Origin: Cladocopium goreaui
Taxonomy: Eukaryota; Sar; Dinophyceae; Suessiales; Symbiodiniaceae
Direction: 5' to 3'
NCBI GenBank assembly: GCA_947184155.2
Contig: CAMXCT020002669.1
Coordinates: forward strand, 443,501-507,500
Length of the DNA stretch: 64,000 nt
Positions within the stretch are counted from its first letter, which is position 1. Every line of letters begins with the position of its first letter. The notes under the pieces are model-generated. The model was not told where the DNA came from. It worked only from the letters and a program-made list of their open reading frames with translations, and ran no database searches. Both the position numbers and the translations under genes were made by a program. Below are positions 1-64,000 of the stretch, in pieces.

Positions 1-269
1 CCGTCCAATGTCAACTGTCAACATGAATAATCTTCAACAGAGTCTAAAGCAAAGGATGGACAGCCAAAGCATGGCTTCACAAGCCAGTCCATGAACAATC
101 ACTACAATGGCAAGCAAAACATGGCCATGGCTCTCTCTTTAATTAGCAAAAATTACAATATCTCACGTATGCACAATTCAATGTCAAAGAGTGAACTCTT
201 CAGAACTTCCCAACCCAAAAAATCAGCGACGCAGGGCCGAATAGCGCACTGAATACCCATGCCCCGTGC

Positions 270-323
270 CTACTGGTTCAACATCTGGACCCCCAGCGCG
301 CGCAATGAAGTCATAGATGAAGC
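270..323 (-). CDS. Exon: FIYDFIARAGGPD segment, last one seen
   Basis: The 54-bp exon has acceptor TTGCAG|GC and GC donor GTAG|GCACGG with phase 1 on both sides. FIYDFIARAGGPDVEPV fits the family's 'LSD.F.R.GGP' block. The C-terminal part of the protein lies outside the window. Confidence 0.66.
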   Translation of the reverse strand, partial: ASSMTSLRALGVQMLNQ

Positions 324-1091
324 CTGCAACCAAAGGCACAGGTCATAGTCATGAGTGATTTTTGGTAGAGGAAACCCATCAGTGAAAAGATCAAACTATA
401 GGGGTAATAGTTTGGTGAAACAATGGATAGACATGATGAACATGGGACATTCCCTATTTGTGGGGATATCTCAACCCAACATCTTAAAATGAAATTTTAA
501 AATGTACTTGCCTAGCTGGTGTTGGAAGGAGGAACATGGACTTATATGAATCCCATGAAACTTGGGTGAAACTGCTCAGCTTGTGATTCTTCAGCTTGTC
601 TTTTCATCACCTCTCCGACCGCCAAGCAGCCAGGGTTTTCGCTGTTGCCCTCGTAGGGATGATTTGGATCTCCCCACCTGTGCCAAATTTTCCATGGAGG
701 GAAGATAGACCTAATGCTCCATGGTGATATTTTTTGGATAAATACATGGAGCATTGTATTCCTAGAGATTCAGCGCCATTGCAGTTTTTCAGGTCACAGC
801 AGTACATGTGATCTTTCACGATCTGACCAAGCAAAGAGTCTAACTTTGTCTGGTTTTAGAGATTTGAAGATCTGATTGAAAGCTAAATACCTCTGCCAAG
901 CGCAACACTACGAACCAGGGAGCCAAATTACAAAAATTAAGGTTTCCTGATGTCTATCTCCCTCCACAACATCATTGAATGCCTGCGTAAGGAAGGACCT
1001 TTCCCTTCTAGGTGTGTCGATGGCAGCGGAAACTTGTGACGCTTTGTTGTCATGTTCGTAAGTGCTACGGAAGCCACATAACACCACGTCG

Positions 1092-1148
<57 letters not shown>

Positions 1149-4100
1149 GACCATCATCATCAGCATCAGCATCAGCATCATCATCATCATCATCATCATG
1201 ACCATCATCATGACCATCATCATGACCATCATCATCATCATCATCATCATCAAAACAAATATTTTATTATATTGTATCATGTGGTATACACACATATATA
1301 TTTATTTATTCAGATAATTAAACATGAAATGAATATCTCATACTTTGGTACACCCAAGTCTACTCATTTTTGTCCTCCAATGTTTATCAAACCACTCAAG
1401 CCACATGGCGCATGATTCACGCCTCACAAGAGCCTTGACGGCCTTGGAATAGTCGGGAGACGCCAGTGGACCCGCTTGCCTCAGGGTGGGATCCATGCCT
1501 TCGGGGATCATTCCAGTCACGAGTGTTTTTCTGCCCGAGTTGCACAAAGACGCCGGCCAAACGTACGCCATCCACTCTACCCACCTAGCACATGGCAGTG
1601 GAACATCCCAACTTTTCGACGGGAACATCCCAGATTCATTCATCAAGGGGTGATTTCCGTTGCCAGCTTAAACTACGGGGAGGCTATGCAGCATTAAGGA
1701 AAACAACATGGCCGAGATTTCAAATGCTGTCCATGGATTTCTATCTTCGGGCTGGGGCGGCTCACATCGCACCGCCATGATCACCATGTTTTGTTGTCTC
1801 ATCGCTGTCGCTGAAGGCTACTGTTGTTGCAAGATATTACAAACACAATGCCCATGTTGCATGTAATGATACATCATGTCCGGAAATCCAGTTATATCCG
1901 TGTGCATGTACTTCCATTATGTATTGATACAGCATTTCCATTATCCAGATATATCCAGATTATCCATGTATTTCCACAAATCAACCACCAGAAACTGACG
2001 AAAAAAACTCTCCAAAGACGGCCATCGACATCTCCAGCCTCGATTACGCCTCTGCCAATGAAAATGTCCAATTTTTTGGGCACTAAAGTCGCAAAGCCTG
2101 CGACTTGACAACGGCAAAAAAACACCCACCGAAACCAGTAACCATCAGTAACCAGTGGAGAGATGATCCTAAAAAAACATGAAACAACAATGAAAACCAT
2201 TGCCCTCTGGTAATTTAACATAGCGAACTAGAAAAACACCATTTTTAACGGGTAAATCAGCTATAAATGGCCATTTTCAATAATTATGTTAGTTCCCAAC
2301 GCCGCCCCCAGTTAACTGGTCACGAAACCCCTTTTTTTGCATTTTTTAGGGTTTGGGGTGGGGGGGGGATGTTGACGTTCCTGTGAACTTGCTCACGTCA
2401 TGGGGGGGATGTTAACGTCCCTGTGAACTTGCTCACATCATGTATGCTTCGTGAACTTCGGGGTTGCCTGGGTTACATATAATATATATATATATACACA
2501 ATATTACACAATGAAAATCACATTTAGATATAATATATATATATATATATGTGCATGTATAATTATAAACATGTGCATAAATATACATTTATTTCACTAT
2601 TAGATACATACACATGTACATATCTTCTTGTTTATATTTATGTGCATAGAATATATTTCTCACTTACGCACACACATATATATATATATCACATGCATAT
2701 GTTATATATATAATATATATATACACACACTTATGTTTACACAACTTAAATTAACTTGTCGGGGAATGTTCCATTGCACTTTCTCAAACAATTGGCCAAA
2801 GCTTGCAACCCTCGCTGATAATGGCGCAATGTCCAAGTGGCCCAGTCCCAAAATGCAGATGTTCGGGTGGTCAATGACCTCAGCCAAATGATGAAGAGCT
2901 TGGGAATGCAGCCAACTAGATGAGTCATATATGACCATATATTATATTATATTATATTATATATTATATATATATGATATATATATTATATATATAATAT
3001 ATATTATATATATATATATATTATATGTATATATATGTGTGTGTGTCTGAAAAGTGCAGGGTACCCTAAATCCACTGGGTAATCATCGTCTTGCCTCTTT
3101 GAATGACCGCACAATGTGCGTCTTCCCCATTTCTGGACACCAAGCAGCCAGAGGTTCCTCCAAGTAGTAGACCGCAGGAGTCAGGATCACGTGCAAACCT
3201 CGCCGGGGGAGCCAAAGGAATCATAACCGGAGCTGGTGATCGCCAGGACACAAAGGTTATCACCAGCTGGTTATCAGAATGTTATCAGCTGGTTACAAGG
3301 TGGTTTTTCTTCAGCTTGTGTCACTGATCGATCCTTACATTCCGATCATTTTCTGCAGTCGTATCTGTCAAGGGGTACCCCATGTCATGGCCATGTCAGT
3401 GGAATGACTCCATTGGAATCGAGATGAATTGAGGATTCGAATTGCGACGCATTTCATGTGGTTGGTTTATAGGGATTGCCCTATATTGGATTATTTTAAT
3501 TTAATTATATAATATTATATAATCCCCAATATATTGGATAATAACAATAAATTAATATATAAATTACAATCCCCCACCTAATCATCAACCCGGGTTTTGA
3601 ACATCGTTGAAGGCCTTGCTTGATGGCCGCATTCATCTCTTTGGCTGTGCTTTTGGCATTGGTCACAAAGACCTTGTCGAAGCCCACAGTGCTGCCGCTC
3701 CTATGGCACCCGCGACCCCAACGTGGACTTTTAGGATCTGAACATATCCCCAAGAATTGGGGCTTAAAAGTGGCTTATTATTTTTTTGGACTAATTAGAT
3801 AAGATCAAATCAGTCAAAAAAAAAAAACAGGAGTTGGAATCCGCTGATTTTTGTCGATCTGGATCATCCTTTTTCAGGACAGGGATCCCTTCCAAATTCT
3901 TCAGCCCAGCATTTCATGAGCGGCCGTATCACAAGCCAACAGCAGCTGTGAGGGACGGGAGAACGTCCACTGCTAGGTCGAGTTTTGATCATAGAAACCA
4001 TCCATCCATCTCTCCATATATGGCATACTTAGCAACATTCACCCACAGAAAATGACCAAGCTAATCCCAAATGAGCCGTCAAAATTACCCCATTATCCCA

Positions 4101-7100
4101 CCTCATGAAATACTAGTTGGTTGGTAGGTTTCCCCAATATGGCTTAGTTATGGTTAGTTCATAATCCCAAATAACATCATAACTAATTGGTGGTTTCAAG
4201 TTTCAACCCCCCTGAAAAATATGAAAGTCAGATTGGATCATCATCCCAACTATTGGGGAAAATACAAAATGTTCCAAATCACCAACCAGATAGCCTAGGG
4301 TACTTTTAAATGGTTCAAATGTAGCTGGCTACCGTCCATAGCTGGAACATTCATGCCAAGTCTCTGCCAGTCGTAGCCCGGATGATTTCTCAAGACCTGG
4401 GTGAAGCCAATCCCTTCGCTGAAAGCTGATGGGAGTGAAGGTCTCATCAGCCAGGGGCTCCCTGTAAATTCCATAGATTTGTGATGACGAATTTCGAATC
4501 CATGGATCCCATCTAGGGTGAAGTGGGCCAGGTCGCTATAATTTATCATAGATTACCATGGTTAGACATGCTCTGACCATGTTTTTGTTGGTTCAATCTC
4601 TACATTCTGATAGTGATAGATGTGTGAAAACACTATACCTGAAACGCATCAGCACTGAAACAGCCTTTTTCCACAGCTTCAGTGTGCAAGCGCAGTTGCT
4701 GCTCTGAAATGTGCTGCCAAAATGCTTCTGGAATTCGAAGTTTGTACTCACCCTGGGCCAATGTGCCGAGATTGTACTAAAGAGGTCTAATCTGTGTAAT
4801 GTTGGATCCTGATTAGTGTGGGGATACTGAATTGTGTCCACAGACCTCAAAATTATTCTGAAACTTTGGAAATGATCGAGGGGTACAGTTTTGTGTCCAC
4901 AGGATTTTGGTGTAAGTTTTTTTTTTCATTTTTTTCATTTTTTTAGTTTTTAATTGTTTTTTATTTTATTTTAAAATTTTAAAATATTTTTTATTTTTAA
5001 TTATAATAATTTTTAATTTATTTTTTATTTGATTTTAAATTATTTTTTATTTTTATTTTTAATTAATTAGTTATAATAATTTTTAATTTAATTATTTTTA
5101 TTTTTAATTATATTTTTTTATTATTTTGTAAAATTGTGTCAGGATACACAATTGTGTCATTGTGTCAGGATACACAATTGTGTCTTGTTTTTTTTTGTTG
5201 TTCAAACATTTTTCATTTTTTTCATTTTTTTAAAGCTTTTTCCTTTTACTTTTTATTTTCCATCATTGAAATTTTCCAGATGCCTTCCACAGAAAATTAC
5301 ATCCAGGTACAAAATAGTGTAGTTTGTTTGTAGGGTACACTATTGTGTCCAGCTGCTTTCCTGAGGTCATGATTTTTTGATTTTTTCAATCATTTCCTTT
5401 ACCTTTTCCTTTGCTAGCTAAAGTGTTTTCCTTTCAATCAATTTCTTTCTTAGTTTCTTTCATTTGAAATTCTCAGAAATGACCAGTTTCCCAAAATATA
5501 TGATGCCTTATTAAAACCCAATTAAAAAAACATCACTCAAACAATTTTTCAAGGGGGTAGTCCATGAGCAACCCTGATACAGAATAGTGTGGTTTGTTTG
5601 GAGGGTACACTATTGTGTCCAGCTGCTTCCTGAGGTCATGATTTTTTTTGTTTTTTTCAATCATTTCCTTTACCTTTTCCTTTGCTAAAGTCTTTTTTCT
5701 TTTAATTGCTTAATTACTTTCTTGGTTTCTTTCATTTGAAATTCTCAGAAATGCCCAGTTTCCCAAAATATATGATGCCTTATTAAAACTCAATCAAAAA
5801 ACATCACTCACACAATTTTTCAAGGGGGTAGTCCATGAGCAACCCTGATACACAATAGTGTGGTTTGTTTGGAGGGTACACTATTGTGTCCAGCTGCTTC
5901 CTGAGGTTTTGTTTTTTTTCAACCATTTCCTTTTCCTTTTCCTTTGCTAAAGTTTTTTTCTTTTATGGTATTTCTATGGTATTACTATTGGATTTCTATG
6001 GAATTCCTATGAGGTCTCCATGATGTTTCTATGATATTTCTGGAGGATTTCTATGGTATTTCTGAAGGGGTGCTATGGGAGTTCTATGGTATTCTTATGG
6101 GATTTCCATTGGATTCCTATGGGATTTTTATGGTATTTCTATGATCTTTCCTATGGAATTTCTATTGGATTCCTGTGGGTTTTCCAAGGTATTTCCATGA
6201 TGTTTCTATGATCTTTCTATGGGATTTCTGTGAGATTCCTATGGGATTTCCATGTTATTTCTATGATCTTTCTATGGGATTTCTGTGAGATTCCTATGGG
6301 ATTTCCATGTTATTTCTATGATCTTTCTGTGAGATTCCTATGGGATTTCCATGTTATTTCAGTTATTTCTATGATCTTTCTATGGGATTTCTGTGAGATT
6401 CCTATGGGATTTCCATGTTATTTCTATGATCTTCCTATGGGATTTCTGTGAGATTCTTATGGGATTTCCATGTTATTTCTATGATCTTTCTATGGGATTT
6501 CTGTGAGATTCTATGGGATTTCCATGTTATTTCTATGAGAGATTCCTATGGGATTTCCATGTTATTTCTATGATCTTTCTATGGGATTTCTGTGAGATTC
6601 CTATGGGATTTCCATGTTATTTCTATGATCTTTCTATGGGATTTCTGTGAGATTCTTATGGGATTTCCATGTTATTTCTATGATCTTTCTATGGGATTTC
6701 TGTGAGATTCCTATGGGATTTCCATGTTATTTCTATGATCTTTCTATGGGATTTCTGTGAGATTCCTTATGGGATTTCCATGTTATTTCTATGATCGTTC
6801 TATGGGATTTCTGTGAGATTCCTATGGGATTTCCATGTTATTTCTATGATCTTTCTATGGGATTTCTGTGAGATTCTTATGGGATTTCCATTTTATTTCT
6901 ATGATCTTTCTATGGGATTTCTGTGAGATTCCTATGGGATTTCCATGTTATTTCTATGATCTTTCTATGGGATTTCTGTGAGATTCCTATGGGATTTCCA
7001 TGTTATTTCTATGATCTTTCCATGGGATTTCTGTGAGATTCTTATGGGATTTCCATGTTATTTCTATGATCTTTCTATGGGATTTCTGTGAGATTCCTAT

Positions 7101-10100
7101 GGGATTTCCATGTTATTTCTATGATCTTTCTATGGGATTTCTGTGAGATTCCATGGGATTTCCATGTTATTTCTATGATCTTTCTATGGGATTTCCCTAT
7201 GGGATTTCCATGTTATGATCTTTCTATGGGATTTCTGTGAGATTCTTATGGGATTTCCATGTTATTTCTATGATCTTTCTATGGGATTTCTGTGAGATTC
7301 CTATGGGATTTCCATGTTATTTCTATGATCTTTCTATGGGATTTCTGTGAGATTCCTATGGGATTTCCATGTTATTTCTATGATCTTTCTATGGGATTTC
7401 TGTGAGATTCTTATGGGATTTCCATGTTATTTCTATGATCTTTCTATGGGATTTCTGTGAGATTCCTATGGGATTTCCATGTTATTTCTATGATCTTTCT
7501 ATGGGATTTCTGTGAGATTCTTATGGGATTTCCATGTTATTTCTATGATCTTTCTATGGGATTTCTGTGAGATTCCTATGGGATTTCCATGTTATTTCTA
7601 TGATCTTTCTATGGGATTTCTGTGAGATTCCTATGGGATTTCCATGTTATTTCTATGATCTTTCTATGGGATGAGATTCCTATGGGATTTCCATGTTATT
7701 TCTATGATCTTTCTATGGGGTTTCTGTGAGATTCCTATGGGATTTCCATGTTATTTCTATGATCTTTCTATGGGATTTCCATTCCCTTTACATTTTCCTT
7801 TGCTAAAGTTTTTTTATTTTCTCAATTAATTTCTTTTATTTATAATTCTCAGAAATGCTCAATTTCCCAAAATATATGATGCCTTATTAAAACCCAATTA
7901 AAAAACATCACTCAAACAATTTTTCAAGGGGGTAGTCCATGAGCAACCCTGATACAGAATAGCGTGGTTTGTTTGAGGGTACACTATTGTGTCCAGCTGC
8001 TTCCTGAGGTTATGTTTTTTTTCAACCTTTTCCTTTTCCTTTTCCTTTGCTAAAGTTTGTTTCCTTTTACTTAGCTTCATTTTTCTTGGAATCAAAACCA
8101 AAGGCTTTCCAAAGGATTAGTTTCAGCCAAGCAAAAAAAAACATGAATGATCATGATACACAATAGTATGGTTTGTTTGAGGGTACACTATTGTGTCCAG
8201 CTGCTTCCTGAGGTGATTTTTTTTGAAACATTCCCTTTACCTTTTCCTTTGCTAAAGTTTGTTTCCTTTTACTTAGCTTCATTTTTCTTGGAATCAAAAC
8301 CAAAGGCTTTCCAAAGGATTAGTTTCAGCCAACCAAAAAAAAACATGAATGATCATGATACACAATAGTATGGTTTGTTTGGGGGTACACTATTGTGTCC
8401 AGCTGCTTCCTGAGGTGATTGTTTTTTTTTCTTTTACTTGAAAGTAAATTGAAATCAATTGCAAGTAAATTGAAATCAATTGAAAGTAACTTGAAATGAA
8501 TATGATCATGGTACACAATAGTATGGTTTGTTTGAGGGTACACTATTGTGTCCAGCTGCTTCCTGAGGTGATTTTGTTTTTTTTACATTCCCTTTACATT
8601 TTCCTTTGCTAAAGTTTGTTTCTTTTATTTTCTCAATTAGTTTCTTTTATTTAGAATTCTCAGAAATGCTGAATTTCCCAAAATATATGATGCCTTATTA
8701 AAACCCAATTAAAAAACATCACTCAAACAATTTTTCAAGGGGGTAGTCCATGAGCAACCCTGATACACAATAGTATGGTTTGTTTGGGGGTACACTATTG
8801 TGTCCAGCTGCTTCCTGGGGTGATTGTCTTTTTTCTTTTACTTGAAAGTAAATTGAAATCAATTGCAAGTAAATTGAAATCAATTGAAAGTAACTTGAAA
8901 TGAATTGAAAGTAACTTGAATTCAATTGAAAGTAAATTGAATTCAATTGAAAGTAAATTGAAATCAATTGAAAGTAAATTGAAATCAAATGAAAGTAAAT
9001 TGAAATCAATTGAAAGTAACTTCAAATCAATTGAAAGTAACTTCAAATCAATTGAAAGAAACTTGAAATCAATTCAAAATCAATTGAAAGTAAATTGAAA
9101 TCAATTCAAAATCAATTCAAATCAATTGAAAGTAAATTGAAATCAATTCAAAATAAATTCAAATCAATTGAAAGTAAATTGAAATCAATTCAAAATCAAT
9201 TCAAATCAATTGAAACTAAATTGAAATCAATTCAAAATAAATTCAAATCAATTGAAAGTAAATTGAAATCAATTGAAAGTAATTTCAAATCAATTGAAAG
9301 TAAATTGAAATCAATTCAAAATAAATTGAAATCAATTCAAAATAAATTGAAATCAATTTAAATCTATCATTTTTTTTTGATTTTACCGTATTCTGTACCC
9401 GGTAATTTGTTTTTTCCACACTATTCTGTAACGCAAATTTGTTTGGGGGGGGGGCCTCCCCACACTAATCAGGAACCAACATTACTCATGTCTACGTGAA
9501 ATGCGCCATTAACAAAGAAGCATTGGGCAAGTCTCACGCCCCAAACAAATTTCGCCTTGAAATCCCTCGCCTCATGGACGTTGCCAAAGCGAAACAATTT
9601 TGGCAACGGAGGCTTCGACCCACACGGAGGAGTTTAGATGACATCTTCGAAAGCAAAACACAGTTCAGTTCGTTGCTTAATTTGCCATCACTCGTCCCAG
9701 TTCTTTCTGGCTAAATCATCTCAAATCCACATTTTTGTTTCTATCTCCCAGGATGTCCTGTTCGAAGATGATGAAGGGCTTCTCAGCAAACACTGATGGT
9801 GGCTCCGTATACCTCACATGTCAAATGTCGAATGTCATGGACCTCACATGTCAAATGTCGAATGTCAATCAGAATTTCATGGGGATATTCTATGTGATTT
9901 CATCATCAAAATGGGGGTCTATTGGGATACAATGGGATCTTACATGATTTTACTCTGATTTTAGGGTTGCTCCCAACACCCCAGATACGTTTGGGGGGAA
10001 AATGGCCAAACAAAGGAGTAAATTACAATTTCCCCCTTATGGCTATAATTTACCTATCACGGGGATACAATGAGACTATATAAAGCAATAGGGAATTAAT

Positions 10101-13100
10101 GGGGAACTAATCCAAATGAACCCATGTGTCGCAAAATGGAGCATACCGATAGAAGATCACTAATATGCAACTCTAATAGACATACGATGAACAATCGTTG
10201 GATGGAGGGGTTCCTTGCTTGCAACTAAACTCATGTGTTCAAACCCCCTGTTGATTGATGATTGTTGGAGGTTAGACAACCCAATATATTGGGGTTTAAC
10301 ATAATCCATTAGGAGAATCCCGATTTGGTGGATCCAAAAGACTTAGACTGGGCGGACAGCGAGTATCAAATGGTGGGGCTTGGGGTATCGATCTGATTGG
10401 CAATTTCAAGCCACACCACAAACAGTAGTCAATTGGCATCGTACCAGTCCGAATACACCTCGAAACACCAACCAGCAATCTCATGGGAATCCAAAAAACA
10501 TTGACATCCCATTGACACACCGAACACACATTTAAACAATCCACGTTTCTGGTGCACATCATCCCATTTTTTGCGCCAGGCGACGTGGCTCCAGTGTGAA
10601 CACTTTGCCAGGGTAGGTGGTTGCCCTCGAAGTCGTAGCCTTGGCACCGCAGCTTTCGAGGCCAGCCGGCAAAACCAGGGCCATACCACCAGGTTTTGGG
10701 TATGTGACGATATGTGTCTAATATCATCTAATATCCAACAAATAGGAACATGGGGTAAGTGTTTCATATAAATTACAAAGATCCCCCATGTTCCAGGGAT
10801 ACCAAGTCTTGTGTGATGACCAGTGAGATCCTGGTTGGAGACTGACTTGTTTTGGGAAACCCTAAAATCAACGACAACATACTTCCATCATGTTCATTAC
10901 ACGTGTTCGTTCATGTCTAATCAGGTCTCCTGGGTAATCCTGAATGTTTTTCTGTCTCATTGGTCCTGGAGATTTTGGTCAGAAAAGGTTCAAAACCCTG
11001 GTGCCCTGCTCACCCCAAAATGGTAAATTATGTAAATTGAATAGGGTTTGATCCCCCGAGCCATGTGCAGCACACAGGCTGACTATCCATTCCCAGCCGC
11101 TGGGAGTGAAAGAAGTCTCGTCTGGCCCCACACAGCCCACAGCTGCGTAACTTCCCAAACCTGGTTTGAAAGGTTCAATGTGGTAAATCCAATAATATAT
11201 TCGTTTATCCAATAGCGAACCCAACAACAAACCGTTGTAACCATCCCCAATTGGGCTCATTATTATTGGATATACCATGATATACCCCTAATGGGCCAAC
11301 TAATGGGAATTAATGGGATATGGTATATTATTGGGTTTACCACATGGATTACGACATGGATGGACAGCACACGTCATTCGGTAGATCTTCACTGATCTTT
11401 ACCACTCCAACCCAATCAACTGCGAAAATGGAGATCACAGCACGTCCGACTCTGCAAAGTTGCAGTGTTCATGAGTCTCAGTTCCTTGCCTGCTGGATGG
11501 GGGTAGGGCTTCATCTTTGTCCCCCGCGTGTACCATTGCTGCTGCGTGCCAGTGAGAATTTCGCCCAGAATCTCGGAGTTTGCCAGCGCTCCACCAGAGG
11601 TATAGTCATCGCCTAAGTTGATAACAAATTGGTTCGTCTGGACATGTCATGTTGGGAAACACCCATTCCATCTACCGGTTAATCATCACTTTCCATCAGT
11701 TTCCTATATGTTCCTTTTCACAATGGCAATTTTGGGGGTTATAGTTATATCATGTTATATCCACCATTCTCAGACATACTCTCCGGTAATCAAACGTGGC
11801 AATGGTCAATCTCCCATCAAAAAATAGCCTATATAATGTTCTAAGGGAATTTTTCCATTCCCACCTTTGATTACCAAAGAGAACCCAACCTTCAAAAGCA
11901 AAGAGAACTGCTCCATGTTCTGAGGCTGGCACCGTCTCCACTAAGCTTCAGATCGCCATGGACTTTCACCTGAAACATGGGGCAGTTGCAAGTGAATTCA
12001 TGGCTTTGGGCTGTACTGCAGGAAGGTGGAAAGTATTGGAAAGTTGTGGTAATCACTTTAAAACCACTCATTTCGATGGTTCTATCCTGACCGATCTGGT
12101 TGGAAAAGAACTTCAGTTTTGATCGAGCTATCCACATGTTGTAAGTTTCCTCGCAACCAGTTCCAAAACAACTGCACTTCAGACAGGACAATGGTTGCAG
12201 CCAGGATAATTCCCAGGTTCGACCATCGTATCCCAAATTCAATGACGCGTAGGGAATATGTTTGGCATATTGTTGTAATTACTCAATGTTCTCACGTGTC
12301 CTCCCATAAGGTCGCCGACCCATTTATCAGCCTCTTGCAACGATCACTAGCTGCTCACAGATGCAGATCTGCAACTAAAACAACACAAAGTATTTGGCAT
12401 GCTCCCTCCTTTCAGGATTTCAACATGGTTCATACCAACTGTCAAGCTCTGAAGATTGCTTGGCAGAGTCACTCCTTGCAAGGAATGGCGAAAGCCGGAG
12501 CCAATTGTCAAACTCTGAAGACTATTTGGCAGAGTCACCCGCTCCAGGTTTTTGTTGAAATTCTGTTCAAATGTCAGACTTTGCAGACTGCTCGGTAAAG
12601 TCACTCGTTCCAGGTCTTGATTGAAAGCGCCGCCAAATGTCAAGCTTTGAAGCTTGAATGGCAAAGTCACTCGCTCTAGGCTTTGCTTAAAACCACTGCC
12701 AAATCCAGTGTTTGGTTAAAATTCTGGCCAAATGTCAATCTCTGCGGACTGCTTGGCAGAGTCACTTGTTTCATGCTTCTGTTGAAATTCTGGCCAAGTG
12801 TCAAACTCTGCAAACCCCTCGGCAGAATCACTCCTTTCAGGCTTTGGTCGGCCTAGTGTCAAACTCCGCAGATTGCTCACTCGTTCCAGGTTTCCACAAA
12901 AAGTACAGCCAAATGTCAGGCTTTGAAGATTGCATGGCAGAGTCACTCCTTCCAGGCTTTGGTTGAAATCGCTGTCAAATATCAAACTCTGCAGACTGCT
13001 TGGTAGAGTGACTCGTTCCAGGCTTTGGTTAAAATCGCTGCCAAATGTCAAGCTTTAAAGATTGCTTGGCAGAGTCACTCGTTCCAGGCTTTTGTTGCAA

Positions 13101-16100
13101 TTCTGTCTCAATGTCAAACTCTGCAGACTGCTTGGTAGAGTGACTCGTTCCAGGCTTTGGTTAAAATCGCTGCCAAATGTCAAACTTTGAAGATTGGTTG
13201 GCAGAGTCACTCCTTCCAGGCTTTGGTTGAAATCGCTGTCAAATATCAAACTCTGCAGACTGCTTGGTAGAGGGACTTCTACTCTAGTTAGAACTACCGC
13301 CCAGCCAACCCTAGCCTTAGATGACACGCACAATGACTCGCCCTTCTTTTTTCTAGCGGTGTGGAAATTAATATACCATAAGACATACCATATGTCATAT
13401 AGCCAAGACATGGCCAGAGGCAAAATAGACCATGTAGGACAAAACACATGTCCTACAGATGTGCAAAGCAACCCAGCATGGGCGCTCACCTAACTCCCGC
13501 GCCGTAGGGTGGCAGAGGGCGGGGCGCGAAAAACACAAGGTTGCAGCTAAATAGACGCGGTGCACACTTGCAACCGGTCAACCATGCACATCATGTGCAA
13601 CACCTAGCTGTCACCTGGAGCAATGTAGAACCAATCAACTTAAAACCAGGACAAACAAACAAGAAGAAAAGTTTCAACTATCGTGCCAGTCCCCTTTCGA
13701 TGCATCTTGGTGCACTACACGGGACTTCTACTCTAGTTAGAACTACCGCCCAGCCAACCCTAGCCTTAGATGACACGCACAATGACTCGCCCTTCTTTTT
13801 TCTAGCGGTGTGGGAATTAATATACCATAAGACATACCATATGTCATATAGCCAAGACATGGCCAGAGGCAAAATAGACCATGTAGGACAAAACACATGT
13901 CCTACAGATGTGCAAAGCAACCCAGCATGGGCGCTCACCTAACTCCCAACCGCAGGCGACCCATGCCTCAAATAATATATTATGGTACGGTTGAATCGCT
14001 TGACTCGGCAAGCAGGTTTCTACCTATCAACTCTCAGCCCCAAGGGGCTCTCACACGCAGAGGCTCGCCAGTCTTCACCCGCTTGGTCTGGCTCACCTTG
14101 CGGTCACGTGCTTTCCGCACGTCCTCGTACAATTCCATGCACAAATTCAACATTGCCTGTAAGACTAAACCTTCATACTCCTCCATACGAAATCGCAGCC
14201 TGCGATCCTCACTGAAACCGTGAAAAATCTCATTTGTGAGATTGTCTGCCTCCTGGTTTTGGAGACGAGGAAGCCATTCCAACTGCAGATCATGATTGCC
14301 GTCCATGAGAACTGCCGCCACTTCCATCAAAATAGCGCACAATGGGAATTTGGTGCTCATCAACCGAGCGATGAGATGTGTATTTCCCAAGTTATCAGTT
14401 CCAGCTGAAATTTTCATTGAACCTTTGTAGCACGCAGGCTTGAAGAGGACCAGGCTCACTAAGGTGGCAAACAATTCCAGTGATGCAATGGCTCGGAAAG
14501 ATTCCCCAGCCAAGAAAGCCCAAGGTGCATTTGACCGCGTCAACCTTTCACTGAACCATCTACATGATTTTGTATCCGGACCGTCCTCAATTGCCCAGCC
14601 ACCGATGCAAATCACTTCACCTTCGGCTTTTGCATCTGCCCTGAATAATTCCCTACGAGCTTCTTGCAGAGGTCCCACTGGGCGAGTACGCCATCCATGT
14701 TTCAGCATATGTTCAATGAAACGCAAGATGTAGATAACAGCTTTAGGCAAGCGAGCATGAACCACGTTTTCCAGGGCTGCAGACCATGCGTACAGTGGCC
14801 CCAGAAAAGGCCTGAGGTGCTCAATTGCCGCCATTGCAAAAGAAAGCCGACCTAGCACTGCAGAAAAGTCATGCAATTTCACCACGCCTGCTGCCACAGT
14901 TGTCTCAACCCAGTTGCAAATCCAATCTGCACGTTTTTCACTAATACCAACAGACTTCTGTTCCAGATCCACGTAGTAGCCTACCCATTCGACCTGTGTG
15001 CCCCCCTTGCACTTATGCCAGCTGAGGGGAACGCCCAAGACTACCATAAACAGAAGAGCAACTACAATTGCATCCGTTGCAGCTTTCCCTTGTGTAATGA
15101 ACAGCAAATCATCAACATAGGTGAGGAGAAACAGCTTCAAAGTACCAGTTAAATAGTACACCGCCCGCTGTATTCCACTGAAAAGATGCGACCAATGTAC
15201 TGCAGCTGACGCAACGCCAAAAGTGCCTACAGTATTCAGCCAGACAAATGAAGAAGATTCGTCTGTCCTACATGCTTGCAGCCCCCAGTCTTCTGGCTTG
15301 ATCTTCACAAGCCTGTGCGCGCGCTTGATGTCTGCTGTCAAAACAAAAGTCGGCTTCTCCAGCACCTGTAGCACCTGCCGCAAATCACCTGCACTTGGGC
15401 ATGCAATCTGGTCACGCACCTTGATATTACCATTGACCCCTATGCCGTGTGTTCCATCATGGACTACACAGAAGCTGTCATCAGCTTTCCGGATTGCACC
15501 AAGCGAAGCTACCCTCAAATTTTCACCATAGATCCTTGACGCCTCCTCAACTTCCATCTTCACCATCGCACCTAACTTGGCTTCTTCTACGAATTGTGCT
15601 TCAATCGCCTTTGCATTTTCTGCCGCGCCAGGATAGTTGTTCCGGAAAACATCCGCTGCTGTAGTTTCCCCGTCATAGGCACGCCATTTGCATTTTTTCT
15701 CGAAAACAGCTGGAGTTCGCGGCATCTTCTGATTCACACCTAAGGACACGCCCGCAGCAAATGAATCCTTGCCTGAAAAATACGCTGAAGCATCAGGATC
15801 GTTGCAGAGACGCAGAAACTCTTCAAGCAAAGCAAGATGGAAAGGCTGTCGCTCTGGAATTGCATCTAAATCAAGCTGCGCACCATGTTTTCTCAGAATG
15901 CCTTTGACAGCCTCCCTAGCTTCTTTCACCAGTGCTGCAGGGAAAGGCTGGTCCACATGTTTTTTGCAAGCCAACTCAAAAAGAAGTCTACGCCCGTCCG
16001 TGTGCTTGTCCAACACTGTCTGCAGACCTGCAAAGCATTGCGCACCTATCGGCTTCACATGACGAGCGCATGGGCTCCACCGTCCGGGCGAGCACAAACC

Positions 16101-19100
16101 ACTACCGTCAACAAATGGTTTGCTTTTACCCATCATGTGTGACTTCAAAGGAGGTCCGCAGCCACCGACTGCTTGATGAAACCATGCTGTCTCTTCTTCA
16201 CCATCAAGCAAATCTGTATCAACACTAGAGCTGACGCGCTGTCCCGAACATGAATGCCCCACCGCAGGCGAGGGAAGCGCGGCACTGACTTTTTCGGCTG
16301 ACAAAATTGATTCCTGGCGGGGCCCATCAGCCGGTTGGGCCCCTGCAGCCGTTCAAGCTGGTGACTGCAACATGCTCTTTGGATGACTCGGGCAATCTTT
16401 CTTCCCATGGCCTTCTCCAAGGCAGATTTGGCAAGCATGGTGAAAAGAGCAATGTTTTTCCTTGCATGTGCCATTGTTGAATCTGAAGCAAAGCCTTTTA
16501 CCCTCTTCCGATCTAGATTTGAGGAACTGCTTGGAGACCAAACGCCTGTCTTTGCCCTTGCCTTTACCTTTCCCATGCTTGCCACTACCTTTGCCATGGG
16601 CAGTAAACACCTCACCGTGACTGGCCGTGCTGAAGAAGTCAGCAGATGCAGTCAGAGGAACCAAAAAATGCTTGTTGATCAGCTCAGCAGAATTCCACGC
16701 ATCTTCCAAAGCTTCTTGCAAAGATGAATGCTTGCCATCGCGCAGCTGCTTGTAAGCCCTTTTGCGTACTTCTAGCTCATAAGATAACACCAAATTCCAA
16801 GCTGGGTGCCTTGTCACTCCCTGGGCCATGATCGGAAAACCTGCAATGTGCCTGCCCACAATATGGTCAGAAAAACGGCGAAACGCTTCCAACAAGGCAG
16901 GCGTGATCCAGGATTGGTTCTTGTGCTTGGACCCCACCATCAGCCATGCAATGCCAATGCGGCGATGTCGTAGCCTCAACTCTTCTGGAGTTGATGGCAT
17001 AGCAATGCTCGCCTTCCCCGGCTTGATCTTGAGATTGCCGGTGCCATGCTCAATGATGCCACTAAAGAGATCAACATCTGTGTCTTCCACGCAAAGGACC
17101 TCACGTAAGTCTTCGGCACGTAGGTCGCCAGATTCAATCTGTTCCAACTTGGTGGCAATCAGAGACTTGGCAGGGACCTCATCGTCCTGTAACTTGCCAA
17201 GATCAGCCTCCACCGCTTTGCGCAAAGCTGCCATCTCGGAGCACTGCACAATCCGAGGCGTTTGGCCGAGCTTGCTTTCAGCCTTCATCTTGTCCTCAGC
17301 CACCAGCTGCGCACGAGAAGATTCCCATGCAGATAATAGCCGGGCAACATTTTGGCGGGCATCGGTGCACTCGTCGTGCTTTAAGCCAATTTCAACAGCA
17401 AGAGCATTGCGCACTTCCAAGCGGGATTCATCCAGCCCGGCAAAAAGCTGCAAATCCACAAAGCCTTTGTGGAACAAAGCGGCTTGCACCTCCACAGGGA
17501 CTTTCACCTCAGACAAGTGGTACTTCAAGTCAGGTGATGCAGCCTTCAACGCTGCTGAGCGCTCTTCATCAGATAAAGAAATCAAAGGCATGATGTCAAC
17601 AGTTGACAAGCTCAATTGACGTAATTGAAGAACATACACAATGATCACAAGCTGGCCAAGCAAACATAGCGCATGCAGCATGCCGCGCTAAAGAACGTGC
17701 CCCGGCCGGAACAAACACATGCGATCAAGTGTAGAAATCAAAGTTGGCGGATGAACATATCCCAACTCAACATGAAAGGAATCTCTAGCATGAGATGAAG
17801 CCATAACACAACCACCATTGTGTTAGCAACCAGAATTAGAAAGCAGCTCTGGCCAACTTCAGAGAAATCTCAAGCATGAGATGAAAACCATTGCCAATCT
17901 AGCTCAAAGTCCTAACACAATCCACTTTGCATTAGCTACGAGCAATGGCAAAGGGCCAAACATTGGTCCCCTTTCAGCAAGCACGTGTGTACACCTAGCG
18001 GACTTGGCCACTAAAACACATATTAATCACCAGATGCTAGGCTGCCATCTGTGCTGTCTGACGAAGAGCCTGAGTCATCCTCGTCTGACTCAACACCTGG
18101 CTTCTGTCCACGGGGCCAGCAATGTTTGCAAGCTGCATCATACTGGACGCCGTCAAGACAATCAATACCGTCAACCTGTACTGAACATGACGCTGGCTTG
18201 GTGCCACAGCCATCCCAACGATGAAGCCTACGCAAGCGCCGGTTTTTTGTGATACAAATAAAGTACCGGAAGGTTTCTTGGTTGGGGCCCTCAGCAGCTA
18301 CGACCCCTCGAGGCAAAACTGGTTCGGCGGGGGAAATATCTTCAGTGCTACCTACTGCTACTGCGGATACTTCAGCTACATTGCACGCATTCTCCATAGG
18401 CTTTGGCGAATCGGGCGCAGCATGCGCGGCAATGGGTCGAACAGGGCAACACCAACCCGCTAAGCTCAAGTCGAATGCACAAAGTTGATTGTAAATCAAT
18501 GAATCAGACTCACCTGCCTGTCTCAAATGTATCTCCAAATCTTTAATGCCAATTTCTTGCAGCTGCCATTCCGTGTCATTGAGGACCCCCCCAACTATTG
18601 CACGCTGAACTTGGCTGACCACACGTTGCGCAGTCCGGATGTATTCATCAGAACAGGAGGCTACACGCCAGCGGCCCAGAACTTCACGCCGCTCGCGCCC
18701 TATGTCTAATACAGCAGCCACGCTGGCTAACCAGCAACGCTCGCTATGTTCTGTCCATGCCCGACAAGCAGATGGGGCGATCAAAAGAGGCTCATCTGTC
18801 AAGCTCCACTGCTGCCACTAAAAAACGGGACGGCGCAGTAAGCAATAGAGTTCTTTGGACAAAGCACACATTGCCGTATAGTCAGCCATAAATTGGACAC
18901 AGGATTCGCGATTTTTGGTCGGCAAAGGCACCAAATAGTCTCGTTCGAAGCACATGCCTTCCTCCTGCCAAAGAGCAAAGCCAGTTTCCAACCAAGGAAC
19001 ACCTGCAAAAGAAGCATCGCGATCAACAAAAATCGGAAGCCACTTTACCTTTTTTCCAGGCCCGCTTGTTTTTGTACGCTGTAGTAAGCCACACAACCCC

Positions 19101-22100
19101 CGGCCGCTAAAGTGAAGGCACTGCGGGACCAGACCCAACAAATCGTCGCTGCGAGAAGAAGACCAAAATTTAACAAGCTTTGCCCATGCAAAAGCACGTG
19201 TGTAGCGAGCAGCGCTGATGTTCATAACCCAGAGTTCCAAAGCCAGGATTAGAATCAAAGGTTGTGGTCTGGCCTTCCTAGATGGGGGCGCACCGGTTTC
19301 CAACTGCGCGGACAATTGCTCAACTGTACGCAGGACTGCCGTTTGCTTCCCTAAACGAAATTCCAAGGCGATACCAGCCACTCTTTCCATGAATTGCAGC
19401 GTGGCGCAAAATGCTTCCGGAACAGTTTTGCCACACGGCTGAGCAGCAAGTTCCTCAAGAAAGTCAAGTACCATGTCACAAGTGGTCAGCCACTGCAGCT
19501 GGTAGGCTGCATGCAGCCACTTGCTATATCGGTGCCACATCTGGATATGCTTCTTTAAGGTGCTGCTGCGGGTGTTGCCAGCCAAACGCAAAGCTCGCAG
19601 CTCACCAGTCTGCCCAGTCGCTCCGGATAAAGCAGGCGCGCAAGAATCTATCAAAATAGTAGCCAACTTGCGCTGCCAACGCAGCTGAGAAGACAACTCA
19701 GCATCTGCTCGGCTGTTAGGGCAATTTTTGGGCACACGAATCCGAGCACGCTTGTGAGCACCAGAATGATGACAAAGCCACTCCAAGGAATCTACTGGCG
19801 GCACGACAGTTTCGACCATGCGCGGCTGTTTACAAACAGCAAGCCATTGCAAAGAAGGGTGCGCTGCAGCACGCCGCTTTCGACACAAGCTAGCAGCAGC
19901 AGAAGACTGAACCTGCAAAGTCTTCAAGATTGATGTGAAAAATTCAAGTTCGGCAGCATCCGATGCATAGTGGGACACGAGGGAATGTCGGTCCAAGTCA
20001 TCCAGGCAAACATTGTACAGGAACTCAGGGTCAGGCAGGCAAAATTCGCTACCCAGATCGCGCCGTAAGGCTGATGGCAACTGCATCCACTGCTCTTTGG
20101 CGGTGGTACCAATATGACCACATGATTGCTCAAAGGATGCATCCGTGACAGACATCCTGCCACACAGCAAAAAGAAAATAGAATAGAACGCGCGAAAAAC
20201 ACAAGGTTGCAGCTAAATAGACGCGGTGCACACTTGCAACCGGTCAACCATGCACATCATGTGCAACACCTAGCTGTCACCTGGAGCAATGTAGAACCAA
20301 TCAACTTAAAACCAGGACAAACAAACAAGAAGAAAAGTTTCAACTATCGCGCCAGTCCCCTTTCGATGCATCTTGGTGCACTACACGTGACTCGTTCCAG
20401 GCTTTGGTTAAAATCGCTGCCAAATGTCAAGCTTTAAAGATTGCTTGGCAGAGTCACTCGTTCCAGGCTTTTGTTGCAATTCTGTCTAAATGTCAAACTC
20501 TGCAGACTGCTTGGTAGAGTGACTCGTTCCAGGCTTTGGTAAAAACCGCTGCCAAATGTCAAGCTTTAAAGATTGCTTGGCAGAGTCACTCCTTCCAGGA
20601 TTTGGTTGAAATTGCGGCCAAATGTCAAACCTCGAAGAAGGCTTGGGAGAGTCACTCTTTCCAGGTTTTGGTTGAAATCACGACCACATGTCAAGTTTCG
20701 AAGACTACTTGGTAGGGTCACTGGTTCCAGGCTTTGGTTGAAACATTTGCCAAATGCCAAACTTTGAAGACTGCTTGGCAGAGTCACTGGTTCCAGGCTT
20801 TTGTTGAAAGAGCAGCCAAATGTCAAGGTCCGAAGACTGCTTGACAAGGTTACTTCTGCCAAGCTTGAATTGAATTTGTTTCCAAAGGGCAGGCTTTGAA
20901 GGCTTTGCGGGAGAAGGTGCAAACAATTTGTGTTTTCTTTACCTGCTATCGAAGTGATCCCTTCCAAGCCAAAATTTGCATCTGAAATTCGAAATCCCTC
21001 CTCTTGGATAGAACGCTATGCAGCATACAAATCCATCGGAATGTAAGTGCAAGACAGTGTCACAGCCTTGCCCACAATACCCTGCTGTCGCAACGTTTGA
21101 TTCAATAGCAGTTCCCAATCACCGTGGTGCGTGTGTGAGTTTTCCACCTTTCCTTGGTGGAAGTTCTTTTGACACCATTCGGCACACTTCCCAACCCATA
21201 GAACCACTGACTTTCAATGTGTATCCTTCACCATTTAGGCATAGTGAAGATCAATCACATCGGAGCCACTGGCGACACATCGCCGCAAGCAGGGTTTGTC
21301 ATCGACGGTTTCAGTGACACCGGGCTTTGCCGGCACCTGTCAAGCCCTTCTTGAGCGGCAAAGTTGAGCCAAGTCACACCGTTGTGGCATGGAGGCTCCC
21401 ACCTACCACCTCACTTGAAGACATATTGACAGGGATTTCAGCGGAAACACATCCGAGGTTGTTTTCTTCTGCAAAGCAGCAAGTCAATCGTTTCCCTGCG
21501 CAGGCACATTGAGCCATCACCAAAGGAAACAATTGACTTGCTGCTTGTTGCATTTCACAAATTTGGGTTGTGGCCGTCAAGCACCTTGGTTGTCTTGGTT
21601 CCTGCTACTTTCTGATACTTTCTGGATAGAGGTTGGTTTTCGCTCATCAGGCACGGCAAGCAGGCTGGGGTTTGTTGGAGGCCGGTCACAGGGACAGTCA
21701 CCTTCGAAGCCTGTCGGATTTCCCCAAAATGAGTCAGGCTGGATGGCGAATTACCTGCCAGGTGATGGTCTCTAGATTTTAACAATATTGTCCCGGCCTC
21801 AATCCTACTCACTCACTCGTACTCACTCCTTCTACCCAGCTACTTCTTTGCCAGCTGGTTGCCGAACGCTATCGCGAGCTACGGATGCTGTGGTGGGGCA
21901 TGCCTGGACCTGAACCCTATCGCAAGCGCAGGATGCAGTGGAGCACGCCTGAATGCCAGATAGAATGGCAGAATATATATATATATTATGTATATATATA
22001 TATATATATGCAATGTATACTTCCAGAATCTTCCAGATAGTATGTCAAAAACTATGTCAGAATAGTGTGTCAGGGTGGGGATCACTCGAAGAAAGTAATT

Positions 22101-25100
22101 AATTATATAAGTCTTTTGGAATATACACGGAATGACGTGTGTGCACATCGCCGCAGTTAAGTTGCTTGAGACCAAAAGGCAAAGCAAGAATCTTTTTATC
22201 GACATACTGTCAACCCCGGATTAATAAACTACTACCATTTTAGTATCACTATTTTTGGTGACCCACCCAAATTAATCAACCAGGGTTTATTAATCTGGGG
22301 TTGACATTATTCGTTATTCATCGTCCAGCCTGTACCATTTCATTTCACTTCATTTCACTTCATGGAAGCCAACCAGTCCAACCAGTCCGCAACCCCAGGG
22401 GACCCATCGGTTCATGGCCTTCCGCAGAGGTGCTGCTTGGGAGACGAAGAAGTTGAGGCGCTGTTGCACTTCCACGTTCTCAATGCTACGCCAGAAAGTG
22501 TTCCTTGGAAATTTCTTGGGAACATATAGGAAAGGTAATCTCAAAATGTTTAGAACAAGAAAATGGGATAGAAAATGGAACATAACTAAGATTATGATAT
22601 TTGGGTCAAATATGGGGGATTTCAGCCCCCCTCTTATGGCTATTTAATAGGGAAACTGATGATGTACTATGTATGTATGTATATATAATATAGAATAATA
22701 TAATATAATATAATATAATAAAATAATATTTAATATAATAATATATAATATAATATAATAAAATATAAGAAAAATATAATAAAATATAATAAAATATAAT
22801 ATAATATCACGGGTTCTAAAGTCAGACTACAACCGAGACCCTTCCCGGAGCACCCCACCAAGAGGCTGATGCAGGTGCACCTTTTCACTCCAAGTTGGGC
22901 TCGGTGATCTTGAGCCAGTTGGTTTGATTGGCCCTTGAGCCAATTGAATGGCTTGAGCCTTGTTGAGCCACATTGCAACAGTCGGAGGACGTCTCAACGA
23001 CTGTGAAAAACTTAAAAAGACCTTAGTGGGGGTGCAGTGGTACTCTGTTCAGGTTTCCCAACCGCACTCCCCCTTCCTGCTTGCAGGAATCCAGGTTCCC
23101 CAACACCAAAAGCAACAAGTTCAGGGGTGGCCACGTTTTCACTGGGAACTCGCCCTTCCCCCAGCCAGAAGGGCGAAGACCCTCGTGTGCCATGGTCCCA
23201 GGCTGGTGTTGGTTCCCCCTTCATCCAAGGGTCGCGTGGAGTTCCACTTCGGGTTGACTCCAAAAATTGAAAAACTACAGCCCTAACTTCGTAGGTTTTT
23301 TGAATTCCCTCTCTCACCAGCGCCGCACTCGAAGAGCGCCCAACGGTGTTCTTTGGGTCCAGCAGCTGATGAGCTTTTCCCTGTGTTGATCTTTTCCACC
23401 GGCAGGTAATGATCTTTTCCTTGGGTCTTGATGATCTTTTTCTCCAGCCACCGATGTACTTTTCCCGGCGATCTATCCTTTTTAAATTCTTCTTTTTCTT
23501 TTTCTTTTTCGGTTCCCACTTGCAATAGGATCCGGGCTTCTTTTTCCTTCTGATCGCCTTGAGTTCCCATTGGTTGCGGAGCTATCCCTTTTGATGGTTT
23601 ACCATGAAGTTGTATTTCATCTATCTTAACCACACTCCCCAAAAATTCCATCCCTCGAACTGCTACCTGATCCCTCGTTTCTGTGGGACCCGACCTTGGT
23701 ACATCTTCAACAGCTCGATGTTCTTTTCGATTGGACCTGGCAAGATCCAAGTCCCAATGTTTCTCTTGCCCATCACCCAGGATGGTCTTAGGGATGGGTT
23801 CTTCTTTTCCAGAACTGTGCAATTGGGTAACATGACCGTGGTGATCTTGTACCCGCAAAACTTTCAAAATTGGTGGATTTTCATCCCAAAAATGAACCCT
23901 TTTTGGTTTTGAGTTACCCCTTTTGGATCTATTCCCCCGTTTTAGGCTACCCCTAGGTTCTTCTTCTACAGGGTGTTCAACTTGTCCAGGAATGTTCTTC
24001 TTCTCCAAAAACGGTAAGACCGACTCCAACTGGAACCGATCCTTGACCACGGATTCAGTGACGCGATACGTATCAGCCAGTACTTGCACCAGCCTTCCAA
24101 TGGCAGTGCTCAGGGCTTCATGCCGGAATTCGGCTAGCTCTGGATATTCTTTGGCCAGACCAACCACCTTTTTCACCACTGATACGCACCGACCAGCGAT
24201 GACTCGGTAGTTGTCCCATGAGGAAGTCTCCTGGTCTGGTTCTTCCGGATGGTGTTCTTCTCCCAGAGGTTGTTCTTCGCGGCGGTTGGATCCTATTGTT
24301 GGTTCCTCATTTGGAACCCCGGAACCTTGGCGATTGACAAACCTCCAGAACCTTTCCCAGTTTGGCTTCACAGCGATGATCTTTGACAGCAAATCGGCCA
24401 CAAGTTTTTTCCCCGGAAGGTCTTCATTCCGACCATGTTCACCTTCTTCCGGTTGATGTTCTTCAAGACGTGCAATCCCCTTCGTGGATCTTGCCCTTGA
24501 AGCGTGCATTTGTTGATCTTGTTTCGGATCCACACTTGGAAATTCGGCGTCCCAGTTTTGTTGATGTTCCAGGCTGATTTTTCTGACGATGAATTCCCCC
24601 GAGTTTGGACTTCCATCTTCTTTTGCAGGTGCCTCCCCCGAGCCTTGATCGTCTTGTCCTGAAACTTTTGAAACACAAAAGGTTGAAACTTTTGAACAGA
24701 CACCGGGCTCCCCCCCAGCTGGTTCATCAGCAGGCTCCTTTTTAAATCTGGAGATTTTGGTGGAGACTTTATTCGCTTCTTCCCGCGTGAAACGTCGGTC
24801 GTTCCTCTTTTCCGTGTCCATGCGCTCGATCTCGGTGATAAGAGCCAGGGCGTGATCCCTTCGGACCACTGGACACCCAGACCGCTCCCAGCATTTGATT
24901 TTTCCCAGTCTTGGGTGTTTCACCGCACATCCTGCACGGGACCATGTGATGGTGTATCCCAATTCCGCAAGTCCTCTGAGAGGAACTATAGGTTCCACCG
25001 GACCTTCCGATAGAAGTGTTCCATTCATGGGATTTTGGTAGAGCTGCGCGGCTCCGTGAGCTAACTCCACAGTGACCTGCACTGCATTCTTGATCTCGTC

Positions 25101-28100
25101 GCTGGTACCCTGTCGTAGGGGGTGTGTTGCACCACCATCCAAGAGACCCGTGTCTTCAACTTCGGGATCCCCACCATTCCCCAACGACTTCAGCATTGGC
25201 CCTGCGATACCCTTCATGTGGTGGTTCACCTCTTGAACCGCTTGAGCGGCTCGTTCGGGTCCGGGATTGATAGAATTTTTTGGAGTGACCTTTACGGTTT
25301 TCGCTTCGCACGGTCCACATTCCGCTCTCTTACCAATGGTCTTCAGCATGGGTCCAGTAAGGCTTTTCAGGAGATGGTTCACTTCTTGAATCACTTCTTC
25401 ATTTTCCGGAGTGATTTGCGCGGCAGTTTCCGCCTCATCCAATCCACCTTCAACGCTTTCCGGTGCGCCCGCATCTCCTTCTCCTACTGACCCCCCTTTT
25501 GGTTCACGTGACTCACTTCTTTTCCCTGCAGCACACTCACGCTTGGAGTGCCCTTTTCCAGAACAGTTGAAACATCGGCCATCTTTAGAGTCCAAGACGG
25601 TGTGCACAAACCGGCATCGTTCTGCATATCGGCACCCCTTATCAGTCAACCAGTTGACACACGCCGTCTTGTGGACCACATTAGCCGCATTAATTGGCAG
25701 CTCCGGTTTCTCCCCCCTTCTTCCGGTTGAAGAGCCAGCTGCATCATCTTGTTTTCCTTTTGAACCGCCCTTTGGTGGATTTTCAGATGGATCCGGTCCA
25801 CTCATAGACTTCACCCCTACCACATTGTTGGGCTTAGTCGTTGGGCCCTGTATTGTGTTCCCCGGTTGACGGATAGCCATTTCACCAGCTTCAGCTTGAA
25901 GAAGTTCAGAAAACGTTCTGATCTCTTGCATTCCTGGCCGGAGATCGATGCCCAAATGCTGCCTCACCGAAGACAATCGGTAGGCCGCCTGAGCTCCCCC
26001 CAACCTGGCTAATGCATCACTTATTTTTGCGACCACTCCGGCCAAAACCAGAGGATCGGGCAAAACTAATTGAAGTTCTTCGGCACGAACTACCCACCTT
26101 CTCCATTTCCGGATGGAGTTGACCATCTCTGCAGCATCATTGGATGGGCCCTTCCAGTCCACCAACATTTGCAACAGAGAAGTTCTTTCCACTTGTCCTC
26201 CAGGCTGGAAGACAGTGTACAGCTTGAACATGACTTGACCCGCTGACATGTGTCTGTTCGCCACAAGGTCCTCGTAGATGTCCTTGGGGACGGCTTGAAG
26301 CAGCATACCCACCACCCGGTTCTCTGTGCGAGGCCACCCACGGGCCATATCAGGTATCACAGGCGCCATCCGGAGCCTCATAAGTGGATCCGCTTGCAAC
26401 CAGTGATGGCAAGCATGTTCCACAGCAGTCATAACTACTCCCCACCATTGTGCTGAAGTGTAGCTCACATCCCCGATCATTTGTTGGACCACTGTCAGCC
26501 AGTCTCCAAAGTCCAAAGATGTTGCATGTCTGTCAAGCTTCGGCAGATCGACTGACCTTAGTGTTTCACCTGGTACTTCGCCCCCTGCCAGAGGTCCTGC
26601 TTGGACTACAGCTTGTTGTTGTTGTTGTGGCGGTACAGCTTGTCCTGGATTTCCTTGATAACCACCTGGCTGACCTGGATTTCCCTGATGACCACCTGGC
26701 GGACCAGGTGCTTGTCCCGGATTTCCATACTGCCCCGGCGGTGGACCCCCTGGCCAACCATAACCACCCATAGGTCCGGTGTTTCCACCCGGAAATGCAA
26801 AGCCTCCATGAAGTCGATGATCTTGTCCTGCAGGTGCTCCTCCAACTTGGGCTTGAAGATTATACCATTGATTAGGTTGATCACCAATGAAAAAGTGTCT
26901 TGTGTTTTCCGTGGCTCCCATGCAAGGAGCTCCCATCGGTGGTCTTGACGCCGCTCCCTGCGGCATACCTCCCGGTGGTATTCCATTCAGCCACCCTTGA
27001 TTCATATACACATCCATCGGCCGAAGACATGGTTCGGCCCTGGGCGCAGGAGGCACATTCCACAACGGACCTCCCGCCTTCATTTGAAGATCCTGATCAT
27101 GATGATGTTGAACTCCCGGAACTGTTTGATCTTGTACAGGTTGTCCTTGGGGTGGAACACCTTGAGATGGCCCCACAGGAAAACACTGCTCGACATTCTT
27201 TTGCTCCGGAGAGGCGGTTTGATAAGACCTCCCACTTGATTGAGAGCCCTTGTGACCTCCTCCTGCTTCTTGGACCCTTTCTAGGGCACGTCTCCCTTCC
27301 CGCGTGGCTAACCAATTTTCTCGATCTTGTTGGATCTCAGTCTTGCCCCGCTGAAGGACTTCCATTACATGTTGTTTCAACTCTTCAAACTTTTCTTTCT
27401 CCCTGGCGTCAGCCTGATCAATCAGGTCTTGCGACACTGCGGGATAAGTCGGCTCCTTCACTGGAGTTTGCGGGCTGCTCATTAGAGCTTCCACTCGCTT
27501 GGCAGCACTCCAGGGATTCATTTCTTCTACAGCCATAACCCCAGTTACCATCCCAGGATCCACAACTGCAGTTTCCCACTGAGGTGCCAGTCCCGTAGGT
27601 GGCACACCAGCACACATTGATTGCTGGGACATCCCAGCTGCTTGCAAACCCTGTGCCTCACCAGTTGCGGTATACACCACATATGCTCCCGCTGGCTGGC
27701 AGGCCACAGGTGGACTTGTTGGCGCCGCTGGCACCACTTGTTTGACACGTGCATCTTCAGGAGATTCAACAGGTGAACGTCCCGGTCGCTCCAAAAGAGC
27801 AATTGTTTCTACAACAGCAGCCGCACCTCCACCCACTTCAGTTGAGCTTTGGTGTTTTCCACCCTGTCTTTCTTCTCGATTACCCACAACAGGTGGTTCA
27901 CGAGATCTCTCAGACATCCGGGCAACTCCTGGTGTCTGCGCGATTGGTACTCCCGAAAGAGTTAGACTATTCACCCCTGGGGTCAAACCAGACAACAAAT
28001 CACCATTCCCTTTTCCTCGTACCACTACAAGTCTAGGAGGTTCTTCAGGCGGCAAGGACACTGGTCTTGCGACTTCTTCCGCAACAGCCGGATTCTGGGC

Positions 28101-31100
28101 AATTTGTTCGCCCGCTCCAGCTCGGACCGCCACAACCTGCGCTAGGGCTCCACTTCCCCCAGCACCGGTCAGTGCCATTCCCCTTTCTCCAACTCCCTTT
28201 CCCGTCAGCGATCTTCGGGTCGAGTCTGATGATCTTGTCCCTGTTTTTTCCCCATGTTCTTGTCCAGGTGTGTCCATCTCCTCCAGAAGCCGATCCAGCA
28301 TTTGGTCTGCCGTTTCCTCGCATTCTTCTTTTCCATGTCCATGGGACCCATGTTGTTCTTCTTCAGCATGCGCAGCCGCCTGAACTTGATGTTCTTGTCG
28401 ACGACGCTGAGTGAAGTCGCTGCTCGACATGGCTTCAGGGCAGCGTTGGGGTTGGGCTCATAACCCACGGGTTCTAAAGTCAGACTACAACCGAGACCCT
28501 TCCCGGAGCACCCCACCAAGAGGCTGATGCAGGTGCACCTTTTCACTCCAAGTTGGGCTCGGTGATCTTGAGCCAGTTGGTTTGATTGGCCCTTGAGCCA
28601 ATTGAATGGCTTGAGCCTTGAGCCACATTGCAACAGTCGGAGGACGTCTCAACGACTGTGAAAAACTTAAAAAGACCTTAGTGGGGGTGCAGTGGTACTC
28701 TGTTCAGGTTTCCCAACCGCAAATATAATATAATATAATATAATCTAATATAATAATATATATATATATATTCCATTGGAATTTGGGGGACACTATTTTC
28801 CTTCAGTAGACCTTTTTTTTTTGGAGTGCCACACTGAGCTGTTGGAATCCGAATTGTATCATAAGTCCAAAATCAACGGATTTTGAAGTGGCTTCCAAGT
28901 GACCTTTTTTGTTTAATTTGTTTGCAGTTTTAGATCATTGAATCATCCTCACTATCTCACTGGACAAGAGAATGCACTGAGATAATGATAGATAATGAGT
29001 CAAATGTTGTGCATCAGAAATCGCTCCCTTCATCCACGGGGGTCCCTTCAACTCGCGTCTCACATCCACATCAAATTTATGAAGTGGCTATTCAGGCTAG
29101 TTACATCAGCAATTGTTAGACGATTCAACAATGTATGCCAGCAACCTGGTGCATGGCATAGGATCCAGTGGCTTTCTTGCGCTCACCCCAAGAACGGGTC
29201 GGCACAACACCGAACACGACCATGGCAAGTTGGATATATTTGGATACCTATCTGGTAATCCCAGCATGGCAATGGGAAATCTCCATTGGGGTTCAATCTA
29301 AAAATGCTGAATCACGCATGATCACCCTAACGGGCCGGGTCCATTTCAGCACCGAAAGATCTGATTTCACAAGCTTTCAAAGCCATCAACTCGTGTGCTG
29401 CCAGGTAGCGTGTTGGGCAAATTGCCTGACAGGTGGAGTCAGGTCAGGTGAACTCAGGTGAGGGCCCCAAATCTCCCAGTAACCAGCCATGATTGGGGTC
29501 ATTTTATATTTATATTCCAAAAATGCCTTGCTTTGAGTCCCAAAACTTTCATCCAATCTAGGCAAAGCATAAGAACTTCCAAACAAGATAAGATCAAACT
29601 CGACATGCAATTCGCCACCGAGCTGGTGATCCAATCTCAACTTTTGGTGCAGTGAACTCACACTTCGCAATTTCTGCGCTCAACTCACGAGTTTTCATCA
29701 CCTTTAGCTGCAAATGGTTATGGGTCAAAAGCCTGGTACAAGTACCGGTGCCCTAAAAGAGCTGGATGATGGAAAATGATGGATATTCCCCCAGTCAATA
29801 TCTTCGAATGTGTCCCCACTGGATGCCTTCTGTTGGAGATTCCCTTAAAACATCTATGATCATGTCATGACCCCCAAATCTGTCGATGTTCATCGTCGCG
29901 CCTGGTTGTCGTCCCACCTCGAGGCCAATGCCCCGCACGCCCGGTGACACCACGGTCTCCGTGGGAGCCGCACCAAGGCCGAGCACTTGGAAGTAGTAAG
30001 GCAGCTGAATGTCCACCTGAAATCCGGGATAACCATGGGTCAACCAGGGGTCAAAAAAATGGGTGAATCATGGATAATTATGGCGGATAGTGATGGGTAT
30101 ATAACATTATATAACCATGATGGGGAAATGGCATCTTAATGGGGAAGTCTTTCTCTACAAACTCCCCAAGTAGTGGATTTTCGATTGGGAACATCAACAA
30201 TCATATACAGCAAATCCATGCAAATCCAGATTTTTCGGGAGGAAACCTGATTTGTGGAGTGGTGAGAAACCATTGAACAAAAAATGTCATTTAATGGATA
30301 TATAATGGGATATATGATAACAACAATGGGGATATTGATGGGTATATAATCATGATGGGACATGGAATGTCACTGGGGATATAAGAATAATAGATAATAA
30401 TAGGATATATGATATTGGAAGGGGATACTTGAAGGAATTGGAACGAATTGGGATATTATTTTCTCTATGAGTTCCCTAAATAGTGTATTTTCCGTTGGGA
30501 ACATCAGCAATTGTCTTCAGCAAATTTACGTTTTTATTTGGGAGGAAACTTGATTGCTGGAGTGTTGTGAAACCATTGAAAAACAAAAAAATCATTTAGT
30601 GGGGATATAATGGGATATATGCTATTTAACGGGAATTCATTATACATAATGGTATATGTGATTGAAAAAACATTGAAAACCCTTACCCTCTGGTGATCAA
30701 ACATGGCTAGCTGGGAAATACTCTATAAATGGATGCTTTAGTGGTAACATCATTTATAAATTGGAGATCTTTAATGGCCACGTTTGATTTACCAGAGGGT
30801 ACTTATTGCTGGTGAGATGCATGAACACCTGTGAAAGGCCAATCTTTATCAGTATTATTTACATATATTTACTGGATAAATACATGGTATGTTTACAGCA
30901 CAAAAAGCAACCATGGTCGAACAGGTGAAGGTTTCACATATTTCATGTTTTATGATGTCAAATATCACAAATAATATGGTGATGTAGTGGGAATGTGTCA
31001 TCATATCAGTTTTCATGGGGTAAAACCATGGTACGCTTAAAACACACAAACATGCGTGGTTGATTTATTTATGGGGGTTCCCATAATATGTTTTGAGTCC

Positions 31101-34100
31101 AAATAAGCCCCGCGCAAAGCCAGCCCCATGGCTGGTACGGTATACGGATACAGCCATAGCTAGTTCGCTCCGGATAGCTTGAGTTAAATGCAACGATTGT
31201 TTAAAAAAACAATGGTGTCTCCATTTACGATATTATCTTGTGAAAATCGTCTGGTAATTGCAATAAACAAAATATGGGTACACGAATACATGTTAATTAA
31301 ATGAACAGCATGTTCTCCACTGGTGACCCCATCATCTGCTAGTCGAAGGCAGGTAGTTCCTTTAGTAAAAGGTTTCCAGGAGCGGCCACAAAGCGAACAG
31401 CCCCCAAAAATATGGTGCTCTTATGTTAAACTTGCAGATCATGAGAAAACCGCTTATGGTACCACCAACTCTGTGAAAAGCCGCTTATGGTACCACCAAC
31501 TCTGTGAAAAGAAAAGCTGGGCAACCAGGGAAGAGGATTTCCGGCTTCTCTTGAGACTGCTTTGACAGTTTTCCAGGTTTGTTAAAAGATAAGGCAAAAA
31601 CATGCAAAAACAAGAATTATTCTACCATGGCTAACCCACTGACATCCACTATGCAAACTCGTGGCAAAACCGTTCGCAGCCACCAATCTCAAAAGAGAAT
31701 GTTGTTCTTTATTCATGATTCTTCAGGCCCTCCAGATTGGCTTAGCAATCGTCATCATCACACCAAAATTCATGGCTCAACATCAGCCCCTTGAAATCCA
31801 TGACGCCATCATTGGTGGCCTGGTGGTTCCCAGGCATCAGAAACACGGCCGTCCGGTGATTCCCGAACTGGCCATAGTCGTCCCAGCCAATCTCAGTAGC
31901 ACAGCAAACTGCCATTGTTTTGAAGGGGGGTTGGGTATGCTGCAAGGCCATGCTTGATCTCTGTGACTTAAGCAAACACTTAGCATAACTATAATTCAGC
32001 AGTATTTTTCAGTAATATTTGAGAACCTTTACCCTAAACATGAGGCAAATGCTGGTTCCGTTACATGAAGCATCATGGAGCGTATGGGATACAAGTACCA
32101 CATGCAAGTTTGGCTGCATCTTAAGGACTCTTAAGGTGGAATGAGTGCAGATCGACATCAAGAAAGCTCAAGCAATTCAGGATGGTCAAATCAAGCTGAA
32201 AATCCTCCATCAATAATTTCATACTATTGTGAACCACGGTCCCTTGAAATTTCCACACTGTTGTGTACCCTAAATTTGTTTAGGGGGGGAGGGCGGGGGG
32301 GTCACCCCTACACTAATCAGTAGCCAACATTAATTGACTTTGATTATCTTACCAGTACTATCCGGCTTATCTTGTCCCCGTCTTGGTCCAAAGGCCACTT
32401 GGTGTCTGAAAATGGGATTTACATGGAATGCAGGGAAAATGATGAAACATTATATATTGTTAACCAGTGAATGTAGGGTATCCAATTTTCACACAAACCC
32501 AAATGCGCAACTTGTTGAACCAAGAAGCTTGTGTCTCGTACAACTGATTGAGTTTTGCCTCAACAGCCGGAGCTGAGTGAAGACAGAGAGACTTCATCGG
32601 CGCGATTGTTGCAGCGTTCTTTTTTAATGCAATCCTCTCCCAAACATGTTTCATGTCTGGGTTTGGTATTTTCTCGTTCATGATTTTATATGATTTTGCT
32701 GAACGTGTTGGCAAACCCCAACAGTTATGGACAATGAGACTTGTTTCATTCCTGTGTGACTTTAGACAGGATCAAGGCCTACGGCCCTGCAGCCAGGTGT
32801 CCTGCAGCTCCGAACTCGCTGCTCCCGCTGGAACAATCTTGGTGGCGTTCAATTTTTTCAGGTGCCACCCAAGGAAGATCAACCAAGATTTACATAGATT
32901 TATCAAGTACCAAACCAAACATCAATAAACACACTGCCAATAATTCATGGGCTTCAGCCATAGTACTCCTTTCTTCAATCATGGGGACAATAATGGGATC
33001 ATGTCATCTTCATCGCCAGCAAGAAGCAATCACATTGGGCCCAAAGTCCACGGAACTCGCTGTTCGTGCCTTTGGATGCCCCTTTGGCCTTCGAAAAACG
33101 TCAACATGTCATCATCCCAGGAAGGATGGAAAACATGAACACATTTGGAGGTTTCCATCAATGGGGTTACCCCCAAATAGCTGTTTTTTTTATGGAAAAT
33201 CCATCTATAAATGGATGATGACTGGGGGGACCCCCATTTATGGAAACCTCCATGTCTGAAGCTGCCACTCAGTCTTTGTGTGGCATGGATCAACATCAAG
33301 ATCGTCCCACTGTTCTGAAGATCACTGACGGAGAAATCTGACCATACCCTCTGACCGAGAAATTCGAGAACTGCCATGGCCACCATGAAAAAGCATAGAA
33401 GTCCAAAACTCTCAAGAAAAACCATGAATACTTCCCCAATTTCCCGGATCTTTACACATCTGTACAATTCTTTACACATGGGGGTATCTTAAAATGGGGC
33501 TCTCTGAAAATGGGGGATCCCCAAGTCACCCACAACTCCCAAGGAAGCGCCACGTCGATGCATCCAAGGATCTCATGCACTAATTTCTGCTCCTCGCTCG
33601 CTCTTCTCCTCAGCCGGGATGAAACTGTGAAAAGGATTGAGAAATATGAACTATTGAAAGCATGGATTACAGAGCATATTATACACACCAATACACACCA
33701 ATCATATATGATGCATTATGATGCAATGATGCGATTGCACTGCCATACAATTGTAAATGGCATGAACTTGGGGGCTTTTGGCCTCAACTTCAAGGGTCCT
33801 CGGCTGTGCTGACAAGCTTTGGGCCAAGAGTCGTGCGCTGGAGCAAGCCAGTTGCATCATCAGCATCTGGCACAGCACAACCTGCATCACCTGAGCAGAC
33901 TCGCGCTGAGACAGCTGCCTTGAACAACAAAAGGGGGATCTTAAGCCATGCCTTAAAAGGTATACTGCAGACAAGCTCATGGTGAGTCAAATGAATCCAA
34001 GGGGTGTCCAAATGTCCTAAGGCACCAATGTAGTCGTGTTTTCTGAGGGTCAGACTTGCGCAGGAGTCACTAGTACTAGTCACGGATTGGGACGCTAAAA

Positions 34101-34119
34101 GCAGCAAGACCCAACGCAT
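270..34119 (-). CDS. Multi-exon gene for a secreted right-handed beta-helix (pectate-lyase-fold) protein, 3' end beyond the window
   Basis: This gene is assembled from small exons on the minus strand; its 3' end lies below position 1. In order the exons encode a signal peptide, FGPN, QFGNHRTAVF-MPG, QVLGLG, FWRSIEN, VSQAAPLR, SGGALANSEI, QQQWYTR, AEKPF, ILTPAVYYLEEPL, ICILGLG, FATLVP, VDGVRLAG and FIARAGGPD. From memory this matches, in the same order, a family of secreted bacterial beta-helix proteins often labelled 'coagulation factor 5/8 type domain protein'; the substrate is unknown. Splice phases agree at most junctions that could be tested, and most donors are GC. Some exons are missing (after FGPN, around 10-11 kb, 0.4-1.5 kb). 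The span is at least 33.8 kb because introns carry a YR retrotransposon, an LTR element and a satellite-rich element. Family membership is inference from motif order. Confidence 0.72.
1092..1252. repeat. (CAT)n microsatellite
   Basis: About 160 bases of near-perfect CAT repeat with a few CAG and GAC variants, inside an intron of the beta-helix gene. The histidine, isoleucine or methionine runs it would encode are not evidence for a gene. Confidence 0.95.
1535..1574 (-). CDS. Micro-exon: VDGVRLAGVFVQLG segment
   Basis: Acceptor GTAGAG|TG leads into VDGVRLAGVFVQLG, the family's 'DVDG(V/L).(V/L)AG....(A/L)G' strand. A GC donor (CTCGG|GC) follows. Exons that should encode the next strands, between 1.5 kb and 0.33 kb, were not resolved. 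Confidence 0.58.
2035..2097 (-). CDS. Exon: FATLVP...GVIEA segment
   Basis: Acceptor TCGCAG|GC in phase 1 gives FATLVPKKLDIF then GRGVIEA. The donor is either GA (GCTG|GAG, phase 1, in frame with the next exon) or a GT five bases further on. Confidence 0.6.
2196..2295. mobile_element. Degenerate copy of the TACCCTCTGG MITE
   Basis: GCCCTCTGGTAATTTAACAT, CTATAAATGGCCATTTTC and ATTATGTTAGTTCCC match the family; the right terminus is eroded. It lies in an intron just upstream of the FATLVP exon. Confidence 0.5.
2345..2450. repeat. Two-copy G-rich tandem repeat
   Basis: A unit of about 50 bases (GGGGGGGATGTT-ACGT, CCTGTGAACTTGCTCAC) occurs twice in a row in an intron. The sense of the G-runs recalls the longer GC-rich satellite at 41.7-42.2 kb. 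Confidence 0.7.
2475..3045. repeat. AT/TA and CA dinucleotide tracts flanking a micro-exon
   Basis: Tracts of (TA)n at 2477-2560, 2670-2730 and 2938-3045 flank the exon at 2842-2878. They are intronic low-complexity sequence. Confidence 0.85.
2842..2878 (-). CDS. Micro-exon: VIDHPNICILGLG segment
   Basis: This 37-bp exon has acceptor GCTGAG|GTC and GC donor CTGG|GCC. VIDHPNICILGL joins to the next exon as LGLG-FATLVP, the family's 'VLG(L/I)G.ATL.P' turn. Phases agree on both sides. Confidence 0.72.
3149..3198 (-). CDS. Exon: LHVILTPAVYYLEEPL segment
   Basis: The acceptor is GGCGAG|GT and the GC donor CTG|GCTG. LHVILTPAVYYLEEPL is a near-perfect family block ('LLLTPG.Y.L..PL'). Spliced to the previous exon it restores KQG-LHVILTP. 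Confidence 0.75.
3615..3691 (-). CDS. Exon: VGFDKVFVTN...AAIKQ segment
   Basis: The 77-bp exon runs from acceptor GGCAG|C to GC donor CAAG|GCC. TVGFDKVFVTNAKS then EMNAAIKQG corresponds to the family's 'F.VA.....A..NAAL..G' helix before the second beta-helix part. It leaves in phase 1, exactly what the next exon needs. Confidence 0.68.
4183..4292. mobile_element. MITE-like dispersed repeat, copy 1
   Basis: About 110 bases starting TTGGTGGTTTCAA and ending ATCACCAACCA, i.e. short terminal inverted repeats, with a core (CAGATTGGATCATCATCCCA) shared with a second copy at 46.69-46.80 kb. There is no coding capacity. Confidence 0.65.
4917..5125. repeat. T-rich low-complexity tract
   Basis: About 200 bases of T and A with TTTTTATTTTTAATTA-like runs at the left end of the satellite-rich element. 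Confidence 0.85.
5300..8820. repeat. Repeats of 200-270 bases with a palindromic core, eight copies
   Basis: Each copy carries ACACAATAGTGTGG, a short spacer, then GGTACACTATTGTGTCC followed by AGCTGCTTCCTGAGG. The two halves are inverted, so each can form a hairpin. Cores lie near 5334, 5605, 5876, 7977, 8182, 8385, 8537 and 8789. The 55-bp minisatellite interrupts the third copy. Confidence 0.85.
6178..7780. repeat. 55-bp minisatellite, about 29 copies
   Basis: The unit contains TTCTATGATCTTTCTATGGG, ATTTCTGTGAGATTC and CTATGGGATTTCCATGTTAT. Copies differ mainly at one position (CTATGGG versus TTATGGG) and by rare truncations. A degenerate TATGG-rich zone (5960-6177) appears to be the seed. 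The period is not a multiple of three. Confidence 0.95.
8840..9360. repeat. 21-bp tandem repeat, seven-codon periodic
   Basis: Units of the type AAATTGAAATCAATTGAAAGT repeat about 25 times. Because 21 is a multiple of three, frames stay open on both strands (KSIESKL-type heptads one way, LLSIDFN the other). It lies within the TIR-bounded element and has no start context, so I treat it as satellite. Confidence 0.9.
9758..9812 (-). CDS. Exon: AEKPFIIFEQ segment
   Basis: Acceptor TGTGAG|G leads into TEPPSVFAEKPFIIFEQ, which corresponds to the family's 'P.(V/I).EKP' segment. The donor is probably GA (CAG|GACATC) or a GA a few codons on. A 27-bp direct duplication (9812-9870 region) overlaps the acceptor side. 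Confidence 0.5.
10580..10705 (-). CDS. Coding-like island, possible exon
   Basis: The minus frame contains WWYGPGFAGWPRKLRCQG and then DFEGNHLPW, and a nearby shifted frame contains DSHEIAGWCFEVYSDW at 10.44-10.51 kb. Composition is protein-like and GC-richer than the flanks, but I could not place splice sites or match a family segment. Confidence 0.25.
11092..11160 (-). CDS. Probable exon: LGSYAAVGCVGPDETSF segment
   Basis: Acceptor ACCAG|GT is in phase 1, matching the preceding exon. The frame reads LGSYAAVGCVGPDETSF and stays open. The family has a 'V.V...GAP' segment here, but the match is weak and the 3' end is a guess. Confidence 0.35.
11490..11612 (-). CDS. Exon: SGGALANSEI...QQQWYTR motif
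   Basis: The 123-bp exon has acceptor ACTTAG|GC and GC donor CAG|GCAAGG, phase 1 on both sides. DDYTSGGALANSEILGEI then GTQQQWYTR is the second diagnostic block (family 'SGG.(.)ADS.I' and 'QQQW.TR'). The tail KMKPYPHPA fits less well, so the true donor could lie upstream. Confidence 0.7.
11935..11971 (-). CDS. Micro-exon: VKVHGDLKL segment
   Basis: This 37-bp exon has acceptor TTTCAG|GTG and GT donor GACG|GTGCC. It enters in phase 0, matching the exon at 22.4 kb, and leaves in phase 1, matching the next. VKVHGDLKLSGD fits the strand that follows SQAAPLR in the family. Confidence 0.65.
12416..13271 (-). pseudogene. FNIP-repeat (22-residue leucine-rich) sequence, 3' part, decayed
   Basis: The minus frames encode about a dozen 22-residue repeats of the form LPSSLQSLTFGSDFNQSLE, the FNIP-repeat pattern. 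Stops and one-base shifts break the frame (for example 12.72-12.95 kb, and a TAA near 13053). The array continues at 20387 after the inserted YR element. It lies in the largest intron of the beta-helix gene and is probably a dead gene or fragment; a function cannot be assigned. Confidence 0.8.
13272..13498 (-). repeat. Split direct repeat B2
   Basis: The outer B copy. Its outer end (GGGACTTCT) abuts the FNIP sequence TGCTTGGTAGA. Confidence 0.93.
13524..13720 (-). repeat. Split direct repeat A2
   Basis: The internal copy of A, joined directly to B1. The junction CTACAC|GGGACTTCT is what a circularised A-B junction would leave. Confidence 0.93.
13721..13947 (-). repeat. Split direct repeat B1
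   Basis: A 227-bp repeat matching 13272-13498 with one difference (GTGTGGGAATT versus GTGTGGAAATT on the plus strand). It directly abuts A2. Confidence 0.93.
14034..16304 (-). CDS. Reverse transcriptase-RNase H of the YR retrotransposon
   Basis: A 756-codon frame without interruption. RT palm motifs are LTADIKRAHRLVKI (around residue 320) and YVDDLLFI (around residue 394), with the catalytic aspartates in place. The RNase H part follows, with RADAKAEGEVICIGGW, SLELFATL, GTDNLGNTHL and LEWLPRLQNQEADNLTN, the DIRS-type RNase H pattern. The N-terminal 250 residues are unassigned. There is no integrase, consistent with the separate tyrosine recombinase. It ends 87 bases before B1. Confidence 0.88.
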   Translation of the reverse strand: MSAEKVSAALPSPAVGHSCSGQRVSSSVDTDLLDGEEETAWFHQAVGGCGPPLKSHMMGKSKPFVDGSGLCSPGRWSPCARHVKPIGAQCFAGLQTVLDKHTDGRRLLFELACKKHVDQPFPAALVKEAREAVKGILRKHGAQLDLDAIPERQPFHLALLEEFLRLCNDPDASAYFSGKDSFAAGVSLGVNQKMPRTPAVFEKKCKWRAYDGETTAADVFRNNYPGAAENAKAIEAQFVEEAKLGAMVKMEVEEASRIYGENLRVASLGAIRKADDSFCVVHDGTHGIGVNGNIKVRDQIACPSAGDLRQVLQVLEKPTFVLTADIKRAHRLVKIKPEDWGLQACRTDESSSFVWLNTVGTFGVASAAVHWSHLFSGIQRAVYYLTGTLKLFLLTYVDDLLFITQGKAATDAIVVALLFMVVLGVPLSWHKCKGGTQVEWVGYYVDLEQKSVGISEKRADWICNWVETTVAAGVVKLHDFSAVLGRLSFAMAAIEHLRPFLGPLYAWSAALENVVHARLPKAVIYILRFIEHMLKHGWRTRPVGPLQEARRELFRADAKAEGEVICIGGWAIEDGPDTKSCRWFSERLTRSNAPWAFLAGESFRAIASLELFATLVSLVLFKPACYKGSMKISAGTDNLGNTHLIARLMSTKFPLCAILMEVAAVLMDGNHDLQLEWLPRLQNQEADNLTNEIFHGFSEDRRLRFRMEEYEGLVLQAMLNLCMELYEDVRKARDRKVSQTKRVKTGEPLRVRAPWG
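16353..17681 (-). CDS. Gag-like protein with zinc fingers
   Basis: A 442-codon frame; the Met at codon 31 (17591, MPLISLSDEERS) is a more likely start than the hydrophobic leader. The middle is helical and of unknown fold. A glycine/lysine stretch (GKGSGKHGKGKGKGK) precedes a CCCH-like finger (CFRFNNGTCKEKHC) and a CCHC zinc knuckle (CQICLGEGHGKKDC, C-x2-C-x4-H-x4-C). Such knuckles bind the element's RNA. It lies between the recombinase and the RT, 341 bases after the former and 48 before the latter. Confidence 0.75.
   Translation of the reverse strand: MLHALCLLGQLVIIVYVLQLRQLSLSTVDIMPLISLSDEERSAALKAASPDLKYHLSEVKVPVEVQAALFHKGFVDLQLFAGLDESRLEVRNALAVEIGLKHDECTDARQNVARLLSAWESSRAQLVAEDKMKAESKLGQTPRIVQCSEMAALRKAVEADLGKLQDDEVPAKSLIATKLEQIESGDLRAEDLREVLCVEDTDVDLFSGIIEHGTGNLKIKPGKASIAMPSTPEELRLRHRRIGIAWLMVGSKHKNQSWITPALLEAFRRFSDHIVGRHIAGFPIMAQGVTRHPAWNLVLSYELEVRKRAYKQLRDGKHSSLQEALEDAWNSAELINKHFLVPLTASADFFSTASHGEVFTAHGKGSGKHGKGKGKGKDRRLVSKQFLKSRSEEGKRLCFRFNNGTCKEKHCSFHHACQICLGEGHGKKDCPSHPKSMLQSPA
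18023..20170 (-). CDS. Tyrosine recombinase of the YR retrotransposon, split by one in-frame stop
   Basis: Codons from 20170 run in one frame for 450 codons to a TAG at 18820-18818; the same frame then continues to 18023. The first half has the catalytic Arg region (SSSRSDDLLGL) and the Lys hairpin (RTKTSGPGKKVKWLP). The second half has HSERCWL (the H-x-x-R box), VLGRW and the nucleophile context SDEYIRTAQ. After the catalytic domain comes an acidic tail preceded by a Cys/His-rich patch (RRLHRWDGCG, CKHCW). The enzyme should cut and join the circular DNA copy into the genome. The lone TAG could be a recent nonsense mutation, read-through, or a slip at the adjoining T6 run. Confidence 0.82.
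20190..20386 (-). repeat. Split direct repeat A1
   Basis: A 197-bp outer repeat identical, but for one base, to 13524-13720. It starts GTGTAGTGCACC on the minus strand and ends TTTTTCGCGC. Confidence 0.93.
20387..20967 (-). pseudogene. FNIP-repeat sequence, 5' part
   Basis: The open part from 20967 reads through about six FNIP repeats (LPSSLQSLAFGKCFNQSLE type) before a TAA near 20569. There is no ATG start; the first usable codon is TTG. Two repeats nearer the insertion carry the same CAA-to-TAA change, showing that the broken repeat was itself duplicated. Confidence 0.78.
21975..22010. repeat. TA tract in an intron
   Basis: A short (TA)n run. The rest of 20968-22208 is intronic sequence in which I see no gene. 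Confidence 0.8.
22209..22304. mobile_element. Small foldback element
   Basis: Arms TGTCAACCCC-GATTAATAAAC (22209-22230) and the inverted copy at 22283-22304 match at 21 of 22 positions around a 52-base loop. It fits a tiny MITE or foldback repeat; no target duplication is obvious. Confidence 0.55.
22419..22503 (-). CDS. Exon: FWRSIEN...VSQAAPLR motif
   Basis: The acceptor is TCCAAG|G and the GC donor is CGGAAG|GC, leaving in phase 0. NTFWRSIENVEV followed by FFVSQAAPLRK is the most diagnostic family block. The next exon is 10.4 kb away, beyond a decayed FNIP sequence and a YR retrotransposon. Confidence 0.75.
22680..22807. repeat. AATAT-rich tract, target of the LTR element
   Basis: TATAATATAA repeats lead up to the 3' LTR; the same motif resumes at 28722. 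The element inserted into this tract. Confidence 0.85.
22808..23066 (-). repeat. 3' LTR of the Gag-protease element
   Basis: 259 bases, equal to the 5' LTR but for three extra bases (TTGTTGAGCC versus TTGAGCC on the plus strand). Confidence 0.9.
23067..23080 (-). promoter_or_regulatory. Polypurine tract
   Basis: On the minus strand GCAGGAAGGGGGAG runs directly into the 3' LTR, as expected for the plus-strand primer site. Confidence 0.75.
23283..28430 (-). CDS. Gag-protease polyprotein, 1715 residues
   Basis: The ATG lies 35 bases inside the 5' LTR. Residues 1-600 are low-complexity and Pro/Gly/Gln-rich (GGYGWPGGPPPGQYG region). A helical capsid-like region follows, then a CCCH-like finger (CRYAERCRFVH) and a CCHC knuckle near residue 950 (CFNCSGKGHSKREC). 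A retropepsin-like motif LLDGGATHPL lies near residue 1098, with Gly where Ser or Thr is usual after Asp. The last 500 residues are charged and Lys/Glu-rich. There are no H-H-C-C, D-D-E or (Y/V)DD motifs. The frame is intact, which argues that the protein is still used. Confidence 0.8.
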   Translation of the reverse strand: MSSSDFTQRRRQEHQVQAAAHAEEEQHGSHGHGKEECEETADQMLDRLLEEMDTPGQEHGEKTGTRSSDSTRRSLTGKGVGERGMALTGAGGSGALAQVVAVRAGAGEQIAQNPAVAEEVARPVSLPPEEPPRLVVVRGKGNGDLLSGLTPGVNSLTLSGVPIAQTPGVARMSERSREPPVVGNREERQGGKHQSSTEVGGGAAAVVETIALLERPGRSPVESPEDARVKQVVPAAPTSPPVACQPAGAYVVYTATGEAQGLQAAGMSQQSMCAGVPPTGLAPQWETAVVDPGMVTGVMAVEEMNPWSAAKRVEALMSSPQTPVKEPTYPAVSQDLIDQADAREKEKFEELKQHVMEVLQRGKTEIQQDRENWLATREGRRALERVQEAGGGHKGSQSSGRSYQTASPEQKNVEQCFPVGPSQGVPPQGQPVQDQTVPGVQHHHDQDLQMKAGGPLWNVPPAPRAEPCLRPMDVYMNQGWLNGIPPGGMPQGAASRPPMGAPCMGATENTRHFFIGDQPNQWYNLQAQVGGAPAGQDHRLHGGFAFPGGNTGPMGGYGWPGGPPPGQYGNPGQAPGPPGGHQGNPGQPGGYQGNPGQAVPPQQQQQAVVQAGPLAGGEVPGETLRSVDLPKLDRHATSLDFGDWLTVVQQMIGDVSYTSAQWWGVVMTAVEHACHHWLQADPLMRLRMAPVIPDMARGWPRTENRVVGMLLQAVPKDIYEDLVANRHMSAGQVMFKLYTVFQPGGQVERTSLLQMLVDWKGPSNDAAEMVNSIRKWRRWVVRAEELQLVLPDPLVLAGVVAKISDALARLGGAQAAYRLSSVRQHLGIDLRPGMQEIRTFSELLQAEAGEMAIRQPGNTIQGPTTKPNNVVGVKSMSGPDPSENPPKGGSKGKQDDAAGSSTGRRGEKPELPINAANVVHKTACVNWLTDKGCRYAERCRFVHTVLDSKDGRCFNCSGKGHSKRECAAGKRSESREPKGGSVGEGDAGAPESVEGGLDEAETAAQITPENEEVIQEVNHLLKSLTGPMLKTIGKRAECGPCEAKTVKVTPKNSINPGPERAAQAVQEVNHHMKGIAGPMLKSLGNGGDPEVEDTGLLDGGATHPLRQGTSDEIKNAVQVTVELAHGAAQLYQNPMNGTLLSEGPVEPIVPLRGLAELGYTITWSRAGCAVKHPRLGKIKCWERSGCPVVRRDHALALITEIERMDTEKRNDRRFTREEANKVSTKISRFKKEPADEPAGGEPGVCSKVSTFCVSKVSGQDDQGSGEAPAKEDGSPNSGEFIVRKISLEHQQNWDAEFPSVDPKQDQQMHASRARSTKGIARLEEHQPEEGEHGRNEDLPGKKLVADLLSKIIAVKPNWERFWRFVNRQGSGVPNEEPTIGSNRREEQPLGEEHHPEEPDQETSSWDNYRVIAGRCVSVVKKVVGLAKEYPELAEFRHEALSTAIGRLVQVLADTYRVTESVVKDRFQLESVLPFLEKKNIPGQVEHPVEEEPRGSLKRGNRSKRGNSKPKRVHFWDENPPILKVLRVQDHHGHVTQLHSSGKEEPIPKTILGDGQEKHWDLDLARSNRKEHRAVEDVPRSGPTETRDQVAVRGMEFLGSVVKIDEIQLHGKPSKGIAPQPMGTQGDQKEKEARILLQVGTEKEKEKEEFKKDRSPGKVHRWLEKKIIKTQGKDHYLPVEKINTGKSSSAAGPKEHRWALFECGAGERGNSKNLRS
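28448..28465 (-). promoter_or_regulatory. Primer binding site matching a tRNA-Met anticodon arm
   Basis: The 18 bases just inside the 5' LTR are complementary to GGGTTGGGCTCATAACC, which has the form of an anticodon stem and seven-base loop C-U-CAU-A-A. Copia and Ty5 use such a half-tRNA primer from initiator tRNA-Met. The dinoflagellate tRNA itself was not available for comparison. Confidence 0.6.
28466..28721 (-). repeat. 5' LTR of the Gag-protease element
   Basis: 256 bases, starting TGCGGTTGGG on the minus strand and ending AGAACCCGTG, so the 3' end lacks the usual CA. It contains four GGCTCAAG motifs, one within GCCATTCAATTGGCTCAAG (28571-28625 region). Confidence 0.9.
28722..29894. other. 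Intron sequence, no gene seen
   Basis: After an AATAT tract the sequence is unremarkable. Short open frames on both strands lack motif support. Confidence 0.5.
29895..30016 (-). CDS. Exon: QVLGLG turn of the beta-helix protein
   Basis: Acceptor TTTCAG|GTG is in phase 0. The product reads VDIQLPYYFQVLGLGAAP and ends EVGRQPGA plus two bases. The best joint to the next exon uses a GA donor (CGCGAC|GATGAA) and gives PGAT-NTFWRSIEN, matching the family motif. If the donor is instead the GT at 29871, the phase to the next exon fails. Confidence 0.68.
30684..30801. mobile_element. 118-bp MITE with TACCCTCTGG ends, copy 1
   Basis: It begins TACCCTCTGGTGATCAAAC and ends GTTTGATTTACCAGAGGGTA, inverted copies. 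A copy of the same 118-base length is at 50164. It lies in an intron. Confidence 0.72.
31442..31510. repeat. 33-bp direct duplication
   Basis: CCGCTTATGGTACCACCAAC followed by TCTGTGAAAA occurs twice in tandem. Confidence 0.85.
31820..31891 (-). CDS. Exon: YGQFGNHRTAVFLMPGNHQ segment
   Basis: This is exactly 24 codons with phase 0 at both ends, between acceptor CTGAG|ATT and GC donor CACCAG|GC. QFGNHRTAVFLMPG matches the family's 'QFG..R.A..F.PG' strand that precedes the first beta-helix turn, and the next exon continues with VDIQLPYYFQVLGLG. Confidence 0.68.
32305..32332. mobile_element. Solo terminus related to the 4.7-kb element
   Basis: CACTAATCAG-AGCCAACATTA preceded by a G-run and CACACTGTTGTGTACCC resembles the right end at 9420-9484. 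No matching left end was found nearby, so it is a fragment. It lies in an intron of the beta-helix gene. Confidence 0.5.
32529..32572 (-). CDS. Exon: PAVEAKLNQLYETQ segment
   Basis: This is a 44-bp exon with acceptor CTCAG|CT and GC donor (ACACAA|GC), entering in phase 1 and leaving in phase 0. PAVEAKLNQLYETQ corresponds to the family's helix just before the Q-F-G segment, and it joins in frame to the next exon. Confidence 0.55.
33028..33059 (-). CDS. Exon 3: FGPN motif of the beta-helix protein
   Basis: The phase-1 acceptor ACAG|CG gives SSVDFGPNVI, the opening motif of the conserved family domain. The donor is either GT after Asn or GC after Ile. The next family motif (F-D-P-S type) was not found, so one small exon is missing between here and 32.57 kb. 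Confidence 0.42.
33825..33918 (-). CDS. Exon 2: Cys-rich N-terminal segment
   Basis: The acceptor TTCAAG|GCA in phase 0 continues from exon 1. The protein reads AAVSARVCSGDAGC, then DDATGLLQR, a Cys plus LLQ pattern that I have often seen near the N terminus of secreted dinoflagellate proteins. The 3' boundary (a GC donor giving phase 1) is the best fit but is not certain. Confidence 0.5.
34060..34119 (-). CDS. Exon 1: start codon and signal peptide of the beta-helix gene
   Basis: The frame starts MRWVLLLLASQSVTS, a short n-region followed by a hydrophobic core and small residues, as in an ER signal peptide, and runs to a Cys (SDSC). It ends at a GC donor (GCAAGT) in phase 0. An upstream in-frame Met 13 codons earlier is possible, but this Met places the signal peptide at the N terminus. 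Confidence 0.6.
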
Positions 34120-36000
34120 CCTGGCTGTGTTTTGGGCAGATATGAAGCGACTAGTCACATGACTTCGGGAGTATTATCGGGGCGTCTCATCCTCAAGCTT
34201 TACGGTTTTATTTCTGGCCCCCAAAACCATGTGGATCAACTTTAAACAACTTGGCTCTATTCTACAACTTGAGTGCACCATATTGAGTCACCATTGAGTC
34301 ACCAGGCTACAACTTGGATCAACGTGGTCCGAGTGCCAAAAAACAATGCCTTTCTCAACAATGCTTGCAGGCCAAGAGGAACACATTCTCCGCAAGTGTA
34401 TATAATTATATATAATATATATATATATATATGTTATACAGTATTTTTTTGACATGTAACATATACATCAATGAATAAACAACATGTACTATATGTATAA
34501 TATCTATATATTTAATGATATATATTTATACAAACAGGATAGAACAGTAGAAATTGCGCTCTGGGTCATCACCACCCAGCCGATCCTCGAGGTCGTGTCA
34601 AGCCGGCGTTTGGCGGCGACACGGCCGGAGGACCGTGTAGTTTGATGGGGTTTCAAACGGCTGCGAAGCACGAGGTGCAGTGAAAAAAGGAACCCTGGCA
34701 CGCTGCTGTTCACATTGGAAACAGCTGGTGTATACATCTTGATTCCAAATTTTGATTCAGGCATATCACTATATTCTAAAATCAATCATTAATCTAGGTA
34801 TCCTTATAATATGTATCAATAATAGCTGATATTATTGGTTTTGATTCATCCCCAGGTTGACGTCGGTGGATGAGACGAACCACCAACATTTTGGGCCGTC
34901 TATTTCATTTTTTGAATGGCTGCATGATGCACATGGTAGCCCTATTGGTTCCTGAAAGAGTATGAACATCAGTACAGTAACCAATGAAGGGATCTCCCCT
35001 GGCACAGGTCACTAAGCCACCATATGCTGACATGTTGTCGGTGATGGGTGATCCATAGGGTTAGTAAATAGCTGTGAAAATCTGAGCGCAGCCCACTCGA
35101 TTTTGGCAGCACCGTAAAAGCCTACAGTTCTAGCCTCTCTAGTGCTCCTCATTCGTGAGACGCGCCTGTCAAACACAAGACCGACATAACAAGAGACACC
35201 CTAGGCAATTTGTTTCTACCGACATGGAGGAGTCATGATACCTACATCCAGCCTGTGGTTTTGATCTAATCATATCTAATCTATATAGGTTCCAGTTGTT
35301 GTGATTGGCCCACTCCACAGCCTCAGTTGTGAGGGTGGGCTTCAACACCTAGGACAACAATCATGCTGTGGGTGAAACTTCAGCTGGCTCAGTCAGCTGG
35401 CCTCAGGTAACGGATTGACAAAGTGCCTTGCAGATCCCGTTGTTCAACGGATGTGGGGCCCTAAAATAATCCTGGTTGACAAAAGACATCAGTATTGGTG
35501 GCAAAGAGACTTATTGGTGAGAAACTGATTATTTCTTTGAGTGTTAGTGGAAACTGAACGCGTCGGCAGCGTCTATATATATATAGATATATTCGGAAGG
35601 CCTATTGGAGACATGACCAATCTGCGAAGCGAAATCTTGAGCGATCAGAATAGCTAAACACACTGGAAAATCATCGTATGCATGCATCCCTTGCTGTGCC
35701 TAAATAGAAGTGCCAGCCACTGCATGGCCATTCTTACGCGCATGACACTGACATCATCCAGTCGGGTTCCATCTCAGTTTCTGGCTTTACTCTTCCTCCT
35801 CCGCGCAGGAGAACACAGGGGTAAGAACACCCAACCACTTTCAACAACATATCATAACAATATGCAAAGATTCGAACGTATTCTAACTACAACCTTGCAT
35901 GGGTGGGGTAATGTACAACGAAGACTGGGATTATATAACTCTTTTCTTAAACGTAAGTGTAATTATATAATATCAGATACATTCACAAATACAATCTGTC
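34120..36000. other. Region 5' of the beta-helix gene, no gene assigned
   Basis: The tract includes TA repeats at 34400-34510 and a GC-rich island at 34550-34740 with open frames on both strands that I cannot assign. No spliced-leader acceptor site was recognised. Confidence 0.4.
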
Positions 36001-36094
36001 TGGAAGTGCAGCCAAAAGACAGGGGCAAAGGATGTCAGCAACAAAGGTCCTGCTACCACATGTTCTCAGTACACTTCCTCCCTCACGGTCACCA

Positions 36095-36176
36095 GCCTCC
36101 TCTGCAATCGCTGCAGGTGGTGCTTCCTCAGGAGCAAACTTGGGCGAACTTGGCTTCAAAATCCCTATAGATATTT
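36095..36176 (-). CDS. Coding-like island, possible exon
   Basis: After an acceptor TATAG|GG the minus frame reads ILKPSSPKFAPEEAPPAA then AEEAG before a GT donor. The composition is protein-like; no family was recognised and no partner exon found. Confidence 0.25.
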
Positions 36177-37799
36177 GGAGGGTCAGAAATGGTCACACGC
36201 TGTCCAAGTCTATCTCCTGAACCCTTTGCAGCATACCTTTCAACCAATATGTGTCCCTGCCAGATTTCTGACTGAGGCATTGACCTTGGGCCCTTTGGAC
36301 AAGGCCTCGCATAGGACTCAAGGAGGCTGACCGGTGCATTGCTGATCTGCGACTGATCTGTAAATGTTCCCTTGCGGATTCACTTCATTATCACTCAGAC
36401 ATCCCCACAAAACTCCCAAGCAATTCGAAGCTATGAGTTGTCTTGTAGTAATTAGTTGGGGTACCCAAGGCTTCTATCATTTCATGACCTCTTTCATAGG
36501 GGGAATCATCCTTTTTCTGGCTGAATTCCGTAGTACCGCATGTACATGCAATGTAGTAATTCAAGCTGAGATGATTAGTCATTTTTTGGGATGATTCCCC
36601 ATGAACCATCTAGGGTTTGGTCAGTTTCTTGATAACATGCCTTCTGTCATAGGTCAAGTTCGCATTTTTGCTGGTATAAATCAAGGTTTTGCTATGTTTT
36701 CCTGCCATAAACAATGGTTTTGACACCCATTTCCCCATTTTTTCATATGTTTTCCATATCTTTCCCACGCATTTTCCAGATCTTCCATTGATCTCCACAG
36801 AAAGTCCCGGCACCACGTGGCACCTCTAGGAGTTCCACCAAGTGTTCATCCAGCTGCACCGCTTCCGCCAACTGGCCATTTCATAGAAAAAGTTTCCACA
36901 TGGAGATGTGTTTTTCTATCTGTTCTAATCTTCTAATCTATCTTTTGTCTGTCTATCCATCTATCCGTCTATATCTGTTTATCTATCCAGCTGCATCACC
37001 TACCTATCTACTGTATAAGTCGTAAAGTACATATATCATATTACATGTAGATAGTGTAGATTATATCTGTTATTTGCTTGTTTGCCAGGGGGCATTTTCA
37101 GGACTCAATAAACTGAGGGTTTTTGGATGATCAAGGGCCACAAGTTGTGCGTGAAGCACCAGGGGATCCATCGCCGTCCTATCCCTGTCATTTGCAAAGC
37201 CACACAAAATCATGGCTAGTAAGCTCTTACTACGGCTTTATTCACCAAAATTCACCACTAAGAACCATTAAGAACCACTACTAAGGGCTTATTCACCATT
37301 CATTTTCTGAGGGTACGAGACGTTTGCATAGAAATGCCTACGAAAAGTGACATACTTCCCACGTCCCCTTGGCGCACCAGGAAGGTATCATGCGGCAGCA
37401 AATCTGAGTCAACGATCGCCTTCAGCGAAGCGTTTGCCAAGGTGTGGGAGTCTGGGAGTCTCCATAGCAGTAGTTTTTTGCCATGTTCATTTCATTAATC
37501 TCTATCTATCTAAGGAAAAAAATATATATAAGACAATATATATATATATATGATCCTGTCTTCCGACCGCGAGGTCCCCCCCCCCAAAGGTATGGGTCCC
37601 CAGGTAGCACCCCCCTTCCCTTCTATTTGCAAGCTATTGGCAGCATTTCTGAGGTCCAGCCTCGTATTTGCTAGGTTTTTGCAGCGATTCTGACTACCAG
37701 CCTCGCATTTACTAGGTGCATGCTACCTTTTAGACGACCTACGTAGCACACATGCTCCCTCAAAGTACCTACGTGCTACCTATAGTCATATATACATGT

Positions 37800-38414
37800 G
37801 CTATGTATCTACTTCCAATATATATATAAATATTTACATGTTATAGATACATACATATATATATATACACACACATATATTCGTATTTAAATATATATAT
37901 ATACATGTATAGACACACATACGTACATATATTCATATATATATATATATGTACACATACAAATATATGTATATATATAAATACATAAGCATATATTATA
38001 TAGAGATGTATTACATTGTATAATACACATACATATTTACATAGTACCGCACCCCCACCACACCACAGGGGGGAGGGGGGCAGTACCACACCCCCACCAC
38101 ACCACAGGGGGGGGAGGGGGACAGTACTATGGCTGACCCATGACCATGGCGGGGGGGACTTCTAACTACTACTAACTACTACTGACTACTACCAAGTGCG
38201 TTATAACTACTACTAACTACTAAACTAGGAACACGGCGCATAGGCGGAACTACTACGAACAAGTACTAAGCACTTCTCAATAGTACTAACTACTACTATC
38301 TACTACTCACTACTACTATCTACTACTCACTACTACTAACTACTAACTACTAACTACTAACTCCTAACTCCTAACTCCTAACTCCTAACTCCTAACTCCT
38401 AACTACTAACTACT

Positions 38415-38473
<59 letters not shown>

Positions 38474-38660
38474 ACCCCCCCCACCCCCCTACCCACCCAC
38501 AGGGGGGGGCGGGGAACATAGCTCCTGTATATCCATACACATTCCTACTACTAACTACTACTCACTACGACTAACTACTACTACTGCTGCTGCTGCTGCT
38601 ACTACTACCCCCCCACCCACCCACAGGGTGGGGCGGGGAACATAGCTCCTGTATACCCAT
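37800..38660. repeat. TA/CA tract, G-rich duplications and (CTA)n microsatellite
   Basis: 37800-38040 is TA/CA rich. Two copies of ACCCCCACCACACCACAGGG lie at 38047-38125. 38158-38620 is mostly CTACTAACTA and (CTA)n with C- and G-runs. Confidence 0.9.
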
Positions 38661-39646
38661 ACCCATTGGGGGGGAGGGGGGGACCAGGGAGGGCTGCATC
38701 ATATATACAACAATTTAATTAGAATGTAATTATATTATATTATATTAGAAAATAACAGAAATCCGAGCTTATCCTGCTATTTATGGGCTATACCCAATGC
38801 ATCTGTCTTTTTGGTTCATCTACCGTGGCTATGGCTCAGAATCATTCACCTCAAGATCTGAAGATTGTAACTCATCGTTTTTGCCATTTTGCCATTTGCA
38901 GTCGCTAAGGGGGTCCGTGCCCCTGCTGACAGTGCATCTAATAACTCATCGTTCAAACAAATAAAAAAATCATCCACATCTCCATTTGGGGGACTGAAAT
39001 CTTCATTGTTTGTGGTTCATTTGTACATATTTGTACCTGATTTGGGTATAAATGGCATAAACCATCAATTTATATCAAGCATTATCAAGCCATGACCAGT
39101 TTCCCCATGCCTTCATGAGCTCCTTCTGAAACGGAGCCTCCCCAGGCTCCACCGACTCCAACCTGTGCGGAATAGCCACAATTTTATAGAATTTTGAGGA
39201 GTGGTACAGACAATCCCCAGTCATGGTAGGTTTATGGCATTGGCTTGCCCACATTTTTTGATGGTAGATACATGTAGATACTAAAAATTCTATTTGAATG
39301 GATTTGTGGAGGGGAAATCAATGCATATTCAATGGATATTCACTGGATATTCTCGGTGTTGCCTTGCATTTGGGCACAGAAATACGGAGAATCTCATGAC
39401 TTGACACCCGCATCAACCACTGCCGCTGTGCGCTTTTTGGCCTTGCTGTCACTGTTCACGGACCTTCTGTTGAGACCGAGGAGTTCGCTCTTTGGGTTTG
39501 TCTGAAAATAGGGTACCCGGGTACCCCATTCCATCCACTGGTGACTTTCATAACTTTTCATTCATGTTCCCTATTATTTGGTGGCCATAACAGGGGTTAA
39601 ATCCACCGTTTTCAGGTCCACACCCCTGCGACCAAAGGGGTGACTC

Positions 39647-40123
39647 TCACAATTCACTCTTGGCCTCCACCTTGCTACCCTTGATCTTCAGCAGTTCCAG
39701 GGTGAATACCAGCGCCGCATCTGGCGGGATCTTGGCACCGGCACCCCTCTTGCCATAGGCCAACTCAGAGGGGACATAGATTTCCCAATGATCACCTTCA
39801 ACCATCAACTGTAAAGCCTCAGTCCACCCCTTGATAACCTGATTGGGCTTGAAGGTGGTAGGAGCTGAGCGTCGATAGGAGGAGTCAAACTCCGAGCCAT
39901 CAATCAAGGTGCCTTTGTAATGGCATTCACAAGGGGAATCCTTGGTGGGATGATGCTGTCCATCTCCCTTTCGAAGCACCTTATAGAGCAAACCAGAGGG
40001 AAGCTTTACCACTCCCTCTTCGGCTTCTTTCTCCTTCAAGAACGCGGCTCCCTTCTCTTCGGTGGCCAAGGCCGTGTAAGCCACCAGCAGCAAGCAAAAT
40101 CTGAGCGCCATCAGATTCAACAT
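39647..40123 (-). CDS. Secreted FKBP-type peptidyl-prolyl isomerase with C-terminal KSEL
   Basis: The likely start is Met at 40123 (MLNLMALRF) or 40111 (MALRF), which puts the hydrophobic ALRFCLLLVAYTALA at the N terminus as a signal peptide. The FKBP domain follows: LPSGLLYKVLRKGDG, CHYKGTLIDGSEFDSSYRR, FKPNQVIKGWTEALQLM, GDHWEIYVPSELAYGKRG and ALVFTLELLKI. The active-site residues Y, F, D, V-I, W, Y and F expected for the family are present. The last four residues KSEL resemble a KDEL-type ER retrieval signal, suggesting a luminal folding enzyme. The gene shows no intron, unlike its neighbours. An upstream in-frame Met at 40237 exists but would bury the signal peptide. Confidence 0.88.
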   Translation of the reverse strand: MLNLMALRFCLLLVAYTALATEEKGAAFLKEKEAEEGVVKLPSGLLYKVLRKGDGQHHPTKDSPCECHYKGTLIDGSEFDSSYRRSAPTTFKPNQVIKGWTEALQLMVEGDHWEIYVPSELAYGKRGAGAKIPPDAALVFTLELLKIKGSKVEAKSEL

Positions 40124-40496
40124 CGCTTGTCTTGAGCCGATACGTTCTCCTGGCAGACAAAACTCCTGAGTGTGACACTGATGGAAGAAAAGCCGACAAC
40201 ATTTCAGCTGCATCATCCGTTTCCAATTATTTTTCAATCTTTTTCATACAACAAAATCATGGCTTCATGAATCCCAACTGGTGCAGGCAGCAGCTTATCA
40301 ACAGACTGCATAGAATGAACATGAATGAACGAAATCCTGATTACCTGCAGGATGCTGCGATATGCTGCGTGAAAACAGCACAGTTCACACATTCTTTTGC
40401 CTCAATCCCAATTTCCAACAAAGTCATACAGAGCCAGGGCGTTTCATCCCGATTCCACACATGACACATGACATCCAGTACCTGTATCTGGAAAAA

Positions 40497-40800
40497 CAAC
40501 GAAAAGGGTTCGAGAAAAAACGCTTTTTGACAATTTCCGAGGTCAATTTTCAAGGCAAAGGAAGGAACCATAGCCAAAACGATACAAAAACGAAAAAAAA
40601 AAAACGAAAAGGGTTCGATAAAAAACACCTTTTGATAATTTCCAAGGACAATTTTCAAGGCGAAGGAAGGAAAAAGAACCAACACAATACAGAAACGAAA
40701 CAACATGAAAAGAAACGAACATGGTTCGAGAAAAAGCCCCTGGTGGCAATTCCCAAGGACCAAGGACCCTTTTCGAAGCAAAGGAAAGAAAAATGAAAGT
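40497..40800. repeat. Three diverged tandem repeats of about 105-125 bases
   Basis: Each contains a GGTTCGA-AAAAA motif, TTTTGA(C/T)AATTTCC, AATTTTCAAGGC and AAGGAAGGAA. The Phe-rich frame on the opposite strand is a by-product of A-rich composition. Confidence 0.75.
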
Positions 40801-41359
40801 ACCAAAGGGAGGAAAAACAGGAATGAAAAAATAATGAAGAAACTTAACGGGGATAAAAGGGGAACGATAATTTTCAATCCAAAAAAATGATGATAAAAAT
40901 GAAAAAAATGAAAAACAAATGATTTCCAGTCCCTGGCTGGTTGAGATGAACATAACTGTATCATCTCAAATCATTGGTGCCAACTTCATCCCGATCTTTT
41001 CCCGCCACTTCGGTGATGTCCCAAAATTTGTCAGGCCATTCATCATATGGAGATGTGTCAAAATTGGGTACCCCCAAACGTCCGCTAAAAATCCATAAAA
41101 TAGGATGGTTAATCCAGATAATTACCCCAATCTACGATCTACAAACTCCATGGAAGTTTTCTTGGCCTGAAAATTTCACCAAGACATACCATTAGAAGCC
41201 CATTGCCTGGGCATGAGCTCCTGCTGCAGCCAGGAAAGTAACGAGCCCGGGAGATCGTCAACCTGGATCGAATCTGGGCGAAGGTGGAAGATCGTCTTTT
41301 TTGGTGTGTGTGTGTGGGTTGCATAATACATGTTAATACATGGTATACATATAAGATCT

Positions 41360-41470
41360 ATGTCTATGACTTGTAATATATATATATACTATAATATTAT
41401 ATATATATATTATAATACTACAGTATATATATATATTATAATATTATATATATATATTATATATACATAT
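41360..41470. repeat. TATA/ATAATATT tract
   Basis: TATATATATTATAATATTAT-type repeats, with no other feature. Confidence 0.85.
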
Positions 41471-41667
41471 GATCCCCCGTGAATGTACACTACAGTAGCC
41501 TGTGGCTGACTGCATTCTATTGGAAGACATGGTTTACAAAATGGTTCTGAGTCCTGAGGATGAATCGGAATGAATCGGGCACATATTTATGGAATGGTTC
41601 GGCAAGTTTAAGCCTACGCGCCGAAAACCGTACTAGTAAAATGCAGGTTTTTGACGTTTCTCATATG

Positions 41668-42235
41668 GGGGGGTTTGGGGGGGGTGGGGGGTGTAATAAC
41701 GTTCTTGGCGTCTGTCGCTAGATGATCGTCTTTCTTCTATGACGGCATGCTACGCTAGCAGCGTCTCACGTACTTGCTGGCACGCATTGGATGCTACGCT
41801 AGCACACGTCTGTGAACGTCTCTGCACATACTCTTGTGAAATGGGTTTTGGGGGTGGGGGGTGTAATAACGTGCTTGGCGTCTGTCTCTAGATGATCGTC
41901 TTTCTTCTATGACGGCATGCTACGCTAGCAGCGTCTCACGTACTTGCTGGCACGCATTGGATGCTACGCTAGCACACGTCTGTGAACGTCTCTGCACATA
42001 CTCTTGTGAAATGGGTTTGGGGGGGTGGGGGGTGTAATAACGTTCTTGGCGTCTGTCTCTAGATGATCGTCCTTCTTCTATGACGGCATGCTACGCTAGC
42101 AGCGTCTCACGTACTTGCTGGCACGCATTGGATGCTACGCTAGCACACGTCTGTGAACGTCTCTGCACATACTCTTGTGAAATGGGTTTGGTGGGGTGGG
42201 GGGTGTAATAACGTTCTTAGCGTCTGTCTCTAGAT
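41668..42235. repeat. GC-rich tandem repeat, unit about 170 bases, three full copies and a partial
   Basis: The unit begins with a G-run and GTGTAATAACGTTCTTGGCG, contains GATGATCGTC, two GCTACGCTAGCA motifs and TGTGAACGTCTCTGCACATA. Copies start near 41690, 41855 and 42020. The fourth stops after TCTAGATG, where the transposase fragment begins. Confidence 0.9.
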
Positions 42236-42238
42236 GGT

Positions 42239-42481
42239 GTGGTGAACCATTCAGCTGGCCAGTTTACTGGTGAACTGAGACGAGGACGAGAAGTCATTCA
42301 AGTACATACCGGAACAATTGACCAAGTGTGGACTGGGTGCAAAGCATTCATTCCAAAACAGCTGGGAAGCCAATCAGAATTGATTGAGGTTTACTTGCGC
42401 GCGTTCCAGTGGAGGTATGTCAATCGCCTCACTCTGATTCGCACGAAGACCATCAACCAGCTCAACTTGCTGCGAAAGTGA
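42239..42481 (+). pseudogene. 3' fragment of an IS1595/Merlin-like transposase
   Basis: The frame reads VNHSAGQFT, then IQVHTGTIDQVWTGCKAF, then LIEVYLRAFQWRYVNR and a stop. This is the C-terminal signature of DDE transposases of the ISXO2/IS1595-Merlin group ('VNHS..F', 'HT..IE..W...K', 'YL.EF.WR'). The N-terminal part with the first catalytic residues is missing, replaced by the GC-rich satellite, and a stop lies just upstream in frame. It is the only plus-strand coding sequence I accept. Confidence 0.7.
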
Positions 42482-44300
42482 AGAAGAAAACAAAGTGCGC
42501 AGACTGTGTTGTGATGGCTGTCATTGGGAACACAGCACTTTGAAGAAATACATGTACGGCACCACAGCGAGAAGGAAAAAAAAGTAAAACCACTCTAAAT
42601 GCGTACTGATTTCGACAAATTTTGGACAAACATGATGATGAATATGCCACGCAGGCCACGTTTTCTCTTTCCTATTTTGATGCGATGACACATATTATGC
42701 GGGCAGAGCCTATTCCAAACGATGTTAAATTTCACATAATTCTCGGTCAAAATTGCATGAAAACACAAGCGAAATATGATTTTTTCCAAAAACACCAGCC
42801 AATTTCCACATCATTTTGTGCATGCTGAACAAAAAACGCTTAATGCCTCCCACACGAAATGAACTTTAAGTGGACCTGATGATGATGAAATTGTGCAAAA
42901 CGCACGTACGGAAAACGGCGCGACGGGAAGTTTAAGCATCTGAGATTCTGCGAGATAAAAAAAAATGGCAGGTCTATACAATGAAATCATTGTACGAAGT
43001 AAAACACTATTTTTTTTATAGAATGTATCAGCCTTCTCTGGTCATGCGTGATGTCCAATCTATTTACATAATTTCACATGCGGCTTGCGAAGCACATACT
43101 CTATAGAATGAATTTCTGTGTCAAAGGGTTAGGATGTATATGGGGTAACCCAGAAAATTATTCTCTAGTGACGTTGGGTTTACATGATCTTGCTATGTTT
43201 TGCAATGTTTTCCCACAACATCACAATTCCGCTTTTGCTCATCAAAACAAAACAACACCGTACAGAAGCATGATCATGCATGTTTAACGCTGTTTTGCAT
43301 TGTTTTTGTTTGTGCAACATTGTTTGCTTTTCTTTGGGATGTCTGGTTACGCAACCATGTCTAATCTATTTACATAATTTACATATGACATATGACCTGT
43401 TAAGTCAAATATGTCATTATATATGTCAGCATATGTGTCTAAAGATTTGAAGGAAATATGATGCTTCATGCTCATTCAAAAACATCTACAAACAATTAAT
43501 ATAAGAAACTATCGTGTTGCTATCGTGTTGATGTGTTCCCATTTTTCGAGCATGTTGGTTTTTATGAAATGTGTCCACGTTTCAAAAACACTTTTTATAT
43601 TTATTTTAACAGAATGAAGAGGGTAGGTTCAAGAACTTGGTTTTTCGAGCTGGTCCGATGTTTTTTTAAAACAAATCCTGGGTTTATAGAATGATACTCG
43701 AAAGAGCATTTCATAGACTTCCATAGACGACCACAGCTTCATTGTATAAAGGTACACTAGCGGGGGATTACATATGTACATACATCATACGTGTCTGTAT
43801 ATACGTGTATTAAGTATCACATACATACATAATGTATACGTGTGGACGGATGCGTGGATGCATCATGGTATGTAGGTAGGCATGCATAGACATAGTCATA
43901 CATAGAGCGCCATGTATCCACCCAAACGATTGGAATCACCTGATTGCAAAATGATTTTGAGCAAGCAACAAACATGAGGATATAACGACTAGTGACGTGG
44001 CTCAAATTTGGGGTAACTTTCAAATTGGTTGGTTTAGAACTAGAAGCATCTGAAAGCGCCGTTGTTGGTCCCATTGTTCCCTTTTCCCTTTTAAGCCATA
44101 ATTAGTCACATTTATCCGAATTGACAGCAAAACAAATACCATGTCCGAACTGGTTGCATCATGTATGACAGAGGGACATCACCAACATGACATAACATGA
44201 CTATTGCACTGGCAACATCGAGCGGAGCTTACACCGTATGTTGAAAACCGGGCCAGATCACTTCTAGCAGTTGCTTCATCTTTCAAATTGCAGACTACTT
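42482..44300. other. AT-rich spacer, no gene seen
   Basis: Short frames only; no splice-supported exons or repeats beyond short duplications such as TCTAATCTATTTACATAATT at 43060 and 43360. Confidence 0.45.
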
Positions 44301-44302
44301 TT

Positions 44303-44530
44303 CTATCCGCAGAAATCTGCAAGAAGTCTGAGCATTTCTGAGCTGGCGACAATCTTTGCAAAATCATCTTGGGATATCCTTGCTCCTGTGGCCTTCCGAG
44401 ACTGGGATTGGAAGGAGACCAAGGTCGGAAGTCCACCAAGGATATCCCAGGAATTCAGGATTTCCAAGATGAGCACCACAAATGTTCTGGCTTTGTCAGA
44501 AATTAAGTTACCCGTCAATCTACTGGTCAT
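44303..44530 (-). CDS. Probable terminal exon of the coiled-coil gene
   Basis: The minus frame (TGNLISDKARTFVVLILEIL, SRKATGARISQDDFAKIVAS, EMLRLLADFCG) ends at a TAG at 44303. It is helical and protein-like. No acceptor was fixed, so linkage to the exons upstream is inferred from order only. Confidence 0.4.
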   Translation of the reverse strand: MTSRLTGNLISDKARTFVVLILEILNSWDILGGLPTLVSFQSQSRKATGARISQDDFAKIVASSEMLRLLADFCG

Positions 44531-44743
44531 CATTATCCAGGATCTTTTAAAATTGCGGGTGTACCGTTTTTTTCAGACCGCTTTCCTCCTGGCGGAAGTG
44601 TAAACTCCCTGCCTTATGCCATTCCTTTACTGTCTGGGTCAGTAGGGATTTCACTCTTTAAGCGTCTTCAAGACTCGAGATACAATCTTAGAAAAACAGT
44701 AACATCCAAATAAAACATCCATAGACCAATATGAACCAACCAC

Positions 44744-44842
44744 CAACAAGCCGAGCATCGGCCAGGGATGCGCCTGATCCGTGTCTTTGTAGAACTCCGG
44801 CCGCAGCAAATCGACCAAGACTTCATTTGTGGAAGGCTCCAC
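44744..44842 (-). CDS. Exon of an unidentified gene
   Basis: The acceptor is GCGCAG|GTG and the GT donor TTG|GTGG; 33 codons with phase 0 at both ends. The product VEPSTNEVLVDLLRPEFYKD then HPWPMLGLL is acidic then hydrophobic. No family was recognised. Confidence 0.5.
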
Positions 44843-45577
44843 CTGCGCTGAAACATGTTTGAAACCACGAAGCACGCATGCACAGCTTGTTGAAGCCAGC
44901 AACTAAACGCTTTCAGCTTGGGTTGAGGTATCTAAAGCCCATCAGGAAGCTGTTTCTTCAGTGCAGCGGATCTAGCCGCTTGGCAACCACCCATGCTGTG
45001 CCCAGAAGATGATATCGCCCAAAGCTGCCTCATTGCCACACATCCGCATGTAAAACCTCAGCAGGGATGCTCGCAGAGGGTTTCAAGGGGTCCAACTGTC
45101 AAAGAAATTCAGTGTCTCATGGGGTCAACATAAGACCCAGGTTTCTGAACCAGTGCTGAACGAATGAAGTACTTGATGGAGTCAACATGAAAGTGAAATC
45201 CCTCACATTCCCTGACTTCGGTCCGCTTTACGATGGAATCCTGCCAGTTGGGGTCCCACCTGATCCCCAGCAGAAACTGATGCTTTTTCTATGCTTGGTG
45301 TGGCAAAAGCTCAGTCTTTGGCTCGTCCAAGGACATGTCTTCCTCGGGGCTGAGCCACGTGTCCCGTGGATGAGTTCTCTGCGGCTTCATCACCAAAGGA
45401 AGTTTTCGAACGTTGGATTTTAAGGTCTCTGATTTAGATTTTTACCTCAATCTCTCGCATATCTCTGGTTGCAAAAAATGTGGAGTCCCAATAACCACCA
45501 ACATGCTCTATCTAGCAATGGAATCTAATGAACAGGTTGTATAGTGATTTTGCATGATTTTGCATCCTCACTCGCAC

Positions 45578-45629
45578 CTGATCGGAATCTTGGCAAATCA
45601 GTTTCCAAATGAGCTTCGCAAGATTGAAC
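45578..45629 (-). CDS. Exon of a coiled-coil protein
   Basis: Acceptor CTCCAG|GTT and GT donor TCAG|GTGCG. VQSCEAHLETDLPRFRS follows the preceding exon in phase 0. Confidence 0.45.
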
Positions 45630-45831
45630 CTGGAGGCTTCCGGACAGCACCAGGGCATGGGACGGGATCCCACGGGAACCCATGGGAACTTGGGAAGATT
45701 GGGGAGCAACAGCACACAACTCCGGATAGCATTGAACCACTATCCCACAATTGCTGGTTAAAAACCATGGTTTCCAAAAAGGTCCTGTGGATTTTGGAAT
45801 AAACCCATCATCCACACATCATTCTGCTGGC

Positions 45832-45891
45832 CAACTCATACTGAGTCCCTTGCCGCTTCTGCTGCTCGATCTGCCCTTCCAGTTCTTCCAC
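45832..45891 (-). CDS. Exon of a coiled-coil protein
   Basis: Acceptor TTCAG|GTG gives VEELEGQIEQQKRQGTQYEL, a clear coiled-coil segment, ending at a GC donor TTG|GCCAGC. Phases match the exons on both sides. Confidence 0.6.
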
Positions 45892-46430
45892 CTGAAGAAC
45901 ACTTCTTGGGATCACCCGTGGAACCGCAGCATTCCCAGAGTGCGCTTTGTGAAGAATGGCATGGAATGGTGGAACATGGTGGAACCTTCAATACATATCT
46001 TCTTGCTCTCAGGAACTTTGAATTGCTGAGCCACAGTCAAAGAGTCCAAAGAGTCCAAAGTCAGAAGCGCATCACTTCAATCATCTGGCTTTTGACTTCC
46101 AAACACTGACCAGGCATACCCACATTAAGCCAATTTTTATTGTCACCTTCAAGTAAAGGAATTGGTCATGAACTGTCAAGAAAATGAGTCACTGAGTCTC
46201 AGTGTTGGCCGCATCTGAATAGGTTGCTTCCAAACCACACCCTATGCCTTTCAGTGCTGAATTTCTACACGTCTGAAAACACCATTAAGTATGGATCAAG
46301 TCAAAAGGGTACCCCAATAATTGGATGGTTGATGCTAAAAATAATCATGTCCCATGTCTGGAGTACAGGTCTTTAATTCCGACCATACCCACTTCTCCTA
46401 CTGGTAGCTCATGGAGTATGACAGTCCGCA

Positions 46431-46690
46431 ATATATATATAATATACTATATATATAATATACTATATATATAATATACTATATATATAATATACTATAT
46501 ATACTATATATATACTATATATATATGTACACTATATATATACTATATATATACACTATATATACATAATATATACTATATATATACTATATATATATAC
46601 TATATATATACTATATATATATATATATACTATATATATACTATATATATATATTATGTATATATATATATATATTTAATATATATATAT
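46431..46690. repeat. Long TATA tract
   Basis: About 260 bases of ACTATATATA-type repeat, bounded on the right by the second MITE copy. It lies in an intron of the coiled-coil gene. Confidence 0.92.
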
Positions 46691-46796
46691 ATACTAATTG
46701 GTGGTTTCAACCTCTCTGAAACATATATTAGTCAGATTGGATCATCATCCCAACTATTGGGGAAAATAAAAAAAATGTTCCAAATCACCAACCAGT
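46691..46796. mobile_element. MITE-like dispersed repeat, copy 2
   Basis: The second copy of the 4.18-kb element, about 85-90% identical by eye, sits at the end of a long TATA tract. Two copies 42 kb apart with shared inverted ends argue for a short non-autonomous DNA element. Confidence 0.65.
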
Positions 46797-47104
46797 ATAT
46801 GTATCTACATACATATACATATATCTGGGCAAATTAGAATATTTCACTAACCTGAATTGTTGGGCCATTTAGGGATGATTCCCCTTACTATGATTTCCAG
46901 GGCTCGGTCGAACAGTGAGGTCGTTATAATTTACCCAGATTCATTCAACATTCATAATCAGTCAACATTCATTTACCCATGTTCATCCCACTAAAAATGG
47001 TATTAATAGGTATTGATCCATACCCACATATACATATATTGGTGAGTAGAATACCCTGTTATAACCACTGACAAACAGCGAAACGTTCCATGGGACCGCG
47101 ACAC

Positions 47105-47143
47105 CTGGAGCTCCATGACCCGATTGTACTCCTCCAGGGTGGC
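47105..47143 (-). CDS. 39-bp exon of a coiled-coil protein
   Basis: Acceptor AACAG|GCC and GT donor CTCCAG|GTG enclose thirteen codons ATLEEYNRVMELQ. Joined to the next exon this makes a continuous heptad-rich helix. Confidence 0.58.
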
Positions 47144-47680
47144 CTGTTTTGGTCGGCAGAAATGGGGCCAGCGGAAACTTTGGAGATGCTAATCTACAGT
47201 GATCTATAGCAAAGAACATATAGTAATATAGTGATATGTATATATAATATTATATCATATAATATCATATATATATAGTATTATATAGTGATAAAATGAA
47301 ATCAGCGCGTAAATTGAATTTAAATGAATAATCTTTCATGGGCCCTTGTTGTAATTGCTACAACAATAGCAATAATGAGTTGATAATCAACGACGATGAG
47401 AACAATTAAAAGACGAATAAACACAGTCAGAATAGCGCTAGTACTGATAAAATCTGACAAACAATAGTGAAAATAGCAATGACAGTGATTACAGCTATGT
47501 AAGGCAATACTAGACATTAATAGATCGTATTAGATGCCACAGTAGATCATATCAAAAAACAAATTCTTGGATCCCATGAAATAGATTGAACATGATTGAA
47601 CTAGTATACCATACTCAAAGCCCAACAAAGCCCATCAAATCCCATCAAATCTTGTTCGCGATGGGCATGGGCATTTGAGC

Positions 47681-47762
47681 CCTGAGTGTCCCAAAATGGC
47701 AAGTGCTGCACGTGCTGTGCGCTTGGCTCCCCTGCATTTTCCCGCTGCAACTGTCGGATCTC
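47681..47762 (-). CDS. Exon of a coiled-coil protein
   Basis: Acceptor TTTCAG|GAG leads into EIRQLQRENAGEPSAQHVQH then LPFWDTQ and a GC donor CAGG|GCTC. The outgoing phase does not match the next exon listed, so either the donor is misplaced or a small exon lies between. Confidence 0.52.
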
Positions 47763-47814
47763 CTGAAATACAGTGGAGAGTAAGTGGATGGACATGCAAA
47801 ACCAGGAGATCATA

Positions 47815-47915
47815 TACCCGCTGGTAATTTAAGATATAGAAAATCACAATGTTTAATAAGTAGACCATCTATAAATGGGCCATTTTCCATAGCTATGTTA
47901 GTTGCGATCACCAAG
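47815..47915. mobile_element. Degenerate copy of the TACCCTCTGG MITE
   Basis: CGCTGGTAATTTAAGATATAG, ACCATCTATAAATGGGCCAT and CTATGTTAGTTG follow the order of the intact copy, with the right end lost. Confidence 0.5.
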
Positions 47916-48223
47916 TAGAAATTTGGATCCACCCTGGAAAATAGTGACGAACATATCACTTCAATATCGTTCAATCATGTCCGTTTATTTGGGCACATGC
48001 ACCACTCGTTACACTGGGTCTATATACTTCCCCTGGCAACTTAGACCATTGTTGCCGATTCATGCAGTCCGCAGTCTTGAGACATAGATGCCACCATCTG
48101 GGCATAAGCCAAGTGAAGCTCAAATATTTCACGAAAAAATCAGCTGCACTGTGACTGTTTTCATGTCTTCACTCATCTCTTCCTTCCACTCCCAACTGAC
48201 CCGGCTGACGACCCTCAGTTGAC

Positions 48224-48295
48224 TCATTGCGCCTTTGCGTCGGGATTCCCGTCAGTGTATCCAGCCAAGAACTGTGTCACCAAGTTGGGATTGTC
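48224..48295 (-). CDS. Terminal exon of an unidentified gene
   Basis: Acceptor GCCAG|GAC, then DNPNLVTQFLAGYTDGNPDA, KAQ and TGA. Exactly 24 codons in phase 0, in frame with the preceding exon. Confidence 0.6.
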   Translation of the reverse strand, partial: DNPNLVTQFLAGYTDGNPDAKAQ

Positions 48296-48434
48296 CTGGC
48301 AATTCATGGCAATTCAGCATCAAAGCTGTATGTCCAGAGACTGGGGACTTCAAAACCTATGGGTTTCCCAAAATTTCAGACCGCAACAGGCCGGCTGAAC
48401 AAGCCGCATCTCGTGCTTGACCGCGTGCTTGTAC

Positions 48435-48493
48435 CTGGCTACCGGCAGATACTGGCAGGACGCGCCCAGCCGCAAACAGGGGTTGTAATAGCA
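48435..48493 (-). CDS. Penultimate exon of an unidentified gene
   Basis: Acceptor CACCAG|TG and GT donor CCAG|GTACAAG. Read in the frame set by the neighbouring exons it gives LLQPLFAAGRVLPVSAGSQ. An alternative frame (CYYNPCLRLGASCQYL) also looks protein-like, but its phases do not match. Confidence 0.55.
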
Positions 48494-49015
48494 CTGGTGC
48501 GGCAAGGTACAGTAAAACCTACTAATGAACCATCCCCAATTTCACTAGAAATGGGTTGTGATGGGTTGTGTTCAGGTTTACTACTGGGTCTACCACAGTA
48601 GAACCACTATCATTGACAAGTCAAGGGATGAACATCGAGCAAAGAAAAAGACAAGTCAGCGGCTAAGGGCATGGCATCTTCACCAAGCACTGAACAGAGC
48701 CCGTCTCAACCTTGGACTTACAGATCTTAAAGATTGCAATACCCTCCATATCAAAATGGATTCAAGGCGGAAGCAAGATCCTATCCATCCACTATCTACC
48801 CATCCACTTCCACCCCATTATTTCTGCCCGTGCACCAACCAGCAAACTTTGACCAACTAGTTGGCTGATAGGTGCTATTATCCATACGTACGGATCATTA
48901 ATTATCCATTGATAATTCCTGTTGAACCAGCTATTAGTAGTAATCTAGTATAACTTCAAACAATCACCGGGGTCAAGTGGGCATTAATCATCTGGAAATC
49001 CAACCTGCAAAACAC

Positions 49016-49077
49016 CTGAAATTCCCAGGGGTCTGGCCATGTATTTCCGAAAATCCTTCAGATCCGCGAGGCGTTGC
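49016..49077 (-). CDS. Exon of an unidentified gene
   Basis: Acceptor TCGCAG|G and GT donor TCAG|GTGTTT enclose 20 full codons, QRLADLKDFRKYMARPLGIS. The split codon joins in frame to the exon at 48493. Confidence 0.62.
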
Positions 49078-50163
49078 CTGCGAAAAAATGATGTGCAAAT
49101 GGCTGCCCCCCTTAGTTTCCCCGGGGTGTACCTCAAACCCACAAGACTTTGGGGGAAAACCGACCTATTGGGAGATTGATGATTTAAATTTAGGAGAATC
49201 ATCCACTTGGATTTTGTTCTCAGCATCAGCGTAATATGTTTCTCTGCAGTTCTTTGCAATCAGCGTCCAAAGGATGCGAGTGCCAGATTGTCGAAACAAC
49301 ACATTGAAGCTCGTGCTGCACGCATGGCTCGCCTCTCTGTCACATCTTCCGCTGAAATCATGGAAGGGAGCTGCTCCTGTGAGCATGTTAGCCGGTCCAG
49401 CGATGGAGCAATGGAGAATGCAATTTCTTTCAGTGACTTAGCACTCAACACAGCCGCAACAGTCAATTCAATTTCTTTCACATGTCTTGCATTGCTCTGA
49501 GTTGTCATTGGTTGCACATGCCAGTAGTGACTGCCAGCACCACAAATGCGTTAAGTGGAGACGCGTTCGTCACATCAGAGCCCAGTCCTGGTCTTCTCTC
49601 CATGTTGTCATGGCTCACAGTGATGGAGTGGATTGATGCAAAAGGTTGGAATGCCACGAATCTATCAGCGCTACTCAAACGATCACATTGCAGCGACACA
49701 ACGATTGTGCATGGTGCTTGATGTAATTCGCGCACATGAGGCGCGTTGTGTGCTTTTCTCTGTACAGTGCCTTCAGCCACCGCGAAACACCGAAACAAAG
49801 TGAAACAACGTGAATACCAACATTCAGCAGTCCGTGGAATGACAAGGTGCATCAGTAGTGGTTTCATTGTCCTCACACGATTTCTACATACAGTAGGCTT
49901 CATAGTCTGTCCAGCATTTCAAACGATGGATGAATATGGATGATGCTAAGAAAGAATACATGACATTTGATGGGCAATCAGCCACCTCCCATCATCCAAA
50001 CATCAACTGATTCCACAGAAGGAAAAACTGGCCGCGACTGCCCTGCAAGCGCCTTCTGTCTTTTCATCTGTTCGCTATGTCTTGGACAAATCACGCCAAT
50101 GGAATGACCAACTGAAAGAAATGCTGAAGCCAAAACAGTTGTTTACTATCCTTGACAGCAATT

Positions 50164-50281
50164 TACCCTCTGGTTATGACTAACAGTTTGCCATGGAAAA
50201 TCACCCATTTTATACCTAGGTAAACCATCTATTTCTATGGGCCATCTATACCATGGCTATGTTAGTCATAACCAGAGGGTA
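50164..50281. mobile_element. 118-bp MITE with TACCCTCTGG ends, copy 2
   Basis: The terminal inverted repeats are perfect over about 22 bases (TACCCTCTGGTTATGACTAA at the left end). The inner sequence (CCATCTAT, GGGCCAT) is shared with the partial copies at 2196, 47815 and 51114. Confidence 0.8.
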
Positions 50282-51954
50282 TATAATCGCTCAATGAACA
50301 TTTATGAACATGACGTTCGCGTCTGTTTTTTGTGCAGGGTTGGATGATCTGGGGACGCCATGGGGGAGTCAAATGCAGAACTGTTGCGCCCCGGTGTTCC
50401 AGCTGAGCTTGGCAGTTCCTTCAGAAGGTCCATGGCTGAGTGGCTCAGGGCTGCATAGAAATCAGTGGAGCAGCTCCGCTTCGGTGAATAGAGCACTTCC
50501 CCTTCCACTTGCTGAGTATTTCATGACTGGAGCTTTCCAATAATGGAGAGTACCCACAACCAAATATCTCCAAAATTTGGATGACTACCCCAAATCATCC
50601 AGGTTGACGACTAGGAGCTTAAGAAACCCATGGCCATGACTTACAGTATCATTTTAGAACACCTCCATGACTGGCGACTTATTACGCCATCTTCCATCCC
50701 GGGTTTGTTTCAAAGTTATGGCCGTTTTTGGAGCAAGAACAGAACCTATGTGCACCTTTCGAATCACCTTGTTAATAGATTTAATAGTAAGTGCCCTGTC
50801 CAACTCCGCCTGCCATTGCCGATTTTTCATTATCAAACTCTGTGAGACTTGAGACACTGGCTGATGCGACACATCTGATGGTAACCTTGGCGTCTTTCCA
50901 TTTTCTGCCAGATTCATAGTGGCGACTTTATCGTTGAAACCTGAGATAACCTGAGAGGGCCAGAGTCCAAAGATCTTGTCTGGCGGTATTCACTACTGAA
51001 AGAGCCTGGGCTGCTGGACAATCACATGCCACAACGATGACGGCTATGACAATGTCATCTCAAACATCTATTCAACCCCAATATAAACGATGGGAACAAC
51101 TATGGTTTCCTATATACCCTCTGGTTAATTATTTAACATAGCCATGGAACATTTGGACCATTCATACATCATTTCTATTCATTTCTGATGATGTACCTAT
51201 CAACACACGGTGATTTTATTGAAAAATTGTCCACTTCGCAAAGCGTTAAACCACCAACGGGTGGATTCTCCAAACCCACTGAATCCCCAGCATTCCGCCT
51301 CAGGAAATGGAGGAACTATCGCCGCTGAGCGCGAGAACCTGAGCGCTGCTTGGTGCACTGAGTTGCCTGAAAGCAGCTTCTGATGCAACAGAATGGAGGA
51401 CAACTTCCAAACAATTGGGACTTTAATATACTTTAATTGGATTATAATGAATACTAATGACGATTGATGACATATGATTCGCGCATGGTGTGTTTGAAAA
51501 TGGGTTCTACGGGTTTAACACAAAAATGATGAGTAATCAAGTACCCAATTTTCGGACAAAGTCACATGGGCATACATGGGCTGCATAATGAAATAAGATG
51601 AGGTTCGGATTCCAAAGCAACCAATCGGTAAGTGGGGCCTGAATTTGATCCCGAGTGACTCCCAACCCCCCACAAAAATCTTAGATACAGGTGGTAAACA
51701 TTGGTAAACACCTTACCGAAATCTGCAGTTGATGATTTAACTGAAGGACTGATTTTTTCAAAGGACATGTCAGCCTAAGGCAACCAGCTTCCAGAGTCAG
51801 GTTTCAGTTGCTCCAGCGGCTGGGCTTCCCTGTCCATCTGTACAGTGGTGCGGTTCACAGCGGGGTCTGTGACTTCCTGCGGTACAGGGTTCGAGCAGAT
51901 TTGGATTCAATTCAAGTCGGATATGCTTTGTGAATCTCTTGGAGGACAGTTCCC

Positions 51955-52045
51955 AAACAGGATAGGATGATAGTGATGGTGAAGATGAAGACGATGAAGA
52001 TGATGAAGATGATGAAGATGGTGAAAATGATGAGGAGGAGGAGAC
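51955..52045. repeat. (GATGAA)n-type microsatellite
   Basis: GATGAAGATGATGAAGATG repeat, intronic. Confidence 0.85.
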
Positions 52046-52672
52046 AGGGTGGAGTTCATCATCGTGATAAGTGTCATACAAACATCATACCTACCACACA
52101 TGCTCCACTGCTCCCGAAAAGCAACGTACATTGTTACGACTCAGCAAAATTGATTATGTCAAAGTGAAAAAAACACTGAGCTTGAGGAACCAACCACGTT
52201 ACTGTAGGCTATATAAATATTCATGCAAAGCTAAAACATGCCTGTAACGGGCAAGGTGTCTTTATGATCTGGTAGATTTTACTTTCAAATGATATGACAC
52301 CTTCATCATATTCATCTATTGATCTGGACAAACTTCCAAATGAGTCCCAAACTGAACCAGAAAGAAACCAACTTTCCCGCTGGTTTTGCTTACTAACCCT
52401 TGTTTACAGGGTTTGGTTCGCCTGGGGTCGCAACCAAATTTTCCCATAGAGGTTCTTGATCAAGTCCCTTATTGAGTGGGTCGAGTCAAATCCCGATGTT
52501 TGCCACAGTAGCAAGTTTTGCAAGCAACAAACCCAATTTATTGCTTGTAAAATCTCGTAAAATCCTACCTTTTTGCTAAATTTATCCAACTGATTGTTGG
52601 TAAAGTCTTCTCCTTTTTGCTGCCAGGCCCACTTCCAGTGCATTTCCAGATGTTCCGGAGCAGATCGGCGCC

Positions 52673-52735
52673 TCAGATGCCAAGCATCATGGACTTGAAG
52701 ATCTTGGGACTGTCGTGGATTTTGTTCAAGAGCGC
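52673..52735 (-). CDS. Terminal exon ALLNKIHDSPKIF...
   Basis: Acceptor TTCCCAG|GCG, 20 codons ALLNKIHDSPKIFKSMMLGI and TGA at 52675-52673. Phase 0 matches the exon across the copia insertion. Confidence 0.62.
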   Translation of the reverse strand, partial: ALLNKIHDSPKIFKSMMLGI

Positions 52736-55700
52736 CTGGGAAGCAGTGTGCCAAACATGGCAATAACAATGACTGTCAAAGATGGAGAGGAACATCATGT
52801 CTCAATAACACAGAATGAATCTTAATAAATCACAATGATACAGTGTAGCATATCTATAAATGTATATAAATGTAATATAATGTAATAGACTTAATTCAAC
52901 TGTATTCAACTGTTACATCAAAATAAGTCAAGCAGTCAAGCATATTAAACATACTGTAGCGCAAAATGGATGAAATGCGGAGTGGATGGATACGGTTAGA
53001 ACATGGCAAACACCGCACGAAGCGCGGTCACAGCACAGGCTATCCTGTTTTTACTTGTGCCCAAGACGTCTATCGGAGCAAGGACTGTACATGTCACCTG
53101 GCAGCTGCATGGAAAGGACGTGACACTGGAATGTGTTTCTCAGTCCCCAAAACTCTTGTTCCATGGAGCTGCATGTTGGATTTTCTTCTGCTGTCAGACT
53201 GCTTTTCTCGGCTAAGAACCACGTTTTCATCCTCAATCACAAAACGGCTGGTTTTCAACAGTTTCAACAGTGGTTCGTGGTGTCCCCCAGCAACCTTCGT
53301 CAAACTGTCTGCTGGATTACAATTGTGAGGGACCCACCGTGGCCGGCTTCTGCAGACTGACAGGCTTTCACGTATGATCGCTATCTCTAATGCGCTTCTG
53401 TCATCTTCTCCCTGACTTTGTTCAGAACACAAAGCATCAAAAAGACTTTTGGCATCCATCACACAAACACCATGTGGGTCCTGAAACCTTTCAGAGTCGG
53501 AAGCGATGACAGTCGCCTTTCCAGAGGCTTCCAAATACTGATCTTCGGTCAGTTGTTTCCTACGAGGATTGAAATTTGACTGGCAAATGCTCTGAAAGAA
53601 AGAGTCCAGGCGTTCCAGAGCACCTGTCGCAGCCGACAGTGAAATTGATTCGCACAACAAAGATGATGAAGCTTTCCTACGGAGGCGTTTTGAACGCCAC
53701 TGCACCAATGACACCGGGGCATTTTCACCAAGGTTCAAGGTCGGATCGGTAAAACCAAGCAACCAACCATGCTGTGATTTTTCTTTCCCACTGGTGTCAA
53801 AGGCAGAATCAGCAATCAACAAAAGGCGCAATCTACTTTCTGGAATGGCGTGGATCCGCAAAACTACCGGGAAAGTCTTCAGATGTTTCACCACGTCATT
53901 CGCTTCGAAGATGTGCTCCATGGTGGGCTCAGGAAATGCAGAGGCCAGAATTGATGCTGCTGAAGCTGCATCTGGTCTTCCTTCACGTGACACCCAGTTT
54001 AAGGAGGCTATCAACCCACGTAGTTGCGTCTTCTCGCTTTCCGAAAGCTTCACTTTGCTTGCATCTTTCTTCAAAACCTTTCGCTGTGGCACAATCGGTT
54101 CCAGCCGCGTGTAGATAAATTCGTCCATGTTGCTCTCAAATGAAAAATCTGGGAGCTGTCTCAAAAAGCGGCCAGCATAGTTTGTGCCTTGGTCAGTTTG
54201 AAGATCTTCCACCTTCCCAAATTTCAATGTCGCTTCCAATTCTCGCATGCGTTTCATGTGCTCCTCACTGCCTGCTTCTGCTATGTCATCCACCTCAATG
54301 ACAATGAAACCTTCGCTCAAAGCATTTGGTTGTGGATCTTTGGCAGGAAGGGTCAGCACGCATCGGTCATAGCAGTTGACCACATAGTCAAGGTTTTCTG
54401 TTGCAACTTTCAACAAGGTTCGTCTCCACCAGCTTGGTCCTGAGACAAGGCCATAGATCTCGGTTTTGAGAAGCAGTAGCTGCCTCGGATCCAAACCTTC
54501 AGGTGTTTCGTCCCTTGGAAGACGACATGCCAGGGGCTTGGACCTCGTTGTTGGAAGGCTTTGCAAGAAGGCCGTCTTCACGTCCTTCACTCGGGTCTTC
54601 CATCTTCTGCTAGCTGCTAACTGGAGGCATGCGTACAAGCTTGTTGACAAAGGAGTGGGCGAAGAACGTTCCACCTCCATGATCTGAGGATCCTGCCAAC
54701 CAACTGCACATAGCCGTGACTTTGGGTTTGTGGCGTCAGTCTCCAGTTCAATGGCCTGCAGATGACCTTGTTGAAGAGCTTTGACCTTGTACTCTTCCAG
54801 CTTTTGGCGGGACACTGCTACTGGTTTGTAACGGTCCACATACTTGGAGTCGATGATCTGCTCTGGCGTCTCCTTGGCAAACTTCAAGCTGTCTTCCAAT
54901 GAAAGAATCACCACCGCTCCAGTGGCTACAAGACTCTCCAGCTCTTTCTTCCGAGATGCTCTGAACTGAATCTTCTCGGCTTCTTCCAGCTTGGAGAATT
55001 CAACTTGTCCAAAGGAAGATTTTGCCTTGGAGACATACATGCATCGATCTCTGACCGAGTAGCTCGCCTCGGCTTGTGGTCCTGCAAAAGTTTCACCATC
55101 CTCCATCAATGGCTGTAGCGTCTTCTGACGTCGATCACGATCAATTCTCCAGGTTGCACCAATGAAAACTGTTCGGTCACCAGTGACAGCTTCTTCAGCA
55201 CATTCATCGAAGTCAATAACTTCCAAATAGAAGGATTGTCCTGGTGGACGAGGCAGTGATGGTACGCCTGAAGAAAATGGAAATGGAGCCCTCGATGGCG
55301 CCGGTGTGAAGGATCGATTCGTCAGAGTTGGTGTTGGGCCAGTGACGGAATCTTGATTGATCACCGGTGTCTCTGGCTGGTCAAGAAGGATTCCATCATC
55401 CCTCATTCGCATAGGATTTGTCGTTCTCGGCCTCGGCACTGTTGAGTATGGCATTGGACGTGTCCGTGCTGGAGTTGAAGGTCCAAAGGAAGAGTTGGGA
55501 GGCTGTGCACTGACTGGATTGCTTGCTTCATTGTGGCTCACATCCATAGCCTCTTCTTCCGGAATCACTTCCATAGGTTCTTGTCCTTCAACTTGTTCAG
55601 ACAGCGCACTCGCACGTCTGCTGGGCTGTTCAGATCCAGCCGCAATGGCTGAGTTTGAACCTTCTTCGGTGTTGCCCAGACCCAAACTTGCCGATTCCGT

Positions 55701-58700
55701 AGTGTTCGAAGTTTGGCCAGTTGTACTGCCGGTACTTGAAGTTGAGCTTGATTCACGTGGCTGACTCGGCCGGTGGTCACCTTCTTCTCGAACTTCCAAA
55801 GTTCTCATGACTTCATCAAAGTAGTCGTCGGTGGGACCACCTTCTTTAGAAACATCTTGAAAGACCACATGGCCAGGCTTTTGAAGTTTCGTCAGCATCT
55901 CTTTGGACAGCTCCACAATGAGCTCGGCTCCAAGCTCTTCTTCAGGTGTGGCAAGTCGAAGTTGTTCCTGTGAGGCTTTCCAAAGTCGTCCACGCATCGA
56001 AATCCAAGTGGACTTCCCTGACGGATCTTCTGCTATGGTGACTCCTGGGCCAACCCATCCTTTGTAAGATGGTGAATCTCTGAAGACATACACCCAGGAA
56101 CCAATAGGGATTTTAACCTGGTCTGTGGTTCTTGTTTGAGCTCTGATGCTTCTGCGTATGGCTCCTTGATCTTGACGTCGAAGCCATTCTTGAGACGCCA
56201 GTTCACGAATTTGCCAGGCTCGGTGAATTGGGTCTCCTGCCGCAACATCAGTGAGCTCGCTGTTGAGGGCGTCGGTGGACATCAAACTGGCTGGGAGGCG
56301 TAGGTTCTTGCCGAAAACCCTCTGCATGGGAGAAAATCCAAATCGATCCATGTAGCGGTTGCGGCATGTCACCACTTCGGATAGGACCATTGGAATTTCT
56401 TCCGTGTTAGCTGCTGCTGCTTGGGCTGTTGCAAGGATTTTATCCTTCAGGATTCCCCCCGCTCGCTCTGTTCTGGAGTTTTGCCATGGACTCTGGGCAT
56501 CAATGTAGTGCAAACCAACTCCCAAGCCGCCAATAGTGTTCTGCAGCTTGTCGTTGTAGAATTCTTTGCCCCGATCCATGATCAAAAGCACAGGTGGGCC
56601 GTAGTGCTGGATCCAACAGGTCATAAGTCCATTGAGAACCTCTTCTGCTGATTTGTCTTTGCAAAGACTGGCTTGTTGAAAATTGGTTCCCCAGCACAAC
56701 ATGTTCAGTATGATGAACTGGTGTCCTTTGAAATCCAAAAAGCAAAGGTCCACGCCCACCACTGTGTTGAACTCCAGAGCTCGCATCAAGTGGCCTGGTC
56801 TGGATGGCTTTGGACGTGGTCGTGCATCACAGGTTGGACATCTGAAATGACGTTTCGTCCAGGCCACAATGTGATCTTGAACTCCAGCATTCTGCAAAGC
56901 TCGCACAAAGATCTCCAGACCTGGATGGCCTAGGTTGCGATGTACCCTGTGAACTTCTCGACGGAGGTTTGGAGCCAAAGAAAATTCACCTTCATCGGCA
57001 GTCTTCTGGAAGTCCTCCATCTTTTCAAGGGCATTCGCAACACCTGGTTGTTCTCCCACCAGTCGCATTTGGCGTCTGGCTTCAACCACCATATCTTCAT
57101 CTGCTTCTTCCTCCGGTGCATCAACATCCATGGAGATTGGAAAGTTTGCTGTGGAAGATCCTGGAAGATCGGATCTTTCCAGCCCCGCAGCCGTTCGAAG
57201 TCCATCGGGCTGCAAAAGTCCATGGGCTGGTGTGGATGCTTGGCCCTCCTGAAGTTCAGGGTAAAGTCCATTAAGTCCATAGGCCAAATCAACTTCGGCA
57301 TCCACTTCAAGGCAATCCACAGCAAAAATCTGAGCTTGAGCACCGAGGGTTTTGCCAAAGAGAAATGCTTGTTGAAGTTCCGGTGGTTGTTTTGGCATCT
57401 TCACTCCAAGAGCTTCTTTGATGCCATTCACCACTGCTTTGACAAAGGCAGGTGTGTAAACTGCGGCATGTTTTGCTGCGCCGCCGATCAAGAGACCGTG
57501 TTGATGATCTTTCTGACACACCTTGTTGGCATGAGCTGCAATCTCCGGTATGTTTGTTGCCAGCACCGTTGGCTTTTGAACCAATTCCCCTTGATAAGGT
57601 CCACATTGAGCTCGAAGACCATAGCGACACATGTCAACTCGGATGGTGTAGACCTCCTCATCGTCAAGGAGCCTTTTTACCTTTGTTCTTTTCCAAGAAG
57701 TCGCTGGTGCCGGTTGTTCCAGTATGAAGCCTCTGCCTTCACGCTTTTGCATCTCAGCCAGACTTGCAGAGAAATCCATGTGCAAGTCACCTTCATCTTC
57801 TTCAGCTTGAACTTGAGCAGCATCTCTCTTTTTGTTGGTCAACCTTCTCAATGGAGAGAACGTCGTGCATGGTGGTGACAACAGCAAGACTGCAGGTCGT
57901 CTCTTGGCTATCAGTTGCAATGCTTGTTGTCGGTGTTCACGACGCCTAAAGTCCCATCCAGTTGAGAGGTCAAGAGCGATCTGGCCTTTGAGGCCTTGCT
58001 TCTTTGCTTCCTTGGTGATCCGTGGTGGCGAGTACACTTCGCCGACATCATCCAAGTAGCTTCGTAGTGCTCCAACAACAAAATGTCGTTGGCCTCGTTC
58101 CAAAAACTTGGGCATTCCATCAAAGTCAGTTCTGGACAGCTCTTTGAGGCTGTCATTCAAGGAAAATGCAAAAGGATTGATGCCGTTCTCGGTCTCCTCC
58201 GCAGCGCTGGGGTCACGAGGCATAGGTGAGCCCATCAGGTCATACAACCTGGATTCTGTAGCTGCAAGACAAGACCAAATCACGACATAGGAGAGCATCA
58301 CGGCTTTCGCAACTGTTCCCAAGGCTGCTCTCGACTTGTCCTTGGGCTTCTGCTGCTTCGTCTCATTCACTTGTCCTCCGGCACCATGTTGAAGTCCTGA
58401 AGTGCCAGTGGACTTTCCTCCTCCTCGCTTGAGTTCAGCACATGAGTTTCGGTGGCTGCTGTTCCATGTGGAGTCCTTGGACGGCTCATGGACTGGGCTG
58501 GAATCACTCCTGAGAGCAGCTTCCTGCGGCTTGCTCGACGTTCTTCGGCAGCAAGAAGAATCCGGTGCTCCAGCTCCTGATCCGCTGTCATCTGCACATT
58601 CTGCTTGGGCATGATTGGTCCTTGAGTCATCAGTGGATTTGACATCGGAGACTTGTCGATGTCGTCCTTGGGAGATTTGTCGAGCTCCTCCGTGGGCGAA

Positions 58701-61700
58701 GGTGGCATCAGGTTTTGAGGTACTCCTGCATCTTGAATCACCAGGGCTTTCAGATCTGGCCTTGACTTGGGTGGAGGCAGTCTTGCAGGGTACGTCGCAC
58801 TGGAGGATGCGGTCACCTTCTGCTCCTTCACTTTGGCTCGATCGGTGGATGAACTTGCACATGTCTTTGCGTTCTCCACCTGGTCCATCTCCCATTCCAA
58901 TCTCTGCCAGCGGCTTCCGCATCCAAGGCAAGTCCACCAAAACATCTGCTTCGAGCCCCTTTGGCGCAGCATTTCTTCGGCGTGCGCACAGCTGGAAGGC
59001 TCGTACTGCCATTCTTTGGAGGCTGTAGATCGAGGAAGCGGTTGCCCGATTCCCCTGCGAACTCGACCTTCTGGTTTGGTTGACTTCTTGTCCACAGGCT
59101 GGTCGCGCTTGGGCAGGGACACGACTGTTCCTTGGTTTCTGCTCACCAGGTAGTCCGCTGCAGACTGCTGAAGGATCTCCAGGTAGGTGCGGAAGACCAT
59201 GATGATCATTCGGCGCCAAGCCGCATAGATCTTCTGCAGGGCACTGCGGTGAGCCCTGACCGGAGACTCTGCCATCTCCTGGTCGTCTGCCACAAGCCAT
59301 GCTGCCACTCGATCCTGCAAGGTCTTCGGAGGCATCAGCAACTTGAGGTACACGTCGGTCAGCGAGCTGGAACTCTTGAGACCGATTGCTGCTGCCGATG
59401 TCGGCCGGCTGAACTCCAACGCTTTGCACTGCATGACATGGTATGTTTGAAACATCATCAATTGCATCACTGAAGTGAACATGCTTGACATCTTTGACAT
59501 GTTGTTGACAACCGCATGGCACATCCCCACATTTTGATTGCCCTGGGTCCTGCACTGCATGACCGAAGCTTGCGTTGGTCGCAATGGTGGCAGCCTCGCA
59601 GGATAGAGCATTGTGAACATCACCGCAAACATGATCAGGGACAGGAAGTTGTGCAGCATGATGGGGTGCAACATCTCCAACAGAGGCAAAAGTTGCAAAA
59701 GTTTCGAAAAACACATCACCTGACCAAAAAGGAAGTTGACGATGTTGGATGTGTTGCCATGAATCATGAATAGAAAACGGCGTTGCAGCTGGATTGTCAC
59801 AAAATGAAGCCACTGTCACCCGTGATGGTTTCAAAGTTGTCAAAACGGCAGCACTGAAAATTTCTTTGGGGTCGACCAAGGTGTTTCTGCGACCTTTCAA
59901 AATTCCCATGAAATGACGTCGGTCTTCTGTTTTCATCCACACGGCAACACCAGGTCGTTGCTGAAAGGTGACATTCTTCCGCATCTGCTTCTTTGGAATG
60001 AGAAATGGATTCACATCCTTGAGATTGAGTTCAGCGCGCAATTGATCCGGCACCATCCACTTGTTGTTGAAAAAGTCCATAACGGAGATAGTGCGGTGTC
60101 CTGATGGCACCCGTTTCATTGGAGTGCTCTTGCCATTGCGCAAGATGAACTGTTCACGATTGGTGTCAATGGTGGCCCCAACCAACTCAATGTAGGAGAT
60201 CGGCAGCAAGAAGGGCGTCTTGAAGGAACCTTCATCGGTGATCTCAGTCACCCTCAAAAGTCCATTTGTTGATGCAACCCCGACTGGGATATCAAAGACA
60301 CCAACAATCTTTGCACTGCCACCAATCCCCGCACAGGTCACCGTGGCTCCACTGGCCTGAACTGGTTGAAGACCATGTTGAGCTAGTTGTTCTCGAAGGC
60401 GCAACATTGCAGTACTACCAATCACAGCTTCTTCTGCTGCCGTGTCCACAACAGCTTCATGGCCCTGAGTTTGTACGCCAGCAAACACAGAGAGTTGCTT
60501 CTCCTTGGACTCAGAGATGTTGACGTAGACACGGTTCTGAACACCTGAGCTCCCTTGGCACACAAAGAAATTTGAGCTTTGGCCTTCACCTCGTTGAGGA
60601 CATTCTCGGCTCATGTGACCCAACTGGCCACATGAAAAGCATCTTGTCTTGGCCATGAGCTCCTCAGGAGTTCCACGATTTCCTCGACCTCGACCTTGAC
60701 CACTTCGGAAAGAGGTTGAATGACCCTTTCCCTTGGACTGGCCTTTGTGTCCTTTGTTCTTGCCCTTTTTGATCACACCACTTCCACGAGGTTTGAAAAA
60801 CTGCCTGCCCTTTCTCCTCGCCTGCAGTTCACGACGCACATCTCGGTATGCTGAGTTGTAGGCGAAGATATAGGCAGTCTCCTCTTCAGTAAACTCCTCA
60901 TTGGCATCGTAGAGCAAGTAGGTCAGGTTCCCATTGCCATCGCTCTCTGGACCTGAGCCATCATCATCCGGCTGTAACTCCTCATTGTCATATTCTTCGT
61001 CCTCATCCCCATCAGGTTGTTCTGACAGGTCTTCATTGTTTGTCGCGGCCATATATGTCTTGGCCACTTTCGTCACAAGAGCTTCTGGACGATCAAGAGG
61101 ACGAAGTGCACTTGAAGCTTGTTCGAAGGTCATCATGGAGTTATACTTCACCGCCATTGCCTCACGTTGAGTGTCTGAAAGACCTGCATGCCGCAGGAGA
61201 ATTCGACCAGCAATTTTCGTTGGGAGCCGTTCACCTAAGTTGGCTTCCAACTCTTGCAAAGCGACCTCCTTGGCTGCAACATAGGTTGAGAAGGATTCCT
61301 GCTTGGATCGCTCGCCGCCATAGAAGAAAGCTTCGATAGAGGCTGGTCCAGCCGCTTCCAAAAAGGGTGCATACTTTGCCAGGATAGCTGAAAGGATCGC
61401 TCCGTAGCCAGCATCTGAAGTCAACGTAGACACATCGATCGTCTCAGCTATCTTCCTCGGGGCAGACCCTTCAGAAAACGACTGAAGCAATTTGAGACCC
61501 CATCTGTTCTTCGGCAGGTTGTTATCCAGCTCCCATAGAGAAAGCTGGCGCAGCCATCCACGCAAGGTCTCCACGTTACCATTCCAACCAGGCAGCAACT
61601 TGCGGTCTCCGCTCAACGCGGCCACCAAGGCCTTCATCATTGTCTCCTCCTTGTTGAACTCCACAGTCTTTGAAGGGCTCGTTGGTGGTCGTCCAAGCAT

Positions 61701-63196
61701 TTCGAAAGCACTGTTTACCTGAGGTGTCGCTGGAGGCACATTGCACTGATTCAAAAAGCCCAGCGCTGTTGTCGCACTTGATGCAGCTCCAGGGACACTT
61801 GCAAACAGAGGCGCTGGTTGAGCATTCCCATCAGGCACTGCAGTCATTGTTGGAGGCATGTTCCCACTAGCTGAGCCATGTGGTGACTGACTGACCCCCA
61901 TTTGGGGGGTATCCAACATTCTGCATTGGGTTATATCCCATTTGAGATCCCAACTGTGCTTGTGAAACATTGGTGAAATTCCCAAACATTCCTAAGGAAC
62001 CTGGGTTGCTGAAACTTGCCGAAGGAGCCTGAGGCACATTGCTAGATCCTGCGGCAAAACTCATCATTGGGCTCGTCGCTCCAATCAAAGGTGTAGGCAC
62101 TGATATCGAACCAGGCATCATTCCAACACATCCAGCGCTATTGCTTTGAGGTCCTTGTTGGTGTTCTCCTCCAAGCACGCTGGATGGTGAGCTCACACTA
62201 CCGGGACGGTAGTTATTCCATGCGGGCGATGGAGATGGATAAAAAGAGCTGGGTCTGGTCGATGCCATTCTCATAGATGCGTCGCCAGACCGAGCAGCTT
62301 GATTCCAAGGATCGCCATGAGGGTCCTGCATTGGATCCATGGTAGTCCCGGTAGGGAGCCCGGATTGAACCGGGCTCCGCTACCACTGTAGCACAAAATG
62401 GATGAAATGCGGAGTGGATGGATACGGTTAGAACATGGCAAACACCGCACGAAGCGCGGTCACAGCACAGGCTATCCTGTTTTTACTTGTGCCCAAGACG
62501 TCTATCGGAGCAAGGACTGTACATGTCACCTGGCAGCTGCATGGAAAGGACGTGACACTGGAATGTGTTTCTCAATACAAATCCCCATTTGTTCAGATCT
62601 ATCGACTCATGTGCCTCGAAGACAGGTCCCAGTCGCTCGTCGTCGGCATAGGCCTCGCATCCGGACCCGGTAAACATCAATGAATCATAATATCATAATG
62701 AATCTATGGATCTATAGTGGATCTATAACGGATCTGCAATGGATCTATAGTGGATCTATTCATAATCCAGGGGTCTATCATCGTCCACTACTCGAGATGT
62801 GCCGAGGCTCCAAACACGCAGGATTCTCACCTGACCTACACAGTTGTCCGGTGTGATGTTGCCCAATGCCTCACGGGACAGACATAGATTGGGCGACCAT
62901 GGGGCGATCTCCCCAGGATTTCGATGAGAATTGCAGTGATGTTTCCTTTTTTGAAAATGAGTAGGGATCATGTAGGATCAAGGCTTTCACCGTTGAACTT
63001 TTGCGAGTTCTTTGGAATTTGATCTCTCATTCCAAGGAAGGCCCTGATGCAAACCGCAAGCTGATTAAAATACTGAAGAAGTGGCTTTGTCCTCACGCGA
63101 TATAATCTAGTACCTCCATGTAGCTCCCATGAATCACCACCACCATCATCATACCCTGTGTTTCCATGTCCAGCTCCAACAACCGGCAAGTTGCCA
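52673..63196 (-). CDS. Sulfotransferase-like gene, 3' part, with a copia element in its last intron
   Basis: Five exons join in consistent phase: 63196-63155, 63091-62991, 62945-62875, 62653-62579 and 52735-52673 (TGA). The product starts GNLPVVGAGHGNTG-TKPLLQ, a glycine-rich loop like the PAPS-binding P-loop of sulfotransferases (G-x4-G-T), then QYFNQLAVCIRAFLGMRDQI, NITAILIEILG, GRPIYVCP, AYADDERLGPVFEAHE and ALLNKIHDSPKIFKSMMLGI. Family assignment rests mainly on the P-loop and is tentative. Upstream exons lie beyond 63.2 kb. Without the 9.6-kb element the last intron would be about 220 bases. Confidence 0.6.
52955..53142 (-). repeat. 3' LTR of the copia element
   Basis: 188 bases. The polyprotein frame ends inside it, at 53094, after RPFHAAAR. 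Confidence 0.95.
53094..61985 (-). CDS. Copia polyprotein (Gag, protease, methyltransferase-like, integrase, RT, RNase H)
   Basis: 2963 codons open in one frame, entered by a frame change from the upstream Gag start. Approximate residues: capsid-like 90-330; CCHC knuckle CFSCGQLGHMSREC 448; protease VVDTAAEEAVIG 510; methyltransferase-like module 1330-1500 with LSPPCTTFSPL near 1366; integrase HHCC (HRNLGHPG ... CPTCD) 1680-1715 and D-D-E core (VGVDLCF, MDRGKEF, SRTERAGG) 1740-1850; RT with VKDVKTAFLQ and EVDDIAEAG near 2565; RNase H LLIADSAFDTSG near 2720. Residues about 860-1200 look like a shifted register, since the overlapping frame at 58367-59800 is more protein-like there. All catalytic residues are intact. 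Confidence 0.9.
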   Translation of the reverse strand: MGISPMFHKHSWDLKWDITQCRMLDTPQMGVSQSPHGSASGNMPPTMTAVPDGNAQPAPLFASVPGAASSATTALGFLNQCNVPPATPQVNSAFEMLGRPPTSPSKTVEFNKEETMMKALVAALSGDRKLLPGWNGNVETLRGWLRQLSLWELDNNLPKNRWGLKLLQSFSEGSAPRKIAETIDVSTLTSDAGYGAILSAILAKYAPFLEAAGPASIEAFFYGGERSKQESFSTYVAAKEVALQELEANLGERLPTKIAGRILLRHAGLSDTQREAMAVKYNSMMTFEQASSALRPLDRPEALVTKVAKTYMAATNNEDLSEQPDGDEDEEYDNEELQPDDDGSGPESDGNGNLTYLLYDANEEFTEEETAYIFAYNSAYRDVRRELQARRKGRQFFKPRGSGVIKKGKNKGHKGQSKGKGHSTSFRSGQGRGRGNRGTPEELMAKTRCFSCGQLGHMSRECPQRGEGQSSNFFVCQGSSGVQNRVYVNISESKEKQLSVFAGVQTQGHEAVVDTAAEEAVIGSTAMLRLREQLAQHGLQPVQASGATVTCAGIGGSAKIVGVFDIPVGVASTNGLLRVTEITDEGSFKTPFLLPISYIELVGATIDTNREQFILRNGKSTPMKRVPSGHRTISVMDFFNNKWMVPDQLRAELNLKDVNPFLIPKKQMRKNVTFQQRPGVAVWMKTEDRRHFMGILKGRRNTLVDPKEIFSAAVLTTLKPSRVTVASFCDNPAATPFSIHDSWQHIQHRQLPFWSGDVFFETFATFASVGDVAPHHAAQLPVPDHVCGDVHNALSCEAATIATNASFGHAVQDPGQSKCGDVPCGCQQHVKDVKHVHFSDAIDDVSNIPCHAVQSVGVQPADIGSSNRSQEFQLADRRVPQVADASEDLAGSSGSMACGRRPGDGRVSGQGSPQCPAEDLCGLAPNDHHGLPHLPGDPSAVCSGLPGEQKPRNSRVPAQARPACGQEVNQTRRSSSQGNRATASSIYSLQRMAVRAFQLCARRRNAAPKGLEADVLVDLPWMRKPLAEIGMGDGPGGERKDMCKFIHRSSQSEGAEGDRILQCDVPCKTASTQVKARSESPGDSRCRSTSKPDATFAHGGARQISQGRHRQVSDVKSTDDSRTNHAQAECADDSGSGAGAPDSSCCRRTSSKPQEAALRSDSSPVHEPSKDSTWNSSHRNSCAELKRGGGKSTGTSGLQHGAGGQVNETKQQKPKDKSRAALGTVAKAVMLSYVVIWSCLAATESRLYDLMGSPMPRDPSAAEETENGINPFAFSLNDSLKELSRTDFDGMPKFLERGQRHFVVGALRSYLDDVGEVYSPPRITKEAKKQGLKGQIALDLSTGWDFRRREHRQQALQLIAKRRPAVLLLSPPCTTFSPLRRLTNKKRDAAQVQAEEDEGDLHMDFSASLAEMQKREGRGFILEQPAPATSWKRTKVKRLLDDEEVYTIRVDMCRYGLRAQCGPYQGELVQKPTVLATNIPEIAAHANKVCQKDHQHGLLIGGAAKHAAVYTPAFVKAVVNGIKEALGVKMPKQPPELQQAFLFGKTLGAQAQIFAVDCLEVDAEVDLAYGLNGLYPELQEGQASTPAHGLLQPDGLRTAAGLERSDLPGSSTANFPISMDVDAPEEEADEDMVVEARRQMRLVGEQPGVANALEKMEDFQKTADEGEFSLAPNLRREVHRVHRNLGHPGLEIFVRALQNAGVQDHIVAWTKRHFRCPTCDARPRPKPSRPGHLMRALEFNTVVGVDLCFLDFKGHQFIILNMLCWGTNFQQASLCKDKSAEEVLNGLMTCWIQHYGPPVLLIMDRGKEFYNDKLQNTIGGLGVGLHYIDAQSPWQNSRTERAGGILKDKILATAQAAAANTEEIPMVLSEVVTCRNRYMDRFGFSPMQRVFGKNLRLPASLMSTDALNSELTDVAAGDPIHRAWQIRELASQEWLRRQDQGAIRRSIRAQTRTTDQVKIPIGSWVYVFRDSPSYKGWVGPGVTIAEDPSGKSTWISMRGRLWKASQEQLRLATPEEELGAELIVELSKEMLTKLQKPGHVVFQDVSKEGGPTDDYFDEVMRTLEVREEGDHRPSQPRESSSTSSTGSTTGQTSNTTESASLGLGNTEEGSNSAIAAGSEQPSRRASALSEQVEGQEPMEVIPEEEAMDVSHNEASNPVSAQPPNSSFGPSTPARTRPMPYSTVPRPRTTNPMRMRDDGILLDQPETPVINQDSVTGPTPTLTNRSFTPAPSRAPFPFSSGVPSLPRPPGQSFYLEVIDFDECAEEAVTGDRTVFIGATWRIDRDRRQKTLQPLMEDGETFAGPQAEASYSVRDRCMYVSKAKSSFGQVEFSKLEEAEKIQFRASRKKELESLVATGAVVILSLEDSLKFAKETPEQIIDSKYVDRYKPVAVSRQKLEEYKVKALQQGHLQAIELETDATNPKSRLCAVGWQDPQIMEVERSSPTPLSTSLYACLQLAASRRWKTRVKDVKTAFLQSLPTTRSKPLACRLPRDETPEGLDPRQLLLLKTEIYGLVSGPSWWRRTLLKVATENLDYVVNCYDRCVLTLPAKDPQPNALSEGFIVIEVDDIAEAGSEEHMKRMRELEATLKFGKVEDLQTDQGTNYAGRFLRQLPDFSFESNMDEFIYTRLEPIVPQRKVLKKDASKVKLSESEKTQLRGLIASLNWVSREGRPDAASAASILASAFPEPTMEHIFEANDVVKHLKTFPVVLRIHAIPESRLRLLLIADSAFDTSGKEKSQHGWLLGFTDPTLNLGENAPVSLVQWRSKRLRRKASSSLLCESISLSAATGALERLDSFFQSICQSNFNPRRKQLTEDQYLEASGKATVIASDSERFQDPHGVCVMDAKSLFDALCSEQSQGEDDRSALEIAIIRESLSVCRSRPRWVPHNCNPADSLTKVAGGHHEPLLKLLKTSRFVIEDENVVLSREKQSDSRRKSNMQLHGTRVLGTEKHIPVSRPFHAAAR
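58367..59400 (-). CDS. Overlapping frame likely to be the true coding register of the polyprotein's middle
   Basis: This register reads PPKTLQDRVAAWLVADDQE, ALQKIYAAWRRMIIMVFRTY and a metal-binding-like patch CAHAEEMLRQRGS-KQMFWWTCLGCGSRW (C-x-H then C-x2-C). From memory, similar C-H-C-C patches occur between protease and integrase in other dinoflagellate copia polyproteins. It ends at TGA 58367. The full open stretch reaches 59800. Confidence 0.5.
61867..62340 (-). CDS. N-terminal Gag frame of the copia polyprotein, before a frameshift
   Basis: The ATG lies 46 bases inside the 5' LTR. The frame is Ser/Pro/Gly/Met-rich (PSSFYPSPSPAWNNYRPGS) and stops at 61867. The large frame continues in the next register through the same low-complexity sequence. 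The crossover lies near the C5/G6 runs at 61895-61909, so a single-base insertion or a +1 frameshift would join them. Confidence 0.75.
   Translation of the reverse strand: MDPMQDPHGDPWNQAARSGDASMRMASTRPSSFYPSPSPAWNNYRPGSVSSPSSVLGGEHQQGPQSNSAGCVGMMPGSISVPTPLIGATSPMMSFAAGSSNVPQAPSASFSNPGSLGMFGNFTNVSQAQLGSQMGYNPMQNVGYPPNGGQSVTTWLS
62350..62384. promoter_or_regulatory. Hairpin overlapping the copia primer site
   Basis: GGTAGGGAGCCCGG and CCGGGCTCCGCTACC are inverted copies with one extra base, around a six-base loop ATTGAA. It lies between the LTR and the start codon at 62340. Confidence 0.75.
62373..62385 (-). promoter_or_regulatory. Primer binding site, initiator tRNA-Met type
   Basis: TGGTAGCGGAGCC begins one base inside the 5' LTR and is complementary to a tRNA 3' end GGCTCCGCTACCA. 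The U72-A73 pair before CCA is an initiator tRNA-Met trait. It lies in the arm of a hairpin (62350-62384). Confidence 0.65.
62387..62574 (-). repeat. 5' LTR of the copia element
   Basis: 188 bases, TGAGAAACAC to GTGCTACA on the minus strand. It differs from the 3' LTR by one A/G. Confidence 0.95.
62579..62653 (-). CDS. Exon AYADDERLGPVFEAHE...; donor hit by copia
   Basis: Acceptor GCGAG|GCC, 25 codons, ending NKWGF at the donor TTT|GTAT. The copia element starts right after GTAT; its other flank resumes GTATGTTTAA, so the intact donor was GTATGT. Confidence 0.68.
62875..62945 (-). CDS. Exon NITAILIEILG...
   Basis: Acceptor AAAAAG|GA and GT donor CCC|GTGAGG. NITAILIEILGRSPHGRPIY is in phase with both neighbours. 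A competing frame (SPNLCLSREALGNITPDNC) with a CAG|GTGAGA donor at 62831 is possible but misses the upstream phase. Confidence 0.58.
62991..63091 (-). CDS. Exon TKPLLQYFNQLAV...
   Basis: Acceptor CGTGAG|G and GT donor AACG|GTGAAAG enclose 33 full codons; helical (PLLQYFNQLAVCIRAFLGMR). Confidence 0.65.
63155..63196 (-). CDS. Exon with P-loop GAGHGNTG
   Basis: Acceptor CCCAG|T and GT donor ACAGG|GTATG. The 42-bp exon carries GNLPVVGAGHGNT, and the split codon completes to Gly at the next exon. Confidence 0.55.
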
Positions 63197-64000
63197 CTGG
63201 GGAAGCATATTCCACCAAGCCCGGGATGTCATACTTATGGCCAAGCACGATCTCAGGGCGGGTAAAATGCTGCAACTACTGTGGGCAATGGCTATGGGTT
63301 GGTTCTCCAAAAAATGCTGGACCTCCTAAAGGCTATTAAAGGCTACACCGCCGCAAAAAATCAAACATGCCAACAACCACATGACACCATGTGAGCGGAT
63401 TTTGTTGGAGTTCTGAGGTCATTGAAATTCGGAGACACAAGCTGTCAAACTGAAGATACACAGTATCTTTCCTGATTCCATGAAACTATATCAATTATCT
63501 TTGCGACAGAAAGGTCCTCCAACATAATTAGAATTCCTCTTGACTCCGTAAGTCCTTCTCAATACGCCTAAATTCGTAGTCCTTTCAAAATTCAAAACCA
63601 CAGAAATAGTTCTTTCAAAATTCAAAAACCACAGAAATATATCAAACAATAAAGCACATCCATTGCATTCTCTCCTGGAAGTCTTGGTCCGGAGGGGTGC
63701 CTAGCTTGGGGTCCTCACAGCAACTATCGAAACCAAGTGCCAAGCCATGCCACAACTGGCCCTCTCCGCGACACAGCCTGACCACGACTGACCACGACTG
63801 GCCAGACAATGCAGTCGGGGATTGGATGATGTTGTGTCTTTCAATTAAACAAATAATTATATAACTGGGAATTAGATTTAAATAGTAGAATTAGTCACTT
63901 GTATACATTGGAAAATACCTTTCACGCACTTTTCCAAGGAATGTGTGTTCATATGGCAGTTCCGAGTTTTTTTTGTATCCTTCCTATAGATGAGACTTCA
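63197..64000. other. Intron sequence upstream of the P-loop exon, nothing further resolved
   Basis: No exon could be tied in. A direct duplication (TTCAAAATTCAAAACCACAG) lies at 63575-63630. The minus frame PEIVLGHKYDIPGLVEY at 63.2 kb is open but has the wrong phase for the next exon. Confidence 0.4.

Follow-up and report, generated by a model that had tools for sequence, protein, structure and literature searches.

The minus strand of the window analysed here, a 64-kb stretch of Cladocopium goreaui DNA (C2669:443501-507500, C2669 being contig CAMXCT020002669.1; G+C about 45%), carries a string of short coding segments, which raises the question of whether they form one gene, what that gene would encode and how it came to be so finely divided. 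Positions are given in window coordinates, with negative numbers to the left of the window. The host is a dinoflagellate, since the genome (1.166 Gb, 6,202 contigs) contains 172 exact copies of a 21-nt pattern that we take to be the dinoflagellate spliced leader and none of the reversed control; no spliced leader occurs in the 64-kb window. The explanation that, taken as a whole, is considered quite probable is that the segments form a nuclear gene of the dinoflagellate, read from the minus strand, which encodes a glycoside hydrolase 55 (GH55) enzyme of the SacteLam55A type. To yield the product, splicing would join at least 15 exons, each about 6 to 32 codons long, using GC, GT and GA donors and, for the most part, AG/G acceptors (a slash marks the splice site). 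Two introns of the gene would have been swollen by retroelements, and the genome would contain at least five diverged loci of this kind, the window gene included, each of which would have gained most of its introns independently after separation.

The motifs listed in the initial annotation were all located on the minus strand and in the order proposed there. Because the string of annotated exons consists of hand-picked pieces, tests independent of that choice were made by segment scanning and by spliced alignment. The motif list was divided into 13 segments (LGLG and FATLVP were separated and the KQ exon was added), and three further segments left of the window brought the total to 16. Each segment was scanned over 74 kb, comprising the window and 10 kb leftward, on both strands (~148,000 placements), a hit within 12 nt of the predicted location being accepted. 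A mixed profile of 11 bacterial proteins and four paralogs, from which the window gene was excluded, placed 14 of the 16 segments first, ILGL second and ARAGGPD third, subject to a slight indirect leak in that the profile used to refine the paralog models had contained the window gene's row. The leak-free bacterial profile placed 12 of the 16 first (EKPF ranked 14, the KQ exon 2, ILGL 2 and ARAGGPD 12).

The spliced profile aligner was built on 11 bacterial cores, which remained after a 78% identity filter from 88 bacterial cores, 85 of them past the start filter. From window 34119 to -1999 the true minus strand scored 177.9 bits. Scores stayed between 26.9 and 42.8 bits in 33 controls, made up of 20 dinucleotide shuffles, 10 profiles with permuted columns, the plus strand, and the sequence and the profile each in reverse. 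Single motifs are short and were chosen by eye, but these control scores, the segment ranks and three exons that lie outside the annotated stretch, in order just beyond the window and all at rank 1, refute the reading of a chance string picked from 64 kb by a family-aware annotator, to which we assign a negligible probability. The initial observation is confirmed in that its segments are colinear on the minus strand, and the picture of one gene in small exons is borne out with at least 15 exons.

Following the direction of transcription, and with all exons on the minus strand, the first plausible exon is a weak candidate of about five codons, DFGPN (DLGPN in the family), at 33032-33048. Profile columns 1-5 have no better match anywhere in the 74 kb, and the aligner picks it at low intron penalty only; a right end at 34119, as first annotated, is unsupported. 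The exons GQFGNHRTAVFLMPGNH... (31805-31873; donor GGC/GTCATG, 5' start not fixed) and VDIQLPYYFQVLGLGAAPTETVVSPG (29939-30016; acceptor TTTCAG/GTG, donor candidates at 29939, 29932 or 29895) both rank first. The exon NTFWRSIENVEVQQRLNFFVSQAAPLRK (22419-22503; donor AAG/GCCATG) ranks first for both of its segments, scores 50-56 bits and carries the equivalents of Phe152 and Gln174. A weak candidate exon, VKVHGDLKLSGD (11933-11969), scores 6-9 bits, is positioned in order and has fitting splice sites. It is followed by GDDYTSGGALANSEILGEILTGTQQQWYTRGT (11516-11612; rank 1), which includes the Ser198 equivalent, and by VFAEKPFIIF (9764-9792), which ranks first with the paralogs and 14 with bacteria alone.

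Beyond the linker, the exon ...VGFDKVFVTNAKSTAKEMNAAIKQ (3615-3697; donor AAG/GCCTTC, 5' start not fixed) ranks first with the paralogs and second with bacteria alone, and is succeeded by GLHVILTPAVYYLEEPL (3149-3198; rank 1, donor CTG/GCTGCT), VIDHPNICILGL (2842-2878; rank 2, donor TGG/GCCACT) and GFATLVPKK... (2039-2097; rank 1, 3' end not fixed). The split codons in KQ-G-LHVILTP (3615/3198) and GL-G-FATLVP (2842/2097) both rejoin as Gly in phase 1, as had been claimed. The last two exons in the window are VGRVDGVRLAGVFVQLG (1534-1584; rank 1, 3' end not fixed) and YDFIARAGGPD (283-315; rank 3 with the paralogs and 12 with bacteria alone). The aligner skips the latter in favour of a single exon at 1584-1434 or 1584-1440; the annotated segment was preferred and accepted because the paralogs read ARVGGPD there (SDVFARVGGPD and SDIFARVGGPD), neither of its junctions being fixed. 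The alignment of the window gene contains a four-residue gap before FFVSQAAP. Stop-to-stop frames holding the exons reach 111 codons, exceeding the ceiling of about 50 codons given in the initial annotation.

Rather than stopping at 270, as first proposed, the gene runs on for at least 1,254 bases past the left edge of the window, to at least -1253 (C2669:442247). Three exons there rank first: VDTMLEV..WLWKADHCVH (C2669:443402-443319), VHMYGLMAEH..WNGEH (C2669:442695-442629) and GKTYFFQSEFKY.. (C2669:442320-442247). A weaker exon, LVVNADN (C2669:443055-442997), was placed by the aligner. The gene model leaves out most of the linker between 11516 and 3697, both gene ends and the last ~90 family columns. 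Low-scoring exons that the aligner placed in the linker and far to the left (beyond -2,300) are not claimed, and no confident 3' end emerged past -1253 within the 30 kb analysed, where the aligner paths score too low.

The expectation of a single, mainly bacterial beta-helix family agrees with the database searches, which point to GH55 of the SacteLam55A type, best known from bacteria. The search of the exon string, proposed as a check, matched bacterial plasmid proteins with E values down to 2e-22 and a solved Streptomyces enzyme at 2e-19. A selection of 295 residues judged reliable, used also for the second tree, matched PDB 4PEW with an E value of 2e-45 over both beta-helix domains (stretches 47-180, 255-342 and 374-461). 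4PEW is SacteLam55A, a GH55 exo-beta-1,3-glucosidase of Streptomyces sp. SirexAA-E, with its active-site residues listed (PMC10637969). These residues were mapped through the alignment (an offset of +44 from the chain numbering, by manual count), and 10 of the 11 named residues are retained, spread over two exons inside the window and three beyond its left edge. The general acid Glu502 and its helper Tyr505 are present in FFQSEFKY, left of the window. The subsite -1 residues Trp446, Asp449 and His481 and the aromatic block of Phe152, Trp444 and Trp446 are found in NTWLWKADH, LMAEH and TFWRS. Ser198, Gln174 and Glu480 of the water-activating relay are likewise retained, and the Thr149 position falls at an unfixed junction; Leu occupies this position in paralogs C666 and C5844 as well as the bacterial proteins L017 and L018, and Thr in paralog C113. 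The catalytic centre is carried mostly by the three exons left of the window.

The product is most likely a two-domain beta-helix enzyme that releases terminal glucose units from beta-1,3-glucans, laminarin among them; both the activity and its exo mode are predictions for the window gene product. Unlike SacteLam55A, which it resembles in both domains and in 10 of the 11 named active-site residues, the gene is divided into at least 15 exons, its Thr149 position is unfixed and its C-terminal stretch was not found. The core domain is also common to plasmid-borne relatives in Streptomyces, Deinococcus, Eleftheria, Nonomuraea and other bacteria, which differ in having a single uninterrupted frame and, in some cases, an added discoidin or ricin-type domain. 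Three of the bacterial relatives (L017, L128 and L130) are annotated as adenylyl cyclase, probably a name passed on in error. Pfam gave no match to the exon string or to paralog C666 and no core domain in two bacterial relatives, and NCBIfam gave one match to the exon string, below the cut-off; no Pfam or NCBIfam model names the GH55 core in the sequences searched.

The size of the gene is explained by retroelements and two satellite arrays in its introns. An LTR-type element on the minus strand (22808-28620), outside the product, occupies the intron 29939-22503 and consists of two identical 155-nt direct repeats around a 1,724-codon open frame, in which the domain search found no reverse transcriptase domain. 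Since the repeats are identical, a recent arrival is suggested. The next intron (down to 11969) holds a reverse-transcriptase element, also on the minus strand and outside the product (12339-20953; presumably DIRS-like), with RVT_1 at 4.6e-07 in the frame 14037-16352. Its flanks are formed by two blocks of FNIP-type 66-nt repeats (12339-13310 and 20258-20953), and FNIP (PF05725) was matched at 7.4e-24 in a frame at 12350-12715. The satellite arrays, both within an intron of the gene, comprise ~33 copies of 55-nt units (5964-7779) and ~13 copies of 42-nt units (8842-9364).

At least four further diverged loci, similarly shattered, occur in the genome: C666, C113, C132 and C5844; locus counts are lower bounds. 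C5985 was counted with C132 as one locus because the peptides are identical in 9 of the 11 C5985 exons. Spliced alignment with the bacterial profile yielded 338.8 bits for C666, 204.6 for C113 and 219.8 for C132, and the mixed profile yielded 289.6 bits for C5844 against 22.9 on the opposite strand. C666 is compact and the most complete paralog, matching 4PEW with an E value of 2.8e-103. Compared over 236 to 295 residues, the window gene shows identities of 41-47% with the four paralogs and 37-45% with the 11 bacterial proteins. Neither a second close copy nor an intronless copy of the window gene is present among the 16 matches listed in the genome search.

A decaying pseudogene, in which the exons survive in order, splicing or expression has been lost and retroelements fill the introns freely, would account for the elements in two introns, for the linker and gene ends without fixed exons, for the weak scores of several exons and for the long branch of the window gene (1.59; C113 is the other long branch in the tree). 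However, the ten active-site residues are retained across five exons, the placed exons are open with fitting splice sites, and the paralogs are alike in architecture, so that decay appears improbable. The survival of these residues is the best sign of a working gene; splicing at the exact junctions described is a prediction.

The introns of the gene family were compared in two sets. The first consists of 63 introns flanked on either side by an exon that scores at least 15 bits; the donors are GC in 28, GT in 22 and GA in 13, and the acceptor is AG/G in 58 of the 63, a share that is inflated because the scoring favours GT and AG/G; the GC and GA donors reach their share in spite of it. Such donors make up 25-74% in Symbiodiniaceae according to a review (PMC11453091). 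TGGC occupies intron positions 7-10 in 11 of the 63 introns, compared with 0.63% of background G(T/C/A) sites (C113, C666 and C132; loci L106-L121). Positions 5 to 10 tend to C-N-T-G-G-C, which may be an extended donor signal or the trace of one intron family.

After introns with a flanking exon below 12 bits or outside columns 33-456 had been dropped, the five loci retained 68 introns, which occupy 59 positions when those lying within 3 nt are merged. Exact sharing is limited to four positions (6 pairs, where 1.4 are expected at random), and sharing within 3 nt is no more than random (10 pairs, 9.7 expected); these counts are soft, as wrong exons or misaligned columns would hide true sharing. 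C666 (19 introns) and C5844 (16), two of the best models, share a single intron. Because 68 introns fall at 59 positions with four shared exactly, the gain of most introns probably postdates the separation of the copies, and the original suggestion of later intron gain stands in part, most introns seeming younger than the copy split.

Direct repeats of at least 6 nt across the junctions occur in 5 of the 63 introns (C5844 columns 275, 290 and 351, C666 column 427 and C132 column 94) against 1.3 expected, a count reached in 0.7% of 2,000 shuffled pairings. Such repeats are the trace that mobile intron insertion would leave, and freedom in junction placement could add to them. Introner-recut dinoflagellate genes, as described in two sources (PMC11453091 and PMC9860276), resemble the GH55 loci in their many unshared introns and excess of junction direct repeats, but differ in that GH55 introns under 2.5 kb show almost no mutual likeness: a comparison of these introns gave only 2 short hits and identified no introner family. 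Gain through introner-like elements, which we infer, would therefore need old or varied elements.

In the tree, the five dinoflagellate copies group apart from 14 bacterial proteins with support of 93/91, the sampling consisting of bacteria and the five copies; the very long branch of Bandiella was left out of this second tree. A tree from earlier models had grouped the five copies against 15 bacteria (96/94). With bacteria as the sole outside sample, this topology fits a single acquisition from a bacterial source followed by duplication. The fuller account, put forward tentatively, is that an intronless bacterial-type glucanase gene entered a dinoflagellate ancestor and was copied via processed cDNA, each copy then being colonised by about twenty introns at different places, with the four shared positions older than the copying. 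A relative on a plasmid of Candidatus Bandiella woodruffii, a protist endosymbiont (Euplotes woodruffi ciliate culture; L131:2318-4252), is distant, at 25.5% identity and an E value of 1e-15 to the C5844 product.

GH55 of the SacteLam55A type might instead be an old eukaryotic gene, lost elsewhere, with an intron-poor ancestor of no bacterial origin in this lineage and with intron differences that arose by loss and sliding instead of gain. GH55 also occurs in fungi (PMC10637969), a table in the Goniomonas genome paper has a GH55 row with counts of 2 (1) and 0, the column meaning not given in the part available (PMC6260743), and a few introns are common to two or three copies. Against this, all search hits are of bacterial type, in collections without other eukaryotes, and loss alone would need an ancestor with ~59 introns in the compared stretch; an old eukaryotic origin is accordingly judged rather unlikely. 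Acquisition from bacteria is the origin tentatively proposed here.

The window gene is a further GH55 member, in a dinoflagellate genome, of an enzyme type best known from bacteria; no report of a SacteLam55A-type GH55 enzyme in dinoflagellates was found in the open-licence literature. Beta-1,3-glucan is a common storage glucan in diatoms and brown algae, and the enzyme, if active, would let dinoflagellates digest it. Paralogs with many unshared introns in the same genome make intron gain countable and datable gene by gene, and if the gene did enter without introns, the family would amount to parallel records of how introns were gained inside a single genome. A whole-genome search with a bacterial relative returned only six matches, the best being the QQQWYTR exon of the window gene (11516-11612; E 0.0145). 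Finely cut genes are thus nearly invisible to six-frame searches, and for this reason their number in dinoflagellates may be underestimated.

Three features lie in the remainder of the window. Close to the finely cut gene is an uninterrupted 198-codon frame for an FKBP-type prolyl isomerase (39647-40243, minus strand; PF00254, 5.2e-27), perhaps a retroposed copy. A satellite array at 41671-42236 has a 171-nt unit in 3.3 copies at 97%. Farther right, one 2,965-codon open frame (53094-61991, minus strand), presumably Copia-like, contains stretches that by eye are zinc-knuckle, integrase-like and reverse-transcriptase-like.
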